Shown: positions 1 through 64,000 of the stretch, piece after piece
Layout: every line of letters begins with the position of its first letter
How positions within the stretch are numbered: the stretch's first letter is position 1
DNA from: Hemileia vastatrix
Taxonomy: Eukaryota; Basidiomycota; Pucciniomycetes; Pucciniales; Zaghouaniaceae
Direction: 5' to 3'
Length of the DNA stretch: 64,000 nucleotides
NCBI GenBank assembly: GCA_030280995.1
Contig: JASXTE010000015.1
Span: 17,374,001 to 17,438,000 of the forward strand
Made by a program: the position numbers and the translations under genes
The notes under the pieces: model-generated
Databases searched by the model: none
Told to the model about the DNA's origin: nothing
What the model saw: only the letters and a program-made list of their open reading frames with translations

Positions 1-1
1 A

Positions 2-490
2 GTAGAAGAGGACAGAAATGTTCTATCTATTGCTAAAATTAATTATCAACTATCTTAGATCCCTGAATTAAGGAATAAATTATCTGATCTTGAGAAAAAG
101 GTTTCTACATTACAAGCTATTCATGATGACAATTGTGATGAGTTAAGAAATAATACTAAACTTTCTGTTAATTATAAAAATAAACAGCCTGAACAGGGTG
201 TTTCTTCTCTCACTTGTAATGCCCCAATTAAACCAGTTGATAACTTGTCTGAGAGGTCTGGTGCTTCAAACAAAAAGTATTTTGATACTCACAATGAGCC
301 ATCTGCCTCTGTCAGTTATGAAATATCTGAACACCTTTCAAGACTTCAAGAATTGATTACCTTGAATAATTCAAACCATAAGGCTGACCACCCTAGCAGT
401 AATAAAAACTGGCCTAAACTGGACCAATACCCTACCTTTGATGGTGATTCTTTATCTGATTGACAACACTTTATCCAAAGAATTGATAAT
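2..490 (+). pseudogene. Gag N-terminal region of element A, broken by two stops
   Basis: This reading frame is in phase with the long Gag-Pol frame starting at 491 but is cut by TAG at 56-58 and TGA at 461-463. The 461 stop lies where the related Gag at 17377-18510 has tryptophan (context DSSSDWQQF), so TGG became TGA. The upstream part is lysine- and glutamate-rich and probably coiled coil, like the matching part of element B. It is the structural, particle-forming part of the polyprotein. The 5' end lies outside the window, so the true start is unknown. Confidence 0.75.
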
Positions 491-3400
491 TTGAAGAAGT
501 CATATAAATTACCAGATGAAGAAATTGTTTCTAATTTAATTTCTTTATTCTCCAATGTAGCCTTAATGTGGTATGAATCTATTTTATTGGATGATATCCA
601 TTATACATGGAATGAATGGAAAACCTTGATTGAGAATCAGTTTGGTGGTTCAAAATTTAGATTGGCTCAACAGAGATTGTATGAGAACTCTAAATATATC
701 TCTTCCTCTGTTGATAAACCAATTGTTTTTCTTATGAAAGTAACAAAAATCCTGAGAGCTATTGATCCAAAAATGGATTATGATATTTGGAGAGATAAAA
801 TTCTTTATAAATTACCAAATTCTCTAAGAGATTTAATTGTGGCTAGAGCTGAGCATGTAAAGGAACATTCTTCTTTTATTAATATCTGTAATGAAGTATT
901 ACTTAACCATCGATATGAACCAAAGAATTATCCTATGAAATCTTATCATGATCAGAGTAAGCCCTCTACCAGACCTCCAGAAAAACCTGGTAAACCCTTT
1001 GCCCCAGTTGCACCCGAAAAATATGCAACTAAAACTTGTTTTAAATGTAACAAACCTTGGCAGAAGGGCCATGTGTGTGACAAGAAAATTCATCTTGTTG
1101 AACAAACTGCAGACACTGAGGATGCTGATGTTGATCTCAATGATTCTTCCAGTGACTGTGACAATAATATCTCCTATGAAAATGACTCCCTTAAGGATGT
1201 CTTAATGTTGGAACAAGATGTGCAATATTTAGACAATATTTCTGAGGAGTGTAATTTAGATTTATCTTCAGTAGAAAATGCTGAAATCATTAAAGATATT
1301 ACTGACAGCTCTATATCCATATCCCCTTTGAAGGCACCAGTTATCATTAATGGTAAAAATGTTGAGGTTGTTCTTGACTCTGGTGCTGGAGGAAGTGTGG
1401 TGTCTGAAAAGGCACTGGATTCAGTGGATAAAGATTATATGGATAAATTATTACCTATGACATGTGAAAAATGGAGAGGTTATGGCTCTATTTTGTGTCC
1501 CATTGGCAAATACAAAGCCACTGTATTCTTCAAATATAATGGTGGTTTTGTCAGAGCTGTTTGTGAATTTGTTGTCATGAGAGATGATAATTTGAGCAAT
1601 TGGTTTATTATGGGTAATGACATTCTGACCATGTTTGGTGTAAAATTGGACCCTGCCAATAATTGCTTCACATTGGGATTGAATGGCAAAAGGAAATTCA
1701 AAATTTCTTCCCCTAGAAGATCTTCTGCATATTTGTTAAAGTCTTGTAACTCATTAATTCAATGTACAGGTAGACCAACAAATGAAATGGATAGTTTATT
1801 AACTGAAATAAATACTGCTTCTTTTGGTGATCAATTAACTAGTGAGCAGAAGGATTCTATAATTGCCTCAATTACCTCTTTTCCTATGGCTTTTGCTCAT
1901 GGTTCTCATGTCCTAGGAGTTGTTAAGGATGAAATGAAAATTACTTTATCCTGTAACTTGAGTGATATTCCTCCTAGTCTTAAGAAAAAACCATATCCTG
2001 CTTCTTCAACAAAAAGAAAGGATATTGAATATAATATTTCTACCTTATTAAAAATGAATATAATTGAGAAAGTGAATGTCACCCCAAAATATTGTGTCAT
2101 ATCCCCAGTCTTAATTTCTTATGAAAAAGATAAGGCTGGATTATGTGGAGATTACAGAGCATTAAACACTTATACTGTGGATGATATTTATCCTTTGCCC
2201 AGAATTAATTCAATTCATGCTACCTTACAGGGTGCAAAATTTATTAGTTGTCTGGATGGCAATAAAGGTTATCATCAAATTCCTGTTGAGAAAAATTCAC
2301 AAAATTTTTTACCAATTGCTACTCATATGGGAATATATAAGTATGTTAGGATGCCATTTGGCCCTAAAAATGCTCCTTCAGTTTTTCAAAAAGTCATGGA
2401 TAACACTTTCCATCAAGAAATAATTGAAGGATGGCTCATGGTTTATATTGATGACATTATAATTTTTTCTAAAACTTTTGATGAACATATGATTCACTTA
2501 AATAGAGTTTTCCAAAAAATGGATGAAATCAATATGACCTTGTCCTTAAAAAAGTGTAAATTTGGTTTTCAATCCTTGAAAGTCCTTGGCCATGTTGTGT
2601 CAGGCTTACAAATTTGTGTAGACCAAAACAAAGTTGCTGCCATTCAAAATGTGAAAGCACCAACTTCTGTAAGAGAAATCCAAAGTTTTTTGGGTATTTG
2701 TGGCTATTATAGACACTATATTAAAAATTATAAGGTCATAGCCTTGCCTCTTACAAAACTTACCAGAAAAGATGTTGCCTTTCTCTGGAATAATGACTGT
2801 CAAAAAGCTTTTGATACATTAAAAAGTTGCTTAATGAAAGCCCCTATATTGGCTCTTCCAGATTTCAACAAAACTTTTGTCCTATACACAGATGCTAGCT
2901 TTGTTGGTCTGGGTGCTGCCCTTCACCAAAAACAAATTATTTATGATAAATCCTCAGAGGTTGTAATTTGTTATATTTCAAGAACCTTAAGAAATATTGA
3001 ATTGAAATATGGTGCCACTCAATTAGAGTGCTTAGCAGTTGTTTGGGCTCTTGAAAAACTTCATTACTACCTAGATGACCAGAAGTTTGAACTGGTAACT
3101 GACTGTAGTGCTGTGAAGTCCCTCTTAAACCTGAAGACACCAAATAGACATATGTTTAGGTGGCAACTGGCTGTTCAAGAGTACAGGGGAAGAATGACAA
3201 TTTTCCATAGAGCTGGAAATGTTCACTCCAATGTTGATATGCTTTCAAGACTACCCCCACCTAATAATGACTCCAATCTTGCCTATGTCCCTGAGGATGA
3301 TAACATTCACATTTATGGTATATATATTGTGGACATGGAGGAAGAATTGTTGCAATTAATTCTTGATTCATATGAAAAATATTCTGATTTGAATAAATTG

Positions 3401-4885
3401 TTTACTATCTTGAATGATCCAAAGAATGCTTCAATTCAAGCATTAATAAAAACTCTCCCACCAAAGTACCAAACTGCTTTGACTAAAGGAAAGTTTTCAA
3501 TTGATGATGGTTATATTTATTACAGGAGAAAACTTACTAATGTAATTGTTATTTCTCCTTCAATGAAAGAAATCATCTTAAAATTATGTCATGATGACAT
3601 ATTAGCTGGTCATTTTGATCTAGAAAAAACTATGGTCAGGATTAACAACACTGCATGGTGGGCTAATATGTCTGAAGACACAAAATTATATGTTGAATCT
3701 TGTGATTCTTGCCAAAATTCTAAAAGATTGACTGGTAAAAGAGCAGGATTAATGCAACATATTAAAGCAACTGATGCTCCTTGGCAAATCATTAATATGG
3801 ATTTTGTCACTGGTCTTCCTGTAGCAGGGAAAGACAGTTATAATTCTTGCTGGGTTATAGTGGACAGATTCACTAAAATGTGTAAATTCATTCCTACCCA
3901 CAAAGATGTTTCCACCAAAGATTTAGCCTTTTTGTGGTGGTCACATATGTTTAATATTGTTGGATTTCCAAAAGCCATCATATCTGATAGAGACCCAAAG
4001 TTTACTTCTGAATTTTGGATGTCTTTGATGGATATATGTGGTTGTGAGTTGAAATTATCCACTGCCCACCATCCTCAAACTGATGGACTGGCTGAAAGGA
4101 TGATTCAAACCTTGGAAGATATGATTAGAAGGTATTGTGCCTTTAGATTAGAATATAAAGACAATGACAGATTTACACATGACTGGGTAACCTTACTTCC
4201 AGGTCTTGAATTTGCTTATAATAGCACTCTTCATTCTGTCACTGAGAAAAAGCCTTTTGAGCTATGGCTAGGTTATGTTCCAAGTACTCCTGCTCAAATA
4301 CTCAATAACAAATTACCAAAGTTTGAATTACATCCTGGTGTGAAGTCTTTTCTCCAAATGCAGCAACTGTGCAGAAAACATGCCCAAAGTTGTATTGATA
4401 AAGCATTTGAATATGAGAAAAAGAGATGGGATAAATCCCATAAAGAGCACAATTTTAAAAAGGGTGATGAAGTTCTAATATCTACAGTTCACTTCAATTT
4501 ACAAGGCAATAACAAATTAAAGGATCCATTTGTAGGACCATTTGTTGTTAAAAGAATGGTGGGAGGTAATGCAGTAGAAGTTATATTGTATTCTCCTTAT
4601 GACAGAAAACATCCTGTTTTTCCCATTTTCCTCCTTAAACCTTATACTTCCAACAGTGACTTATTTCCTAAGAGAAGGGGAAGACCCAAGAAAAATCCTC
4701 AGGAAGTCACAGAAATTGCAGAAATTGATAAAATTCTTAATGACAGAGTTATCACCTCTGAAAAAGGTATTGAATATTTATTGAGATATAAAAATAAATC
4801 ATCTGAGCATGATAAATGGATACCTGGAAAAGAGATTTCTAACCTTTCCACTCTATTAAAAAAGTATAAAAAGAAAAAAGCTTAG
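491..4885 (+). CDS. Gag-Pol polyprotein of chromovirus A (long open part)
   Basis: 1464 codons. Residues 1-150 are the retrotransposon Gag capsid region. A zinc knuckle begins at C183 (derived spacing CX2CX7HXC). The aspartic protease has D296-S-G. The reverse transcriptase carries a YIDD box at about 652-655, and RNase H starts with TDAS (D801). Integrase has the zinc-binding H/C region near 1035-1080 and catalytic D1104, D1166 and E1202. A C-terminal chromodomain (about 1411-1458, with YLLRYKNK and WIP) follows a basic GRPKK stretch. The polyprotein would form the particle, copy the RNA and integrate it, with the chromodomain guiding targeting to modified histones (family knowledge). The first methionine is only the first after a nonsense codon; the native start lies upstream of the window. 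Length and domain order are normal for fungal chromoviruses. Catalytic residues appear intact. Confidence 0.9.
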   Translation: MKKSYKLPDEEIVSNLISLFSNVALMWYESILLDDIHYTWNEWKTLIENQFGGSKFRLAQQRLYENSKYISSSVDKPIVFLMKVTKILRAIDPKMDYDIWRDKILYKLPNSLRDLIVARAEHVKEHSSFINICNEVLLNHRYEPKNYPMKSYHDQSKPSTRPPEKPGKPFAPVAPEKYATKTCFKCNKPWQKGHVCDKKIHLVEQTADTEDADVDLNDSSSDCDNNISYENDSLKDVLMLEQDVQYLDNISEECNLDLSSVENAEIIKDITDSSISISPLKAPVIINGKNVEVVLDSGAGGSVVSEKALDSVDKDYMDKLLPMTCEKWRGYGSILCPIGKYKATVFFKYNGGFVRAVCEFVVMRDDNLSNWFIMGNDILTMFGVKLDPANNCFTLGLNGKRKFKISSPRRSSAYLLKSCNSLIQCTGRPTNEMDSLLTEINTASFGDQLTSEQKDSIIASITSFPMAFAHGSHVLGVVKDEMKITLSCNLSDIPPSLKKKPYPASSTKRKDIEYNISTLLKMNIIEKVNVTPKYCVISPVLISYEKDKAGLCGDYRALNTYTVDDIYPLPRINSIHATLQGAKFISCLDGNKGYHQIPVEKNSQNFLPIATHMGIYKYVRMPFGPKNAPSVFQKVMDNTFHQEIIEGWLMVYIDDIIIFSKTFDEHMIHLNRVFQKMDEINMTLSLKKCKFGFQSLKVLGHVVSGLQICVDQNKVAAIQNVKAPTSVREIQSFLGICGYYRHYIKNYKVIALPLTKLTRKDVAFLWNNDCQKAFDTLKSCLMKAPILALPDFNKTFVLYTDASFVGLGAALHQKQIIYDKSSEVVICYISRTLRNIELKYGATQLECLAVVWALEKLHYYLDDQKFELVTDCSAVKSLLNLKTPNRHMFRWQLAVQEYRGRMTIFHRAGNVHSNVDMLSRLPPPNNDSNLAYVPEDDNIHIYGIYIVDMEEELLQLILDSYEKYSDLNKLFTILNDPKNASIQALIKTLPPKYQTALTKGKFSIDDGYIYYRRKLTNVIVISPSMKEIILKLCHDDILAGHFDLEKTMVRINNTAWWANMSEDTKLYVESCDSCQNSKRLTGKRAGLMQHIKATDAPWQIINMDFVTGLPVAGKDSYNSCWVIVDRFTKMCKFIPTHKDVSTKDLAFLWWSHMFNIVGFPKAIISDRDPKFTSEFWMSLMDICGCELKLSTAHHPQTDGLAERMIQTLEDMIRRYCAFRLEYKDNDRFTHDWVTLLPGLEFAYNSTLHSVTEKKPFELWLGYVPSTPAQILNNKLPKFELHPGVKSFLQMQQLCRKHAQSCIDKAFEYEKKRWDKSHKEHNFKKGDEVLISTVHFNLQGNNKLKDPFVGPFVVKRMVGGNAVEVILYSPYDRKHPVFPIFLLKPYTSNSDLFPKRRGRPKKNPQEVTEIAEIDKILNDRVITSEKGIEYLLRYKNKSSEHDKWIPGKEISNLSTLLKKYKKKKA

Positions 4886-4906
4886 CATTTTTTTATTGTT
4901 TTTTTT

Positions 4907-4918
4907 AGAGTGAGGGAG
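4907..4918 (+). promoter_or_regulatory. Polypurine tract of element A
   Basis: Purine run AGAGTGAGGGAG directly before the LTR start TGTCAGCC. The same run precedes the 3' LTR of element B on the other strand (13607-13618). By position it primes plus-strand DNA synthesis. Confidence 0.8.
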
Positions 4919-6012
4919 TGTCAGCCAGGCTGTACCAGGAGCCCATTAAAACTTATGTTAAGTCATTGGACCTGAAAGAGGGCAAAAATTTATGCTTTTT
5001 ATGTATATAAATTAATATTTCATTGCATAATAAAATTAAGTACAAATTACCTTATTAAATAAAATTAAAATAAGGGTTATATTTATTTTATTATGTTATT
5101 AATTATATACTATTAAAATAAACATAAATTATATTATATTCTATAAAAAATTGGGCGCATTTTTATGTATTTAAATAATTATAAAATAATAATTAATTAA
5201 TTATAATATTATATTATACTTATAAGGCAAAATGTTGACTTATAATAATATTAATTAATTATTAGACCCTTATAATAATTTATACATTATTATCCCTGAT
5301 TTTTGGGAGCTTCTGTGGCTCAAAATTGTGTAATTAAATTTATTAAAACATTTAAACTAATTACATTCTCATATTTTAATCTAAAATAATTACTTATATT
5401 AATTGTATGAATTAAAATAGTAATATATTACATTCCACTTTAAAATAGTACTGCACAATACTTATTTTAAATTACATTAGTTATTTTTTATATGTCTTGT
5501 ACTTACTTATGCATAATATCCAGGGGGAATTAATACTGGTGAAATATTGACTACTGCATTTCAACAAATTAGTACATTTTTTATTTCTCACCCCTTACAT
5601 TTACTCATAAATTATTGTATTTACTTTTGTGGCGCTTCAGAGGGCCCCTTGGCTATATAAGGGCCTTGGGAACCCCCTTCAGCTGCATCACTTACATTAT
5701 TACAATTTATTTACACTTATATATTTTTATACACGTATTGATTCCTTTTCTTTTAACTAGTAATACATTTAGTTGAAATAAAATAAATAAATACTATATA
5801 CAAAATCTTAAGGTTGCGGTAAGAACATTAAACTATAATACTTGACTGCTGCACATTGAAATTAAAATACTTACATTACAATAATATTAAGACTACTCAC
5901 TTTATATATTAAATTTTTTTCCCTTTTTTGAATCCTTCCCTCTTTTCCTCTTTACATTCTTAGTCTTCTTGTGTCTCTTTCTCCTTTTTCTTCTTTCTTC
6001 TTCCACTTTCTA
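4919..6012 (+). repeat. 3' LTR of element A
   Basis: Starts TGTCAGCCAGGCTGTACC and ends near CTAGACGACCG. The same beginning, middle and end recur inverted at 32719-33966. This includes GGCTATATAA followed by the start of the transcribed part, and a closing pyrimidine-rich stretch (TTCTTCTTCC) before CTAGAC. About 1.1 kb. The terminal dinucleotide is not a clean CA, so the end is placed by the limit of similarity. Confidence 0.8.
5650..5662 (+). promoter_or_regulatory. TATA-type promoter of LTR A
   Basis: GGCTATATAAGGG sits just after a GC-richer patch (GGCGCTTCAGAGGGCCCC) in an otherwise AT-rich LTR. The same arrangement, CCTATATAAAG after GGGCCCC, occurs at 33056-33066 in the inverted A-type LTR. 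Expected to start transcription about 25-30 bp downstream (inference). Confidence 0.6.
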
Positions 6013-6366
6013 GACGACCGCGCTGATAGGATTAATATATGAGAAAATTCCATAAGTAACGTAATTGGCATCATTTGATTCAGTGTGAATTCGGTTATGA
6101 AATCCAGAATGAGTGATTATAACATTTGAAAACATTAGATAATCACTTCTAATATCTTCCCATTCAGAGTCGCACCAATTTTGTATTCCAAGTCTCATAG
6201 CAAGTTCATGATTTTTTTCAAAAGCTTTATTGCAGAGTTTTTTAAGTCAAAGAGCAAGAAATGAATTAAATGAAGGTAATGTATTCCGTTTTCGAAAATC
6301 ATTATCTAATTCAGCTTTAGATAAAGATCTGAGTAAAGAATATATGCCTATATAATTAAATTCAGT
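6010..6366 (-). pseudogene. Fragment resembling a fungal TET/JBP-like 2OG-Fe(II) oxygenase
   Basis: A minus-strand frame of about 118 codons with one in-frame TGA (6247-6249). After that stop it reads through an asparagine- and histidine-containing stretch (FHNRIHTESND), then YVTYGIFSYI, and breaks exactly where LTR A begins. This resembles the iron-binding H-x-D/E strand and following beta strand of the expanded fungal TET/JBP oxygenase family. Those genes often travel with KDZ-type DNA transposons (family knowledge). The family match is from pattern recognition only, without a search. It may instead be an unrelated decayed gene. The rest of the reading frame should lie on the far side of element A, outside the window. 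Confidence 0.4.
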
Positions 6367-6446
6367 AATATGATATTAAAAAGTCCAGAAAATTTTTTAA
6401 ACATACCAAGAGAAAAACCTTTATCAAATCAATCATTAAGGAAGAT

Positions 6447-6590
6447 TGAGGGGGGGGGGTAGGGGGGTTTTGAGGGGGGATTGGGGGGGTTAGAGGTGGA
6501 TTGAAGGGGGTTTGGAGGGGGTTTGGAGGGGGTTTGGAGGGGGTTTGGAGGGGGGATTTGGGGGATTTGGAGGGGGGTTGGAAAGGAATG
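6447..6590 (+). repeat. G-rich minisatellite
   Basis: Opens with runs of 6-10 G. It is followed by at least four near-identical 11-bp units built from GGTTTGGAGGG, then shorter GGGGGATTTGG variants. The plus strand is G-rich enough to form quadruplexes. Proline-rich frames on the minus strand here are by-products of the repeat, not genes. Confidence 0.85.
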
Positions 6591-7195
6591 AGGGGAGGAA
6601 ATGAGGACACCAACAAGGGGGAGAAAGGGAGAGATGAGACCAAAGAGTGAGAAAAGGAAGGTTAGAGTGAGCCAAGGATGGGGGAATAAGGCAGCCAAAG
6701 GGGGGAAAAGGGGGATATATCCATTCCTAGGAGAGGGTAAAGGTGGGAAAAAGCCCAGGCCAAGGGGGGATAAAGAATAGGATGAATGAGAGAAAAGAGG
6801 GAAGGGAGAGAGAAAAAAAGGTTAATTTTACCTATAAATTTAAATAAAACCACTTACAAAAAAAACCAAAAAAAAACCCAAAAAAAAATTAGCAAAAAAT
6901 TAAGTAAAAATGAAAAAATGACTTACCTGGAGAGATGAGTTGAGAAAAAAGAAATAGAATTGAAATTGTTTGAGTGATGTAAGAAGAGAGGAGGAAACAG
7001 ATATGATTGAAGAAAAAAAAGAGAGCAACTGAAAAAATATGCGATTTCATGTTGAGTTGATGAAAGAAAACACAGAGAGTTAAAAAAAAATACTTTAACA
7101 GCAAATTCAAAAACAAAATAAATATGCAAAAAAAATACCATTCTCAGTGAATAAAACATGCAAATTGATCATTTGAAGAGTATGAAAAAAAAAAA
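6591..7195. other. Purine-rich and A-rich spacer, no gene seen
   Basis: The plus strand is strongly purine-rich to about 6830 (GGGGAAAAGGGGG-type runs), then A-rich with oligo-A tracts. Frames on the minus strand are low-complexity (proline-, then phenylalanine/leucine-rich) and show no domain. It may be the decayed end of the Harbinger element to its right. Confidence 0.5.
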
Positions 7196-8420
7196 TTAAA
7201 ATTGCATTGAAAAATGTTGGAGTGTTATTGGAAGAATTTTTGCCCTTATACTAGCTGATTGAGAAATAGAAGTGTTGGATATAGTTGGAGGTGAATAAAC
7301 TTGTTCATCTTTATACAGCTCTAACCATTGATCTTTGAGGTCAGCAAGTAGGTTATGAAGTATAGTGCAACACAGAATCCAGTTGATCACCGCCTCCATT
7401 TCAGATTTATTTCTAAGAGGACTTCTTAATTCCCTTAAACTAGAAAAACAGCCTTTCAAGATTCCAATAGAATGTTCAATATGGACTCTTGACTTTGCCA
7501 AATGATTGTTGAACTTGGCATTTTAACTGTCTTCTGAAGCTTCTCCCCAAAAAGCAGGAAGTACATAATTTCCATTTGCATAAGCAGAATCTGCAAGAAG
7601 ATATTGATCTTCATCAAAGAATTTTTCAGGTTCATTTGAAATTTACATTCTTTGGAAGATGTAGGAGTCATTACTTGAGCCAGGATAGCCAGAGAAAAAT
7701 GATAAAAAAAATTTTTGTTTACATCACATATAAGCTGAATAGAAATTGAATATCTATAAAGAAGATACAGTTGTTTGTGTTAGTTTAAAAGAGAATGAAA
7801 GGAGTTAAAAATAATCTACCTCTTTTTAGGGTCAAAGTAATTGTTTCCACCTTGAGCAGGTTTCTGGCTCAAAGGAATAGTAGTACTATCAAAAAAACCA
7901 ATACATCCTGGGAAGCCCTCTGCTTGCATAACCTGAGATGATTCAAGTCGCTCTTCTTTTGTCGGACAGGTGAGAAGTTGAGATTCCAAGGAGTTGATGG
8001 CAGTGATGCATCATTTGGTATAAGTGTTAACTGAACCATACCCTAAATCAAAGACATTTTCTAAATGTTTCAAAGCGGCTCCGTTACCATTAGAACCCAA
8101 ACGACATAGTGTGATGGCCAATTGAATTGTAGGATGTTGTTGTTCTTTTTGAGAATTATTGTGAAATATGGGATGATCCTGAATAAGCTCAAGAAATTAA
8201 AGGAAACATTCCTGAGAAGTCCTGAACAACAGATAGGTTAAGAAGTGTTTTTGGATGGTGTACTTGAGGATTTCTTGGAAGAAGGTAACGTTTCCTGGCC
8301 ATTTTTGATAAATAAAAAAAAGAAAATTTTCTTCAAGATCAGAGTCAAAGAGGAGATAAAGAGCTATGAAAGTCATTGCTTGATGTAGCTTATCATGATT
8401 TGAGAGCAAGGAAGGCATGA
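7196..8420 (-). pseudogene. PIF/Harbinger-type DDE transposase, degenerate
   Basis: Read on the minus strand, fragments follow in the order expected for a Harbinger (DDE_Tnp_4-like) transposase. First comes a helical N-terminal part ending HPTIQLAITLCRLGSNGNG. The first catalytic aspartate is in GCIGFFDSTTIPL (about 7920) and the second in LLADSAYANGNYVLPAFW (about 7580). The glutamate region is SRVHIEHSIGILKGCF (about 7470-7500), followed by the CCTILHNLL helix. A GT-AG intron of about 67 nt lies at about 7756-7822. Damage includes TAA near 8197, TGA near 8012, a TGA near 7643, TAA near 7521 and at least one frameshift in a T run near 7705. It would have cut and pasted its own DNA together with a Myb-like partner protein, which I do not see here. 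Confidence 0.75.
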
Positions 8421-8617
8421 CTCTTATATGGTATAAAAATGTAAATGATGTATGATGTTTTGAGTTATGAAGTGTTATGCTGAAGAGTGCTGTGTATGAA
8501 TGGTATGATTCTGACAAATCAGTGAAATCAGCACTTTTGGTTGAGAAAGTGCGGATTTGAGTGAAATAAGTGACTTTTTCATTTTGAAATCCACCAGTGT
8601 TGGGGCTAGTGTGTTTT

Positions 8618-8665
8618 GGAAATCTGCACTTAGATAAGTGCAGATTTGCCAGAACTGACACCCCC
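8618..8665 (+). repeat. Palindromic right end of the Harbinger relic (candidate terminal repeat)
   Basis: Contains AAATCTGCACTTA and its inverse TAAGTGCAGATTT a few bases apart. It ends GAACTGACACCCCC followed by TAA, the usual 3-bp TAA/TTA target duplication of PIF/Harbinger elements. I could not find a matching left terminal repeat between 6000 and 7200, so the boundary is provisional. Confidence 0.45.
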
Positions 8666-8668
8666 TAA

Positions 8669-10586
8669 TATATGTTTTCCATTGAATATAAAAAATTGGA
8701 ATATATATCATTAAATCAATTATTGACTCTTTCTAAAATTAAGAAAGTCCTAAAAAATCAAACATAAATCATTACATTAATCAATGAATTATTTCAATTT
8801 GTGGCTACCATGATATTGAACCAGTTAATAAATAGGTATCAATAAAGGTGCAAAAAGGTTTTCTGAGGAAATTAAATTTAATTTAATTTTTTCTGTATAA
8901 ACCTTGTTTAAAGAATTGGTTATAAGGGTCTATTTTATACTGAAAATGATTAAAATATAAATTCCCATTATGTACCAATAAACTAATTTATCATTCTTAA
9001 TGATAAAAAAAATCTCATATAGCATAAACAAATGCACCATTATAAAAATGTAGTGGATTTGTTATTGCCAAGTGGGTAAAAGACAGATCAATAACTCTAT
9101 GAATTTATAGAGGCTATTGGTGTCAGTTTCACATGATAATTATTGCATACCAATTAATTTTTGATAGATACAAAACAACTTTCAATACCAGATTCAGAAA
9201 ACAAATTTGTTGATTTTGACTGGTGGTTTCAAGGAAGAAATCATCATTGAAGTCTATTAAAAATTCATGAAAATAGAAATATCTACTGAAGATGAATCAA
9301 TTTTTTATGAAAATCATAAGTTTTATTCATATTTTGAACATTATTTTTTAACATGAATATTTCACTTGTAGATTTATTTTCATAATAAATATATTTTGAC
9401 AGTAACTTAAATTAAAGTTAAGTTGAGCTGGATCAAGGTAAGACTCATTTGGTTGTTCAAGAAGATATACTCTTTCATCATAAATTGATATTTGCCAATG
9501 CTTATTATATTTGTAACAAATATTTTCTCCATACACTTTTATGTAACAGTGGCAAAGTGTTCCAGTGTTTTATAGAATTTCTACATGAGAAATAATTATC
9601 TCATATAAGGTCCTGGAGAGAAAATGCCTTATTTCATACTATTTTAAGAAAGTATCTTGAAAAAATAATTTATAAAGGTATGAAGCTACTCCAAAAGGTC
9701 TTTTATGGTTAAAATTAAATCTGTTACAAATGTTGTTATTTGTAAAATTTAATATTTAATAATTTAAAGCACTTTTTTGGAATCATTTCTCTAAGAATTT
9801 TGAAAAATCTTTATTATATACTTCATGGGTGTTCCAGATGAATGAGAGGCATATTATGCTTATTCATATAATAATAACTGATATAACCATGTGAGATGTT
9901 TTTTGGTAAATAAATAGATTAGTCTCAAAATTCTCTCTTCATCAGGCCATTTTATAAGAACAATTTTTATGATCAATATTCTATATAAAATGTTTCCAAT
10001 CTAATGAAGAATAACTCTCAAAATTAGGGTGATGGTCAAAATTTTTACTCATATTTTTTGAAGTATTTTGAGCAAAACTATTCTTTGTAAATTGAATCAG
10101 GAAAATGATAAAAATGTGAGAAAACTTTATATTATGAAATGAATATCTCAATTTTTGCAATTCTAATTCCTGTGAAATGGTCTCAATAAAATATCCAAAG
10201 AAAAATTTTCATTCACAAGTGGGAATAAAGAATTAAATTACTGAGAGTCTGATATTTCAAATCAAAGAGATTGATTAAAATATTCATATCACTCATCTTA
10301 AAATATGCAGAAATTTTATTCAAAAACATAATAAATTTCAGGATTTATGACTCATTCATTGCTTTAAAAGCAAGATTAAATAAAAGAAGTTGAAGTATAA
10401 TAAAGATAATTATCTAAAAAATTAGAATATTCAATTGAATCAACTTTTTAATTTGGCTTTATTTACATTGAAGTTTTATGTTCAGTCACCAGTGGTAATT
10501 ACAATACTTGTAGAGTCAGAGAAAGTATATACATAAAAAGATCTTATCAAATAATTAAAGTATCATGGCTTTAAGGAACATGAAAT
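8669..10586. other. AT-rich intergenic sequence, no gene seen
   Basis: About 1.9 kb with stops in all frames; the longest open stretches are near 60 codons and look random. No LTR, tRNA or domain signal recognised. Probably decayed repeat or flank. Confidence 0.5.
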
Positions 10587-11115
10587 TTACTTGTTCTTTC
10601 TCTTGCCTCCTTTTTCAGGATTTTCAGGTTGATTTTCAACTTGAGGAGAATTTGAATTTTGAAATTGATATAAGTTGGTGATCAGACACTCACGCCTCCA
10701 TACACAACCTTCAATATCTTCTTGAGGTTTGAACAGGCTTTGAGCATGTCTACATTGATGGATCTGATTGTGAGGTATGAAAATGTTCTGATTTAGAACC
10801 TGAAAATTGAATAAGATTTCTTGAATCTTGTCCTCCAGAAGTTCTACTTTAGCATTCTATCTTAATTTTTCTTCATTCAATGCCAGTCATTGAGCTGATA
10901 GATCTGTGATTTGTTGACTTAAATGAGTATTTTCCATTATTAAGTCAGCTGAAATTTTATCATGACTGATGTTGGGATCCACTTTAATTTCTGTATCTAA
11001 ATTTATGTCCTGCAGGTGAAATATATTAAGAAGCAGAATAAAATATTGAATCCTGAGAGGAACTTATGGATTGTTCATAACAATAATTAATACCTAGTTC
11101 ATCAGTGGTAGTCAT
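10587..11115 (-). pseudogene. Degenerate coiled-coil protein gene, possibly a Gag relic
   Basis: A candidate start (MTTTDEL) lies at 11113-11115 and is followed by a GT..AG interval (GTATTAATT to CACCTGCAG). From about 11010 to 10587 a frame reads heptad-like, helix-forming sequence (SADLIMENTHLSQQITDL, then VELLEDKIQEILFNF). It ends in a basic tail GGKRKNK and TAA. Two in-frame stops (TGA, TAG) lie in the coiled-coil part, and the exon joint as I place it is out of phase, so the gene model is uncertain. The position, downstream of AT repeats and of an A-type LTR on the same strand (apart from nested insertions), suggests a gag remnant of a non-autonomous element. That is inference. Confidence 0.35.
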
Positions 11116-11954
11116 GTTACCAATATTTGCAGACCTTATTCCTGAAAATTTTAAATCAGTTTATGTCAAAAATTTTATTATTAATAAAATAAAAAAACTA
11201 ATAATTTCTTTATTCCAATTAATCTTAAAAAGAATAAACAAAAAGATAAGAAATTATATATTTATTATGATTATTATTTTATATTTTACCAAAATAAAAA
11301 ATTCATTATTATATAATTATTATTTATTTTCAAACAATAATTAATAGAAAAATTCATCATTATCAGTAATATGTATAAAATAATAATGAAATAAAATTGA
11401 GTTATTGATTATTCATATTATATAAATAATAAAAATTCATTTAATCATTTTATAATCATCATTTATTCCTCAAACAATAATTAATAAAATAAAAAATTAT
11501 TTGGAATTATTATTTTTATTTTATAAAATAATAATCATGTAAAATTTATTAAGGTGACTAAATACAAAAAGTATTATTATAGTCTACCAAAATAAATTAC
11601 ACCAAATTAATGTCAAAAATTGGGACTAAGCAGAAAATGCTATAATTTTCAACCAATAATACCAAATATAAATGACAAAATTAAATTAATAATTCATCAG
11701 AAATAAATGATATGTCAAAATTAGAATTTTTAATATACCCACAGTCATTTTTATTTCAAAAAAATTGTATGATTATTATAATATTGGACAAAAATTCTCA
11801 ACAATATATATAACAAAAATTTAATACAATTAGTATGACAATAAATTAATATGTCAAAAATAAAAATTCAATATACACAAAAATTATATCTATTTCAAAA
11901 TAATTGTATAATTATTTATAATATTGGACATAAGGTGAACAATATTTATATCAG
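11116..11954 (+). repeat. Diverged AT-rich tandem/dispersed repeats, left of element B
   Basis: Imperfect units of roughly 110-165 bp. Each runs AATTAATATGTCAAAA, then CAATATACACA, then TTTCAAAATAATTGTATGATTA, then AATATTGGACAAAAATT, then CAACAATATTTATAT. Related units occur on the right side of element B (21335-21860), so B seems to have split one array. No coding potential. Confidence 0.6.
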
Positions 11955-12037
11955 GGGACTCCTTTTGGTCTAGAAGATTTTCAGTAGCAATTTACAGTAT
12001 TGGAGGATGGATTTGGAACTTTTCAAGTAAAGTACAT
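11955..12037 (-). repeat. Fragment of a B-type LTR (3' terminal 80 bp)
   Basis: Matches 12836-12913 and 20550-20627 nearly base for base, from GGGGACTCC to AAGTAAAGTAC. It is cut by the C-type LTR that follows. The last four bases (ACAT) may be the target-site copy of that insertion. Confidence 0.75.
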
Positions 12038-12813
12038 TGTAGACAATCCTATAGTGCTAGCTATAGGCCTTGACCAAGGGAGTTGGAGTAAAACCAAAAA
12101 GAAAAACCCCTGTCCCTTTAGAAAAACAAGTGAGATTTACCTGCTACAGTAAATTGGTTCCTGTTTACCAAAAAAGCCTCTTTTCCAAACACTTGACTGC
12201 TTGATCAGCCAAGAAAGTAGTCCCCAGACAGACTACCAAACCAAAGAACTGTAATGCAGACAAATGTCCACACCAGAGAAAGCGATGATACTAGATGTAG
12301 GTTGCAAATTCACACCAGAGACAGCAATGATACTTGCTATAGCTTGCAAGACTATAACAGAGAAAACAGTTGCTAGTGAAGTTAAATGCAGAACTTACTT
12401 GCAACAAGACACAGCCAAACTGTGGCCAACAACAGTGAAAACTGAGTGAGGAACAAGGTTATCACCTCCGGATGGTTGTATGATGATTAAGGTTGCCCCA
12501 AACTGTCTTATTCACTATGTACACACAGACCACTATCTAAGAGCCCATGCACCCCAACGAATTTGGCACCTGTACCAGCCAAATTGAATAAAAACCCTCC
12601 AGAAGCGCTCCCCAACCTTCTAAAACAGAGGCAGGCGGGCCGCCCGACGTTGGAGATGCCGCCTGAAGCGGCCCGGCCTCCCTGAAGCCAGAAAACCAAT
12701 AAAAACCACTAATCTACTTAGAAAAATTAGCTACAACTACTAAAACCTTTAAAACACGGAATTTCACTATAACAACATTGAGACATGAAATATAGAGAAA
12801 AATTAGCTCTATC
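12038..12813 (-). repeat. Truncated solo LTR of family C
   Basis: The reverse complement matches the last ~750 bp of the LTR at 22261-23332. It covers the GC-rich block (about 12610-12690) and the terminal GGATTGTCTACA. The first ~320 bp of the LTR are missing: similarity stops at AGCTCTATC and jumps straight into B-type sequence. Confidence 0.85.
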
Positions 12814-13606
12814 AAAGGAAAGGGCCTCAAGTATTGGGGGACTCCTTTTGGTCTAGAAGATTTTCAGTGGCAATTTACAGTATTGGAGGATGGATTTGGA
12901 ACTTTTCAAGTAAAGTACTTATGTTTTATCTTATAATTTAATTTACTCAATAGATGAGGTAGGGATACAAGTATTATTATAATTTATAATTTAGAATCAC
13001 AATAATGTAACTACTAAAAGACAAATAATAGTAATAATTTATTTAAAAGTGTTTTAATAAAATGGTTAAGTAAAAATGGAATGAATCAAACAGCACAAAA
13101 GAGGTTGCCTTTTATAGGCAAAAAGGAGAGAAAAAACACATGGAGTTAACAAGTATCCATAAGGGAGTGTGAGAGAAAAATATTCCAAAAATAAGAATGT
13201 GCAAATAACATAAGAGTGCTAAAATGATGTGTCAATAAAAGATATCACATTATTTGATATAGTTTAGAGTTCACTTTAAATGTCATACTTAGTACAAATT
13301 AATTTGAGTTTAAAATAGAATTTCAAGCATTTAAAATAAAGTAATTTGTACTTTTAAGATTTAGTATTAATATATTTTTATTTCTCTTTCAACCTTTTAT
13401 TGAGCACCGTGTTAGGGAATAAAAATATAAGGGACATTATTATTAATTTTAAATATTTACTAAATTTACTTATTGTAATTAGTTAGTTTATTGCAAGTAA
13501 TACATAAGTAAATATAATATAATTAATAAAAATAAATAAAAGGTGTGGCTTCATCTTAGTAAATAATTAATTATTTTACCGCATAAGTCTAGTAGCCTGG
13601 CTGACA
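12814..13606 (-). repeat. 3' LTR of element B plus about 20 bp of leader-like sequence
   Basis: 12835-13606 is a 772-bp LTR matching 20549-21320. Read on the minus strand it begins TGTCAGCCAGGCT, carries TATAAAAGG and ends GGAGTCCCCCA. Unexpectedly, the next ~18 bp (to 12817) also match the sequence just inside the 5' LTR (20531-20548), which a normal 3' LTR would not carry. The two LTRs differ at scattered positions, so the insertion is not recent. Confidence 0.8.
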
Positions 13607-13616
13607 CTCCCTCACT

Positions 13617-16600
13617 CTAAAAAAACAATAAAAAAATGCTATGCTTTTTCTTTTTATATTTCTTTAGCAGAGTAAGAAGATTAGATATCTCTTTCCCAGG
13701 TATCCAAGGATCATATTCAGATGATTTATTCTTGAATCTCAATAAGTATTCTGTACCTTCTTCAGAAGTAACTATTCTGTCATTCAGAATATTATTAATT
13801 TCCGCTGTCTCAGTGATTTAAATAGGGGTTTTCTTTGATCTTCCCCTCCTTTTGGGAAATAAATCACTATTGGATGTGTAAGGTTTCAGAAGAGATATTG
13901 GAAAAACAGGATGTTTTCTGTCATATGGAGAATACAAAATGACTTCAACTGCATTATCACCAACCATTCTTCTGACAACAAATGGACCTACAAATGGGTC
14001 TTTTAATTTTTTATTTCCTTGTAAATTGAAGTGGACTGTAGAAATCAACACTTCATCACCCTTTTTAAAAGTGTATTCTTTATGGGATTTGTCCCATCTC
14101 TTCTTCTCATATTCAAAGGATTTTTCAATACATTTTTGAGAATGACTTCTGCAAAGTTGTTGCATTTTAAGAAAAGATTTTACACCAGGATGTAAATCCA
14201 ATTTAGGTATTGTATTGTTGAAAATTTGGGCAGGGGTATTTGGAACATATCCAAGCCAGAGCTCAAAAGGCTTTTTCTGAGTAACAGAATGAACAGTGCT
14301 ATTATAAGGAAAATTCCAAACCAGGAAGTAAGGTATAAAAATCATGAGTAAATCTGTCATTGTCTTTGTACTCAAGGCCAAAGGCACAATACCTTCTTAT
14401 CATGTCCTCTAAAGTCTGAATCATTCTTTCAGCTAATCCATCAGTTTGGGGGTGATGGACAGTAGAAAGTTTCAGATCACAGCCACAAAAATCCATCAGA
14501 GACATCCATAATTCTGAAGTAAATTTAGGGTCTCCATCAGAGATCATGGCTTTAGGAAATCCAGCAGTATTAAACATATGAGACCACCACAAGAAAGATA
14601 ACTCTTTAGTGGAGACATCCTTGTGAGTAGGGATAAATTTACACATTTTTGTGAATCTGTCCACAATAACCCAACAAGAGTTATAACTGTCTTTCGCAGA
14701 AATGGTTAATCCTGTTAGAAAGTCCATGTTTATTATCTGCCATGGTGCATCAGGAGGTTCAATATGTTGCATTAATCCAGCTCTTTTACCAGTCAATCTT
14801 TTTAATTTTTGGCAAGAATCACAGGATTCAACATATAGTTTCTTGTCTTCAGACATATTAACCCACCATGAAGTGTTCTTAATTCAGATCATTGTTTTCT
14901 CAAGATCAAAATATCCAGCCAATATGTCATCATGAAAAATTTTCAAGATGATCTCTTTCACAGAAGGAGGAATAAAAATAACATTACTCAACTTTCTTCT
15001 ATAATAAAGATATCCTTCATCAATTGAAAATTTACCTTTTTCCAAAGCCTTCTGGTATTTTGGTGGAAGGTTTTTATATAATGCTTGTATTGAAGCGTTC
15101 TTTGGATCATTTAATATGGTTCATAACTTTTTTAAGTCAGTGTCCTTATCATATGAATCCAGAATAAGCTGTAATAGCTCTTCCTTTATATCAACCACAT
15201 ATATTCCATGAATATGAACTATCTCATCTTCAGGAACATATGCAGGATTTGAGTCATAATTTGGAAAAGGTAACTTGATAACATATCTACATTGAGTGAG
15301 AAATACCAGCCCTGTGAATTATTGTCATCCTCCCTCTGTATTTTTGAACAGCTATCTGCCATCTTAACATATGTCTGTTAGGTGTTTTCAAATTTAAGAG
15401 GGATTTAACTGCACTGCAGTCAGTGACAAGTTCAAATTTCTGATAATCCACATAATAATGTAGCTTCTCTAGAGCCCACACTACTTCCAAACACTCTATT
15501 TGAGTGGCACCATATTTCAATTCACTATTTCTCAAGGTTCTTGAAATATAAAAAATTACTACTTCTGATACTTTATCATTCATCACTTGTTTTTGATAGA
15601 GTGCAGCACCAAGACCAATAAAACTGGCATCAGTGTATAAAATAAATGGTTTATTAAAGTCAGGTAAAGCAAGAATTGGTGCTGACATTAAACAATGTTT
15701 CATAGTGTCAAAAGCTCTTTGTCTTTCACTGTTCCAGACAAAAGCAACATCTTTCCTAGTCAATTGGGTAAGGGGTAATGCTATGACTTGGTAATTTTTA
15801 AGATACTGTCTATAGTATCCACACATTCCCAAAAAACTTTGGAGCTCTCTAACTGTGGTAGGAGCCTTTGCCTGTTGTATGGCTTACACTTTGTTTTGGT
15901 CAACACATCTGTAAACCTGAGACAACATGACCAAGCACTTTTAAGGAATGAAAACCAAATTTGCATTTCTTCAAAGCAAGTGTCATATTTATCTCATCCA
16001 TCTTATGTAATACTTTACACAGGTGGTTAAGATGGTCCTCAAATGTTTTAGAGAATATGATTATATCATCAATATAAACCATCAGCCATCCTTCAATTAT
16101 TTCTTGATGGAATGTGTTATCCTTAACTTTTTGAAAAACTGAAGGGGCATTTTTAGGGCCAAATGGCTTCCTAAAATACTTATAAATACCCATATGAGTG
16201 GAAATCATCAGAAAATTCTGAGAATTCTCCTCAACAAGTACCTGGTGGTATTCATTTTTACCATCCAAACAGCTGATATATTTAGCACCTTGTAGGGTAG
16301 CATGTATAGAGCTAATTCTGGGTAATGGATAGATATCATCAACAGTATAAGTATTTAATGCTCTATAATCACCACATAACCTGGCTTTATCTTTCTCATA
16401 AGAAATTAAGACAGGTGAGATAACACAATATTTAGGTGTTTCAACTACCTTTTCAATAATATTCATTTTCAAAAGGGTAGAGATATTGTCTTCAATATCT
16501 TTTCTCTTTGTAGGAGAAGCAGGATAAGGCTTCTTCTTTAAACTAGGTGGTATTTCTGTTAATGGGCAAGATAATGAAATCTTCATTTCTTCTTTTACCA

Positions 16601-17376
16601 ATCCTAATTCTTGTGACCCATGAGCAAAGGCCATAGGAACAGATTTTATCAATTTAATGATGGAATCTTTTTCCTCACCAGAAAGTTGTTCTCCAAAAGA
16701 AGCATTGTCAATTTCAGACACAAGGGCAGGCATTTATTTTGTAGATCTTCCTTTATATTGAACAACAGAATTACATGTGTTCAATCCTGGTGTTAATAAT
16801 TTTCTGGGGGAGGAAATCTTGAATTTTCTCTTCCCATTCATCCCCATTGTGAAGGATTGGTTTGAAGGATCCAATTTTATGCCATACTTGGTTAAAGTAT
16901 CATTTCCCACAATGAACCAACTTCTTAAGTTATCATTTTTCATGACAATAAAATTATATATAGTTCTTAAAGAACCATGGTTATATTTGAAAAATACTGT
17001 GGCTTTGTATTTACCAATGGGGAAAAAACAGAGCCATAAACTCTCCAATTCTCAGAAATGATAAGCATAAGTTTTGATTTATAATCTTGGTCCACTGAAG
17101 CAAGTGCTTTTTCAGATACTACACTTCCTCCAGCTCCAGAGTCTAAGACAACCTCAATGTTATTTCCATTGATCAAGACTGATGCCTTAAGAGGGGCAAT
17201 AATAATTGAGCTTTCCTCAAGGTTTTTTATGATATCAGCATCCTCTACTGTAGATAAATCATTATTCTAAATATTAATATTATTCAAATAATGAATTTCC
17301 TCTTCCAGCATTAAAATTTTCTGATGAGATTCATATGAAATATTGCTGGCACAATCACTTGAAGTATCATCCAGTG
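13617..17376 (-). pseudogene. Pol region of element B (protease to chromodomain)
   Basis: Open segments line up one after another with element A Pol. They are: aspartic protease with VLDSGAGGSVVSEKAL (17176-16967), reverse transcriptase with YIDDIIIFS (16733-15900), RNase H with YTDASFIGLGAAL (15832-15287), integrase zinc-binding and DDE core with LSTVHHPQTDGLAERM (14856-14302), a C-terminal part (14387-13818), and a chromodomain with YLLRFKNKSSEYDPWIPG down to the stop at 13617-13619. Breaks include a frameshift near 17395, a stop near 17266, a frameshift near 17020, TAA at 16734-16736, a 2-nt loss near 15900, and an overlap frameshift at about 14302-14387. None of the enzymes could be made whole. 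Confidence 0.85.
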
Positions 17377-19674
17377 CTATTGTGTCATCAGCATGTTCCT
17401 CTGTTTTTCAACAAGATTGATATTCTTGTCACAAACATGGCCTTTCTTCCGAGGCTTGCTGCATTTGAAACAAGTGTTTGTTGCATACTTTTTAGGTGCA
17501 ACAGGGGCAGAAGGTTTAACAAACTTTTCCAGAGGTTTCTGCTGGTAATTGGAGGGTTTCTCCAATGGAGTTCTAGGAATGAATCTTCTAGAATCATACT
17601 TGTTGTTTAGAAGGATCTCATTACAAGTATTAATAAAAGAAGAAGGTTCTCTTGAGAACTCAGTCCTAGAAACTATCAAGTCTCTCAAAGACATGGGTAA
17701 TTTAAAGAGGATCCTGTCCTTCCATAACTCAAACTCCATATTTGGGTCCAATGCCCTCAAGATTTTCACAAGTTTCATCAGGAACTCAATAGGTTCCTCA
17801 GTAGAAGAGCTATATCTGGTTTCTTCATAATGCCTTTGTTGAGCTATCCTAAACTTGGAACCGCCAAATTGTGCTTTAATTAATTTCTTCCAATCTTCCC
17901 ATGAGTAGTCATTTTTATCTAAGAGAACAGATTCATACCACATTAGGGCTAAATTGGTAAATAAAGAAATTAATTTTGACACAATTTCCTCATCTGGGAG
18001 CTTGTAAGAATTTTTTAAGTTATCAATCCTGCAAATGAACTGCTGCCAATCAGAGGAAGAGTCAGCATCAAAATTTGGATACAGGTCAAGTTTTGGCCAA
18101 TTCTTTTGATTTGAAGTAGTCTCCTTATTACAAGCTTGTGTCTGAGTGAGAAGGAGCTGTAACGTTTCCAATTGGGCAGTAATTTCATTGTTTAATCCTT
18201 CTGTGGATGATCCAGGTACATCATCAATTTTTGATGGAAACTCAGTGATATCAACAGGCATTTCTGGAACTAATTTCACTTTGGATGAAATAGGAACAGG
18301 TAAAATTGGGGTATCCTGCACCATATGTTCTTTCAAAGAAATGTCAGAAAACTTTTGATCATGTAACAATGAATTCAATTTCTCTTCAATGGTTGTTAAC
18401 CTAGTCTTTACTCTTGGAATACTAGATAAACTCTCATTTATGGTTGCAAAAGATAACTGGTTCTTCATTTTTAAAGATAAATAATGATCACTCAATATTT
18501 TTAAGTTCAACTTATGTCCCTATAGCTCTTGGCAACAGATGGACACAGTATCTTGTAATTTAGACAAATCATTCTTGATATTTTGCTCTAAAGCAACTTT
18601 CTTTTCATGAGTTACTTTGTAATTAAATAAATCATCAGAAACTATTTGTAATTCACTCCTCAATGATTGATAACCCTTTTCAGCTAACAAACTATTTAAT
18701 TTCTGAGTCAATTGCATGTTGTTCATTATATGATTTTGTTTAGCAATAATATCTCTCAAATATTCATCATTAATTTTAGCTATATCTGGAGTATTTCTAA
18801 ATAATGAAACAGAATAACTTTTCAGATTCTCATAAAACTAAGGCTCAAGTGTCTCATCAATAATAGCCATATCAAGATTTATCATTGAAGTGGCAATCAA
18901 AACCAAAGGATTAGAAACATTAGAATTTTGAGCAATTTTTCTACCACTCTCAGCCTCTACTTGTCTCACAGTACCATCTCCTTTTCCAGAATTAATTGAA
19001 GTAACTGAATCAGTAACAAGAAATGGTACTTGAGATTTAATAGAGGGGCTTACCATGGCTTGGGAAAGAATTGAATTTGATTGTTTTTTCTCTTTCTTCC
19101 TTATTGATAAGGGTGAGGAGTTGGAGGGTTGAGATGGTTGGTTCTTGAAGGACCTGTCTGAGGTACTTGTGGTTGTTGTTGTTGGAACAGATAATCCCAC
19201 TGGGTGTTCAGCCAATCCCACTGCCACTTTGAGACTTCCACCTTTTCTTGTTGCTGGGGTGCCAATTGTGGAAGGGCTTTTGGGGGATGGGGAGGTTTCC
19301 TCTTCTCTTAAAGAAAGGATTCTATTTTTTTTACCTTGTCTTCTAGAGAGTCTGTTCTTGACCTCAACTTGAGATTTTCTGATCTCAACTCCTTGATGTG
19401 AGTAGAGAGATTGCTGACTTGTTGATTCAAGGGCATCTTTTTTATTTTGAAGCCTTTTGGAAGCTCTTCTGGGGGGTTTCTTGAAGGCTTTTGTTCCTGA
19501 GCAGTTGTCTACACTAATATCTCTATCTCTTGCATCTCCAAATCCTGATTGTCCCAGTAATTGATTAATTTGAGCCAGTTTTGTAGTCAAAGGAGAACTT
19601 ACAGAAGAAGCTTCATCATAATCAATTAAATCTAGTTCCTCATCACGGCCAGCAGAAGCACCTTGGTCAGTCAT
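17377..19674 (-). pseudogene. Gag of element B with two internal stops
   Basis: Starts at ATG 19672-19674. It runs in one frame through an acidic, then Ser/Pro/Lys-rich 278-codon segment, TAG at 18838-18840, a coiled-coil segment, TAG at 18520-18522 and a 377-codon segment. The last segment holds the retrotransposon Gag domain (ALMWYESVLLDKNDYSWEDWKKL) and a zinc knuckle (CFKCSKPRKKGHVC). It is the structural polyprotein. It supplies the intact comparison for element A: SSSDWQQF here versus a stop there. The upstream ATG is supported by a 278-codon open start, preceded by a non-coding leader. Confidence 0.8.
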
Positions 19675-19779
19675 AGTTGTATTTAACCTGAACTGAGAGA
19701 AAGAAATATTTAATCAGTTATTATTTTTACTTTATTTAAAGAAAAATAAGGAAAAAAAATTCTAATATATAAGTAATTA

Positions 19780-20135
19780 TCAGGATTTTGTAATTAACTG
19801 GAATAATTAAAATATAATGTTTTTCAGGACAAAGAATCAACTGAAATAATAATCAAAATTTTATTAGTTAATTTAATATAATTTTATAACCAGGATTAAA
19901 ATAAATCAACTGAAATAATAAAATAATTTATTAATTAGTAATGTAAAAGTTGATAATTATCAGGACTAAAAGTCAACTGAAGAATTTAATTACCAGGACT
20001 TAATGTCAACTGAAAATAATTTTAATTACCAGGACTTAATGTCAACTGAAATAATTTAATCACCAGGACTTATTTTCAACTGAAGCAATAATATAATTTT
20101 TTAATTATCAGGACAGAGGTCAACTGAAATAATTG
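19780..20135 (+). repeat. Eight short hairpin-AACTG units in the leader of element B
   Basis: Eight imperfect units spaced about 30-70 bp. The core is CCAGGACTTAATGTCAACTGAA, with variants AGGACTAAAAGTCAACTG and AGGACAGAGGTCAACTG. Each has a GAC..GTC-type mini-stem followed by AACTGAA. They lie between the first gag codon and the 5' LTR, antisense to the element. The layout recalls the stem-loop-TAAACTGG units of families C-F. Confidence 0.7.
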
Positions 20136-20548
20136 ATTTAATTTTAGTATTACTTCTAGAACTAAGAACAATATAGTTCTATCTTGGTCAAGAAGGAAAA
20201 AAAATATTTTATATACCAGGCACCCCCCCTTTAAAATGAGCAAGTTAATGCCACTTACAGAGTGCTTAGTAAAAAGATATACATAGACAATGAAACATGC
20301 AAAGTGACAGACAAATAGTAATTAATATAATTACCACAAATATATATGGATATTTCCAATATATGAACCTAAGTTTTAGAGCGTGGTTTGATTCCCGGTC
20401 ACAGCAAGAAAATAAGTCATATGGTCTTTGACATTCATTGTTTTTGTTGTCCAATCATCCTTACAGGTACCTTGACATCAAATGTCCCTCGGTTTCCAGC
20501 TTCAAGAAAACAATGTGCTGTCAAAAATTTGGAAAGGGCCTCAAGTAT
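20136..20548 (-). other. Leader of element B next to the 5' LTR
   Basis: Non-coding. Contains a CCCCCCC run at 20222-20229, and a stretch at about 20380-20402 (GGTTTGATTCCCGGTC) that looks like a tRNA T-arm but has no matching tRNA body. I could not identify a primer binding site beside the LTR; the adjoining bases are ATACTTGAGGCCC on the minus strand. Confidence 0.5.
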
Positions 20549-21320
20549 TGGGGGACTCCTTTTGGTCTAGAAGATTTTCAGTGGCAATTTACAGTATTGG
20601 AGGATGGATTTGGAACTTTTCAAGTAAAGTACTTATGTTTTATCTTATGATTTAATTTACTCAATAGAAGAGGTAGGGATACAAGTATTATTATAATTTA
20701 TAATTTAGAATCATAGTAATGTAACTACTAAAAGACAAATAATAGTAATAATTTATTTAAAAGTGTTTTAATAAAATGGTTAAGTAAAAATGGAATGAAT
20801 CAAACAGAAAAAAAGAGGAGGCCTTTTATAGGCAAAAAGGAGAGAGAAAACACACAGAGTTAAAAAGTATCCATAAGGGAGTGTGAGAGAAAAATATTCC
20901 AAAAATAAGAATGTGCAAATAACATAAGAGTGCTAAAATGACGTGTCAATAAAAGATATCACATTATTTGATATAGTTTAGAGTTCACTTTAAATGTCAC
21001 ACTTAGTACAAATTAATTTGAGTTTAAAATAGAATTTCAAACATTTAAAATAAAATAATTTGTATTTTTAAGGTTTAGTATTAATATATTTTTATTTCTC
21101 TTTCAACCTTTTATTGAGCACAGTGTTAGGGAATAAAAATATAAGGGACATTATTATTAATTTTAAATATTTACTAAATTTACTTATTGTAATTAGTTAG
21201 TTTATTTCAAGTAATACATAAGTAAATATAATATAATTATTAATAAGAAATAAAAGGTGTGGCTTCATCTCAGTAAATAATTAATTGTTTTACTGGGTAA
21301 GTCTAGTAGCCTGGCTGACA
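20549..21320 (-). repeat. 5' LTR of element B
   Basis: 772 bp, matching 12835-13606. On the minus strand it starts TGTCAGCCAGGCT (ending at plus position 21320) and finishes GGAGTCCCCCA. A TATAAAAGG box lies at 20824-20832. The flanking base order to the right (ATTTATA) resembles that left of 11955 (ATTTATAT), compatible with one target site. Confidence 0.85.
20822..20836 (-). promoter_or_regulatory. TATA-type promoter of LTR B
   Basis: Minus strand TTTTTGCCTATAAAAGGC. The same box is in the 3' LTR (about 13109-13120), and a TATATAAGG version occurs at 34877-34885 in the plus-strand B-type LTR. The preserved position across three copies supports a promoter. Confidence 0.6.
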
Positions 21321-22260
21321 ATTTATATTTAAATTTTAATTATTTTATTATGACTATAAATTAATATGTCAAAATAAAATTTTCAATATACATACAATTT
21401 TTCTTACAAAATAATTGTATGATTAATTATAGTATTGGGCTAAATGTCAACAATATTTATATTGAATTTCATTTTATTTCATTATTTATTTATGATTATT
21501 ATTTATATTTATTAAAACAATAATCAAGAATAAAAATTTATTTTTGGGACTGAATACACTAAGTATTGTTATTTTCACCCAAATAAATAATACCAAATTT
21601 ATGGCAATAATTGGGACTAAGTACAAATTACTATTAATGTAAACCAATGATTTTAAATATTAATGACAATTTTAAATTAATAACTCATCAAAAATAAATA
21701 ATATTTTAAGGTAATTAATCAATATACACACAATATCTTTTTATTTCAAAATAGTTGTGTGATTAATTCTAATATTGGACAAAAATTGTCAACAATATTT
21801 ATATTGAAAAATTTAATTATATTATTATGAACATAAATTAATATGTCAAAAGTAAAATTCATCTAGGACTAAGAGGGTTTCTCTATCATGGTCAACTAAG
21901 AAAAAAATGATTTGGGAAGACCAACTTACACTCAGTGGTTCAGCAAATAAGCCAAAAACACTGTTATTGCAATAAAAAATTTAATATAGATTTGTTAAGT
22001 GCAAAGGCAAACTTACTATAGTGATCAAAATATTACTCTAAAATTTATATAAATTAAAAATATATAAGTCGTTATGTAAGAACCCCAGTTCAATTTACAG
22101 TTGTGGAAAAAGTTCAACTTGCGTGCAAGGGTAGTCCATGCATTAATCATTTGTCATATTGTCAAGAAATTGTTGTTGTTGTTCGGAAAGGCCCTCAATT
22201 GTTGTTGTTCAGAAAGGCCCTAACTGTCAGCATTCGTAAAGGCACTTAATTTTCAGCCGG
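21321..22260 (+). repeat. AT-rich repeats and unassigned sequence between elements B and C
   Basis: 21335-21860 holds further copies of the units found at 11116-11954. 21861-22260 is non-coding. It includes two copies of a GAAAGGCCCT motif next to TTGTTGTTGTT, and ends TTCAGCCGG, the left copy of the CCGG duplication made by element C. On the minus strand this region follows directly after the A-type LTR at 32719-33966 once element C is removed, so it may be the leader of an A-type element. Confidence 0.5.
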
Positions 22261-23332
22261 TGTGGTCTTCCAACATTGGCAGGGGCCTTTGTTGTGTGAT
22301 TTGGCACTGTTTGTGCATGTCTTAATTGACATCTGTTAAAGGATTGGGTATTTTTCTTGTTTTATTCCGTGGATATTGGGTCTGCGGGTATGTGGGTACT
22401 ATCATTGGATAGCCCTGGGTTTTCTCTATATTTTATGTCTTGTAGACATTTTTCATATTTTGAGTTTTAAGGGGTCATTTCCTCATTTTTCATTTATAAA
22501 AGATTGCTGTTTAATTATGTTTTTCATGTTTTACGGGCTAAACTTAAGTCTTAGGGTTGAGTGCTTAGTACCATTGGATAGAGCTAATTTTTCTCTATAT
22601 TTCATGTCTCAATGTTGTTATAGTGAAATTCAGTGTTTTAAAGGTTTTAGTAGTTGTAGCTAATTTTTCTAAGTAGATTAGTGGTTTTTGTTGGTTTTCT
22701 GGCTTCAGGGAGGCCGGGCCGCTTCAGGTGGCATCTCCGACGTCAGGCGGCCCGCCCGCCTCTGTTTTAGGAGGTTGGGGAGTGCTTCAGGAGGGTTTTT
22801 TATGCAATTTGGTGGGTGCGCATGGGCTCTTAGTTAGTGGTCTGTGTGTACATAGTGAATAAGACAGTTTGGGGCAACCTTAATCATCATACAACCATCC
22901 GGAGGTGATCTCATTGTTCCTCACTCAGTTTTCACTGTTTTCTGGCCACAATTGGCTGTGTTTGTTCAAGTGAGTTCTTCATTTAACTTAACTTTAGCAA
23001 CTGTTTTTCTCTGTTATAGTCTTGCAAGCTATAGCAAGTATTATTGCTGTCTCTGGTGTGGATTTGCAGCCTACATCAAGTATCTTTGCTGTCTCTGGTG
23101 TGGACTTTGTTCTACATTTCAGTTCTTTGGTCTGGTAGTCTATCTGGGGACTACTTCCTTGGCTCATCAAGCAGTCAAGTGTGTTAAATAGGGGCTTTAG
23201 CAAAACAGGAACCAACTTACTTTAGCAAGTAAATCTCACTCTATTTTTCTAAAGGGACAGGGGTTATTCTTTCTGGTTTTACTCCAACTCCCTTGGTCAA
23301 GGCCTATATCTAGTACTATAGGATTGTCTACA
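22261..23332 (+). repeat. 5' LTR of element C
   Basis: 1072 bp, TGTGGTCTTCC to GGATTGTCTACA, with short inverted ends (TGT..ACA). Copies at 31626-32718, 35274-36365 and (truncated, inverted) 12038-12813. Contains a GC-rich island and a duplicated TTGCTGTCTCTGGTGTGGA segment near 23040-23110. Confidence 0.92.
22700..22800 (+). promoter_or_regulatory. CpG-rich island inside LTR C
   Basis: A roughly 100-bp block (from GGCTTCAGGGAGGCCGGGCCGC to GGCGGCCCGCCCGCC) in an otherwise AT-rich LTR. It carries several CGG/CCG triplets, and is kept in all four C-type LTR copies (also about 12610-12690, 32060-32145 and 35710-35790). A conserved GC block in an LTR is a reasonable candidate for promoter or regulator binding; the function is inferred. 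Confidence 0.45.
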
Positions 23333-23336
23333 TTTC

Positions 23337-23353
23337 TGGCGCCCAACGTGGGG
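23337..23353 (+). promoter_or_regulatory. Primer binding site, tRNA-Lys-like
   Basis: TGGCGCCCAACGTGGGG begins 4 nt after the LTR. Its complement ends in CCA and matches the known 3' end of eukaryotic tRNA-Lys(CUU). It primes minus-strand DNA synthesis. Element D has the variant TGGTGCCCAACATGGGG at 50632. Confidence 0.85.
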
Positions 23354-23423
23354 AAGAACTTGCTAGTGCTTTGGAATCTCTGTTTTCTTTGGTTGGCTCC
23401 TTTTGGTGTTTTGGACTGGAGGA

Positions 23424-25805
23424 ATGGCTTCTGGTTCTGCTATTCCTGTGGTGACTGTCAGTGGGGGGGATGGTCCTCCTTCTGTGATGGTTAGGGAGTG
23501 TGTGAGGATTAAAACTTGGGATGGTACCAAGTTTAATGGGGAGGATGTCAAGTGGTTTCTAGAGAAGTATGAAACTGCTGCTGGGGTGGATGGTGCTTCC
23601 TACCTGGACATGGTGAAGCAGATTATCTTCTTCATTGGTGATAGGTCAGTGGAGAAGGAGATTGTGGCCATGTCTGGCTACAAGAAGAGGGATTGGAAAT
23701 TGTTGTGTAGGGAAATGGTGGATAGATGGGGTGTAAGGTTCACTATGGTGGATCTGAACAAGGTTGTCAGTGAATGGCAATCTTATGTTGGTGTTGGTAA
23801 CTTACATAGTTACAGGAAGTTTCTGCTACAGTTTGATCCTGTGGTGGAATATTTGGTGGAAGTGGAGGAGATGGCACATGAAAATGCTGCCAAGGATGTT
23901 TTTTGGTCTGCCCTGGCTAGAGATGTCAGGATGGATGTGTTGAAGGAGTTGTCAAGAAAGGAATTGATGAATACTCTTTCTAATGGGGACCAGAAGTTGC
24001 CTGCCTTGGATAAGGTGAAGGAGGCTGTTGAGGCCCATTTGAAGTTATTGGCTGTGGACACCTATCAGGAGGGGTGTGCCAAGTATGTCAGCAAAGTCAG
24101 TGAGGCTTTGGCTGAAGAGGAAGTTAGGGAGAAGAAGGAGGAGAAAAATTTGGTGCAGGTTCCCAAACAGGAGAGGGACCCAATGGTGGAGCAGTTGGCT
24201 GATCTGACAAAACAGCTGCAAATTTTTGTCCAGGAGGCCAAGAAGGTTAATAAGGCACCTTCTCAGCCAAGAGATTTTGAAAGGAGGGCTGGTAGGAGTG
24301 ATCCTTGGGTTTGCTCTTATTGCAGTAGGAGGGGGCACAGGTCCAATGATTGTTGGGCACTGAACAGAGATGTGTCTGAAGGAAAAGTGGAGTTTGATGG
24401 CAGGGTTTTTAAGTTCCCTGACGGTTCTTTTTTGAAGCCCAGTGAGGGGCAGGCTCCTGTTGATTTGGTCAGGAGAAGGGGTGGTCTCAATCAAAGGAGG
24501 CCAAGGTTTGAGGAGATTCCTGATCAGGGGAAGTCTTCTGTTAAGGTAGATGAGGATGTCAAGGGAAAGGGGAAGGAGGTCAATAAGGTCTCTTTTTCTA
24601 CTTCCTTTGGTGGTTTGGAGTTGTATTATTGTGGTGGACAGTCAAGTGGTGAATGCTTGGCTGGTGTTTATGATGTGGAAGCAGGGAAGGTGAGTAAGCC
24701 TAAGAGCAGTTCTCAGGCCCAACCAAAGCCAAATGCTTCAAAGGGTGATCCTAAGCTGAGTGCAGCTAAGAAAAGGTACAGCAAAGAGGAACTGTACAAG
24801 ATGCAGAAGGGTATGGCTGACATGGGCCCCCCTAGTTTTGGTGCATTGGACCTGAATGGTGAGCCAATGCCAATGGAGGTGGATTCTGACTCTGAGGAGG
24901 ATGTCCCTTTGGCTTCATTGCCAAAGCCTGTTGTAGTCAGAGGTTCTGGTGAGGGATCTGGTTTGGTTCCTGTTAATGGTAAATCTGTTGGTGGTGCCGG
25001 TCCTCAAGAATCTTCTAGGACCAAGGTGGTGAAGCAAAGAGCTCACTTTGAGAGGCCAGTAGTGTCTGGCCAAGTTAATGTTATGGACTCTGTCCTGGAA
25101 AGGATGAACCAGGGTCAGGTTTCCCTATCTTATGGGGAATTGTATGCTATCAGTCCAGGGTTGGCTGATAGGCAGAAGAAGTTGTTGACCAGGAGAAGGG
25201 TTTCTTCTGGTGAGGTAGAATACATTTGTGATTCTGCTGAAAAGTTTGGTGAGGGGTTGGAAACTCATTTTTCTGCTCCTTTGGGATATGTCAATGGCAC
25301 TCTGAATGGCAGGGAGGCAAGGGCATTGGTGGATTCAGGTTCTCAGATAAACCTGATTTCTTTGTTTGGGGAAACTCATATGGGCCTCCCCATCAAAACT
25401 GGTATTGGTGGGAATTTGAGAGGGATCGGTGGCCATGTAACTGAATTAGTTGGAACTTCAGAGTTTGTGAAGTTGGATGTTGGAGGAGCCTCAGGGAAGG
25501 TTCATTTTTAAATTGCTAAAGGTAATGTAAAAGCAGTTTTGGGTGGGCCATTCTTGATGGATTTTCAGGCAAGAATAGGTTATCAATTTGATTTGGGAAT
25601 CAGTTTGGAGTTGACTGGTGAAGACGAAAGGAGGCTTCACATGAGGTTATCATCCCCTGGAGAGGATGGTTGGGAGACTAGGCCTGGTTTATCTTCAATG
25701 TGCCAGTGCATGGACTGCTGCAGGAGAAGGAAGGAAGTGGGTGCTGCCTCTGGTTTTTTGGAGTGCGGTACAGGCTCTATTGAGAGTCTGTCTTTTTTAG
25801 AGTAA
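23424..25805 (+). pseudogene. Gag-protease of element C, one internal stop
   Basis: Start chosen at ATG 23424 (MASGSAIPVV), which aligns with the start of the D protein; an earlier in-frame ATG at 23403 also exists. The capsid-like domain covers about residues 20-220 (WDGTKFNGEDVKWFLEKYE). A canonical CCHC zinc knuckle begins at residue 297 (CSYCSRRGHRSNDC), followed by an acidic/basic linker and an aspartic protease with VDSGSQINLIS (D637). TAA at 25509-25511 interrupts the protease where D has tyrosine. The frame continues through MDFQARIGYQ and a CQCMDCC cysteine cluster to TAA at 25803-25805. That stop overlaps the ATG of the next frame (TAATG). Confidence 0.85.
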
Positions 25806-28800
25806 TGAGTGCTGATCACCCTAGTGCTACAACCTCTCCCCAAGATGAGGAAATCCCAGGTTGTAGTAGGTCAGCTCCCTTGGAGATATACCAAGTGGAT
25901 TTTCAACTTTCTCTTTTTAATGTTTCTCTTCTCTGCAAGTAATAATCAAGTTTTTTATCAAGTCTCTGTTCTCTCTCAAGATTCTTAATTATTTTTATTC
26001 AAGTTCAAAGAAGAAGATTGGTTATATATCTTTATTGAAAGATATGCGGAAAAGTTTTGGGGCGGTGAGATTTGGGTCTAAAAGTAAGTCCTCCCAATTG
26101 TGCACCGCTAGGGTTTCTTCTACACCTTTCAAAAACATTACCTGGGCCACACCTGTGAGCATTGGGGAAACCCCTGGTTATTTTTGTAGGTCAGAAGAAA
26201 ACTCAAGAAAAGAAGATAAAAATTTCAAGATAATTCATGAAAATCAAGAAAAAAATCTGAAGATAATGAATAAAGAAGACGCAAAATATTTTTGTGAAGA
26301 TTGTCAAGATCTATTTTTGGGCCTCCAGTATGAGGTTAAACTGCAGAAAATTTTGAAGAGAGAAGATCATCAAGATCTATTTTTGGACCTCCAGCATGAG
26401 GATAAACTGCACAATTTTAGAAGATGTAATTCAGAAGATGAATCAAGATTTGAAGATTTGGAAGTTGGAAGTGAGGATGAAGATGTGGAATTGTGGAAAA
26501 GTTTTGGAGTGGTGAGATTGGGGTGTAAAAGTAAGTCCTCCCAATTGTGCACTGCTAGGGTTTCTTCTACACCTTTCAAAAACATTACCTTGGCCACACA
26601 TGTGAGCAATGGGGAAACCCTTGGTTTTTGTTCCAGGTCTGGTGGTGAAGATTTCCTGAAGATCCCTCAAGTTGAAGGTGGAGCGGCAAAGTATAAGAAG
26701 GTAGCGCAGAAGATTAGGCCTGTCAATGAGCCTATGCCTGTGGGTTTGAATCCGCCTTTGAAAAGACCTCCTTTGTCAAGAGATCTGTACTGTACTCCTT
26801 TGGTGAAGAATCCTCCAGAATTTGTAGAGACAGCTATGGTGACCGTGGAAAGATTGAAAGTTGTTAATTTTGGTCCTGATGGGTGGTTGTCTGAGGAAGA
26901 AAAGAAGTTGTTGTTGCACGTTATTGTGCTAAGGGAAAAAGCGGTGGCATTTGTTGAGGAGGAAAGGGGTGTATTGAAGCACTCTTATGGGGAACCTTAC
27001 TTGATTCCTGTTGTTTGTCATGAACCTTGGCAAATCAAACCTATTCTGATTCCAGCCGCTATTTGAGAGGATTTTGTAGAGATTGTCAGGGAAAGAGTCA
27101 GGACTGGGTTATATGAACAATCAACATCCAGTTACTCAAGTCCGGTGTTCTGTGTAAAGAAGCAGAATGGAAAGTTGAGGGTGGTTCATGATCTTAGAGC
27201 CTTGAATAGAGTCACTATCAAGGACACTGGTATGCCACCAAGTGCAGAGGATTTTTTTGAAGCTTTTGCTGGAAGGGTGTGTTATGGTTTGGGTGATATT
27301 ATGGGTGGTTATGATGAGAGGGAACTACATACGGATTCAAGGCCTCTCACAACTTTTGAGACTCCTTTGGGAAGATTTCAGCTCACTAGGTTGCCTCAAG
27401 GAGCAACTAATTCAGTGGCAGTTTATCAAGCACAGATGGCTTGGATTTTGCAGGATGAGGTTCCTACTCATGCTGGTATTTTTATTGATTATGGTGGAAT
27501 TAAAGGACCATCCACTGATTATGGTATTGAGGTGTTATTGGAGAACCCTGGCATAAGGAGGTTTGTGTGGGAATATGCAATAACTCTAGAGAGAGTGTTG
27601 TTCAGGATTGAAGAGGCTGGTTTGACTATTTCAGGGTCAAAATTCTGTTGTTGTGTTCCTGCTTTGGAAATTCTGGGTCATGTGGTATGTAAAGAGGGAA
27701 GGATTATGGCGAAGAAGAAGATTAATAAAATTAAGTCATGGCCAAGGCCTAAAAATACTACTGAAGTCAGAGGATTTTTGGGTGTATGTGTATATGTCAG
27801 GATTTTCATTAAGGATTTTTCTTTTTTGGCTTCACCTTTAAGGAGGTTGACCAGAAAAGATGCAGATTGGGAATGGACTGACGAGTGTGAAGAGGCTTTT
27901 CAGAAGCTGAAAAAGGTTGTTGGTGAAGATATAATTCTTCACAAGTTGGATTATGGTGTTGGTGCTGGAAAGATTTATCTGGCAGTGGACTCAAGTTATA
28001 TTGCTTCTGGTGCTGTTTTGTCTCAGGAGGATAAGACTGGGAGGGTCAGGCCAGTAAGGTATGAGTCTGTGGTGTTTAATGAGGTGGAATCTAGGTATTC
28101 TCAACCTAAGTTGGAATTGTGTGGCGTAGCTAAAATTTTAAAGAAGCTACAGACGGTTTTGTGGGGGCAGCATTTTGAGCTGCAGGTGGATGCAAAATCT
28201 TTGGTTCAGATGATCAATACACCTAGTCTTCCAAATGCTCCAATGACTAGGTGGGTGGCATTTATTCAACATTTTTCTTTTGAACTGGTACACAAACCAG
28301 GTAAAACTTTTTCTATGCCTGATGGATTATCAAGGAGGCCACCTACAGATGAGGATTCTGATTCTGAAGAGTTTGACGAAGATGTTCCAGTGATTAGGGC
28401 CAGCACAAAGGGTGCTGAGGATTTTTCTTTCCTCCCCCATGAGGCTAAACTGGACAATTGTTCTGACCTCCCCCAAGAGGCTAAACTGGCTGGATCTGAT
28501 CTTGATTCTGGTGATCAGGATGTTTTTGTTGATGAAGATGGAGTTGTTGTTTGGGACAGCTCAAAATTGGAAAAGGGTGTTTTTGTTAGTGAACTGGATT
28601 CTCACAAGGTTCAGTGGAAAGAGAAGGACGTGCCAAAATTTAAGGATTGGTGTCCTGGTTGGGCTGCTCAATTGGCTCATGTTCACACTGGTGATTTTGA
28701 TGACAGAGTTGTACCCTTGGATGTTGTTTTGTTGGATTTTGAAGATGAGACCTGGGGTCAGTCTGGGTTTTATTTTATCCTGGTGGAATATCTGTTGACC

Positions 28801-30024
28801 TTGGAGAGGCCAGATAGTTGTGATGATGATACTTGGTTGGCAATCAAGAAGAAGAGTCCTGGATTTTATGTGTCAGGAAGGCAGTTGATGAGAAGGAGAC
28901 ATCCTAATCCTCAAGTGGTGGTGACTCAGAAGAAGGGTCAAGAATTGGTTTTGAAGTCTTTGCATGAAGACCTTGGTCATAGAGGCTTTGGGGAGACTTA
29001 TAGAAGAGTAGCAGACAGATTTTGGTGGCCGGGTATGAAGTTGGCTGTGCAGGGTTGGGTTCAATCTTGTGAAGAATGTCAAAGAAGAAGTCACTTGAAA
29101 CCTAAAGAGGTGGGCCGTGCTACTGGTGAATCAACTGTTTTTGGAAGGGTCAGTCTGGATGCTGTCCATATTAAAGAGGGCAGGTATAAATACTTGATTG
29201 TTGCTAGGGATGATTTGTCTGGCTGGGTTGAGGCAGTGCCTCTGGTTAATTTGACTGCCAAGAATGTGGCAGAGTTTTTGAAGAAGGAGTGGATTTATAG
29301 GTATGGGTTGATGAAGTTGGTCACTGTTGATGGTGGGCCAGAGTTTGGTGCCGAATTTAAAGAAGCTGTGGCTAGTGTTGGTTCTAGGGTTAGAGTGGCT
29401 ACACCGTATTATCCTGAAGCTGAAGGCATGGTTGAAAGAGGCCATCAAGTTATCAAGAATGCTTTGGTGAAGATGTGCGGCGATAATTCCGAAAAGTGGA
29501 GACATTATTTACCCTTGGTTTTATTTGCTGATAGGGTCACTGTGAAGAGGACAACTGGCTATTCTCCTTATGAGTTAATGTTTGCTCAAAAAGCCGTTCT
29601 ACCAGTGGACTTGGAAGCTGTCTCTTATCTTGGAATTGATTGGGATGACGTGCACTCAACAGAAGATTTGCTCTGTGCCAGGATGCAACAGTTGGAATGT
29701 AGAGAGGAATGTCAAGAGAAAGCATACTCTAGAATGATGAAGATTAGGAATCAATCAGTCAGATACTGGGACAAGAAGTTGGCTCATAGACTCAGGAATC
29801 CCTTGAAACCTGGTTGTTTGGTTTTGTTGTATAATAGAAGTTTGGAGAGTCAGTGGGGCAAAATATTTGCTGACAGATGGAATGGACCTTACAGAGTCAG
29901 ATCTCAGGCGTCTGGAGGCTCTTATGTTTTGGAAGAGTTGGATGGTGCAGTCTTGAAAAAGAGGGTGGCTGCAGACCAAGTGAAGAGGTTTTATCCCAGG
30001 GGCACTAGGCATGAAGAAGATTGA
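25805..30024 (+). pseudogene. Pol of element C (RT, RNase H, integrase)
   Basis: From ATG 25805 a short frame (SADHPSATTSPQDEE..) matches the start of D Pol, then ends at a stop near 25939. The main frame resumes at 26035 and runs to 30024 with one TGA at 27064-27066 (CGA to TGA by comparison with D). The reverse transcriptase has GLGDIMGGYDEREL, but FIDY replaces the catalytic FIDD (Y at 27490-27492), so it should be inactive. RNase H has LAVDSS. The integrase zinc site is H-x4-H..CEEC. The catalytic core has LDAVH, TVDGGPEF and EGMVERGHQ, and the GPY/F-type end has WNGPYRVRSQASGG. No chromodomain follows. The linker before the RT carries a 135-bp duplication (26049-26184, 26497-26631) and two stem-loop-TAAACT units. 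Two more lie between RNase H and integrase. Confidence 0.88.
26049..26631 (+). repeat. Duplicated ~135-bp coding segment in the C linker
   Basis: 26049-26184 and 26497-26631 are near-identical, both in the same reading frame (KSFGxVRxGxKSKSSQLCTARV, then STPFKNIT). Element D has nothing similar in its linker, so the segment was gained or duplicated in C only. Function unknown. Confidence 0.8.
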
Positions 30025-30110
30025 CTCCGCAATGAGGATAAACTACGGACCATTCTTTAATTTTGGTTTTTTTGTGGTGATGCTATGCATCTTTTTGTTG
30101 GAAACTTTTG

Positions 30111-30565
30111 TTAGAGGGTACCCATGGGTGGGGCTTCTAGATTTTGTCTTGGCAAGTGTGGGGGTGACTGATGGGCTGGCTTCTCTATCAACAGTTACCC
30201 CAGATTGTCTGTTTCCAACCCTTTTTCTTAATTTGGTTGAACCCTAGTATTGGTTTCTTTTCACAGGTTTTAGTCCTCTATGACTTTAAACTGGAAATTG
30301 CTTTGGTTTTCAAGTGCTAGACCCCTCATGTTTATTGGTTTTGTTTAATTTTGTTGGACATTGTGTTTTTGTTAGAAGGTACCCAGGGGGGCTGCTAGAT
30401 TTTACTTTGGCAAGTGTGGGGGTAACTGATGAGCTGGCTGCTCTGTAGAACAGTTACCCCAGAATGTCTGTTTCAAGCCTTTGGTTTTATTCTAGTTGAA
30501 TTCTAGTGTTGTTTTTTTGTGATTCAGGTTTTTAGTCCTCTATGACTTTAAACTGGATTGCCTTG
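30111..30565 (+). repeat. Tandem ~260-bp duplication carrying a covarying hairpin
   Basis: Two copies (about 30111-30295 and 30371-30560). Each runs GGTACCCA, then TAGATTTT, then GGCAAGTGTGGGGGTxACTG, a loop with GGCTGGCT, and CAGTTACCCCAGA. It ends in a TAGTCCTCTATGACTTTAAACTGG unit. Stems are 30160-30170/30192-30201 and 30418-30428/30451-30460. Element D has one copy (58097-58138) with TAATTG/CAATTA in place of TAACTG/CAGTTA, keeping the pairing. Confidence 0.75.
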
Positions 30566-30596
30566 GATGTCTTTTGATGCTTTTGGATTGGTGGTG

Positions 30597-30652
30597 GATC
30601 ACTGGTGGTCTCCCATCATTTTTACTTATTGGAGGGAGCCAACCCAGTGATC
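30597..30652 (+). other. Conserved hairpin 2 of the C/D 3' region
   Basis: GATCACTGG pairs with CCAGTGATC across a loop containing ATCATTTTTA and GGAGGGAGCC. The same order of elements is at 58356-58414 in D with differing loop bases. Non-coding, so conservation suggests an RNA structure such as a packaging or stability signal (inference). Confidence 0.55.
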
Positions 30653-30866
30653 TCTTCTGTTGACCTGGAGCTGGCTTTGCTATGTGGTTCTAGGGTGTTG
30701 GCTGTGAAAGTGGTGGATTAAGGATTTTTTTTTTCTCTTTTTTTTCTTTTAATTTTTTTATGGAGGCTATGTTTGTTCAAAGGCTCAACATAGGGCTCTG
30801 GAAATGTTTTTGGTAGAAGAGAAGGAGTCAAAATAAAAATTAAAAAATTAAATTTTTTAGGTGTGA

Positions 30867-30892
30867 CCACATCAAGGTGCACTTGGATGTGG
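30867..30892 (+). other. Conserved hairpin 3 of the C/D 3' region
   Basis: CCACATC and GATGTGG flank a self-complementary core (CAAGGTGCACTTG). In D the core at 58486-58511 is CAAGTTGCACTTG between the same arms. In both elements a CAGCTCATCAA / CGGCTCATCAA motif lies about 25-35 bp downstream. Confidence 0.55.
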
Positions 30893-31039
30893 GTAAGGTA
30901 TCAGGGGATCAGCTCATCAATTGGCTTGGGGATACCATTTTATTTTGTTTTATTTGTTAAAGGAGGTTAAATGTTTTGGCTTTGATGGTTTTTGGTTTGG
31001 GGATTTATGGGATATATCTTCAAGATTTTTTTTCTGGAA

Positions 31040-31414
31040 GGTCCTTCAAGACTTCAAGCTGAATTTTTTTTAATTATGGGATATATCTTCATGATTTTTT
31101 TTTCTGGAAAGTCCTTCAAGACTTTAAACTGATCTTTTAATAGCCGGCTCAAGATTTTTTGATGTCCATCAAGACTTTAAACTGAAAATTCTGTTAGTCC
31201 TCCAAGACTTAAAACTGGCTGGTTGTTAAAAATTTATTCAAGAATTTAATTTTACTACTGTTGATCTAGTAGTCCTCCAAGACTTTAAACTGGCTGGTTT
31301 CAAGATTTTGTCAAGAAGTAGTCCGTCAAGACTTTCAACTGAACACTGTGTTAGTCCCCCAAGACTTTAAACTGAGGATTGTTGATGGTGAGGTCCCCCA
31401 AGACTATAAACTGA
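31040..31414 (+). repeat. 3' array of stem-loop-TAAACTG units, element C (8 units)
   Basis: Units start near 31040, 31110, 31162, 31195, 31271, 31320, 31353 and 31392. Consensus: AGTC, a 6-nt loop CTCCAA, GACT, then TTAAACTG, with spacers of 10-50 bp. The stem (AGTC/GACT) is kept in most units. GGTC variants occur at 31040 and 31392. Confidence 0.85.
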
Positions 31415-31615
31415 GGAATGGGAGGCAGTGTGAGGTGGAAGTTTGAAGGCAGAAGGATCCAAGGGGGAACTTCTGAATTTTGTAAAGGCAAGTTTGGGGG
31501 TTCACTTAGGATGGAATAAGATCTGGTGGAAGAGAGAAATGGGCTGTTTGTAAAGATTCTGAAGAGGTGTTTTAACATGGTTGTTGGTGAAGAAAGAATG
31601 AGGACATTCTTGATT

Positions 31616-31625
31616 GGAGGGAGGA
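31616..31625 (+). promoter_or_regulatory. Polypurine tract of element C
   Basis: GGAGGGAGGA immediately before the LTR TG. The identical tract precedes the 3' LTR of D (61197-61206), and AGAGGGAGGA precedes those of E and F on the minus strand. Confidence 0.85.
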
Positions 31626-32718
31626 TGTTGTCTTCCAACATTGGCAGGGGCCTTTGTTGTGTGATTTGGCGCTGTTTGTGCATGTCTTAATTGACATCTG
31701 TTAAGGAATTTGGTATTTTTCTGGTTTTATTCCGTGGATATTGGGTCTGCGGGTATGTGGGTACTATCATTGGATAGCCCTGGTTTTTCTCTATATTTTA
31801 TGTCTTGTAGACATTTTTCATATTCTGAGTTTTAAGGGGTCATTTCCTCATTTTTCATTTATAAAAGATTGCTGTTTAATTTTGTTTTTCGTGTTTTACG
31901 GGCTAACCTTAAGTCTTAGGGTTAAGTGCTTAGTACCATTGGATAGAGCTAATTTTTCTCTATATTTCATGTCTCATGTTGTTATAGTGAAATTCCGTGT
32001 TTTAAAGGTTTTAGTAGTTGTAGCTAATTTTTCTAAGTAGATTAGTGGTTTTTATTGGTTTTCTGGCTTCAGGGAGGCCGGGCCGCTTCAGGAGGCATCT
32101 CTGACGTCGGGCGGCCCGCCCGCCTCTGTTTTAGGAGGTTGGGGAGTGCTCCAGGAGGGTTTTTTATGCAATTTGGAAGGTACAGACGCCAGATTGGTGG
32201 GTGCGCATGGGCTCTTAGTTAGTGGTCTGTGTGTACATAGTGAATTAGACAGTTTGGGGCAACCTTAATCATCATACAACCATCCGGAGGTGATCTCATT
32301 GTTCCTCACTCAGTTTTCACTGTTTTCTGGCCACAATTGGCTGTGTTTGTTGCAAGTGAGTTCTTCATTTAACTTAACTTTAGCAACTGTTTTTCTCTGT
32401 TATAGTCTTGCAAGCTATAGCAAGTATTATTGCTGTCTCTGGTGTGGATTTGCAGCATACATCAAGTATCTTTGCTGTCTCTGGTGTGGACTTTGTTCTA
32501 CATTTCAGTTCTTTGGTCTGGTAGTCTATCTGGGGACTACTTCCTTGGCTCATCAAGCAGTCAAGTGTGTTAAATAGTGGTTTTAGCAAAACAGGAACCA
32601 ACTTACTTTAGCAAGTAAATCTCACTCTATTTTTCTAAAGGGACAGGGGTTATTCTTTCTGGTTTTACTCCAACTCCCTTGGTCAAGGCCTATAGCTAGT
32701 ACTATAGGATTGTCTACA
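31626..32718 (+). repeat. 3' LTR of element C
   Basis: 1093 bp, starting TGTTGTCTTCC (one change from the 5' LTR) and ending GTCTACA. The length difference from the 5' LTR is explained mainly by a 23-bp indel near 32175 (GGTACAGACGCCAGATTGG is present here and absent near 22810). A CCGG copy follows directly. Confidence 0.92.
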
Positions 32719-33966
32719 CCGGTTGTCTAGAAGAAGAAGGAAAAGAAGGAAAGAAATGGTAACAAAAATTACTTAACTATAATTGAACTTGGGTAGTTAA
32801 AAAACTTATAATGAGTTTTTAAAGGGATGATATATGGTAAGTCTTTTATTCTCTCTACTTAAGTAACAAATACTAATATTAAATAATCTTAAAGCAACCT
32901 ATATATATATATATATTATACTACATTTCAGAGGCCAAAAAGTGCCATAAGTAAAACTAATGTAAATATAACATTTTGTATTAATAATAAATTGATGATA
33001 ATAATAAAAAATAAAGTAAGTAATAAGTGGTGAGGCTACAAGAGGTAACCCAAGGGCTTTATATAGGCAAGGGGCCCTCTGAAGTGCCACATTAATGTAT
33101 ATACAAAGTAAGATATAATAAAAATAATATGTAACCAATTTTGAGTAAGTGTAAGGGGAAACCCATGATACAATTAACTAAGGCACATGAGTTAGAGCCT
33201 AAAATCCACTAATTTAATCCCAAAAAGTTACAATAAAATTAGGGAGTAATTAAATAAGTTTGAGACACACAAAAACAACTAATTTAATTTAAAACATGTC
33301 CAAAAACCCTTTATTTAAAAACCAATTTTAAGTGAAACATAAAAATGAACTATTTTAACATGTAAAAATAGTGTAATTAATTTATTTAGTATAAAACATG
33401 AGTAATTAATTATTTTAACTACTTTTATTAGTGTAATAATTATTTTAAGATAAAACAAGTACTTATTTTAACAAAATTACTAATTTTTAGAATTAAACAT
33501 TAATAATTTATTTAATATAGTGTTTTAACTTGTTTAATACTTTGGTGACACAATTATGAGTAAAAAAAGCGCCCAAAACTTATGTTTAATAAGATATGAA
33601 AGGTTTTATTTAATATATAAATTTAATTAATTAATTTAATTACATTATAAGTCAATTTTACACTTATAATTATAATATATGTTTATAATTAATTAATTAT
33701 TAATTTATAATTATTAAATACATAAAAATGGGCCATAATTTATAGAATATAAAATATATTATGCTTAATTTAAATGTATAAATAATTTATATAATAATAA
33801 AATTATTATAACACTTACTTTACTTATATTGAATAAGATACTTATATAATTTTATTATGCAATATAATATTAATTTATATACATAAAATGCATAATTTTA
33901 CGCCATCTTTCAGGTGCAAAAAATTAACATAACATTTACTGGGCTCCTGGTACAGCCTGGCTGACA
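32719..33966 (-). repeat. A-type LTR, inverted, split from its flank by element C
   Basis: On the minus strand it begins TGTCAGCCAGGCTGTACCAGGAGCCC (plus end at 33966) and ends CTTCTTCTTCTAGACAACCGG. Both ends and the promoter patch (GGGCCCCTTGCCTATATAAAG) match the 3' LTR of element A. The bodies are quite diverged. It is either a solo LTR or the 5' LTR of an old element whose inside lies left of element C. Confidence 0.8.
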
Positions 33967-34403
33967 CCCACAGACCTGGTCTTCTAATTAAATTTATTAG
34001 AAAGAAGCCAAGAGTTACTACATTTTAATTTTCTGTTATCATGAACTTTTAAACCCTAGGAAGTTTATAGCCTGATACTATATATATGTACAAGTTGATC
34101 TTATTTCCATTTGCAAAATAAGCTCACTCAATTCTTCAAAGATGTCACACCTCGTGCAAAAAGGTGTCTCATCAGCTGCTACCCCGCACTGACGCAGTGG
34201 AAAGGTATTCTCAAATCTGGCCCAGTATGTCAGCCACTTTTACTCATGGTAACCAAGGTAAGTTTTTTTCTCAACTTTGACCTTATTTCATTAGTTCAGT
34301 ATCTTCCTGCTGGTAGCTTAGTCATCATACTAACAAGTTCAGTTCTTAACATGCATGCAACATAGTTGGTGATATGTCATTAGTTTTGGATGTTGACAAG
34401 GTA
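33967..34403 (+). other. Short unassigned segment with a possible orphan exon
   Basis: Between two LTRs. About 34097-34257 is open and ends ACCAAG followed by GTAAGT, a good donor site. The open part reads KLTQFFKDVTPRAKRCLISC and then about 25 more codons. The base composition is less AT-biased than its surroundings. It may be an exon of a lost host or transposon gene; no domain recognised. Confidence 0.3.
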
Positions 34404-35161
34404 TGTCAGCCAGGCTGCTAGACTTACCCAGTAAGATAATGTATTATTTACTGGGATGAAGTCATGCATTTTTATTTCTTATATTATTATTAATTATAAT
34501 ATATTTACTTTAAAGTTACTTGTAATAAATTAACTAGTTAGAAAAAGTAAATTTAGTAAATATTTAAAATTAATATTAAATTTCCCTTATATTTTTATTT
34601 CCTAACACCATGCTCAGTGACAGGTTAAAGGAAATAAAAATTAATATTAAAATAAAATAAATATATATAAAAAATTCAAATTACTTATTTAAAAGTGACA
34701 TGTACAGAAATTTTTAAATAAATCAAATTATTTTGACATATACAGTAAATACATCATTCTAATACATTCTCTATAGAACAATCTTAATATTTGAAATATT
34801 TTATTCTGGAAGTTTCTTTTTTTTCTCATACTCCTGTATATAGGATTTTAACTCCGTGCTTTCTATCTCTTTTGCCTATATAAGGCCTCCCCTTTTTGGT
34901 TGTTTTGAATCATCCTTTACTTACACATTATTTTATTTATTACTATCATCTATTGTTTTAGTATTTACAAATACATATTTTCTAATCCATTAGTTATAAT
35001 AATAATTAAAAATTTTACATTTTATATTTTAGTAATTAATATAAAGATTCTTCCATATGTACCTTGACTTTGAAATCTTCAAAAATCCACCTACCACCAC
35101 CATTAAACCTCCATTAGAACTTTCTAGACCAAAAGACCATCTTGACACTTGATGCCCTTTC
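34404..35161 (+). repeat. Solo B-type LTR, plus strand
   Basis: Starts TGTCAGCCAGGCTGCTAGACTTACCCAG and follows LTR B through the TTTACTGGGATGAAGTCAT region. It includes TATATAAGGCC at 34877-34887 and ends near TTTCTAGACCAAAAG, then TTGATGCCCTTTCC. Well diverged from the two LTRs of element B. The exact end is uncertain because, as in B, similarity runs into leader-like bases. Confidence 0.75.
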
Positions 35162-35273
35162 CAAATCATTGATGGTGCATCAATAAATTGACACAGGCAA
35201 CCATGGGACCATCAACTACTAGGCACAGGAATGATGGGTGGAAGACGAAAACAACAAATGTCATCAGGCACGT
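35162..35273 (+). other. Unassigned flank between solo LTRs
   Basis: About 110 bp, no coding signal. It ends CACGT; ACGT (35270-35273) is the left copy of the target duplication of the solo LTR that follows. Confidence 0.5.
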
Positions 35274-36365
35274 TGTGGTCTTCCAACATTGGCAGGGGCC
35301 TTTGTTGTGCGATTTGGCGTTGTTTGTGCATGTCTTAATTGACATCTGTTGAGGAATTGGGTATTTTTCTGGTTTAATTACGTGGATATTGGGTCTGCGG
35401 TTATCTGGATACTACCATTAGATAGCCCCGGTTTTTCTCTATATTTCATGTCGTGAAGACATTTTTCATATTCTAAGTTTTAAGGGGTCATTTCCTCATT
35501 TTTCATTTAAAAAGATAGCTGTTTAATTTTGTTTTTTGTGTTTTACGGGCTAACCTTAAGTCTTAGGGTTAAGTACTTAGTACCATTGGATAGGGCTAAT
35601 TTAGCTCTATATTTCATGTCTCAATGTTGTTATAGTGAAATTCCATGTTTTAAAGGTTTTAGTAGTTGTAGTTATTTTTTCTAAATAGATTAGGTGTTTT
35701 TATTGGTTTTCTGGCTTCAGGGAGGCTGGGCCGCTTCAGGCGGCGCCTCTGACGTTGGGCAGCCCGCCCGCCTCTGTTTTAGAAGGTTGGGGAGCGCTTC
35801 TGGAGGTTTTTTATTCAATTTGGCCGGTACAGGTGCCAAATTGGTGGGTGTGCATGGGCTCTTAGATAGTGGTCTGTGTGTACATAGTGAATAAGACAGT
35901 TTGGGGCAACCTTAATTATTATAAAACCATCCAGAGGTGATATCATTGTTCCTCACTCAGTCTTCACTGTTTTTGGGTCACAATTGGCTGTGTTTGTTGC
36001 AAGTTTAGTTCTTCATTTAACTCAACTTTGGCAACTGTTTTCTCTGTTATAGTCTTGCAAGCTATAGCAAGTATTATTTCTGTCTCTGGTGTGAATTTTC
36101 AGCCTAAATCAAGTATCTTTGCTTTCTCTGGTGTAAACATTGGTCTACATTTCAGTTCTTTGGTTTGGTAGTCTGTCTGGGGACTACTTTCTTGGCTCAT
36201 CAAGCAGTCAAGTGTGTTGAAAAGGGACTTAAGCAAAACAGGAACCAACTTACTTTAGCAAGTAAATCTCACTCTATTTTTCTAAAGGGACAGGGGTTTT
36301 TCTCTCTGGTTTTTCTCCAACTCCCTTGGTCAAGGCCTATAGCTTGCACTATAGGATTGTCTACA
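35274..36365 (+). repeat. Solo LTR of family C with a 4-bp duplication
   Basis: 1092 bp, TGTGGTCTTCC to GGATTGTCTACA, flanked by ACGT on both sides (35270-35273, 36366-36369). It matches the LTRs of element C with about a tenth of positions changed, including in the GC-rich island. It marks an old insertion lost by LTR-LTR recombination. Confidence 0.9.
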
Positions 36366-36508
36366 ACGTTACTTACTTTTTTTCTGCGACTGGGAATTAA
36401 ACCCCACTCCAAATTTTTAGGCTTATATATTGGCAATTGTCATATATAGTTGTGGTGACTATATTGGCTACTATCTGTGGGTCACTTTTCATATTTCATA
36501 GTTTACGT
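36366..36508 (+). other. Unassigned flank before element F
   Basis: About 140 bp. It includes GACTGGGAATTAAACCCCACTCC, whose complement resembles a tRNA T-arm, but no tRNA body is seen. It ends TTTACGT directly before LTR F. Confidence 0.5.
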
Positions 36509-37697
36509 TGTAGAGAGTTCTAAAGTACTAAGCAGTAGACACAATGCAAGATGGGTTAGTTCTTCTTTTCAATTTCTAAAAAGAAGTGCCTGCCACTCTT
36601 ATTTTTTTAAAGACAGTGCAATAATGTGTAACACTAATATTTGATGAGAAAGTTTATGAGTTGAGAGATGACTTTAAAAGATTGGGAAAAACAAGTATTA
36701 CTATCTGGATATTTCTATTCTTAACAAGCGCAAATATCCACAGCTACTCCCTCTTGAAATGCTCTCTTTTGAATATGCCTTATTATAGCAATAAAATAAC
36801 TCTAATACTAGTCAATCCTACTGAATCTATATATTCTCTCTATGTTGAGATCTTTCACTATACTATATGAAATACACACACAAACGCACAAATGACAAAA
36901 GACTCAGAAATATCTCTAATATATTCTCAAACAATTGATCGCAGAAAATCTAATATCTTATACTTGACTCCACAATTATTAACTACTTGTATGTTAACTA
37001 ATTATTTGTCAATTGTTATCTCCCCTTTTATTACTAGATGTGATACCCTTTTTATATTTTTCCAGCGCTGAAACACAGTTCCCTAGTGGATCTCCAGCGC
37101 TGACTCTAGCACCACATTAGTAAAACAATAACTAATCTATTAGTAAACTACATACACCACTTGTAACAACTACAGCACCTAAAACATGCCCTATGCTTAC
37201 TAACACTAGTATTAACTTGTTTCACTCATACTCCACATGCGCGCTCCTGAATGTACCCTTTTTTTGTTTCAGCGCTACTTCAAAGTTTGACTCCTTCTAA
37301 CGCTGATCCTAGTTGCTTTGACTTTTAACTAGTTAACCTCCTATATCACCTGTTTCAGTAAGTTACCACACTAGCCACGGTGCAGTATACTTTGCACTTG
37401 AGTCCTTCCTTAGTGAATAACACACAATTATTGGAAAATCCAAATCCATATTTTTCAGCGCTTGCAGTCCTAAGTTGATAACACACAATTCCCCATTGTG
37501 CGGCGCATCCTGCTGAAAAATCCAAGCGTACAGACCCTGAATCCTCTTCTGCGCTTCTAATTCCCTTTTTTCTTCAAAACACACAAATACATATGATATT
37601 TTAGCACTACCTACTGCGCTATGGATCCCCTTTTTTCTTCCTGGACTATGTGAACTGATTGGTCCAAAATCAAGCTACCTGTGAGGCACCTACCACA
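36509..37697 (-). repeat. 3' LTR of element F
   Basis: 1189 bp. On the minus strand it starts TGTGGTAGGTGCC and ends CTCTCTACA (plus strand TGTAGAGAG..TACCACA). It aligns end to end with 43227-44459. Rich in the palindrome AGCGCT (for example near 37063, 37091, 37268 and 37456). The base quartet outside its end is ACGT (36505-36508). Confidence 0.85.
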
Positions 37698-37707
37698 TCC
37701 TCCCTCT
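37698..37707 (-). promoter_or_regulatory. Polypurine tract of element F
   Basis: Minus strand AGAGGGAGGA adjoining TGTGGTAGG, equivalent to the tract of C and D. Confidence 0.75.
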
Positions 37708-37834
37708 ACTCGCAATTGTCCCCAGGAGCCTATTAATACCCTGCGTCTCGCAGTGTTTTCTTCCTCCATCTTCCAACTTCTTCCCTCATTCACTACAAAT
37801 CATCATCTTTACCTTCTTAAATTTATATCCTTTA

Positions 37835-38739
37835 ATGAATACTAGAAACACTTCCATTAACACAAAAAATACCACCAACGTTGTGGACGCAATCCAGCAG
37901 TTTGTGCGCACACAGCCCATTGCTGCTCCACCTACGACACCAGTAACTATGCTGATGGGTGAGACAAGATGCACCCGCTGCATCAAGAATGGCATAACTC
38001 CCTGCCACTTCTCAAAAGCCCGCCGTGGCAATAATTTCTTTAGTGTAAATTTTCTTCACTTCACTTCCTTCCTTTCTTCCTATTACTAACTTCTATTTCT
38101 TTCTTTCCTAGTCATGCGATTACTGTAAAAAATGCAAAAAGAAGTGTAGTTACAATGGGCCTCCCACTGTTGCGTGCCTGGACCCCAACGCTTCTACTAA
38201 TAATAACATTCCTTATGAATCACCATCACTTCCTACTTTTCCCAGGCACAAAATATCTATCCAGCCTAGAACTGCACCTTCTTCCACTCCGAGCTCTAAT
38301 GCTTCTATGCGCTCAGGCTCCACTACAGCTGCTCCTGAGGCGGTTACCGTTTCTTTGCCATCAGCTGGCCCACAAAATCTATTAGCAAGTAAGTACCCTT
38401 CATTATACTTATACTTTCCTTACCCGCTGACTCTTTTCAGGCTTCAATGAATCCATCTCCCTGGGATGGGTTCCTATTCCTTTACCCTTTGTTCATTCCA
38501 TGCGAATGTTTTCCAGGCTTCACCTTATATATGACGCTATGTCTCTATCCTATTATAACGCACCAGCTTTTTCTGACGCTGAACTTGAAGCTCGCTACAC
38601 CCATATAGAAATGATAGGTCAACTAATGAACAAAATCAGCTCATTAACTATTCTTGGATTCCCCGCCAATCCTCGTCATTTCATCATGCCTGAAGACTGG
38701 AAAGGATATCCTAATAGCTTTAACCACGATACTGAATAG
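37835..38739 (+). CDS. Antisense Zn2Cys6-like protein of element F (three exons, open)
   Basis: Lies on the strand opposite to F gag-pol. Exons are 37835-38044, 38112-38388 and 38441-38739. Introns start GTAAAT and GTAAGT and end TAG and CAG. The joined frame has 262 codons including TAG and no internal stop. The N-terminus has six cysteines spaced CX2CX7CX14CX2CX6C (CTRCIKNGITPC .. CDYCKKCKKKC), close to the fungal Zn2Cys6 DNA-binding cluster. A Ser/Pro-rich linker follows (SPSLPTFPRHKISIQP), then a helical C-terminal part with MPEDWKGYP near the end. The first exon matches E gene 1 (44572) and the C-terminal part matches E gene 2 (46127), so this is a fusion made by deletion. The start lies 137 bp from the LTR; TATTAATA is about 100 bp upstream. 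Probable nuclear DNA-binding protein (inference). Confidence 0.75.
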
Positions 38740-39040
38740 TCCACTAGCGCTCTCCATATGAGCCTTCTTTGTCCATTATCCCTGTACATAGTCTTCATCT
38801 TTTTTTTTGCTATGCCTTTAAATAATCATTTTAGACACAGCGCTATTCTTCTACACCTGTCTTCCATACTACTTGTCTTCTAAATTTAGAGCGCCTAACT
38901 TTGCTCCCTCTACTTTCTTTAAAAGACTGTAAACCCTATAAAAAATTCATAAATAAACTTTAAATCATAAAAATTTACCACCTTTACTGCAATACAAAAA
39001 TACACAATGTAAATAAGAATTGAACTGTAGAGCACCCCAT
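38740..39040 (+). other. Tail between the antisense gene and the chromodomain-like frame of F
   Basis: About 300 bp, also present in E (46924-47211) with close similarity. No open frame of note. It probably contains the convergent transcript ends of the antisense gene and of the element. Confidence 0.4.
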
Positions 39041-39226
39041 CTATAAATTGGTATTCCACTCCTGGTTAGTTAACTCATTAGCTAAAATCCCAGTGTCTTT
39101 TGCGTTTACATGGTATGCATCTCCTTTAATCCAATTTCTTATCTCGTCATGTCCCCTCGAACAATGAAAATATAAGATTTCATGTTCCTCTACACCCTCA
39201 TCTGAGCACTTATGCCAGTTTCCTGT
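39041..39226 (-). pseudogene. Chromodomain-like C-terminal segment of element F
   Basis: Minus-strand frame of 61 codons, NWHKCSDEGVEEHEILYFHC, then SRGHDEIRNWIKGDAYHVNA and LTNQEWNTNL, ending TAG at 39041-39043. The LYFHC-RGHD-NW order resembles the LYLVKWKGY..TWEP core of chromodomains. The same frame is conserved in E (47212-47397), with mostly conservative changes and no extra stops. It starts just after TGA and a CAG that could be a splice acceptor, so it may be an exon joined to pol. How it connects is unresolved. Confidence 0.4.
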
Positions 39227-39332
39227 TCAGCCATAGTCCACCTAACTTCCAGTTAGCGCCCTCTATCCATCACAACTATGTCAAATCCTCCTGTGAGTCC
39301 TCTTAGAAAAACAAAGCTTAAAATAACTTGTT

Positions 39333-39449
39333 ACTTTAACCTCTTCCAGGAGGTAACATAAAATATCATAAAAAAACCACAAAAGAACATTGATAGTTTA
39401 GCCTCCTCCCGGAGGTCATTCTGGTAGTTTTTCCTCATTCCAGAGGTTA
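39333..39449 (-). repeat. Three stem-loop-TAAACT units at the end of F pol
   Basis: On the minus strand: CCTC TGGAAT GAGG AAAAACTA (39424-39449), CCTC CGGGAG GAGG CTAAACTA (39394-39417) and CCTC CTGGAA GAGG TTAAAGTA (39333-39357). All have a 4-bp stem and a 6-nt loop. The first encodes the last pol residues (DNLWNEEKLPE) and ends at the pol stop. Confidence 0.75.
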
Positions 39450-42400
39450 TCTTGCATCACTTGAACACCCCTTGGGTAGAATTTTTTGATCTGATCTGCA
39501 GCCACATGTCGCTTCCATTCAGTACCATCCAGCTCCTCAAGTAAGTAAGACCCCCCAGTTATCTTTTTCTTATCCTATAAAGACCATTCCATCTGTCAGC
39601 AAACATCTTTCCCCATTGGCTTTCTAAACTTCTATTATAAAACAAAACCAAATCTCCTGGGTTCAATGGCTTCCTTAACTTATGCGCTAAATGCTTATCC
39701 CAATATTTAACTGACTTGTCCTGAATCTGCATCATTTTATCATATGCCTTCTCCACAAACTCGTCCTTTCTTTCAAGCTGCGCTACACTCGATAGAATTA
39801 AATCTTCAGTCGAGCACTCTTGATCCCAGTCACATCCTAGAAATGATCCAGCCTCTAGATCAATAGGTAATACCACCCCTTGACCAAACATAAGTTCATA
39901 TGGTGAAAACCCTGTTGTCCGTTTAACTTAAATCCTGTCCGCAAACAAAACTAATGGCAAGTAGTTCTTCCACTTTGCCCCATTGTTCCCACATAATTTA
40001 ACTAGCGCATCCTTTATAACTTGATGCCCTCTTTCTACCATCCCCTCTGATTCAGGATAATATGGTGTTGCAACTCGTAACCTTGCACCAATACCTTTGA
40101 CTACCTCTTGGAATTATCCAGAAAATTCAGGGCCACCATTTACGGTAACCATCTTCATCACCCCATACCTATAAACCCATTCTTTCTTCAAGAGTTCAGC
40201 TACAATACTCGCATTAAGATTTACCAACGGCGCTGCTTCAACCCATCCTGATAGATCATCCCTGGCTACTACCAAGTATTTAAAGCGTCCTTCTTTTATA
40301 TGAACTGCATCTAAACTGACCCTACCAAAAACAGTATCTTTGCCCGTTGCTCTACCTTTCTCTTTTGGCTTTCTGTAACTCCTACTCTGACATTCAGGAC
40401 AAGATTTGACCCAATCTCTTACTTCATTCTTCATATTGGGCAACCAGAATCTTTCCCTAACTCTGCAATACGTCTTGTCTTGACCTCTATGTCCTAAATT
40501 CTCATGTAACTCCCTGAGTATCTTCTCCTTCCTTTTCCTAGTTTGAACAACTAACTGAGGAAATGAAGCTTGATCCTTTCATAACTTCCCATCTTTAATA
40601 AAATAGCCTTTAGTGCGCTTCTCAATATTGTGCCAAACCTTTTTATCGCAAAAATCTGGTGGACTACTGCCTTCCAGATATAACCTTAACAACTCTACTC
40701 CCTCATCTGTAGCTGCTTCGTCTTCAGAATACTCTTCCTCTTCAGTATGAGTACTACTATCTTGACTTCCCCTTGAATCATCTTCATCATCTAACTCTTC
40801 CACTGCCTTGCCTAGCGCACTCCTTGTCGCTACGTTAGCTTCAGCATTCCCTAAATCCAGTTGCAGACTAACTTTGCTAAAAACATCCTTCGCATCATCA
40901 ACATCTAGTTTTATATCTTTATGGACATTCCACGCTACTAGTTTATTGTCATTGCGGAAGACCTTGCCAAATCTTTCATAACAATAATCTATCCCACTTA
41001 CCAATCTCTTATCTTCTTCAAATTCTTTGGCTTCCAAGTCTTCTTCACACAATGGTCTTCTAGATAATGAATCTGACATAGTGAACGATATTCCCGGCTT
41101 ATGGACTAAATCAAAAGAAAACAAATAAATCTAGGCCACCCACCTCGTCATGGGTGCATCTGGTAAACTTGGGCTACTAATCATTTGCACCAACAATAGC
41201 GCATCAACCTGCAACTCAAAATGTTGCCCCCAAAGCATCCATTTTAGCTTCTTAAGTATCTTTGCTACTCTGCATAACTCCAGCTTAGACTGAGAGTAAC
41301 TAGACTCTAATCTAGTAAAAGTCTTAGATTCATAAAGGAAAGGTCTATCATTACCTTCCTCATCCTCCTGCATCAAAACTGTGCCCACTGCAGACACACT
41401 AGAATCCACCGTTAGAGTAATTTTCCCAGAGCATGGTCCATACTCCAATCTCTTCAAAAGAATATCTTTTCCTACAATCCTTTTCAACAAATCAAATGAC
41501 TCATCGCATTCCTCCATCCAATCCCATACAACATCTTTTCTCGTTAAGCGTCTTAAAGATGAAGACAACAAAGCAAAATCTCAAATAAAAATTCATACAT
41601 ATGTACAAATGCCTAAAAATCCTTTAACTTACGTAGTATTTCTTGGCCTCAGCCATGTAAGCACCTTATTCTTCTCCTTTTCAGCAATGATCCTCCCTTC
41701 CTTGCATACCACATGTCCCACTATATCTAGCGCTGGAACACAACAAGCAAATGTGGATCCAGAGATTGTTAATCCTGCCTCTCCTATCCTGAATAGCACT
41801 CTTTCCAGAGTAAGTGCATATTTGCAAACAAACCTTCTAATATATGGATTCTCCTCTAACACTTCCCCATTGTAATCTCTGGCTGGTCCTTTTATACCAC
41901 CATCATCAATGAAAATTCCCACATGATCTGGAATTTCATCCTGAAATATCCACATCATCTGTGCTTGGTATACCGCCACAGAATTTGTTGCGCCCTGAAG
42001 TTACCTTGTCAACCTGAAGCTCCCCAGTGGGGTTTCAAACGTAGTCATGGGTCTGGATGATTCGTCCAATTTGCGCTCATCGTATCCTCCCATAATATCA
42101 CCTAATCCGTAACATGCACTTCCGGCAAAAGAATCCACAAACTCCTCCGGCGTTGGTGGCATTCCTGCGTCCTTTACCGTAACCTTTTTCATCTCCCTAA
42201 TATCATGAACAACCCTTAATTTACCATTGTGTTTAACAACACAAAACACTGGACTTGAATAACTAGACATAGACTGTTTATACAAGCCAGACCTTAACTT
42301 TCCCCTAATTAATTCCATATACTCTTCTCTTATAGCCACTAGTATTGGAAAAGCCTTCTTTTGCCACGGCACATGAGGTATAACTTGAACAATATAAGGT

Positions 42401-43226
42401 TTACCATAAGAGTGTTTCAACAAACCCCTTTCCTCTTCAGAAAAAGCAATAGCCTTTTCTCTGAGAACCATAACATGTAACAACAACTTCTTTTCTTCCT
42501 GCGACAACCAATCCTCTGGTCCAAAATTAACCATCTGAAGCCTCTCCATTGTGATTTTACTAGTAGGCGCAAATTCAGGTGTCAACTTTGTTAAAGGAGT
42601 ATCATAAGGATTCCTAGACAGTGCCGGCCTCTGCAAAGGAGGATTCAAATCCGGCATTGGTACATTTACTGGTTAAACCTTGACAGCCACTGGTTTATAC
42701 TTAGATTCTAAACAGCACTTGCTGCTCCCTTCATTACTTAAAATCAAACCCTTTTTAATATAACTACATGTTACACCTAAATCCTGTTTTTGTCTTTTCT
42801 TTTTAATATAAGTATAAAAAAATCCATAATCAAAGAAATCAAAAAGCTTAGGTATAATACATTCTACTGTAGTATTCCCAAGACACCTATGAAGTACCGC
42901 TTTACATATCCCTTCTTGTTGAACTGACTGGTCACTATCCAGGTTCCTCTCATCCTGTGAGATAGTAACACCTAAAATGCCAGTCCCTAATGAAAATGTT
43001 GGCGCCTTCCTGGATGTCACCCTATCTCGTCATCTGAGACTTCCTCATAAAACTCTCTTTCATTCTCTAACCGCGCAGCTCCAGAGTACTTAGTTTCCCA
43101 GCCACCATCCTTAGGCGCTACTAAGACTGCTGTTACTGGAACACCATCATCACCCATAATCCTTATTCCAATAGTCTTATTCAAACAATAATCAATAGTT
43201 GCAGAATAATCCATTAAAAATGGTGT
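39416..43226 (-). pseudogene. Pol of element F, degenerate
   Basis: Pieces in order on the minus strand: the spacer after protease (MDYSATIDYC.., ending TGA 43017-43019 with the next frame starting across it), the RT start (PDLNPPLQRPALSRNPYDTP), RT (GLGDIMGGYDERKL, FIDDGGIKGP), RNase H (LTVDSS), integrase and GPY/F end (WNGLYRIRK) to TGA 39416-39418. Stops in the main frame are at 42673, 42001, 41629, 41131, 40579, 40114 and one near 39920. At 41131 CAG became TAG by comparison with E. The second catalytic aspartate of integrase reads N (TVNGGPEF, 40138-40140). A frameshift near 39570 follows. Not functional. Confidence 0.85.
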
Positions 43227-44459
43227 TGTAGACTGTTCTAAAGTACTAAGCAGTAGACACAATGCAAGATGGGTTGGTTCTCCTTTTCAATTTCTAAAAA
43301 GAAGCGCCTGCTACTCTTATTTTTAAAGACAGCGCAATAATGTGTAACACTAATTTTTGATTAGAAAGTTTATAAGATGAGAGATGAGTTTTAGAGATCA
43401 GGAAAACAAGTATTACTATCTGGATATTTCTATTCTTAATAAGCACTAATATCCACAGCTACTTTCTCTTGAAGAATTCTCTTTGAATATGCCTTATTAC
43501 AGCAATAAAATAACTCTAATAATAGTTACTCCTACTAAATCTATATATTGTCTCTATGTTGCGCTCTTTCACTATACTAAATGAAATACACACACAGACA
43601 CACAAATGATAAAAGACTCAGAAAATATCTCTAATTCACTATTCTATTTTACTTATATATATATATATTTCTTCTCTCTCTCTGTGTGTGTAAAAAGCTC
43701 CCTATCTCTATCAAATAGTCCTCCTTTTTATATTTTTCCAGTACTCAAGACACAGTTTGCTAGTGGATCTTCAGCGCTGGTTCTAGCGCCTTATTAGTAA
43801 AATAATAGCTAATCTATTAGTAACTAAGTACACTTCTTGTAACAACTACAGCACCTAAAACATACCCTATGATTACTAATGCTAGTATTAACTTGTTTCA
43901 CTCATACTCCACATATGCGTTTTTGACTCTACCTTGGTTTTTGTTTCAGCGCTATTTTCAGTTTTGACCCATTCTAACACTGATCCTAGCCGCCTTGACT
44001 CTTGGGTAGTTTTGTGATTGAGTCCCCACTCTCCTTTTTTTAATACTAAGTTCATAGTCTTGGCAATTCGCTCAACTAGTTAGCCTCCCTTATTACCTGT
44101 TTCAGTAAGTTACCTGACTAGCCGCGGTACAGTATACTATGCACTTGAATTGTCCTCAAGTCATAACTCTTTTCTTAATGTGTAACACATAATTATTGGA
44201 AAGTTCAAATCCATATTGTTTAGCGCTTTATGGTCCTAAATTAATAACACACAATTCCCCATTGTGCAGCACATCTTGCTACAAAATCCAAGCGCACAGA
44301 CTCTTAATCCTTTTCCACGCTTCCATTCCCTTTGTTCTTTGAAACACGCAAATACATATTATATTTTAGCACTTCCTACTGCCCTAACTTCCTTTGTTTT
44401 TCCTGGACTACGCGCACTGATTGGTCTAAAATTATGCAACCTGCAAGGCGTGTACCACA
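43227..44459 (-). repeat. 3' LTR of element E
   Basis: 1233 bp. On the minus strand it starts TGTGGTACACGCC and ends CAGTCTACA (plus TGTAGACTG..TACCACA). It pairs with LTR F. A CT/TG-rich microsatellite (CTCTCTCTCTGTGTGTG) is at about 43674-43690, and the AGCGCT palindrome recurs. Left flank GTGT (43223-43226) is the candidate duplication; the partner copy is outside the window. Confidence 0.85.
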
Positions 44460-44469
44460 TCCTCCCTCT
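44460..44469 (-). promoter_or_regulatory. Polypurine tract of element E
   Basis: Minus strand AGAGGGAGGA next to the LTR start TGTGGTAC. Confidence 0.75.
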
Positions 44470-44571
44470 ACTTGCGACTGTCCCCAGGAGCCCATAAATA
44501 CCTGCGTCTCGCAGTGTTTTCTTCCTCCATCTTCTGTCTTCTTCTCCTATTTATCATCCTCTTCTCTTATA

Positions 44572-45625
44572 ATGAATACTAGAAGTACCAATCTTAACAC
44601 TGAAAATACTGCCAATTTCATGGACGCAATTTGACAGTTTGTGCGCACTCAGCCCCCTGCTGCTTCACTAACAACGCCCATAACTACACTGATGGGTGGG
44701 ACAAGATGCACCCGCTGCATCGAAAATGGCATAACTCCTTGTCATTTCTCAAAAGCCAGCCGTGGCAATAATTTCTTCACTGTAAGTCATCTTCACTTTC
44801 CTTCCTTGTTGTTACTAACCTTTCATTTCTTTCACCTTTTTTTTTGTTTTAGTCATGCAATTACTGAAAGACACGCAAAAAGAAGTGTAGTTACAATGGG
44901 CCGCCCACCGTTGCACGCCTGGACCCTAACGCTTCAACTACTAACATGATGAGTCAAATAACCATCAAGGGCCCAGTGCCTGCTCCTGTTACCCCACCTG
45001 GTAACAAACAAACCAAGGTTGGTTACCGCAAACCTACACCCAGTAGCGTCGCTTCTGTCCCAAGATCTCTCTTTTCAGAGGAAAGTACTGTAAGTCTTCT
45101 TTTCCTACTTCTTCCTTTCTTAATCCTAACATTTTCTTTCTCTTTTTTTTTTTTCTATTTTAGAATGCGCCAGGCACACCTTACGCTGAAACGCCTCCAC
45201 CTCCAAACGTTCCTCAATTCCTTCCAGCCTTGGAAGAAGACCCTGTCTGGGATACTGTGCCTATTCCGGAGTGTACTCCTTGTATACCCACCCCTGACTG
45301 GACAACTATGCAGCCGGTCTTCAATACCATCATCCCGGACAAATGGCCCGTTGAAACTACTCCGTAAATCGATGATGAAGAGCCTGCTGCCACTCAAAAC
45401 TGGGAATTCGCAGAGCAAATTGCCTGCTCTCCATAAGATGCGACCATGCGTCGTATGAACAACATGCTAACTGCCGTCGAAGGATTCCTCGAGGCGTTCC
45501 CTGTTTATACTTGCGCCAAGTATAACAAACGAAAACAGCTAATAACCACCTTGCAACAAAACATGAAAGAGGCTGTTTACAACTGGGCTTTCTGCGTTCC
45601 AATCTTTGATGACACAGAATACTAA
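44572..45625 (+). pseudogene. Antisense gene 1 of element E, Zn2Cys6-like, four stops
   Basis: Exons 44572-44781, 44853-45089 and 45164-45625, all joined in phase (210, 237 and 462 nt), with GTAAGT donors and TTTTAG acceptors. Exon 1 holds CTRCIENGITPC and exon 2 the second half of the cluster (SCNY-stop-KTRKKKC). Exon 3 encodes VPQFLPALEEDPVWDTVPIP, a TPDW motif and a helical end (MRRMNNMLTAVEGFLEAF). Stops: TGA 44632-44634, one TGA in exon 2, and two TAA in exon 3 (first at 45365-45367). Its first 70 codons match exon 1 of the F gene. The C-terminal exon has no counterpart in F because of the deletion there. ATAAATA at about 44488 is a possible TATA box; the start is 112 bp from the LTR. 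Confidence 0.7.
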
Positions 45626-46126
45626 AAAAAATCTTCCTTGTATATATTCCCTGTAAATTGTATATTACCCTGTAAAAAAACTGTAATATTATTATTTTTA
45701 TTTTCCCTTAATTTTCCTATGAGAATTCTACAACTGCGAGATGAGTTGCCTTCAAAAATTATCATCTTTTTTCTAAGCAGCACCCTTCTACTAAATGCCT
45801 ATGAATGATGAAACGACAATAATAAATAAAATAAAAAAATAACAACTTGAGGTTGTTGCTACTTTCTATAGCAGCAAATACTTCCCCTGCGTTGTACATG
45901 CATGCGCTCTCTTGTAATCTTCAGATCTTCGCAATGTATGACTTTCCCTTGACTGCAACAGATTTGCCTTCCCTTGGGTCCTTCATTATGATGAAAATTT
46001 TTCCCTATCTTCTTAGAAACCATCCAGCGCTCAAGTCAAACATGGTGCACTGGTGACTTCTCTATAATGCCATGTTATCTTATAAATAGCCCTTCTAATA
46101 ACCTAGATCTCTTTCATCCAAATATT
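45626..46126 (+). other. Spacer between the two antisense genes of E
   Basis: AT-rich, with TGTAAATTGTATATT and AATAATAAATAAAATAAA near 45815-45835 that could serve polyadenylation of gene 1. It ends with the promoter of gene 2. Nothing coding recognised. The whole spacer is missing from F. Confidence 0.4.
46077..46088 (+). promoter_or_regulatory. Candidate TATA box of E antisense gene 2
   Basis: TCTTATAAATAG, about 45 bp before the ATG at 46127. A CCAGCGCTC palindrome lies about 50 bp further upstream. Confidence 0.45.
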
Positions 46127-46923
46127 ATGACTCAATATCGTACCGTCCCAAAAGATCAAGCGTGCTTGTTTTGTAAACGCCGCAACTTTCATTGTACATT
46201 TTCTAAACCTTGGGGGTATGCCTCCTTTAGACCTGCCTGTGACAATTGCTTTACATACCACAAAACTTGCAATATCTCTTTAAACCAGAATACTCCTCTG
46301 CATACTGGTTATATTTTCTTTCCACCTAGCTCTACTAGTAGTGCCCCCATAGCTACAACCACTAGTCCCACTATTTCCGCTAATAATAATGTTCCTTATG
46401 AATCTCCATCGCTTCCTAGTTTTCCCAGGCGCAAAATATCTATTCAGCCTAGCGCTACACCTTCTTCCTCTCCGAGCTCCAATGCTTCTATGCGCTCAGG
46501 CTCCACTGCAGCTGCTCCTTACGCGGTTACCATTACTTTGCCATCAGCGTGCCCACAAAACTTATTAGCAAGTAAGTATCCTTTATTATACTTACGCTTC
46601 CTTTACCCACTGACTCTTTTTCAGGCTTCAATGAATCCATCTCCCTGGGATGGGTTCCTATTCCTTTACCCTTAGTCCATTGCATGCAAATGTTTTCCAG
46701 ACTTTGTCTTATATATGACGCTATGTCTCTATCCTACTCTAATGCACCAGCTTTTTCTGAAGCTGAACTTGAAGCTCGCTATACCCATATAGAAATGATA
46801 TGTCAGCTAATGAACAAAATCAGCTCATCAACTATTCTTGGATTCCCCGCCAATCCCCGTCATTTTGTCATGCCTGAAGACTGGAAAGGATATCCTATTA
46901 GATTTCACTCTGATACTGAATAG
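46127..46923 (+). CDS. Antisense gene 2 of element E, Zn2Cys6-like protein (two exons, open)
   Basis: Exons 46127-46571 and 46625-46923, intron GTAAGT..TTTCAG. 248 codons including TAG, no internal stop. N-terminal cysteines CX2CX6CX14CX2CX6C (CLFCKRRNFHC .. CDNCFTYHKTC) fit the fungal binuclear zinc cluster except for a slightly long middle loop. A Ser/Thr/Pro-rich linker (residues ~65-145) follows, then a C-terminal region (FNESISLGWVPIPLP .. YDAMSLSY .. ELEARYTHIEMI .. MPEDWKGYP) shared with the F gene. The middle loop lacks the basic RxxKxKC signature of classic activators, so DNA binding is inferred, not shown. E pol on the opposite strand is broken several times, yet this gene is intact. 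Confidence 0.75.
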
Positions 46924-47211
46924 CCCACTAGCGCTTTTCCTTATGAGCCTCCTCTGTCCATTCTCCCTGTACATAGTCTTCATATATTTGTCATGCTATG
47001 GCTTCACATAATCTTTTTAGAAATGGCGCTATTTTATTACACCTGTCTTCCATACTATAGAGCGCCTAACTTTGCTCCCTCTACTTTCTTTAAAAGACTG
47101 TAAACCCTAAAAAATTCATAAATAAACCTTTATATCATAAAACTTTACCACCTTTACTGCAATACAGCAATATACCATGTAAAATAAGAATTGAACTGTA
47201 GAGCGCCTCAT

Positions 47212-47397
47212 CTATAAATCGCTATTCCACTCCTGGTTAGTTAACCCATTAGCTAAATCCCCAGCGTCTTTTGCGTTTTCATGATACACATCTCCTTTAA
47301 TCCAATTACCTATTTTGTCATGTCCCCTCAAACAATGAAAATATAAGATTTCATTTTCCTCTACACCCTTATCTAAGCGCTTGTGCCAGTTTCCTGT
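47212..47397 (-). pseudogene. Chromodomain-like C-terminal segment of element E
   Basis: Minus-strand frame matching 39041-39226: WHKRLDKGVEENEILYFHC, RGHDKIGNWIKGDVYHENA, LTNQEWNSDL, then TAG. Both copies stay open over 61 codons although pol around them is broken, which supports a coding role. It is possibly spliced to pol through a CAG acceptor at its left edge. Confidence 0.4.
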
Positions 47398-47501
47398 TCA
47401 GCCATAGTCCGCCTAACTTCCAGTTAGCGCCCTCTATCCATCACAACTGTATCAAAGCCTCCTGTGAGTCCTCTTAGAAAAACAAAACTTAACATAACTT
47501 G

Positions 47502-49520
47502 TTAGTTTAACCTCTTCCCGGAGGTATTATTCTGGTAGTTTTTCCTCCTCCGGAGGTTATCTTGTATCACTGGAACACCCCTTGGGTAGAATCTTTTGAT
47601 CTGATCTCCAGCCACACGTCGCTTCCACTCAGTACCATCCAATTCCTCCAGTAAATAAGACCCCCCATTTATCTGCTTTCTTATCCTATATGGACCGTTC
47701 CATCTGTCAGAAAACATCTTGCCCCATTGGCTTTCTAAACTTCTATTATAAACCAAAACCAAATCTCCCGGGTTCAATGGCTTCCTTAACATATGCGCTA
47801 AACGCTCATCCCAATATTTAACTGACTTGTCACGGATCTGAATCATTCTATCATATGCCTTCTCCACAAACTTGTCCTTTCTTTCAAGCTGTGCTACCCT
47901 CGCTAGAATTAAATCTTCAGTCAAGCGCACTTGATCCTAGTCACATCCTAGAATTGATCCAGCCTCCAGATCAATTGGTAATACCGCCCTTTGACCAAAC
48001 ATCAGTTCATACGGTGAAAAACCTGTTGTCCTTTTAACTGAAATCATGTCCGCAAACAAACCTAATGGAAAATAGTTCTTCCATTTTGCCCCATTATTTC
48101 CACATAGTTTAACTAGCGCATCTTTTATAACTTGATGCCCTCTTTCTATCATTCCCTCTGCTTCAGGATAATATAGTGTTGCAACTTGTAACTTTGCGCC
48201 AATGCCTTTTACTACCTCTTTGAATTCTCCAGAAAATTCAGCGCCACCATCTACGGTTACCTTCTTCATTACCCCATACCTGTAAATCCATTCTTTCTTC
48301 AAAAATTTGGCTACATTACTCGCCTTGAGATTTACAAACAGCGCTGCTTCAATCCATCCTGATAGATCATCCCTGGCTACTACCAAGTATTTAAAGCGTC
48401 CTTCTTTTATATGAACTGCATCTAAACTAACCCTACCAAAAACAGTATCTTTGCCCATCGCTCTACCTTTCTCTTTTGGCTTTGTGTAACTCCTGCGCTG
48501 ACATTCAGAACAAGATTTAACCCAATCTCTTATTTTTTTTCATATTGGGCCACCAGAATCTTTCCCTAACTCTGCAATACGTCTCATCTTGACCTCTATG
48601 TCCTAAATTCTCATGTAACTCCCTGAGTATCTTCTCCTTCCCTTCCCTAGTTTGAACAACTAACTGAGGAGACAAAGCTTGATTCTTCTATAACTTCCCA
48701 TTTTTAATAAAATAACCTTTAGCGCTCTTCTTAATGTTGCGCCAACCCTTTTTATTGAAAAAATCTGGTAGACTACTACCTTCCAAATATAACCTTAACA
48801 ACTCTACTCCTTTATTAGTAGATGTGTCGTCTTCAGAATACTCCCCTTCTTCGAGATGAGTACTACTGTCTTGACTTCCCCTTGAATCATCTTCATCATC
48901 TGACTCTTCCACTACCTCACCTTGCGCACTTCTTGTGGCTACGTTAGCTTCAGCATCCCCCAAATCCTGTTGCAGACTACCCTTGCTACAAACATCCTTT
49001 GCATTGTCAATATCTATTTTTATGTCTTTATGGACCTTCCCCATTACTAGTTTATTGTCATCACAGAAATTACTGTTAAATTTTCATAACAATAATCCAT
49101 CCCATTTACCAATTTCTTATTTTCTTCCAATTCTTCCGCTTCCGAGTCTTCTTCACACAGCGGTCTTCTTGACAATGAATCCGGAATAGTGAAAAATTTT
49201 CCTGGTTTATGGACTAAATCAAAAGAAAACAAATTAATCTGCCCTACCCACCTTGTCATGGGTGCATCTGGTAAACTCGGGCTACTAATCATTTGCACCA
49301 ACGATAGCGCATCAACCTGCAGCTCAAAATGCTGCCCCCAAAGCATCCATTGTAGCTTCTTAAGAATCTTTGCTACTCCCAATAACTCCAACTTGGACTG
49401 AGAGTACCTGGACTCCACTTTGGTAAAAGTCTTAGACTCATAAAGGACAGGTCTATCATTACCTTCCTCATCCTCCTGCATCAAAACTGCACCCACCACA
49501 GACACACTAGAATCTACCGC
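47502..49520 (-). pseudogene. Pol C-terminal half of element E (RNase H to integrase end)
   Basis: Begins at the D insertion inside RNase H (VDSSVSVVGAVLMQ), then ESRYSQSKLELLGVAKIL and QVDALSLVQMI. A frameshift follows near 49065 and an acidic linker (49044-48688) ends at TAG 48688-48690. Integrase is open from 48458: LDAVHIKEGRFKYLVV, TVDGGAEFSG, EGMIERGHQ, with DDE residues present. TAG 47937-47939 replaces a tryptophan seen in F (CDWD). The GPY/F-like end (WNGPYRIRKQINGG) runs to 47502. A shortened loop in the final stem-loop unit shifts the last codons. Confidence 0.85.
47504..47558 (-). repeat. Two stem-loop-TAAACT units at the end of E pol
   Basis: On the minus strand: CCTC CGGAG GAGG AAAAACTA (47536-47558, loop one base short) and CCTC CGGGAA GAGG TTAAACTA (47504-47526). 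Equivalent to the units at the end of F, D and C pol. Confidence 0.75.
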
Positions 49521-50629
49521 TGTGGTAGCCTAAAGTTTAGTATGGCACCTAAGTACGTAAATGGAGTTATTACGGCATGCAAGATTGGTGTTATTATTTT
49601 TATATAAAAGGGTTTTATTTAATTTATTTGAGTTTTAAATATGAAGAAATTGGTCACGAGCGAATGCCTACACAAAAACAATTTATTTTACGGAGAAAAC
49701 TTATTTTTACGGTCTGAAAAATTTATAAGTATCAAGTCCAGTCACTCAAGAACCTTGGGAAATTTTCCCAGAATTTTTACTATTTTTCTTATATTTTTAA
49801 ATGAATTTTAAAGTTTTATAGAAATATTTACGTTTTCAGAAATTACTTAACTTTGATGAATTTTCACGGGGTAATTAGAGCTGCGCAGACTGCGAAAATT
49901 AGTTGGTATGTAAAGGGGACGTAGCTCTATCATGTGTTATTTTTCTAGATTTTTTATTATAGTTTTTAAGGTTCTAATTGAGTCCGGAGGTCCAGACGAA
50001 CTCCGTATGGACTCTGCTTTGACTCCGTACGGGCTCCGGATTGACTCTGGGAGAGCTCTGGAGGGGAAAACTTAGGCATGTGACTAGGAATACTTAAGCG
50101 CCTCTCAAACTCGAAATTGAGAGGGGGGACACAACATACAGCTTAATCATTAACCACCACGGTCTCATTTTTTATTACTCAACAAATTAAATAAATTTGT
50201 AATACCCTTATAACTCTATATTCTATATATAACATTTTAGAAATACTACTCAACAATTTAAATCACACTTCATACAGGGTATCTTTAGAAAGGTCTTCAT
50301 CACTGGGACTTGATTATTGCTGTCTCATAAAAATTCAAATAATTAAAAAAAACATAAAAGTCAATCTTTTCAGATCTTTCACTGGTACACCTTAATTGTT
50401 GTAATCAGTATTTCTTTTCTCAACAGCCACAATCATTAAATCTCAATAAGCGTTAATTATTTTAGAGTTTCATTATTTTATCAATCAGAACCAAGTAGAC
50501 TTGTTAGCTTAGTGATTTAGAATATCCATTTTGTTATTTTATTGGAAGGATGGGGTTTTCAGCTAAATCCACATATCTCCTCCGGATTCTGCTTACAGCA
50601 AGGCGACTGTAAGAGTTTACCTTACCATA
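49521..50629 (+). repeat. 5' LTR of element D
   Basis: 1109 bp, TGTGGTAGCC to CTTACCATA (both LTRs end CATA). Contains a long block of CCG/CGG triplets near 49983-50045 and the perfect repeat CTCAAACTCGAAATTGAGAG. The 3' copy at 61207-62326 is 1120 bp; the difference is mainly an extra CCGTACGGACT in the triplet block. Confidence 0.93.
49983..50045 (+). promoter_or_regulatory. Cluster of CCG/CGG triplets in LTR D
   Basis: Contains TCCGGA twice, CTCCGTATGG and the inverted pair CCGTACGG (50025-50032). The 3' LTR has the same cluster with two CCGTACGG copies (61711-61718, 61722-61729). Paired CGG triplets are the usual binding sites of fungal Zn2Cys6 proteins (family knowledge). D itself encodes such a protein, so self-regulation is possible but unproven. 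Confidence 0.4.
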
Positions 50630-50631
50630 GT

Positions 50632-50648
50632 TGGTGCCCAACATGGGG
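50632..50648 (+). promoter_or_regulatory. Primer binding site of element D
   Basis: TGGTGCCCAACATGGGG, two bases after the LTR; two changes from the tRNA-Lys-like site of element C. Confidence 0.8.
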
Positions 50649-50805
50649 TTCAATTTCTCTAGATTTCTTTAAAGACTTACTTGGATCAAGAACGTTCTTA
50701 GCCTGCAAGAGGCTTATTTTCTGGAACTCTAATTGGATCTTTGTTAATGGCCTGCAAGAGGCTTGTTATTTTATCGATTGTTAACGCTTTTTATTACTTA
50801 TTGGG

Positions 50806-53390
50806 ATGTCTTCTTCTGCTGTTGCATCTGGATCTTCTAACCCTCTTACTCCCTCTGTTAGGATTGTTTCTTGGGATGGCCCAAAGTTTGATGGGGAGGA
50901 GGTTAAATGGTTCATTAGCAGTTATGAAGCTGCTGCTGCTGTTGATGGTGCTTCTCATGTGGATATGATGAAGCAAGTTAGGTTTTTTATTGCTGATAGG
51001 GAGGTGGAAAAAGAGGTTATTGCTATGCAGGCATTCAAGGACAAGGATTGGGTTAAGCTTTCTAAAGCTATGGTTGATAGATGGGGTGTTAGGTTTACTA
51101 TGATGGACCTCAATAAAATTGTTGGAGACTGGCAAGCAAAAGGTGGAGTTTCTTCTATGGCTGACTTCAAAAAGCTCTGTGTTCAGTTTGATGAAGTGGT
51201 GGAATATCTCATATTGGTGGATGAGTTAGTGCATGAGAATCAAGCAAAAGATTTGTTTTGGACAGCATGCAGCAGGGATATTCGTATGGACGTCTTGAAG
51301 GATCTTTCAAGAAAAGATTTGATGAAGGAACTGCCTAATGGTGAGCAGAAACTTCCGGCTCTGGAGGTTATCAAAGAGAACATTCAAGCCCATCTAAAGT
51401 TATTGGCGTTGGACAAATATCAAGAGTCATGCACTCAATATGTTAGCAAGGTTAGCGAAGTTTTGGCCAAAAACAATGATATTATGGTCAAAGCCCAGGA
51501 GGCCAAGAAGGCTCAAATGGGATTACCTGCTGCTAAAGTTGAGGGCAATGTAGATAATAAGATGGTTGATCATTTGGCCGATTTAACTAAACAATTAAAA
51601 ATATTTGTTCAAGAAACTCAGAAGGCTAACAAGGCCCCAATCGCTTCTTCGTCGACGTCGACTTCTTATCAGTCCAGAGGTTATGAACGTCGAAATTATA
51701 ATGGCAATAATAATGGTAACCGCTTCCCAGGCAATGGGAGAAATGGTGGGAATGGTGGTAATGGATATAGAGGTGGCTACGATTAGCCAAAGGTGTGCTC
51801 CTATTGTAATAGGAGGGGGCACAGAGCAACAGTTTGTTTTGCTCTTGATAAGGATATGGATGCTGGGCGAGTTTTATTTGATGGTAAAGTTTATAAATTT
51901 CCTGATGGTTCGTTCATCAAGCCCAGTGATGGACAGTCTCCTTCTGATTTGGTCAGAAGAAGTTTAACGGCTGAAAGGAGAGCCAGATTTGAAGAGGTGA
52001 CGGATGAAGATGTTAATGCCAATGGTGGTAAAGCTGAAAAGGGCAAGGAGAAAGAGGTCAGTAAAGCCACATTTTCTACTTCTTTTGGTGGTTTAGAGCT
52101 GGCGACGGTTGCCCAGGTGGAGGGTAGCTGTATGGCTGGCAAATACGATGTTAATGCTGCTAGAAGAGCAGCTGCTACTAAGGCGAAAAGTAGCATTCAG
52201 AGCCAATTGAGGGCTAATCCTGGCAAGGCCAATAAAAAAGTGAACCCTTACTCTAAGGACAAGAATTCTAGTGCTCAAACTGCAGCCAACAAATTGAACC
52301 CTTACTCTAAGGACGAATTATATAAAATGCAGAAGGGGATTGCTGATATGGGGCCCCCTAGTTATGGAAAGTTTGATTTAAATGGTGAGCCTATGCCAGA
52401 GGATGATTTGGATTCTGAGGAGGACGTACCGTTGGCGTCTCTACCCAGACCAAGTTTTAGCGGTCCCATCCCAATGGAGGGAGTAAGAAGGACTAGCAAT
52501 GGATCAGGATTAGTGCAAGAAGCTGGTGACGGAGTTAGGGTTATAGAAAGTGAAGATGTTATAATGGGGGGTGAAGATGGCTCAGTTGGACCTCAAGAGG
52601 TACCCAGGGCCAAGGTTGTTAAATCAAAGGTCCAGTATGAGCGGTCAGTAGTTTCTGGTCAAGCTAATGCGATGGACGCAGTTTTGAATAGGGTGAATCA
52701 ACTGCAGATTCCCTTATCTTTAGGGGAGTTATTTACGATTAGTCCGGCGCTTGCTGAAAAGCAAAAGAAGCATTTGACGAGGCGTCGGGTTTCCACTGGA
52801 GAGGTGGAATATATTTGTGAAAATGCTGAAAAGTTTGGGGAAGATGTAGATACACATTTTTCCGCTCCCCTGGGTTACCTGGTGGTAACTCTTAACGGTA
52901 AAGAAGTAAAGGCCTTGGTCGATTCAGGGTCTCAAATTAATTTAATTTCATTGGAGCAAGCGACGAGTATAGGCTTACCAATTAAAAGTGGCACTGGGGG
53001 AAACCTCAGAGGCATTGGAGGGCATGCAACAGAGCTGATGGGTACAGCTGAGCATGTCAGGTTAGGCATTGGTGGATCTGTTGGTAAGGTTCACTTTTAT
53101 GTGGCCAGAGGAGCAGTCAAAACTGTACTTGGTGGTCCTTTATGATGGATTTTGAGGCCAGGATAGGGTATCAAGCTGGCATGGGGATTAGTTTGGAGAT
53201 CACTGGTGAAGATATGCGGAGGTTACGTATGTGGTTAGCACCTCCTGGAGATGAAGGTTGGGAAACACAGCCAGGGATTACTACTCTGTGCCAGTGTTGT
53301 GTTTGCACCAAGAAGCGGCATATAAAACGGACGGCTTCTGGTGAATTATGTTTGTTGGAAAGGGATGAATGCCCTCATTTTTTGGGGTAG
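50806..53390 (+). pseudogene. Gag-protease of element D, one stop and one frameshift
   Basis: ATG 50806 (MSSSAVASGSSN). The capsid-like domain (WDGPKFDGEEVKWFISSYE) is followed by a Gly/Asn-rich stretch and TAG at 51784-51786 just before the CCHC zinc knuckle CSYCNRRGHRATVC (51796). The frame is open again to 53145 through the protease motif VDSGSQINLIS. A one-base loss near 53140 shifts the end; the shifted frame 53142-53390 continues MDFEARIGYQAGMG and a cysteine cluster CQCCVCTKK. The pol frame starts at ATG 53369, overlapping the gag-protease end by 22 bp in another frame. The duplicated KLNPYSKDELYKM / KVNPYSKDKN segment near 52240-52330 is a short internal repeat. Confidence 0.85.
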
Positions 53391-56300
53391 CAGGGGCTGA
53401 TCACTCTAATGTTGTAATCTCTCCTCAGAATGAGATCCCGGATTGCAATAGGTCAGCTCACTTGGAGATAATTCAAGTGGATTCTCAATTATTTTCTGTT
53501 AATATTACTTTGGAGTGCAAATACGTTTTGGACTTTTCTATATGTTTATTGGATTTACCCTGTTTTTCTATTAAATTTAAAAATGGTGAAAAAGGCAAAA
53601 TGGGCCAAATTAGGTTGGATAAAGATTGGAAGGGTATGTTTTATGACCTCCAGCAAGAGGGTAAACTGCAAAAATCTTATCAAAATCCAATAAAAAATCT
53701 CAGTATAATTAAAACACAAAAAAATAATTTTTGTGAAAATGTTATTCCGGACCTCCAGCAAGAGGTTAAACTGCAAGTATCTCCTTCTATTTTGGGCCTC
53801 CAGCAAGAGGTTAAACTGCGAAAATCTCATCAAAACTCGATTAGAAATCTCAGTATAAGTAAAACACAAAAAAATAATTTATGTGAAAATTTTATTCCGG
53901 GCCTCCAGCATGAGGTTAAACTGCAATTATCTCCTTCTATTCCGGACCTCCAGCAAGAGGGTAAACTGAAAAAATCACATCAAAATACAATAAAAAATCT
54001 CAGTATAATTAAAACACAAAAAAATAATTTTTGTAAAAATTCAATTCCGGTCCTCCAGCAAGAGGTTAAACTGCCAACTTTCTTTACGGGCGATTTACTG
54101 TTGGATAAGGGAAGCAAAGGTGTTGGAAAATCTGTTTATAAATTAAACGAGGGAAAGGAGAAAAGGGTAAAATTTAAAAATGAAATAAAATATTTTTCTA
54201 ATTTTTCTTATTCTGATTCTGGCGATGAAGAAGATTCATTTGATGAAATTTTTAATGGCGATACAAAAGTAAATGTTATACCTCAAGCTTATTTAGATGT
54301 AGACGCAGCCAAATATAAGAAGGTATCAAATAAAGTTCGACCTATTAATGAACTGCTACCTGCTGAATTAAATCCACCTTTGAGAAGACCAAGGTTATCA
54401 AGAGATCCTTATGAAAGTCCCTTGGTAAAGAAACCGCCTGAATTTTCTGAGACTTCAAGAATCACTTTTGAGAGACTGGGTGTTGTTAATTTTGGACCTG
54501 ATGGTTGGTTGTCTGGAGAAGAGAAGAAGTTGTTGTTGGATGTGATGGTCAAGCGCGAGAAGGCCATTGCTTTTGTAGAAGAGGAGAGGGGTGTGTTGAA
54601 GCATTCCTATGGGGAGCCTTACAAGATTCCTGTGGTATGTCATGAACCGTGGCAGCAGAAACCGATTCCTATTCGGGCTGCATTAAAAGAAGCCTATATT
54701 GAAGTTGTCAGAGAACGGATACGCACTGGACTGTATGAGCAATCAACATCAAGTTATTCTAGTCCGGTATTTTGTATCAAGAAACCAAATGGCAAGCTTA
54801 GAGTTGTTCATGATCTTAGGGAATTAAATAGGGTTACAATAAAGGATGCTGGGATACCTCCTAGTGCTGAGGAGTTTGTTGAAGCGTTTGCAGGGAGAGT
54901 GTGTTTTGGTTTGGGAGATATTATGGGTGGATATGATGAGAGAGAGTTACATCTGGACTCAAGGCCTCTCACTACATTCGATACACCACTTGGACGTTTA
55001 CAGTTAACAAGATTACCTCAAGGAGCAACAAATTCGGTTGCAGTTTATCAAGCTCAGATGGCTTGGATCCTTCAAGACAAAATTCCACAATATGCTGGAA
55101 TCTTTATAGATGATGGAGGAATTAAGGGACCAACAACCGACTATGATAACCAGGTGTTGGAAGAGAATCCCGGGATACGCAAATTCATTTGGGAGTTTGC
55201 AATTACTTTAGAAAGAATCTTGTTTCGAATTGAAGAGGCTGGTTTAACTATTTCAGGTTCAAAATTTTCATGTTGTGTGCCAGCCCTAGAAATATTAGGC
55301 CATGTTGTATGTAGAGAGGGTAGGATTATGTCCAAGAAGAAAGTTAACAAAATTCAGTCCTGGCCAAGACCCAAGAATACGACCGAAGTTAGAGGGTTTT
55401 TAGGCGTTTGCGTATATGTTAGAATGTTTATCAAGGACTTTTCTTCATTGGCAGCTCCATTGAGACGGTTAACGAGAAAGGATGCAGACTGGGAGTGGGA
55501 TGAAGAGTGTGAGAAGGCGTTTGTGAAGTTGAAGGAGGTTGTAGGGAAGGATTTAGTCCTGCACAAGTTGGATTATTGAAAAGAAGCTGGCAGAATTTAT
55601 TTAGCAGTTGATTCAAGTCAGGTTGCAGCTGGGGCGGTTCTGTCTCAGATGGATAAAGCTGGTTACATCAGGCCAGTTAGGTATGAATCTGTAGTATTTA
55701 CTGAGGTCGAATCAAGATATTCTCAACCAAAATTGGAATTATGTGGTGTGGCAAAAATACTGAAGAAACTTCAGCATATTTTGTGGGGGAAACATTTTGA
55801 GTTGCAAGTGGATGCAAAATCTTTAATCCAGATGATTAATTCCCCAAGTTTACCGAACGCACCCATGACGAGATGGGTAGCTTGTATTCAACATTTTTTG
55901 TTTGATTTAGCTCATAAGCCTGGCAAAACTTTTACTATGCCAGATGGTTTATCAAGGAGACCACCCACTGAAGAAGATTCAGACTCAGATAAGTTCGATG
56001 AAGATATAACTATTATCAAAGCCAGCACTAAAGGAGCTGAAGACTTTCCATACCTCCCCCATGAGGTTAAACTGGCAGGACTATTGTGTTTAGATTATGG
56101 TGATGATGACCTCCACCAAGAGGATAAACTGGAAAATAGTTTTTATGTTAATAAAGGTGTTGGAAAAGGTGTAGATAAATTTGGTAGAAAGGAGGTAGAA
56201 GAAGATGTGGTGTATGTAGAGGAAGATGGATTGGTAGTGTGGGATAGTAGTAATTTAAGGAATGGTGTATATGTTGGAGAATTAGAGAATTTAAATAAAA

Positions 56301-57796
56301 AGGTGGATAAAGAGAAAGAGGTATTTTTGAATACGGTTTATGAAGGATACAAAGGTTCAGAAGAAAAACGTCAACATAGCTCGATTAAAGATTTATTTAG
56401 GGGTCAACGATTATTGGCTCATTCATGTGCAGGTGATATTGGTGATAGAGAAGTCCCTATTGATGTTATATTAATCGATTTTCAAGATGAAGTCTGGGGT
56501 CAGACTGGTTTTTATTTTTTGTTAGTCAAATATTTGTTGACTTTAGAGAGGCCAGAAGATTGTGAAGACGATGAATGGGCGGCTATCAAGAGGAAGTCAT
56601 CTACGTTTTACCTATCTGGTTGACGTTTAATGAGGAGAAGGTATCCAAATCCTCAAGTAGTTATAACTCAACAGAAGGGGCAAGAATTAGTTTTGAAATC
56701 ACTGCATGAAGATCTCTGGCATAGAGGCGTTGGAGAAACGTTTAGAAGAGTTTCTGATCAATTTTGGTGGCCTGGCATGAAGATGGCTGTTAAACAGTGG
56801 GTTCAGTCATGCGAAGAATGTCAAAGACAAAGTTATTTAAGGCCAAAAGAACCTGGACGCGCCACCGGTGAATATACGCTCTTTGGAAGAGTTAGTTTAG
56901 ATGCCGATCATATAAAAGAGGGATGGTATAAATATTTAATAGTGGCCAGAGATAATTTATCTGCTTGGGTAGAGGCAGCGCCTCTTATTAATTTAACTGC
57001 CAAAAATGTGGCAGAATTTTTTTTGAATAATTGGGTATATAGGTATGGGGTGATGAAGTTGGTAACGGTAGATGGAGGTCCTGAATTTGGGACAGAGTTT
57101 AAAGAGGCCGTATTGAAAGTTGGATCAAAGGTTAGGGTAGCAACCCCATATTATCCTGAAGCTGAAGGCATGGTTGAAAGAAGGCATCAAGTTATTAAGG
57201 ATGCTTTAGTTAAAATGTGTGGGACAAGTGCCGAAAAGTGGAGGCACTATTTACCTTTAGTTTTATTTGCTGATCAAATCACTGCCAAAAGGACGACCGG
57301 ATTTTCACCTTATGAACTTGTTTTTGGACAGAAAGCAGTTTTACCGGTTGATTTAGAAGCTGAATCATATCTTGGAGTTGACTGGGATACGGTCAAAAAT
57401 ACTGAAGAATTATTGTGTGCAAGAATGATGCAGCTAGAAAAGAAAGAAGAATATTTAGAAAAGGCATATTCACGGATGATGAAGATCCGAAATCAATCAG
57501 TCAGATATTGGGATAAGCGGTTGGCACATCGATTAAGGAAACCTTTGAACCCAGGTGATATTGTCCTGGTGTATAATAGGAGTTTGGAAAGTCAGTGGGG
57601 AAAGATGTTTGCAGATAGGTGGAATGGACCGTATAAAATCAAGGAGCAAGTTTCTGGCGGTTCATATGTGCTAGAAGAGTTGGATGGAGTAGTATTGAAG
57701 AAGAGGGTAGCGGCCAATCAAGTGAAACGGTTCTATCCTAGAGGCACCAGGAGTGCCGAAGTCTACCTCCGCAATGAGGATAAACTATCATATTGA
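53369..57796 (+). pseudogene. Pol of element D, two in-frame stops
   Basis: One frame of 1475 codons with TGA at 55577-55579 and 56621-56623. Order: spacer with six in-frame LQxExKL repeats (53646-54073), RT (GLGDIMGGYDEREL; intact FIDD at 55106-55114), RNase H (LAVDSS, LELCGVAKIL, QVDAKSL), an acidic linker with two further repeats, integrase zinc site (H-x4-H .. CEEC), core (SLDADH, TVDGGPEF, EGMVERRHQ), GPY/F-like end (WNGPYKIKEQVSGG), and a last stem-loop unit encoding YLRNEDKLSY before TGA 57794-57796. All catalytic residues I can place are present, so apart from the two stops pol looks young. No chromodomain. Confidence 0.88.
53646..54073 (+). repeat. Six coding stem-loop-TTAAACTG units in the D spacer
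   Basis: Units at 53646, 53750, 53796, 53900, 53945 and 54050: GACCTC or GGCCTC, loop CAGCAA or CAGCAT, GAGG, then TTAAACTGC or GTAAACTG. All are in the pol frame and encode LQ(Q/H)E(V/G)KL. They sit in a larger ~150-bp repeat (NSIRNLSISKTQKNNLCEN-like) present about three times. Confidence 0.85.
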
Positions 57797-58228
57797 TGAA
57801 ATTTTATGGATTCCTCTGCAATGAGGATAAACTATGATATCAACAAAATTTTATGAATACCTCCGCAACAAGGATAAACTATCTTCTTTTTTATCAAAAT
57901 ACTTTACTATCGTTACACTGTATATGGGCGAAGAAACTATGATGAAACTTAACGAAATTCAAGAAGCCATTCTTTGAAATTTTCCAAAAACTTAAAATTC
58001 TTAAAATATGGGTGAAGATAGTGTTGGAAAATTTTTAAAAATTTATTGGAAGAAGTGTTCACAGGGGAACCTTCTTAATTTAATATTGGCAAGTGTGGGG
58101 GTAATTGATGGGCTGGCTGCTCTATACACAATTACCCCATAATGTTCGTTTCTAAAATTTTCCCTGTTTCTAGTTGAATCCTGGCTTTGTCTTTTAATTA
58201 TAGGAAGTCCACTAAGACTATAAACTGG
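57766..58228 (+). repeat. Stem-loop units after D pol and conserved hairpin 1
   Basis: CCTC CGCAAT GAGG ATAAACTA at 57766 (the last pol codons), near-copies at 57813 and 57860, and GTCCACTAAGACTATAAACTGG at 58206. Between them, 58097-58138 is the hairpin GGGGTAATTG .. CAATTACCCC, the D version of the hairpin duplicated in C. Confidence 0.75.
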
Positions 58229-58355
58229 AACGAATCAAGAGACACCGCTCTCAACGCCGGATTCAAGATTCTTTTTATTTTATTTTGTTTTTGATTTTTT
58301 TATGTTAGATTGTGATTTCTTTTCTTTAATATATATTATGAATTATTGTAAAGGT

Positions 58356-58511
58356 GATGCTCACTGGTGGTCTCTAATCATTTTTATAAATTGGAGGGAG
58401 CCCACCCAGTGATCATCATTATAAAAATTATCTTCTAAAAACTTTCATTTATTTTCTTTCTTTTCAATTTCTCAAAATTGTGTAACCACATCAAGTTGCA
58501 CTTGGATGTGG
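58356..58511 (+). other. Conserved hairpins 2 and 3 of element D
   Basis: Hairpin 2 (58356-58414): GATGCTCACTGG with CCAGTGATCATC around ATCATTTTTA and GGAGGGAGCC. Hairpin 3 (58486-58511): CCACATC..GATGTGG. Order and spacing match element C (30597-30652, 30867-30892), though the sequence between is not conserved. Confidence 0.55.
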
Positions 58512-58664
58512 GTATGATGTTGAGGGTACGGCTCATCAAATGGCCAGGGGGCATCTTTTAAAATTTTTCCTTTTGAAATTTTTTTTATTATTACTTTTTT
58601 TATCTTTCTTTAAAAATTAAATTTTAACTTTTATTTCAAAACTATCTTTTCTAAATCTTTTATT

Positions 58665-58860
58665 TTAAACTAAAAACAAATTTTAAAAAAAATAAAATAA
58701 AATAAAATAAATAAATAAAAATAAAAAAATAAAAAATAAAAATAAAAAATAAATAAAAAAAATAAAAAATAAAAATAAAATTAAAATTAAATAAAAATAA
58801 AATAATTATAAAAAAAAAAATAATAAAAAATAATAAAATAAAAAAATTAATTAATTAAAT
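58665..58860 (+). repeat. AAAAT/AAATA low-complexity tract
   Basis: Almost only A and T, built from AAATAA, AATAAAAT and A runs, on the sense strand of D between the hairpins and the stem-loop array. Likely slippage product; no function assigned. Confidence 0.8.
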
Positions 58861-58990
58861 CAAAATTATTATATTTCTCAGTTTTATTTTTTTAGTTTTC
58901 ATTCTTTTTAGTTTTATTCATTTAGTTTAGACAGGAAACAGCGTCTAGGGGAACTCAATACCTATGAGATTTTACTTCAAGACATCTGTT

Positions 58991-59805
58991 AGTCCTCCAA
59001 GACTTTAAACTGGCTACTGTTCATAACATTCTTTAAGGTTTTTTATACATATTTTGGATCTGTTAGTCCTCCAAGACTTTAAACTGGCTACTGTTCAAGA
59101 CTTTCCTTAAGGGTTTTATACAAATTTTGGAGCTGTTAGTCCTCCAAGACTTTAAACTGGCTAATTTTCAAGAATGTCATTAAAGATTTTATATTGGAGC
59201 TGTTAGTCCTTCAAGACTTTAAACTGAATTTCAAGGATAATCAAGATTTTATGGATATTTTTGGAGACGGATTTTTTTTATATAAATCAAATGTTAGGTC
59301 CACCAAGACCTTAAACTGGAGTGTTATCAAATGTTAGGTCCACCAAGACCTTAAACTGGACTGTTATCAAGCTGTTGGGTCCACCATGACCTTAAACTGG
59401 ATTTATTATCGATCAAATGTTTGGTCCACCATGACTTTAAACTGGTAGTTCATTCATTGTTTAGTCCACTATGACTTTAAACTGGAAAAGTAATATCTGC
59501 AGGATAATTCAACAATTATTGGTCCACTATGGCCTTATACTGGATTACTTGTTGATCAAATGTTTGGTCCACTATGACATTAAACTGGATTATCAAATTT
59601 ATTCAATCTTTGGTCAAGCCTAGGCCTTATTTAGGAATATATCAAGATATTTATGCACTTAAATGATCTTTGGTCCACCAAGACCATAAACTGGCAATCG
59701 ATTATATGTTTGGTCTACAAAGACTTTAAATTGGAATGTCAATCTTGTTTGGATAACTCAATTCAATCTTTTAATTTATCACTGTCCACTAAGACTCTAA
59801 ACTGG
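58991..59805 (+). repeat. 3' array of stem-loop-TAAACTGG units, element D (14 units)
   Basis: Units at about 58991, 59064, 59137, 59204, 59297, 59337, 59378, 59423, 59463, 59521, 59566, 59672, 59712 and 59783; a decayed one at 59612. The first four have stem AGTC/GACT; several later ones have GGTC/GACC, mixed forms using a G-T pair. The loop is always 6 nt (CTCCAA, CACCAA, CACCAT, CACTAT). The tail TTAAACTGG is nearly constant. Spacers of 15-80 bp are unrelated. Confidence 0.88.
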
Positions 59806-60391
59806 TTATTCAATTATTTCTGGAATTGGGTGCTGATAAGCTTTAGGAGGTTAAAATTTTAGGTGGTGATGATGCTAATGAAAGCATAATGGTTAATTAG
59901 GTGAAATTTGTGGCGCTCTAACATGGTCTAAAGTTAAAATTATTATTGGAAGCCTGGCAAAAGTATTTTATGGGTTTGCTGTATAGCAAAGTTTGAAAAT
60001 TGTGATAAAGGAATCAGAAGTTAGGATGGTAGTTGGATTTTAGGGAATGATTTTTTTTAGTGCCTCAGTTTTAGGCCATTTTTGGTGTGAAGCTTGGAGG
60101 ACCTTATGGCGAGATTGGAATCATAGAGTTCGGCTCAGTGGGGGGCCCTATGAGGTTGGAATCAGGAGTATTCGGCTCATAGGAAGATCCACTCTCTCAA
60201 TGCTGTGACAAGAAGGAAGACTGGTATATGGGAGTCTGAAGGGATTCAAACCTTGCTCTCAGTAGTGGAATCATCACAAGATTTATATTATTTTATATTA
60301 TGTTATATCAAGCCAGAGAAGAAAGAAAACAACATTTATGTTGAAAGTTAAAGAAGACCAAGCAAAAACAAAATTTTATCAAGTTATACTG
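59806..60391. other. Non-coding part of D between the array and the antisense gene
   Basis: About 590 bp. Includes a GTTCGGCTCA / ATTCGGCTCA pair near 60130 and 60170. Probably the 3' untranslated region of the antisense gene; no other feature seen. Confidence 0.4.
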
Positions 60392-61083
60392 TTAGAAAAG
60401 ATAATTTCTTTGAAATTGTTCAACATCATTATCAAAGCTTTGCATTAAAATTCTTCTTTTCATGAGGTCTTCATGGTTATTAGCTGGAGTTTCTTGAAAA
60501 TAGGCCAGCATTTTTCGTTTCAACTCATTAGTAAAGTCAAGAAAAAGATAGCGATGAAAATTTGGATAATGATTGATATAGTCCATCTTCACTCTACCAA
60601 CATCATCAGTGTTGCTTATTTTGACAGCTAGAAGTTCAAATATGTTATTAAGTCATAGGTTTAGTCAATTTTGATTAAAAGTTTTTTTTAGTAAGATAAT
60701 AGGGTCTTACATTTAGAGCCAGGAAACATAGTCTCAGCAAAGTTGGTTGGGGGCACTGGCGTTATAGGATTAGGATCTTGTGAAGGCAAAATAAGGTTGG
60801 GATCCGCTGATGAAGATTGAACTTTTGAAGCTGCTTTTGATCTTATTTGTTTTAAGAAGACAGGAATTTTTGATCGCTTTTTAGAAGTTGAGGGATCAGG
60901 GAGAGCTGCTGGTCCTAAATATATGTTTGTTTTAGAAGGAACTAATGGCCGGTTACATTTGACTTTTTTCACACGGCATAAGTCGCAAGCTGTCCTGCCA
61001 GGAAGATTAGGGTTGGACATTAAACAAGGTACCTGGTATTGAGCGCAGAGTTCACATGGAGCGACAAGTTCTTTAGAAGACAT
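60392..61083 (-). CDS. Antisense Zn2Cys6 protein of element D (two exons, open)
   Basis: Minus strand, opposite to D gag-pol. Exon 1 61083-60711, intron 60710-60628 (GTAAGA..TTCTAG, 83 nt), exon 2 60627-60392. The joined frame is 203 codons with no internal stop, ending TAA. The N-terminus has six cysteines in exact Zn2Cys6 spacing CX2CX6CX12CX2CX6C (CELCAQYQVPC .. CDLCRVKKVKC), with the basic residues typical of Gal4-like clusters. Then come a Ser/Pro/Lys-rich linker and, in exon 2, a helical region (FLDFTNELKRKMLAYFQETP .. DNDVEQFQRNYLF). The start lies 123 bp from the 3' LTR. The layout (cluster, linker, intron, helical end) matches the antisense genes of E and F despite low sequence similarity. 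Likely a nuclear DNA-binding protein made from the element's own antisense promoter (inference). Confidence 0.8.
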
Positions 61084-61196
61084 ATTGATGAAGATGAATT
61101 TTATAGCTGATTAAAGAAGATGGTGGTTGAAGGTTAAAGATGAATATTGTGTTCGACCACTTATGCAAAGTTATAAGAATGGGGACATTCTCAATT

Positions 61197-61206
61197 GGAG
61201 GGAGGA
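61197..61206 (+). promoter_or_regulatory. Polypurine tract of element D
   Basis: GGAGGGAGGA directly before TGTGGTAGCC. It also lies in the upstream region of the antisense gene on the other strand. Confidence 0.85.
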
Positions 61207-62326
61207 TGTGGTAGCCTAAAGTTTAGTATGGCACCTAAGTACGTAAATGGAGTTATTACGGCATGCAAGATTGGAGTTATTATTTTTATACAAAAGGGTT
61301 TTATTTAATTTATTTGAGTTTTAAATATGAAGAAATTGGTCACGAGCAAATGCCTACACAAAAACAATTTATTTTACGGAGAAAACTTATTTTTACCATC
61401 TGAAAAAATTATAAATATCAAGTTGAGTCACTCAAGAACCTTGGGAAATTTTCCCAGAATTTTTACTATTTTTCTTATATTTTTAAATGAATTTTAAAGT
61501 TTTATAGAAATATTTACGTTTTCAGAAATTACTTAACTTTGATGAATTTTCACGGGGTAATTAGAGCTGTGCAGACTACAAAAATTAGTTGGTATGTAGA
61601 TGGGAAGTAGCTCTATAATGTGTAATTTTTCTAGATTTTTTATTATAGTTTTTAAGGTTCTAATTCAGTCCGGAGGTCCAGACAAACTCTGTACGGACTC
61701 CGCTTTGACTCCGTACGGACTCCGTACGGCCTCCGGATTGACTCTGGGAGAGCTCTGGAGGGGAAAACTTAGGCACGTGACTAGGAATACTTAAGCGCCT
61801 CTCAAACTCGAAATTGAGAGGGGGGACACAACATACAGCTTAATCATTAACCACCACGGTCTCATTTTTTATTACTCAACAAATTAAATAAATTTGTAAT
61901 ACCCTTATAACTCTATATTCTATATATAACATTTTAGAAATACTACTCAACAATTTAAATCACACTTCATACAGGGTATCTTTAGAAAGGTCTTCATCAC
62001 TGGGACTTGATTATTGCTGTCTCATAAAAATTCAAATTATTAAAAAAAACATAAAAGTCAATCTTTTCAGATCTTTCACTGGTACACCTTAATTGTTGTA
62101 ATCAGTATTTCTTTTCTCAACAGCCACAATCATTAAATCTCAATAAGCGTTAATTATTTAAGAGTTTCATTATTTTATCAATCAGAACCAAGTAGACTGG
62201 TTAGCTTAGTGATTTAGAATATCCATTTTGTTATTTTATTGGAAGGACGGGGTTTTCAGCTAAATCCACATATCTCCTCCGGATTCTGCTTACAGCAAGG
62301 CGACTGTAAGAGTTTACCTTACCATA
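61207..62326 (+). repeat. 3' LTR of element D
   Basis: Matches 49521-50629 over its whole length; ends CTTACCATA and is followed by CCGC (62327-62330). CCG/CGG cluster at 61668-61737. Confidence 0.93.
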
Positions 62327-62330
62327 CCGC

Positions 62331-64000
62331 TAGAGTAATTTTCCCAGCGCCTGGTCCATACTCCAATTTCTTCAAAAGAATGTCTCTCCCTACAATCCTT
62401 TTCAATAACTCAAATGACTCCTCGCATTCCTCCGTCCAATCCCATACAACATCTTTTCTTGTTAAGCGCCGTAAAGGTGAAGACAACAATGCAAAATCTT
62501 GAATAAACATTCTTACATAGGTACAGATGCCTAAAAAACCCCCAAACTTCCTTAGTATTTCTTGGTCTCGGCCACGTAAGTACCTTATTCCTCTGTTTCT
62601 CAGCAACAATTCTCCCTTCCTTGCATACCACATGTCCCACTATATCTAGCGCTGGAACACAACAAGCAAATTTGGACCCAGAAATCATTAATCCTGCCTC
62701 CTCTATCCTAAATAGCACTCTTTCCAGAGTAATCCCATATTCCCAAACAAACTTTCTAATATGCGGATTCTCTTCTAAAACTTCCCCATCATAATCACTG
62801 GCTGGTCCTTTTATACCGCCATCATCAATGAAAATTCCCACATGTTCTGGAATTTCATCATGCAATATCCACATCATCTGTGCTTGGTATACCGCCACAG
62901 AATTCGTTGTGCCTTGCGGTAACCTTGTCAACCTGAAGTGCCCCAGTGGTGTTTCAAACGTTGTCATGGGTCTGGATGATTTGTCCAATTCGCACTCATG
63001 GTATCCTCCCATAATATCACCTAATCCATAACATGCATGTCCCGCAAAAGAATCCACAAACTCCTCTGGCGTTGGTAGCATCCCTGCGTCCTTTACTGTA
63101 ACCTTGTTCATTTCCCTAAGATCATGAACAACCCTTAATTTACCATTATTTTTAACAAAGAAAAACACTGGACTTGAATAACTAGACATAGACTGTTCAT
63201 ACAAGCCAGACTTTAACCTTCCCCTAATTAATTCCGTATACTCTTCTCTTATGGCCGCTGGTATTGGAAAAGCCTTCTTCTGCCACGGCGCATGAGGTAT
63301 AACTGGAACAATATAAGGTTTACCATAAGAGTGTTTTAACATTCCTCTTTCCTCTTCTGAAAACGCAATAGCATTTTCCCTAAGAACCATAACATGTAAC
63401 AACAACTTCTTTTCTTCCTGCGATAACCAATCCTCTGGTCCAAAATTAACCATCTGAAGCCTTTCCATTGTAATCTTACCGATAGGCGCAAAATCAGGCA
63501 GAAACTTTGTTAAAGGGGTATCATAAGGATTCATAGACAACGCTGGCCTCTGAAAAGAAGGATTCAAATCAGGCATTGCTACATTCACTGGTTTAACCTT
63601 AAAAGCTACTGGTTTATACTTTGATGCAATATAACTCTTGCTGCTTTCTTCATTAATTAAAATAAAACCCTTTTTAATATAACTACGGGTTGCACCTAAA
63701 TACTGTTTTTGTCTTTTCTTTTTAATATAACTATAACAATATCAGTAATCAAGGAAATTAAAAAGCTTAGGTATAATACATTCTACAGTAGTATTCCCAA
63801 GACACCTATGAAGTACCGCTTTACATATCCCTTCTTGTTAGACTGACTGGTCACTATCCGGGTTCCTCTCATCCTGGGAGATAGTAACACCTAAAATGCC
63901 AGTCCCTAAAAAAATGTTGGCGCCTTCCTGGAGGTCACCCTATCTCATCATCTGAGACTTCCTCATAAAACTCTCTTTCATTCTCTAACCGCGCAGCTCC
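62331..64000 (-). pseudogene. Pol N-terminal half of element E (spacer, RT, start of RNase H)
   Basis: Minus strand from the right window edge. The end of the spacer after protease (EVSDDEIG region) is near 63930-64000. A linker with an in-frame TGA near 63750 follows, then the RT frame from about 63745 to 62540: PVNVAMPDLNPSFQRPALSM, LTRLPQGTTNSVAVYQAQM, GLGDIMGGYHECEL (degenerate copy of GDIMGGYDER) and FIDDGGIKGP. An extra base in a G/T run near 62540 shifts the frame. The other frame carries on FGGFLGICTYVRMF, RRLTRKDVVWDW and GKITLAV up to the D insertion. With 47502-49520 this forms one pol gene of the family seen in F. Confidence 0.85.

What the first reader, a model, noticed from the sequence alone, without database searches (positions are those of the whole stretch)
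37835..61083. Spliced antisense genes encoding Zn2Cys6-like proteins carried by three Gypsy retrotransposons
Elements D, E and F each have gene(s) on the strand opposite to gag-pol, starting 123, 112 and 137 bp inside the 3' LTR. All have an N-terminal six-cysteine cluster of Zn2Cys6 type (D exactly CX2CX6CX12CX2CX6C), a Ser/Pro-rich linker, an intron and a helical C-terminus. Fungal Zn2Cys6 proteins are usually transcription factors. A retrotransposon that brings its own fungal-type regulator, transcribed from the opposite strand, is not something I know to be described.
Basis: partly seen in the sequence, partly recalled or inferred. Interest (0 to 1): 0.92.

Follow-up and report, generated by a model that had tools for sequence, protein, structure and literature searches.

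The report
Backward-facing zinc-cluster genes in fungal retrotransposons
Two families of jumping genes in what looks like a rust fungus carry an extra, apparently spliced gene on the strand opposite to their own; its protein resembles a rearranged fungal zinc-cluster DNA-binding protein, matches turn up in at least 150 places for each family, and in the copies sampled the protein sequence has been held under selection.

Summary
D, E and F are Gypsy-type elements; each has gene(s) on the strand opposite to gag-pol, the first starting 112-137 nt inside the 3' LTR. The window's genome (747.6 Mb) gives 150 listed matches, the listing limit, to each of two exons. In 13 D-type copies the intron varies (81-84 nt) while exon 1 is constant in 13 and exon 2 in 12. 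In 17 E/F-type copies exon 3 is 299 nt every time. Pooled pN/pS is 0.35 and 0.37; integrase of E/F copies gives 0.30. These are selected, spliced-looking antisense genes, not chance; no RNA evidence was available.

Interpretation partly supported. The six-cysteine cluster is Zn2Cys6-like, but in D and F its halves come in swapped order (E2 is ambiguous); only D passes Pfam's cut-off. A regulator role (HBZ-like) is inference. A D subfamily lost the gene and is found at two sites, so it is not needed in cis. Antisense accessory genes are known from plant Retand/Grande, fungal Boty (brtn) and HTLV-1; my searches found no Zn2Cys6-like one. Verdict: new variant of a known kind.

The parts
49521..62324 (+). 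Element D, Gypsy-type LTR retrotransposon; LTRs 49521-50627 and 61207-62324 (97.5% identical), target duplication TACCGC (or ACCGC)
60711..61083 (-). D antisense gene, exon 1: swapped-order six-cysteine cluster and Ser/Pro-rich linker
60628..60710 (-). D antisense gene, intron (predicted): 83 nt, GTAAGA...CTTCTAG; 81-84 nt in 12 other copies
60392..60627 (-). D antisense gene, exon 2 (C-terminal region)
56630..57796 (+). D integrase ORF (Integrase_H2C2, rve)
36508..37697 (-). 3' LTR of element F (gag-pol on minus strand)
37835..38044 (+). F antisense gene, exon 1 (first cysteine triad)
38112..38388 (+). F antisense gene, exon 2 (second cysteine triad, Ser/Pro-rich linker)
38441..38739 (+). F antisense gene, exon 3 (predicted helical hairpin)
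39550..40560 (-). F integrase region (broken by stops)
43226..44459 (-). 3' LTR of element E; its 5' LTR lies beyond the window at continued coordinates 66444-67683
44572..45625 (+). E1: first antisense gene of E, degenerate (four in-frame stops), same plan with a different C-terminus
46127..46571 (+). E2: second antisense gene of E, exon 1 (six-cysteine cluster, linker); an upstream ATG at 46067 is possible
46625..46923 (+). E2, exon 2 (homologous to F exon 3)
47550..48533 (-). E integrase region (one stop)

Best explanation
These are true accessory genes of two related Gypsy-type families. A promoter at the inner edge of the 3' LTR (inferred) drives a transcript antisense to gag-pol; one or two short introns are spliced out (inferred from splice sites and conserved frames); the product has an N-terminal six-cysteine cluster, with the halves in swapped order relative to GAL4-type proteins in D and F, a Ser/Pro-rich linker and a C-terminus that is predicted helical in F/E2 and may dimerise. 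Most likely it enters the nucleus, binds DNA of its own element (LTR or internal region) and tunes sense transcription or copy number, acting across copies. That last step would work like HBZ of HTLV-1 and is inference. Shown: gene structure, place, copy number, selection on the protein. Inferred: expression, splicing, zinc and DNA binding, regulation.
For: Copies: 150 listed matches each (the limit) for D exon 1 (92-100% identity, 13 of 150 with a stop) and F exon 3 (86-100%, 22 of 150 with a stop, my count); best matches only, so stop rates are biased low. Structure: splice ends GTAAGA...CTTCTAG in 13 of 13 D-type copies, intron 81-84 nt, exon 1 373 nt in 13 of 13, exon 2 236 nt in 12 of 13; E/F type: exon 3 299 nt in 17 of 17, intron 52-53 nt in 16 of 17, intron 80.7% against exon 3 91.7% identical. 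Selection: pooled pN/pS 0.35 (D type, 12 copies, one frame-broken copy left out), 0.37 (exon 3, 17 copies), E/F integrase yardstick 0.30 (15 copies). The six cysteines are kept in 12 of 12 D-type copies. Place: integrase on the opposite strand at the expected place in 13 of 14 E/F copies; element sequence in the expected opposite orientation in 10 of 12 D copies, LTR edge 122-123 nt before the ATG in 9 of 12. The two-gene plan E1/E2 recurs in a third copy E'.
Against: No RNA data. The 26 copies fetched were chosen by hand from best matches that had no stop, which favours intact genes. In the D type the intron is as alike as the exons (96.8 against 96.1 and 97.8%), exon 2 shows no third-position excess among shared changes (3, 2, 1), and shared two-state columns are 8 silent to 12 not. 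D2 and D3 share one deletion that removes the gene, so it is not needed in cis. Element C, a close pol relative (81% in integrase), has no cysteine-rich antisense frame. F and E2 fall below the Pfam cut-off and E2's half order is ambiguous. No relative scored in the protein set, although pol relatives are there. hhalign finds no similarity between the C-termini of D and F/E2.
Confidence: 0.55

Rival explanations
1. The protein is a nucleic-acid-binding helper of replication or nuclear import (like an extra nucleocapsid or import factor), not a transcription regulator.
For: Cysteine halves are in swapped order in D and F and only D passes Pfam's Zn_clus cut-off; basic residues in the second triad of D and F would suit RNA as well as DNA.
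Against: Expression from the opposite strand, away from gag-pol, is an odd way to make a particle protein; a gene-less D subfamily exists at two sites, though help in trans is possible.
Confidence: 0.2
2. Passenger: a host zinc-cluster gene captured once in an ancestor, carried along without use to the element.
For: Loss in D2/D3, absence in C, decay of E1.
Against: Selection on the protein is close to that on E/F integrase (0.35-0.37 against 0.30) in copies sampled across the genome; a passenger should decay. F keeps an open antisense gene while its integrase region has three stops, but that is one copy.
Confidence: 0.1
3. The antisense RNA, not the protein, is the working part (for example as a source of double-stranded RNA).
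For: Antisense transcripts of retroelements can act as RNA (discussed in PMC7264820 and PMC10186651, passages read).
Against: Frame-keeping exons, length changes mostly in the intron and pN/pS below 0.4 point to selection on a protein. Both can be true.
Confidence: 0.1
4. Counter-defence: the protein acts on host chromatin or silencing so that the element stays expressed.
For: Only the general plan (nuclear-type zinc cluster; action in trans would fit gene-less copies).
Against: No host target is suggested by any result here.
Confidence: 0.05

Closest known systems
Plant Retand/Grande/RIRE2 (Tat-type Gypsy) antisense ORFs, e.g. TRP28 proteins (PMC11963269: outline, abstract and passages read; PMC7264820: passages and section 5 read)
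   Same: [quoted passage not shown] predicted DNA binding; tandem repeats in the same region (D has them too); regulatory role proposed
   Different: The words intron, zinc and fung do not occur in the main text of PMC11963269. Here: introns, six-cysteine cluster, fungal host
Boty-like retrotransposons of Botrytis cinerea with antisense gene brtn (Zhao et al. 2011, Virology; paper not held; known here only through passages in PMC7264820, PMC8365987, PMC4227169, PMC5987419)
   Same: Fungal LTR retrotransposon with an additional antisense gene
   Different: Nothing I could read says that BRTN has a zinc cluster or introns; no sequence comparison was possible. Boty gag-pol bears a chromo domain (PMC4227169); none was found in the D ORFs scanned
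HBZ of HTLV-1 and APH proteins of HTLV-2/3/4 (review PMC10186651, passages read)
   Same: Spliced antisense transcript from the 3' LTR coding for a nuclear regulator; APH-3 and APH-4 are said there to suppress 5' LTR-driven transcription
   Different: bZIP (HBZ) or no bZIP (APH), not a zinc cluster; animal retroviruses; no relation claimed
GAL4-type Zn2Cys6 transcription factors (Pfam PF00172)
   Same: Two cysteine triads; D's second triad is CDLCRVKKVKC, like the canonical first half
   Different: Order of halves swapped in D and F, ambiguous in E2; F and E2 below the cut-off; short proteins (202-267 aa) in which Pfam found no other domain

Membership tests
Zn2Cys6 (PF00172) | whole-protein score over Pfam's gathering cut-off (21 bits) | tested here: inconclusive
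   D 24.1, F 17.2, E2 13.6 bits: 1 of 3
Zn2Cys6 (PF00172) | basic triad (profile start) first, second triad after it | tested here: not met
   D second triad = profile 1-15; F first triad = profile 20-37; E2 first triad alone = 19-35, but E2's whole-protein match (31-72) runs 1-34 in the ordinary order. Not met for D and F, ambiguous for E2; 3 of 6 pieces gave no match
Zn2Cys6 (PF00172) | binds two zinc ions and DNA | not testable with these tools
   needs purified protein
Gypsy-type LTR retrotransposon with antisense accessory gene | LTRs, polypurine tract, target duplication, RT-RNase H-integrase order | tested here: met
   for D
Gypsy-type LTR retrotransposon with antisense accessory gene | accessory gene between pol and 3' LTR, opposite strand, in many copies | tested here: met
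   13 of 14 E/F copies with integrase on the opposite strand; 10 of 12 D copies in the expected opposite orientation, integrase itself in the 601-nt stretch in 5 of 12; 150 listed matches per exon, the limit
HBZ-like antisense regulator (works like) | spliced antisense RNA from the 3' LTR | not tested
HBZ-like antisense regulator (works like) | lowers or tunes sense transcription | not testable with these tools
Boty/brtn family | antisense protein homologous to BRTN | not tested
   BRTN sequence not available; paper not held

The most novel reading that the evidence does not exclude
Fungal retroelements of this kind encode their own DNA-binding regulator of a new zinc-cluster architecture (swapped-order Zn2Cys6) from a spliced antisense gene: an HBZ analogue evolved independently, acting across copies, so that gene-less subfamilies can live off it. 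The many palindromes TC-N6-GA that the elements carry, on the strand of the antisense gene in 39 of 39 cases in the window, could be its targets; against that, element C has 12 of them and no such gene, while E and F have two each and the gene.
Probability: 0.18. Interest if true: 0.88.

Novelty: new variant of a known kind. Interest (0 to 1): 0.72.

Why it matters
Antisense genes of LTR retrotransposons are known in plants and retroviruses, but what they do in retrotransposons is an open question (so stated in PMC7264820 and PMC11963269). Here the product resembles a recognisable DNA-binding class of fungi, shows selection close to that on integrase in the copies sampled, and one family in one genome has gene-bearing and gene-less copies, a natural comparison for testing what the gene does. 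It also points to a cysteine-cluster arrangement that Pfam scored under its cut-off in 2 of the 3 proteins scanned.

Tried and rejected
Chance cysteine spacing: rejected. Relatives in the 5.8-billion-protein set: none scored for D (21 candidates) or F+E2 (7990 candidates scored) at E up to 10, although pol relatives with names include Puccinia, Austropuccinia and Phenoliferia (120 of 1216 listed); the search needs shared exact words and gene sets may leave such genes out, so this null says little. Viral contigs: no confirmed match to pol or the antisense proteins. Antisense gene in element C: none seen by reading three frames of 30000-31640. Common origin of the C-termini of D and F/E2: not supported. 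dN/dS from F against E2 alone: 0.44 over 161 codons, 0.38 in exon 3; amino-acid changes fewer than in a neutral simulation (25 against a mean of 31.5, P about 0.02); but in exon 3 a reverse-strand frame that shares third positions scores 0.27, so this pair alone is weak. Model of D's exon-1 frame: low confidence (pLDDT 52.9), not used. Palindromes as binding sites of the antisense protein: not supported by their distribution. Count of gene-less D copies by a junction pattern: not completed. Copies of a third swapped-order gene: not completed.
Full report
What the window is. It is a nest of LTR retrotransposons. The genome held has 747.6 Mb and the window is C67:17374001-17438000. The species was not identified. 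E is nested in F (F resumes at continued coordinate 67679 after E's 5' LTR) and D is nested in E.

The genes. D carries one antisense gene (202 aa, one intron), F one (261 aa, two introns), E two: degenerate E1 and open E2. F's gene is a fusion: its first part matches E1 and its rest matches E2; the two matches meet at a few shared bases and E has about 1.4 kb more in between. A third E-type copy, E', about 28 kb beyond the window, has E1 and E2 side by side as well, with a lost cysteine in E1' and a frame change before the last exon of E2', so the two-gene plan recurs and F's form is best read as a deletion.

The cluster. Each protein has CX2CX6C twice (X7 in F's first triad), 12-14 residues apart. 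Six pieces were scanned: the first triads of F and E2 match the second half of Pfam Zn_clus, D's second triad matches the first half, and the other three pieces match nothing. So the halves are swapped in D and F. For E2 the whole-protein match, weaker (13.6 bits) than that of its first triad alone (16.7), runs in the ordinary order, so E2 is ambiguous. D as a whole scores 24.1 bits, F 17.2, cut-off 21. I call it Zn2Cys6-like, not Zn2Cys6.

Copies across the genome. D exon 1: 150 matches listed, the limit, from 8384 first-look candidates of which 150 were scored; 13 of 150 hold one stop. F exon 3: 150 listed, from 1614 candidates; 22 of 150 with a stop by my count. Both lists are the best matches only. 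From them I chose 12 and 14 by hand, spread down the lists, all from rows without a stop. D type, with D itself: splice ends kept in 13 of 13, intron 81-84 nt, exon 1 373 nt in 13 of 13, exon 2 236 nt in 12 of 13; L042 has a frame break and a stop, L035 has no stop at the usual end. E/F type, with F, E2 and E2': exon 3 299 nt in 17 of 17, donor GTAAG or GTAAA and acceptor AG in 17 of 17, intron 52-53 nt in 16 of 17 and 38 in one; identity 91.7% for exon 3, 80.7% for the intron, 89.1% for the short 3' flank; the exon 2 part is one nt short in 3 of 17; the stop codon is in place in 16 of 17.

Selection. Pooled pairwise pN/pS is 0.35 for the D type (12 copies, L042 left out), 0.37 for E/F exon 3 (17 copies), 0.30 for E/F integrase pieces (15 copies: 13 of 14 fetched plus E and F). 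No integrase yardstick was made for the D type. Pairs are not independent, copies decay after insertion and stop-free copies were chosen, so these are rough; the closeness to integrase is the point. Variable columns by codon position: D type shared 8, 7, 13 and single 12, 13, 23; E/F exon 3 shared 18, 9, 24 and single 11, 11, 16. Against this, in the D type the intron (96.8%) is as alike as the exons (96.1 and 97.8%), exon 2 alone shows no third-position excess (shared 3, 2, 1; single 4, 6, 6), and shared two-state columns are 8 silent to 12 not.

Place. Integrase lies on the opposite strand at the expected distance in 13 of 14 E/F copies; one (L080) shows none. For D copies, a 601-nt stretch at the expected distance matches D in the expected opposite orientation in 10 of 12, with integrase itself inside it in 5 of 12; L046 matches the gag region in the other orientation and L051 nothing. 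The LTR/PPT edge lies 122-123 nt before the ATG in 9 of 12; in 3 the exact word was not found.

Loss. Two more D-type elements, D2 and D3, share the same deletion, with the same junction, from D 60425 to 61149; the end of the gene, with its stop, remains, so this is loss and not a gain in D. They sit about 25 kb apart with different left flanks; D3 shows a target duplication, D2's right flank was not examined. A gene-less form has therefore most likely transposed. The gene is not needed in cis; help in trans from gene-bearing copies is possible and untested.

How it may work. Shown: structure, place, copies, selection. Inferred: a promoter at the inner LTR edge, splicing, zinc and DNA binding, action on the element's own transcription. 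The nearest working model is HBZ and its kin (passages of PMC10186651). A helper of replication, a passenger, a working RNA or a counter-defence factor are rivals, with the evidence given above.

What is known. Antisense extra genes occur in plant Tat/Retand-type elements (PMC11963269; PMC7264820) and in Boty of Botrytis (brtn; known to me through citing papers only). Searches for zinc-cluster or Zn2Cys6 genes in or antisense to retrotransposons gave no listed paper that is about this: 20 of 87 listed; 0; 10 of 10; 0; 10 of 23; titles and abstract starts only, and only open-licence papers are held. In two rust transposon papers word searches found neither 'antisense' nor 'zinc' in the main text (PMC12210899; PMC10067951).

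Recalled, from no call: the GAL4-type order of the two triads as textbook knowledge (the Pfam profile implies it), the class name Gypsy/Ty3 for this domain order, and the PPR1 site spacing mentioned in a note.

Noticed in passing
window 26342-31412, 39395, 40940, 47504, 49049, 53667-54072, 56073-59803: A short palindromic repeat, AGTTTA-N-[CCTC|AGTC|GGTC]-N6-[GAGG|GACT|GACC]: 39 places in the TC-N6-GA register, 39 of 39 on the strand opposite to gag-pol (C 12, D 23, E 2, F 2); outer pairs complementary in 31 of 39 against a shuffle mean of 12.1 (maximum 22 of 2000 shuffles); control words gave at most 5 paired places. The halves change together, as in an RNA hairpin or a dimer site. Beyond the window D2 and D3 have 16 each and the E' region 2, one strand only; 11 more lie on the other strand at 110000-283000, where pol orientation was not checked.
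   Followed up: partly
L024:3364 minus strand (continued coordinate 216364): A third gene with a similar cluster (CTACELMEYFC...CQFCRWRRVSC, basic triad second) and a frame break, inside an insertion with 572-nt direct repeats within transposon sequence; not clearly antisense to a pol.
   Followed up: partly
window 53640-54089: Three 150-nt tandem repeats inside D's 53369-55579 reading frame, each with two of the palindromes.
   Followed up: no
window 57764-59486: Tandem repeats between D's pol and the antisense gene, as reported for plant Retand elements (PMC11963269).
   Followed up: partly
window 566-4885 and 13594-18105: A different, chromodomain-bearing Gypsy-type element with a 1439-aa ORF, and a 77% relative in inverse orientation.
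   Followed up: no
continued coordinates 67679-69828: F's remaining end runs straight into an E/F-type LTR in inverse orientation; the arrangement was not resolved.
   Followed up: no
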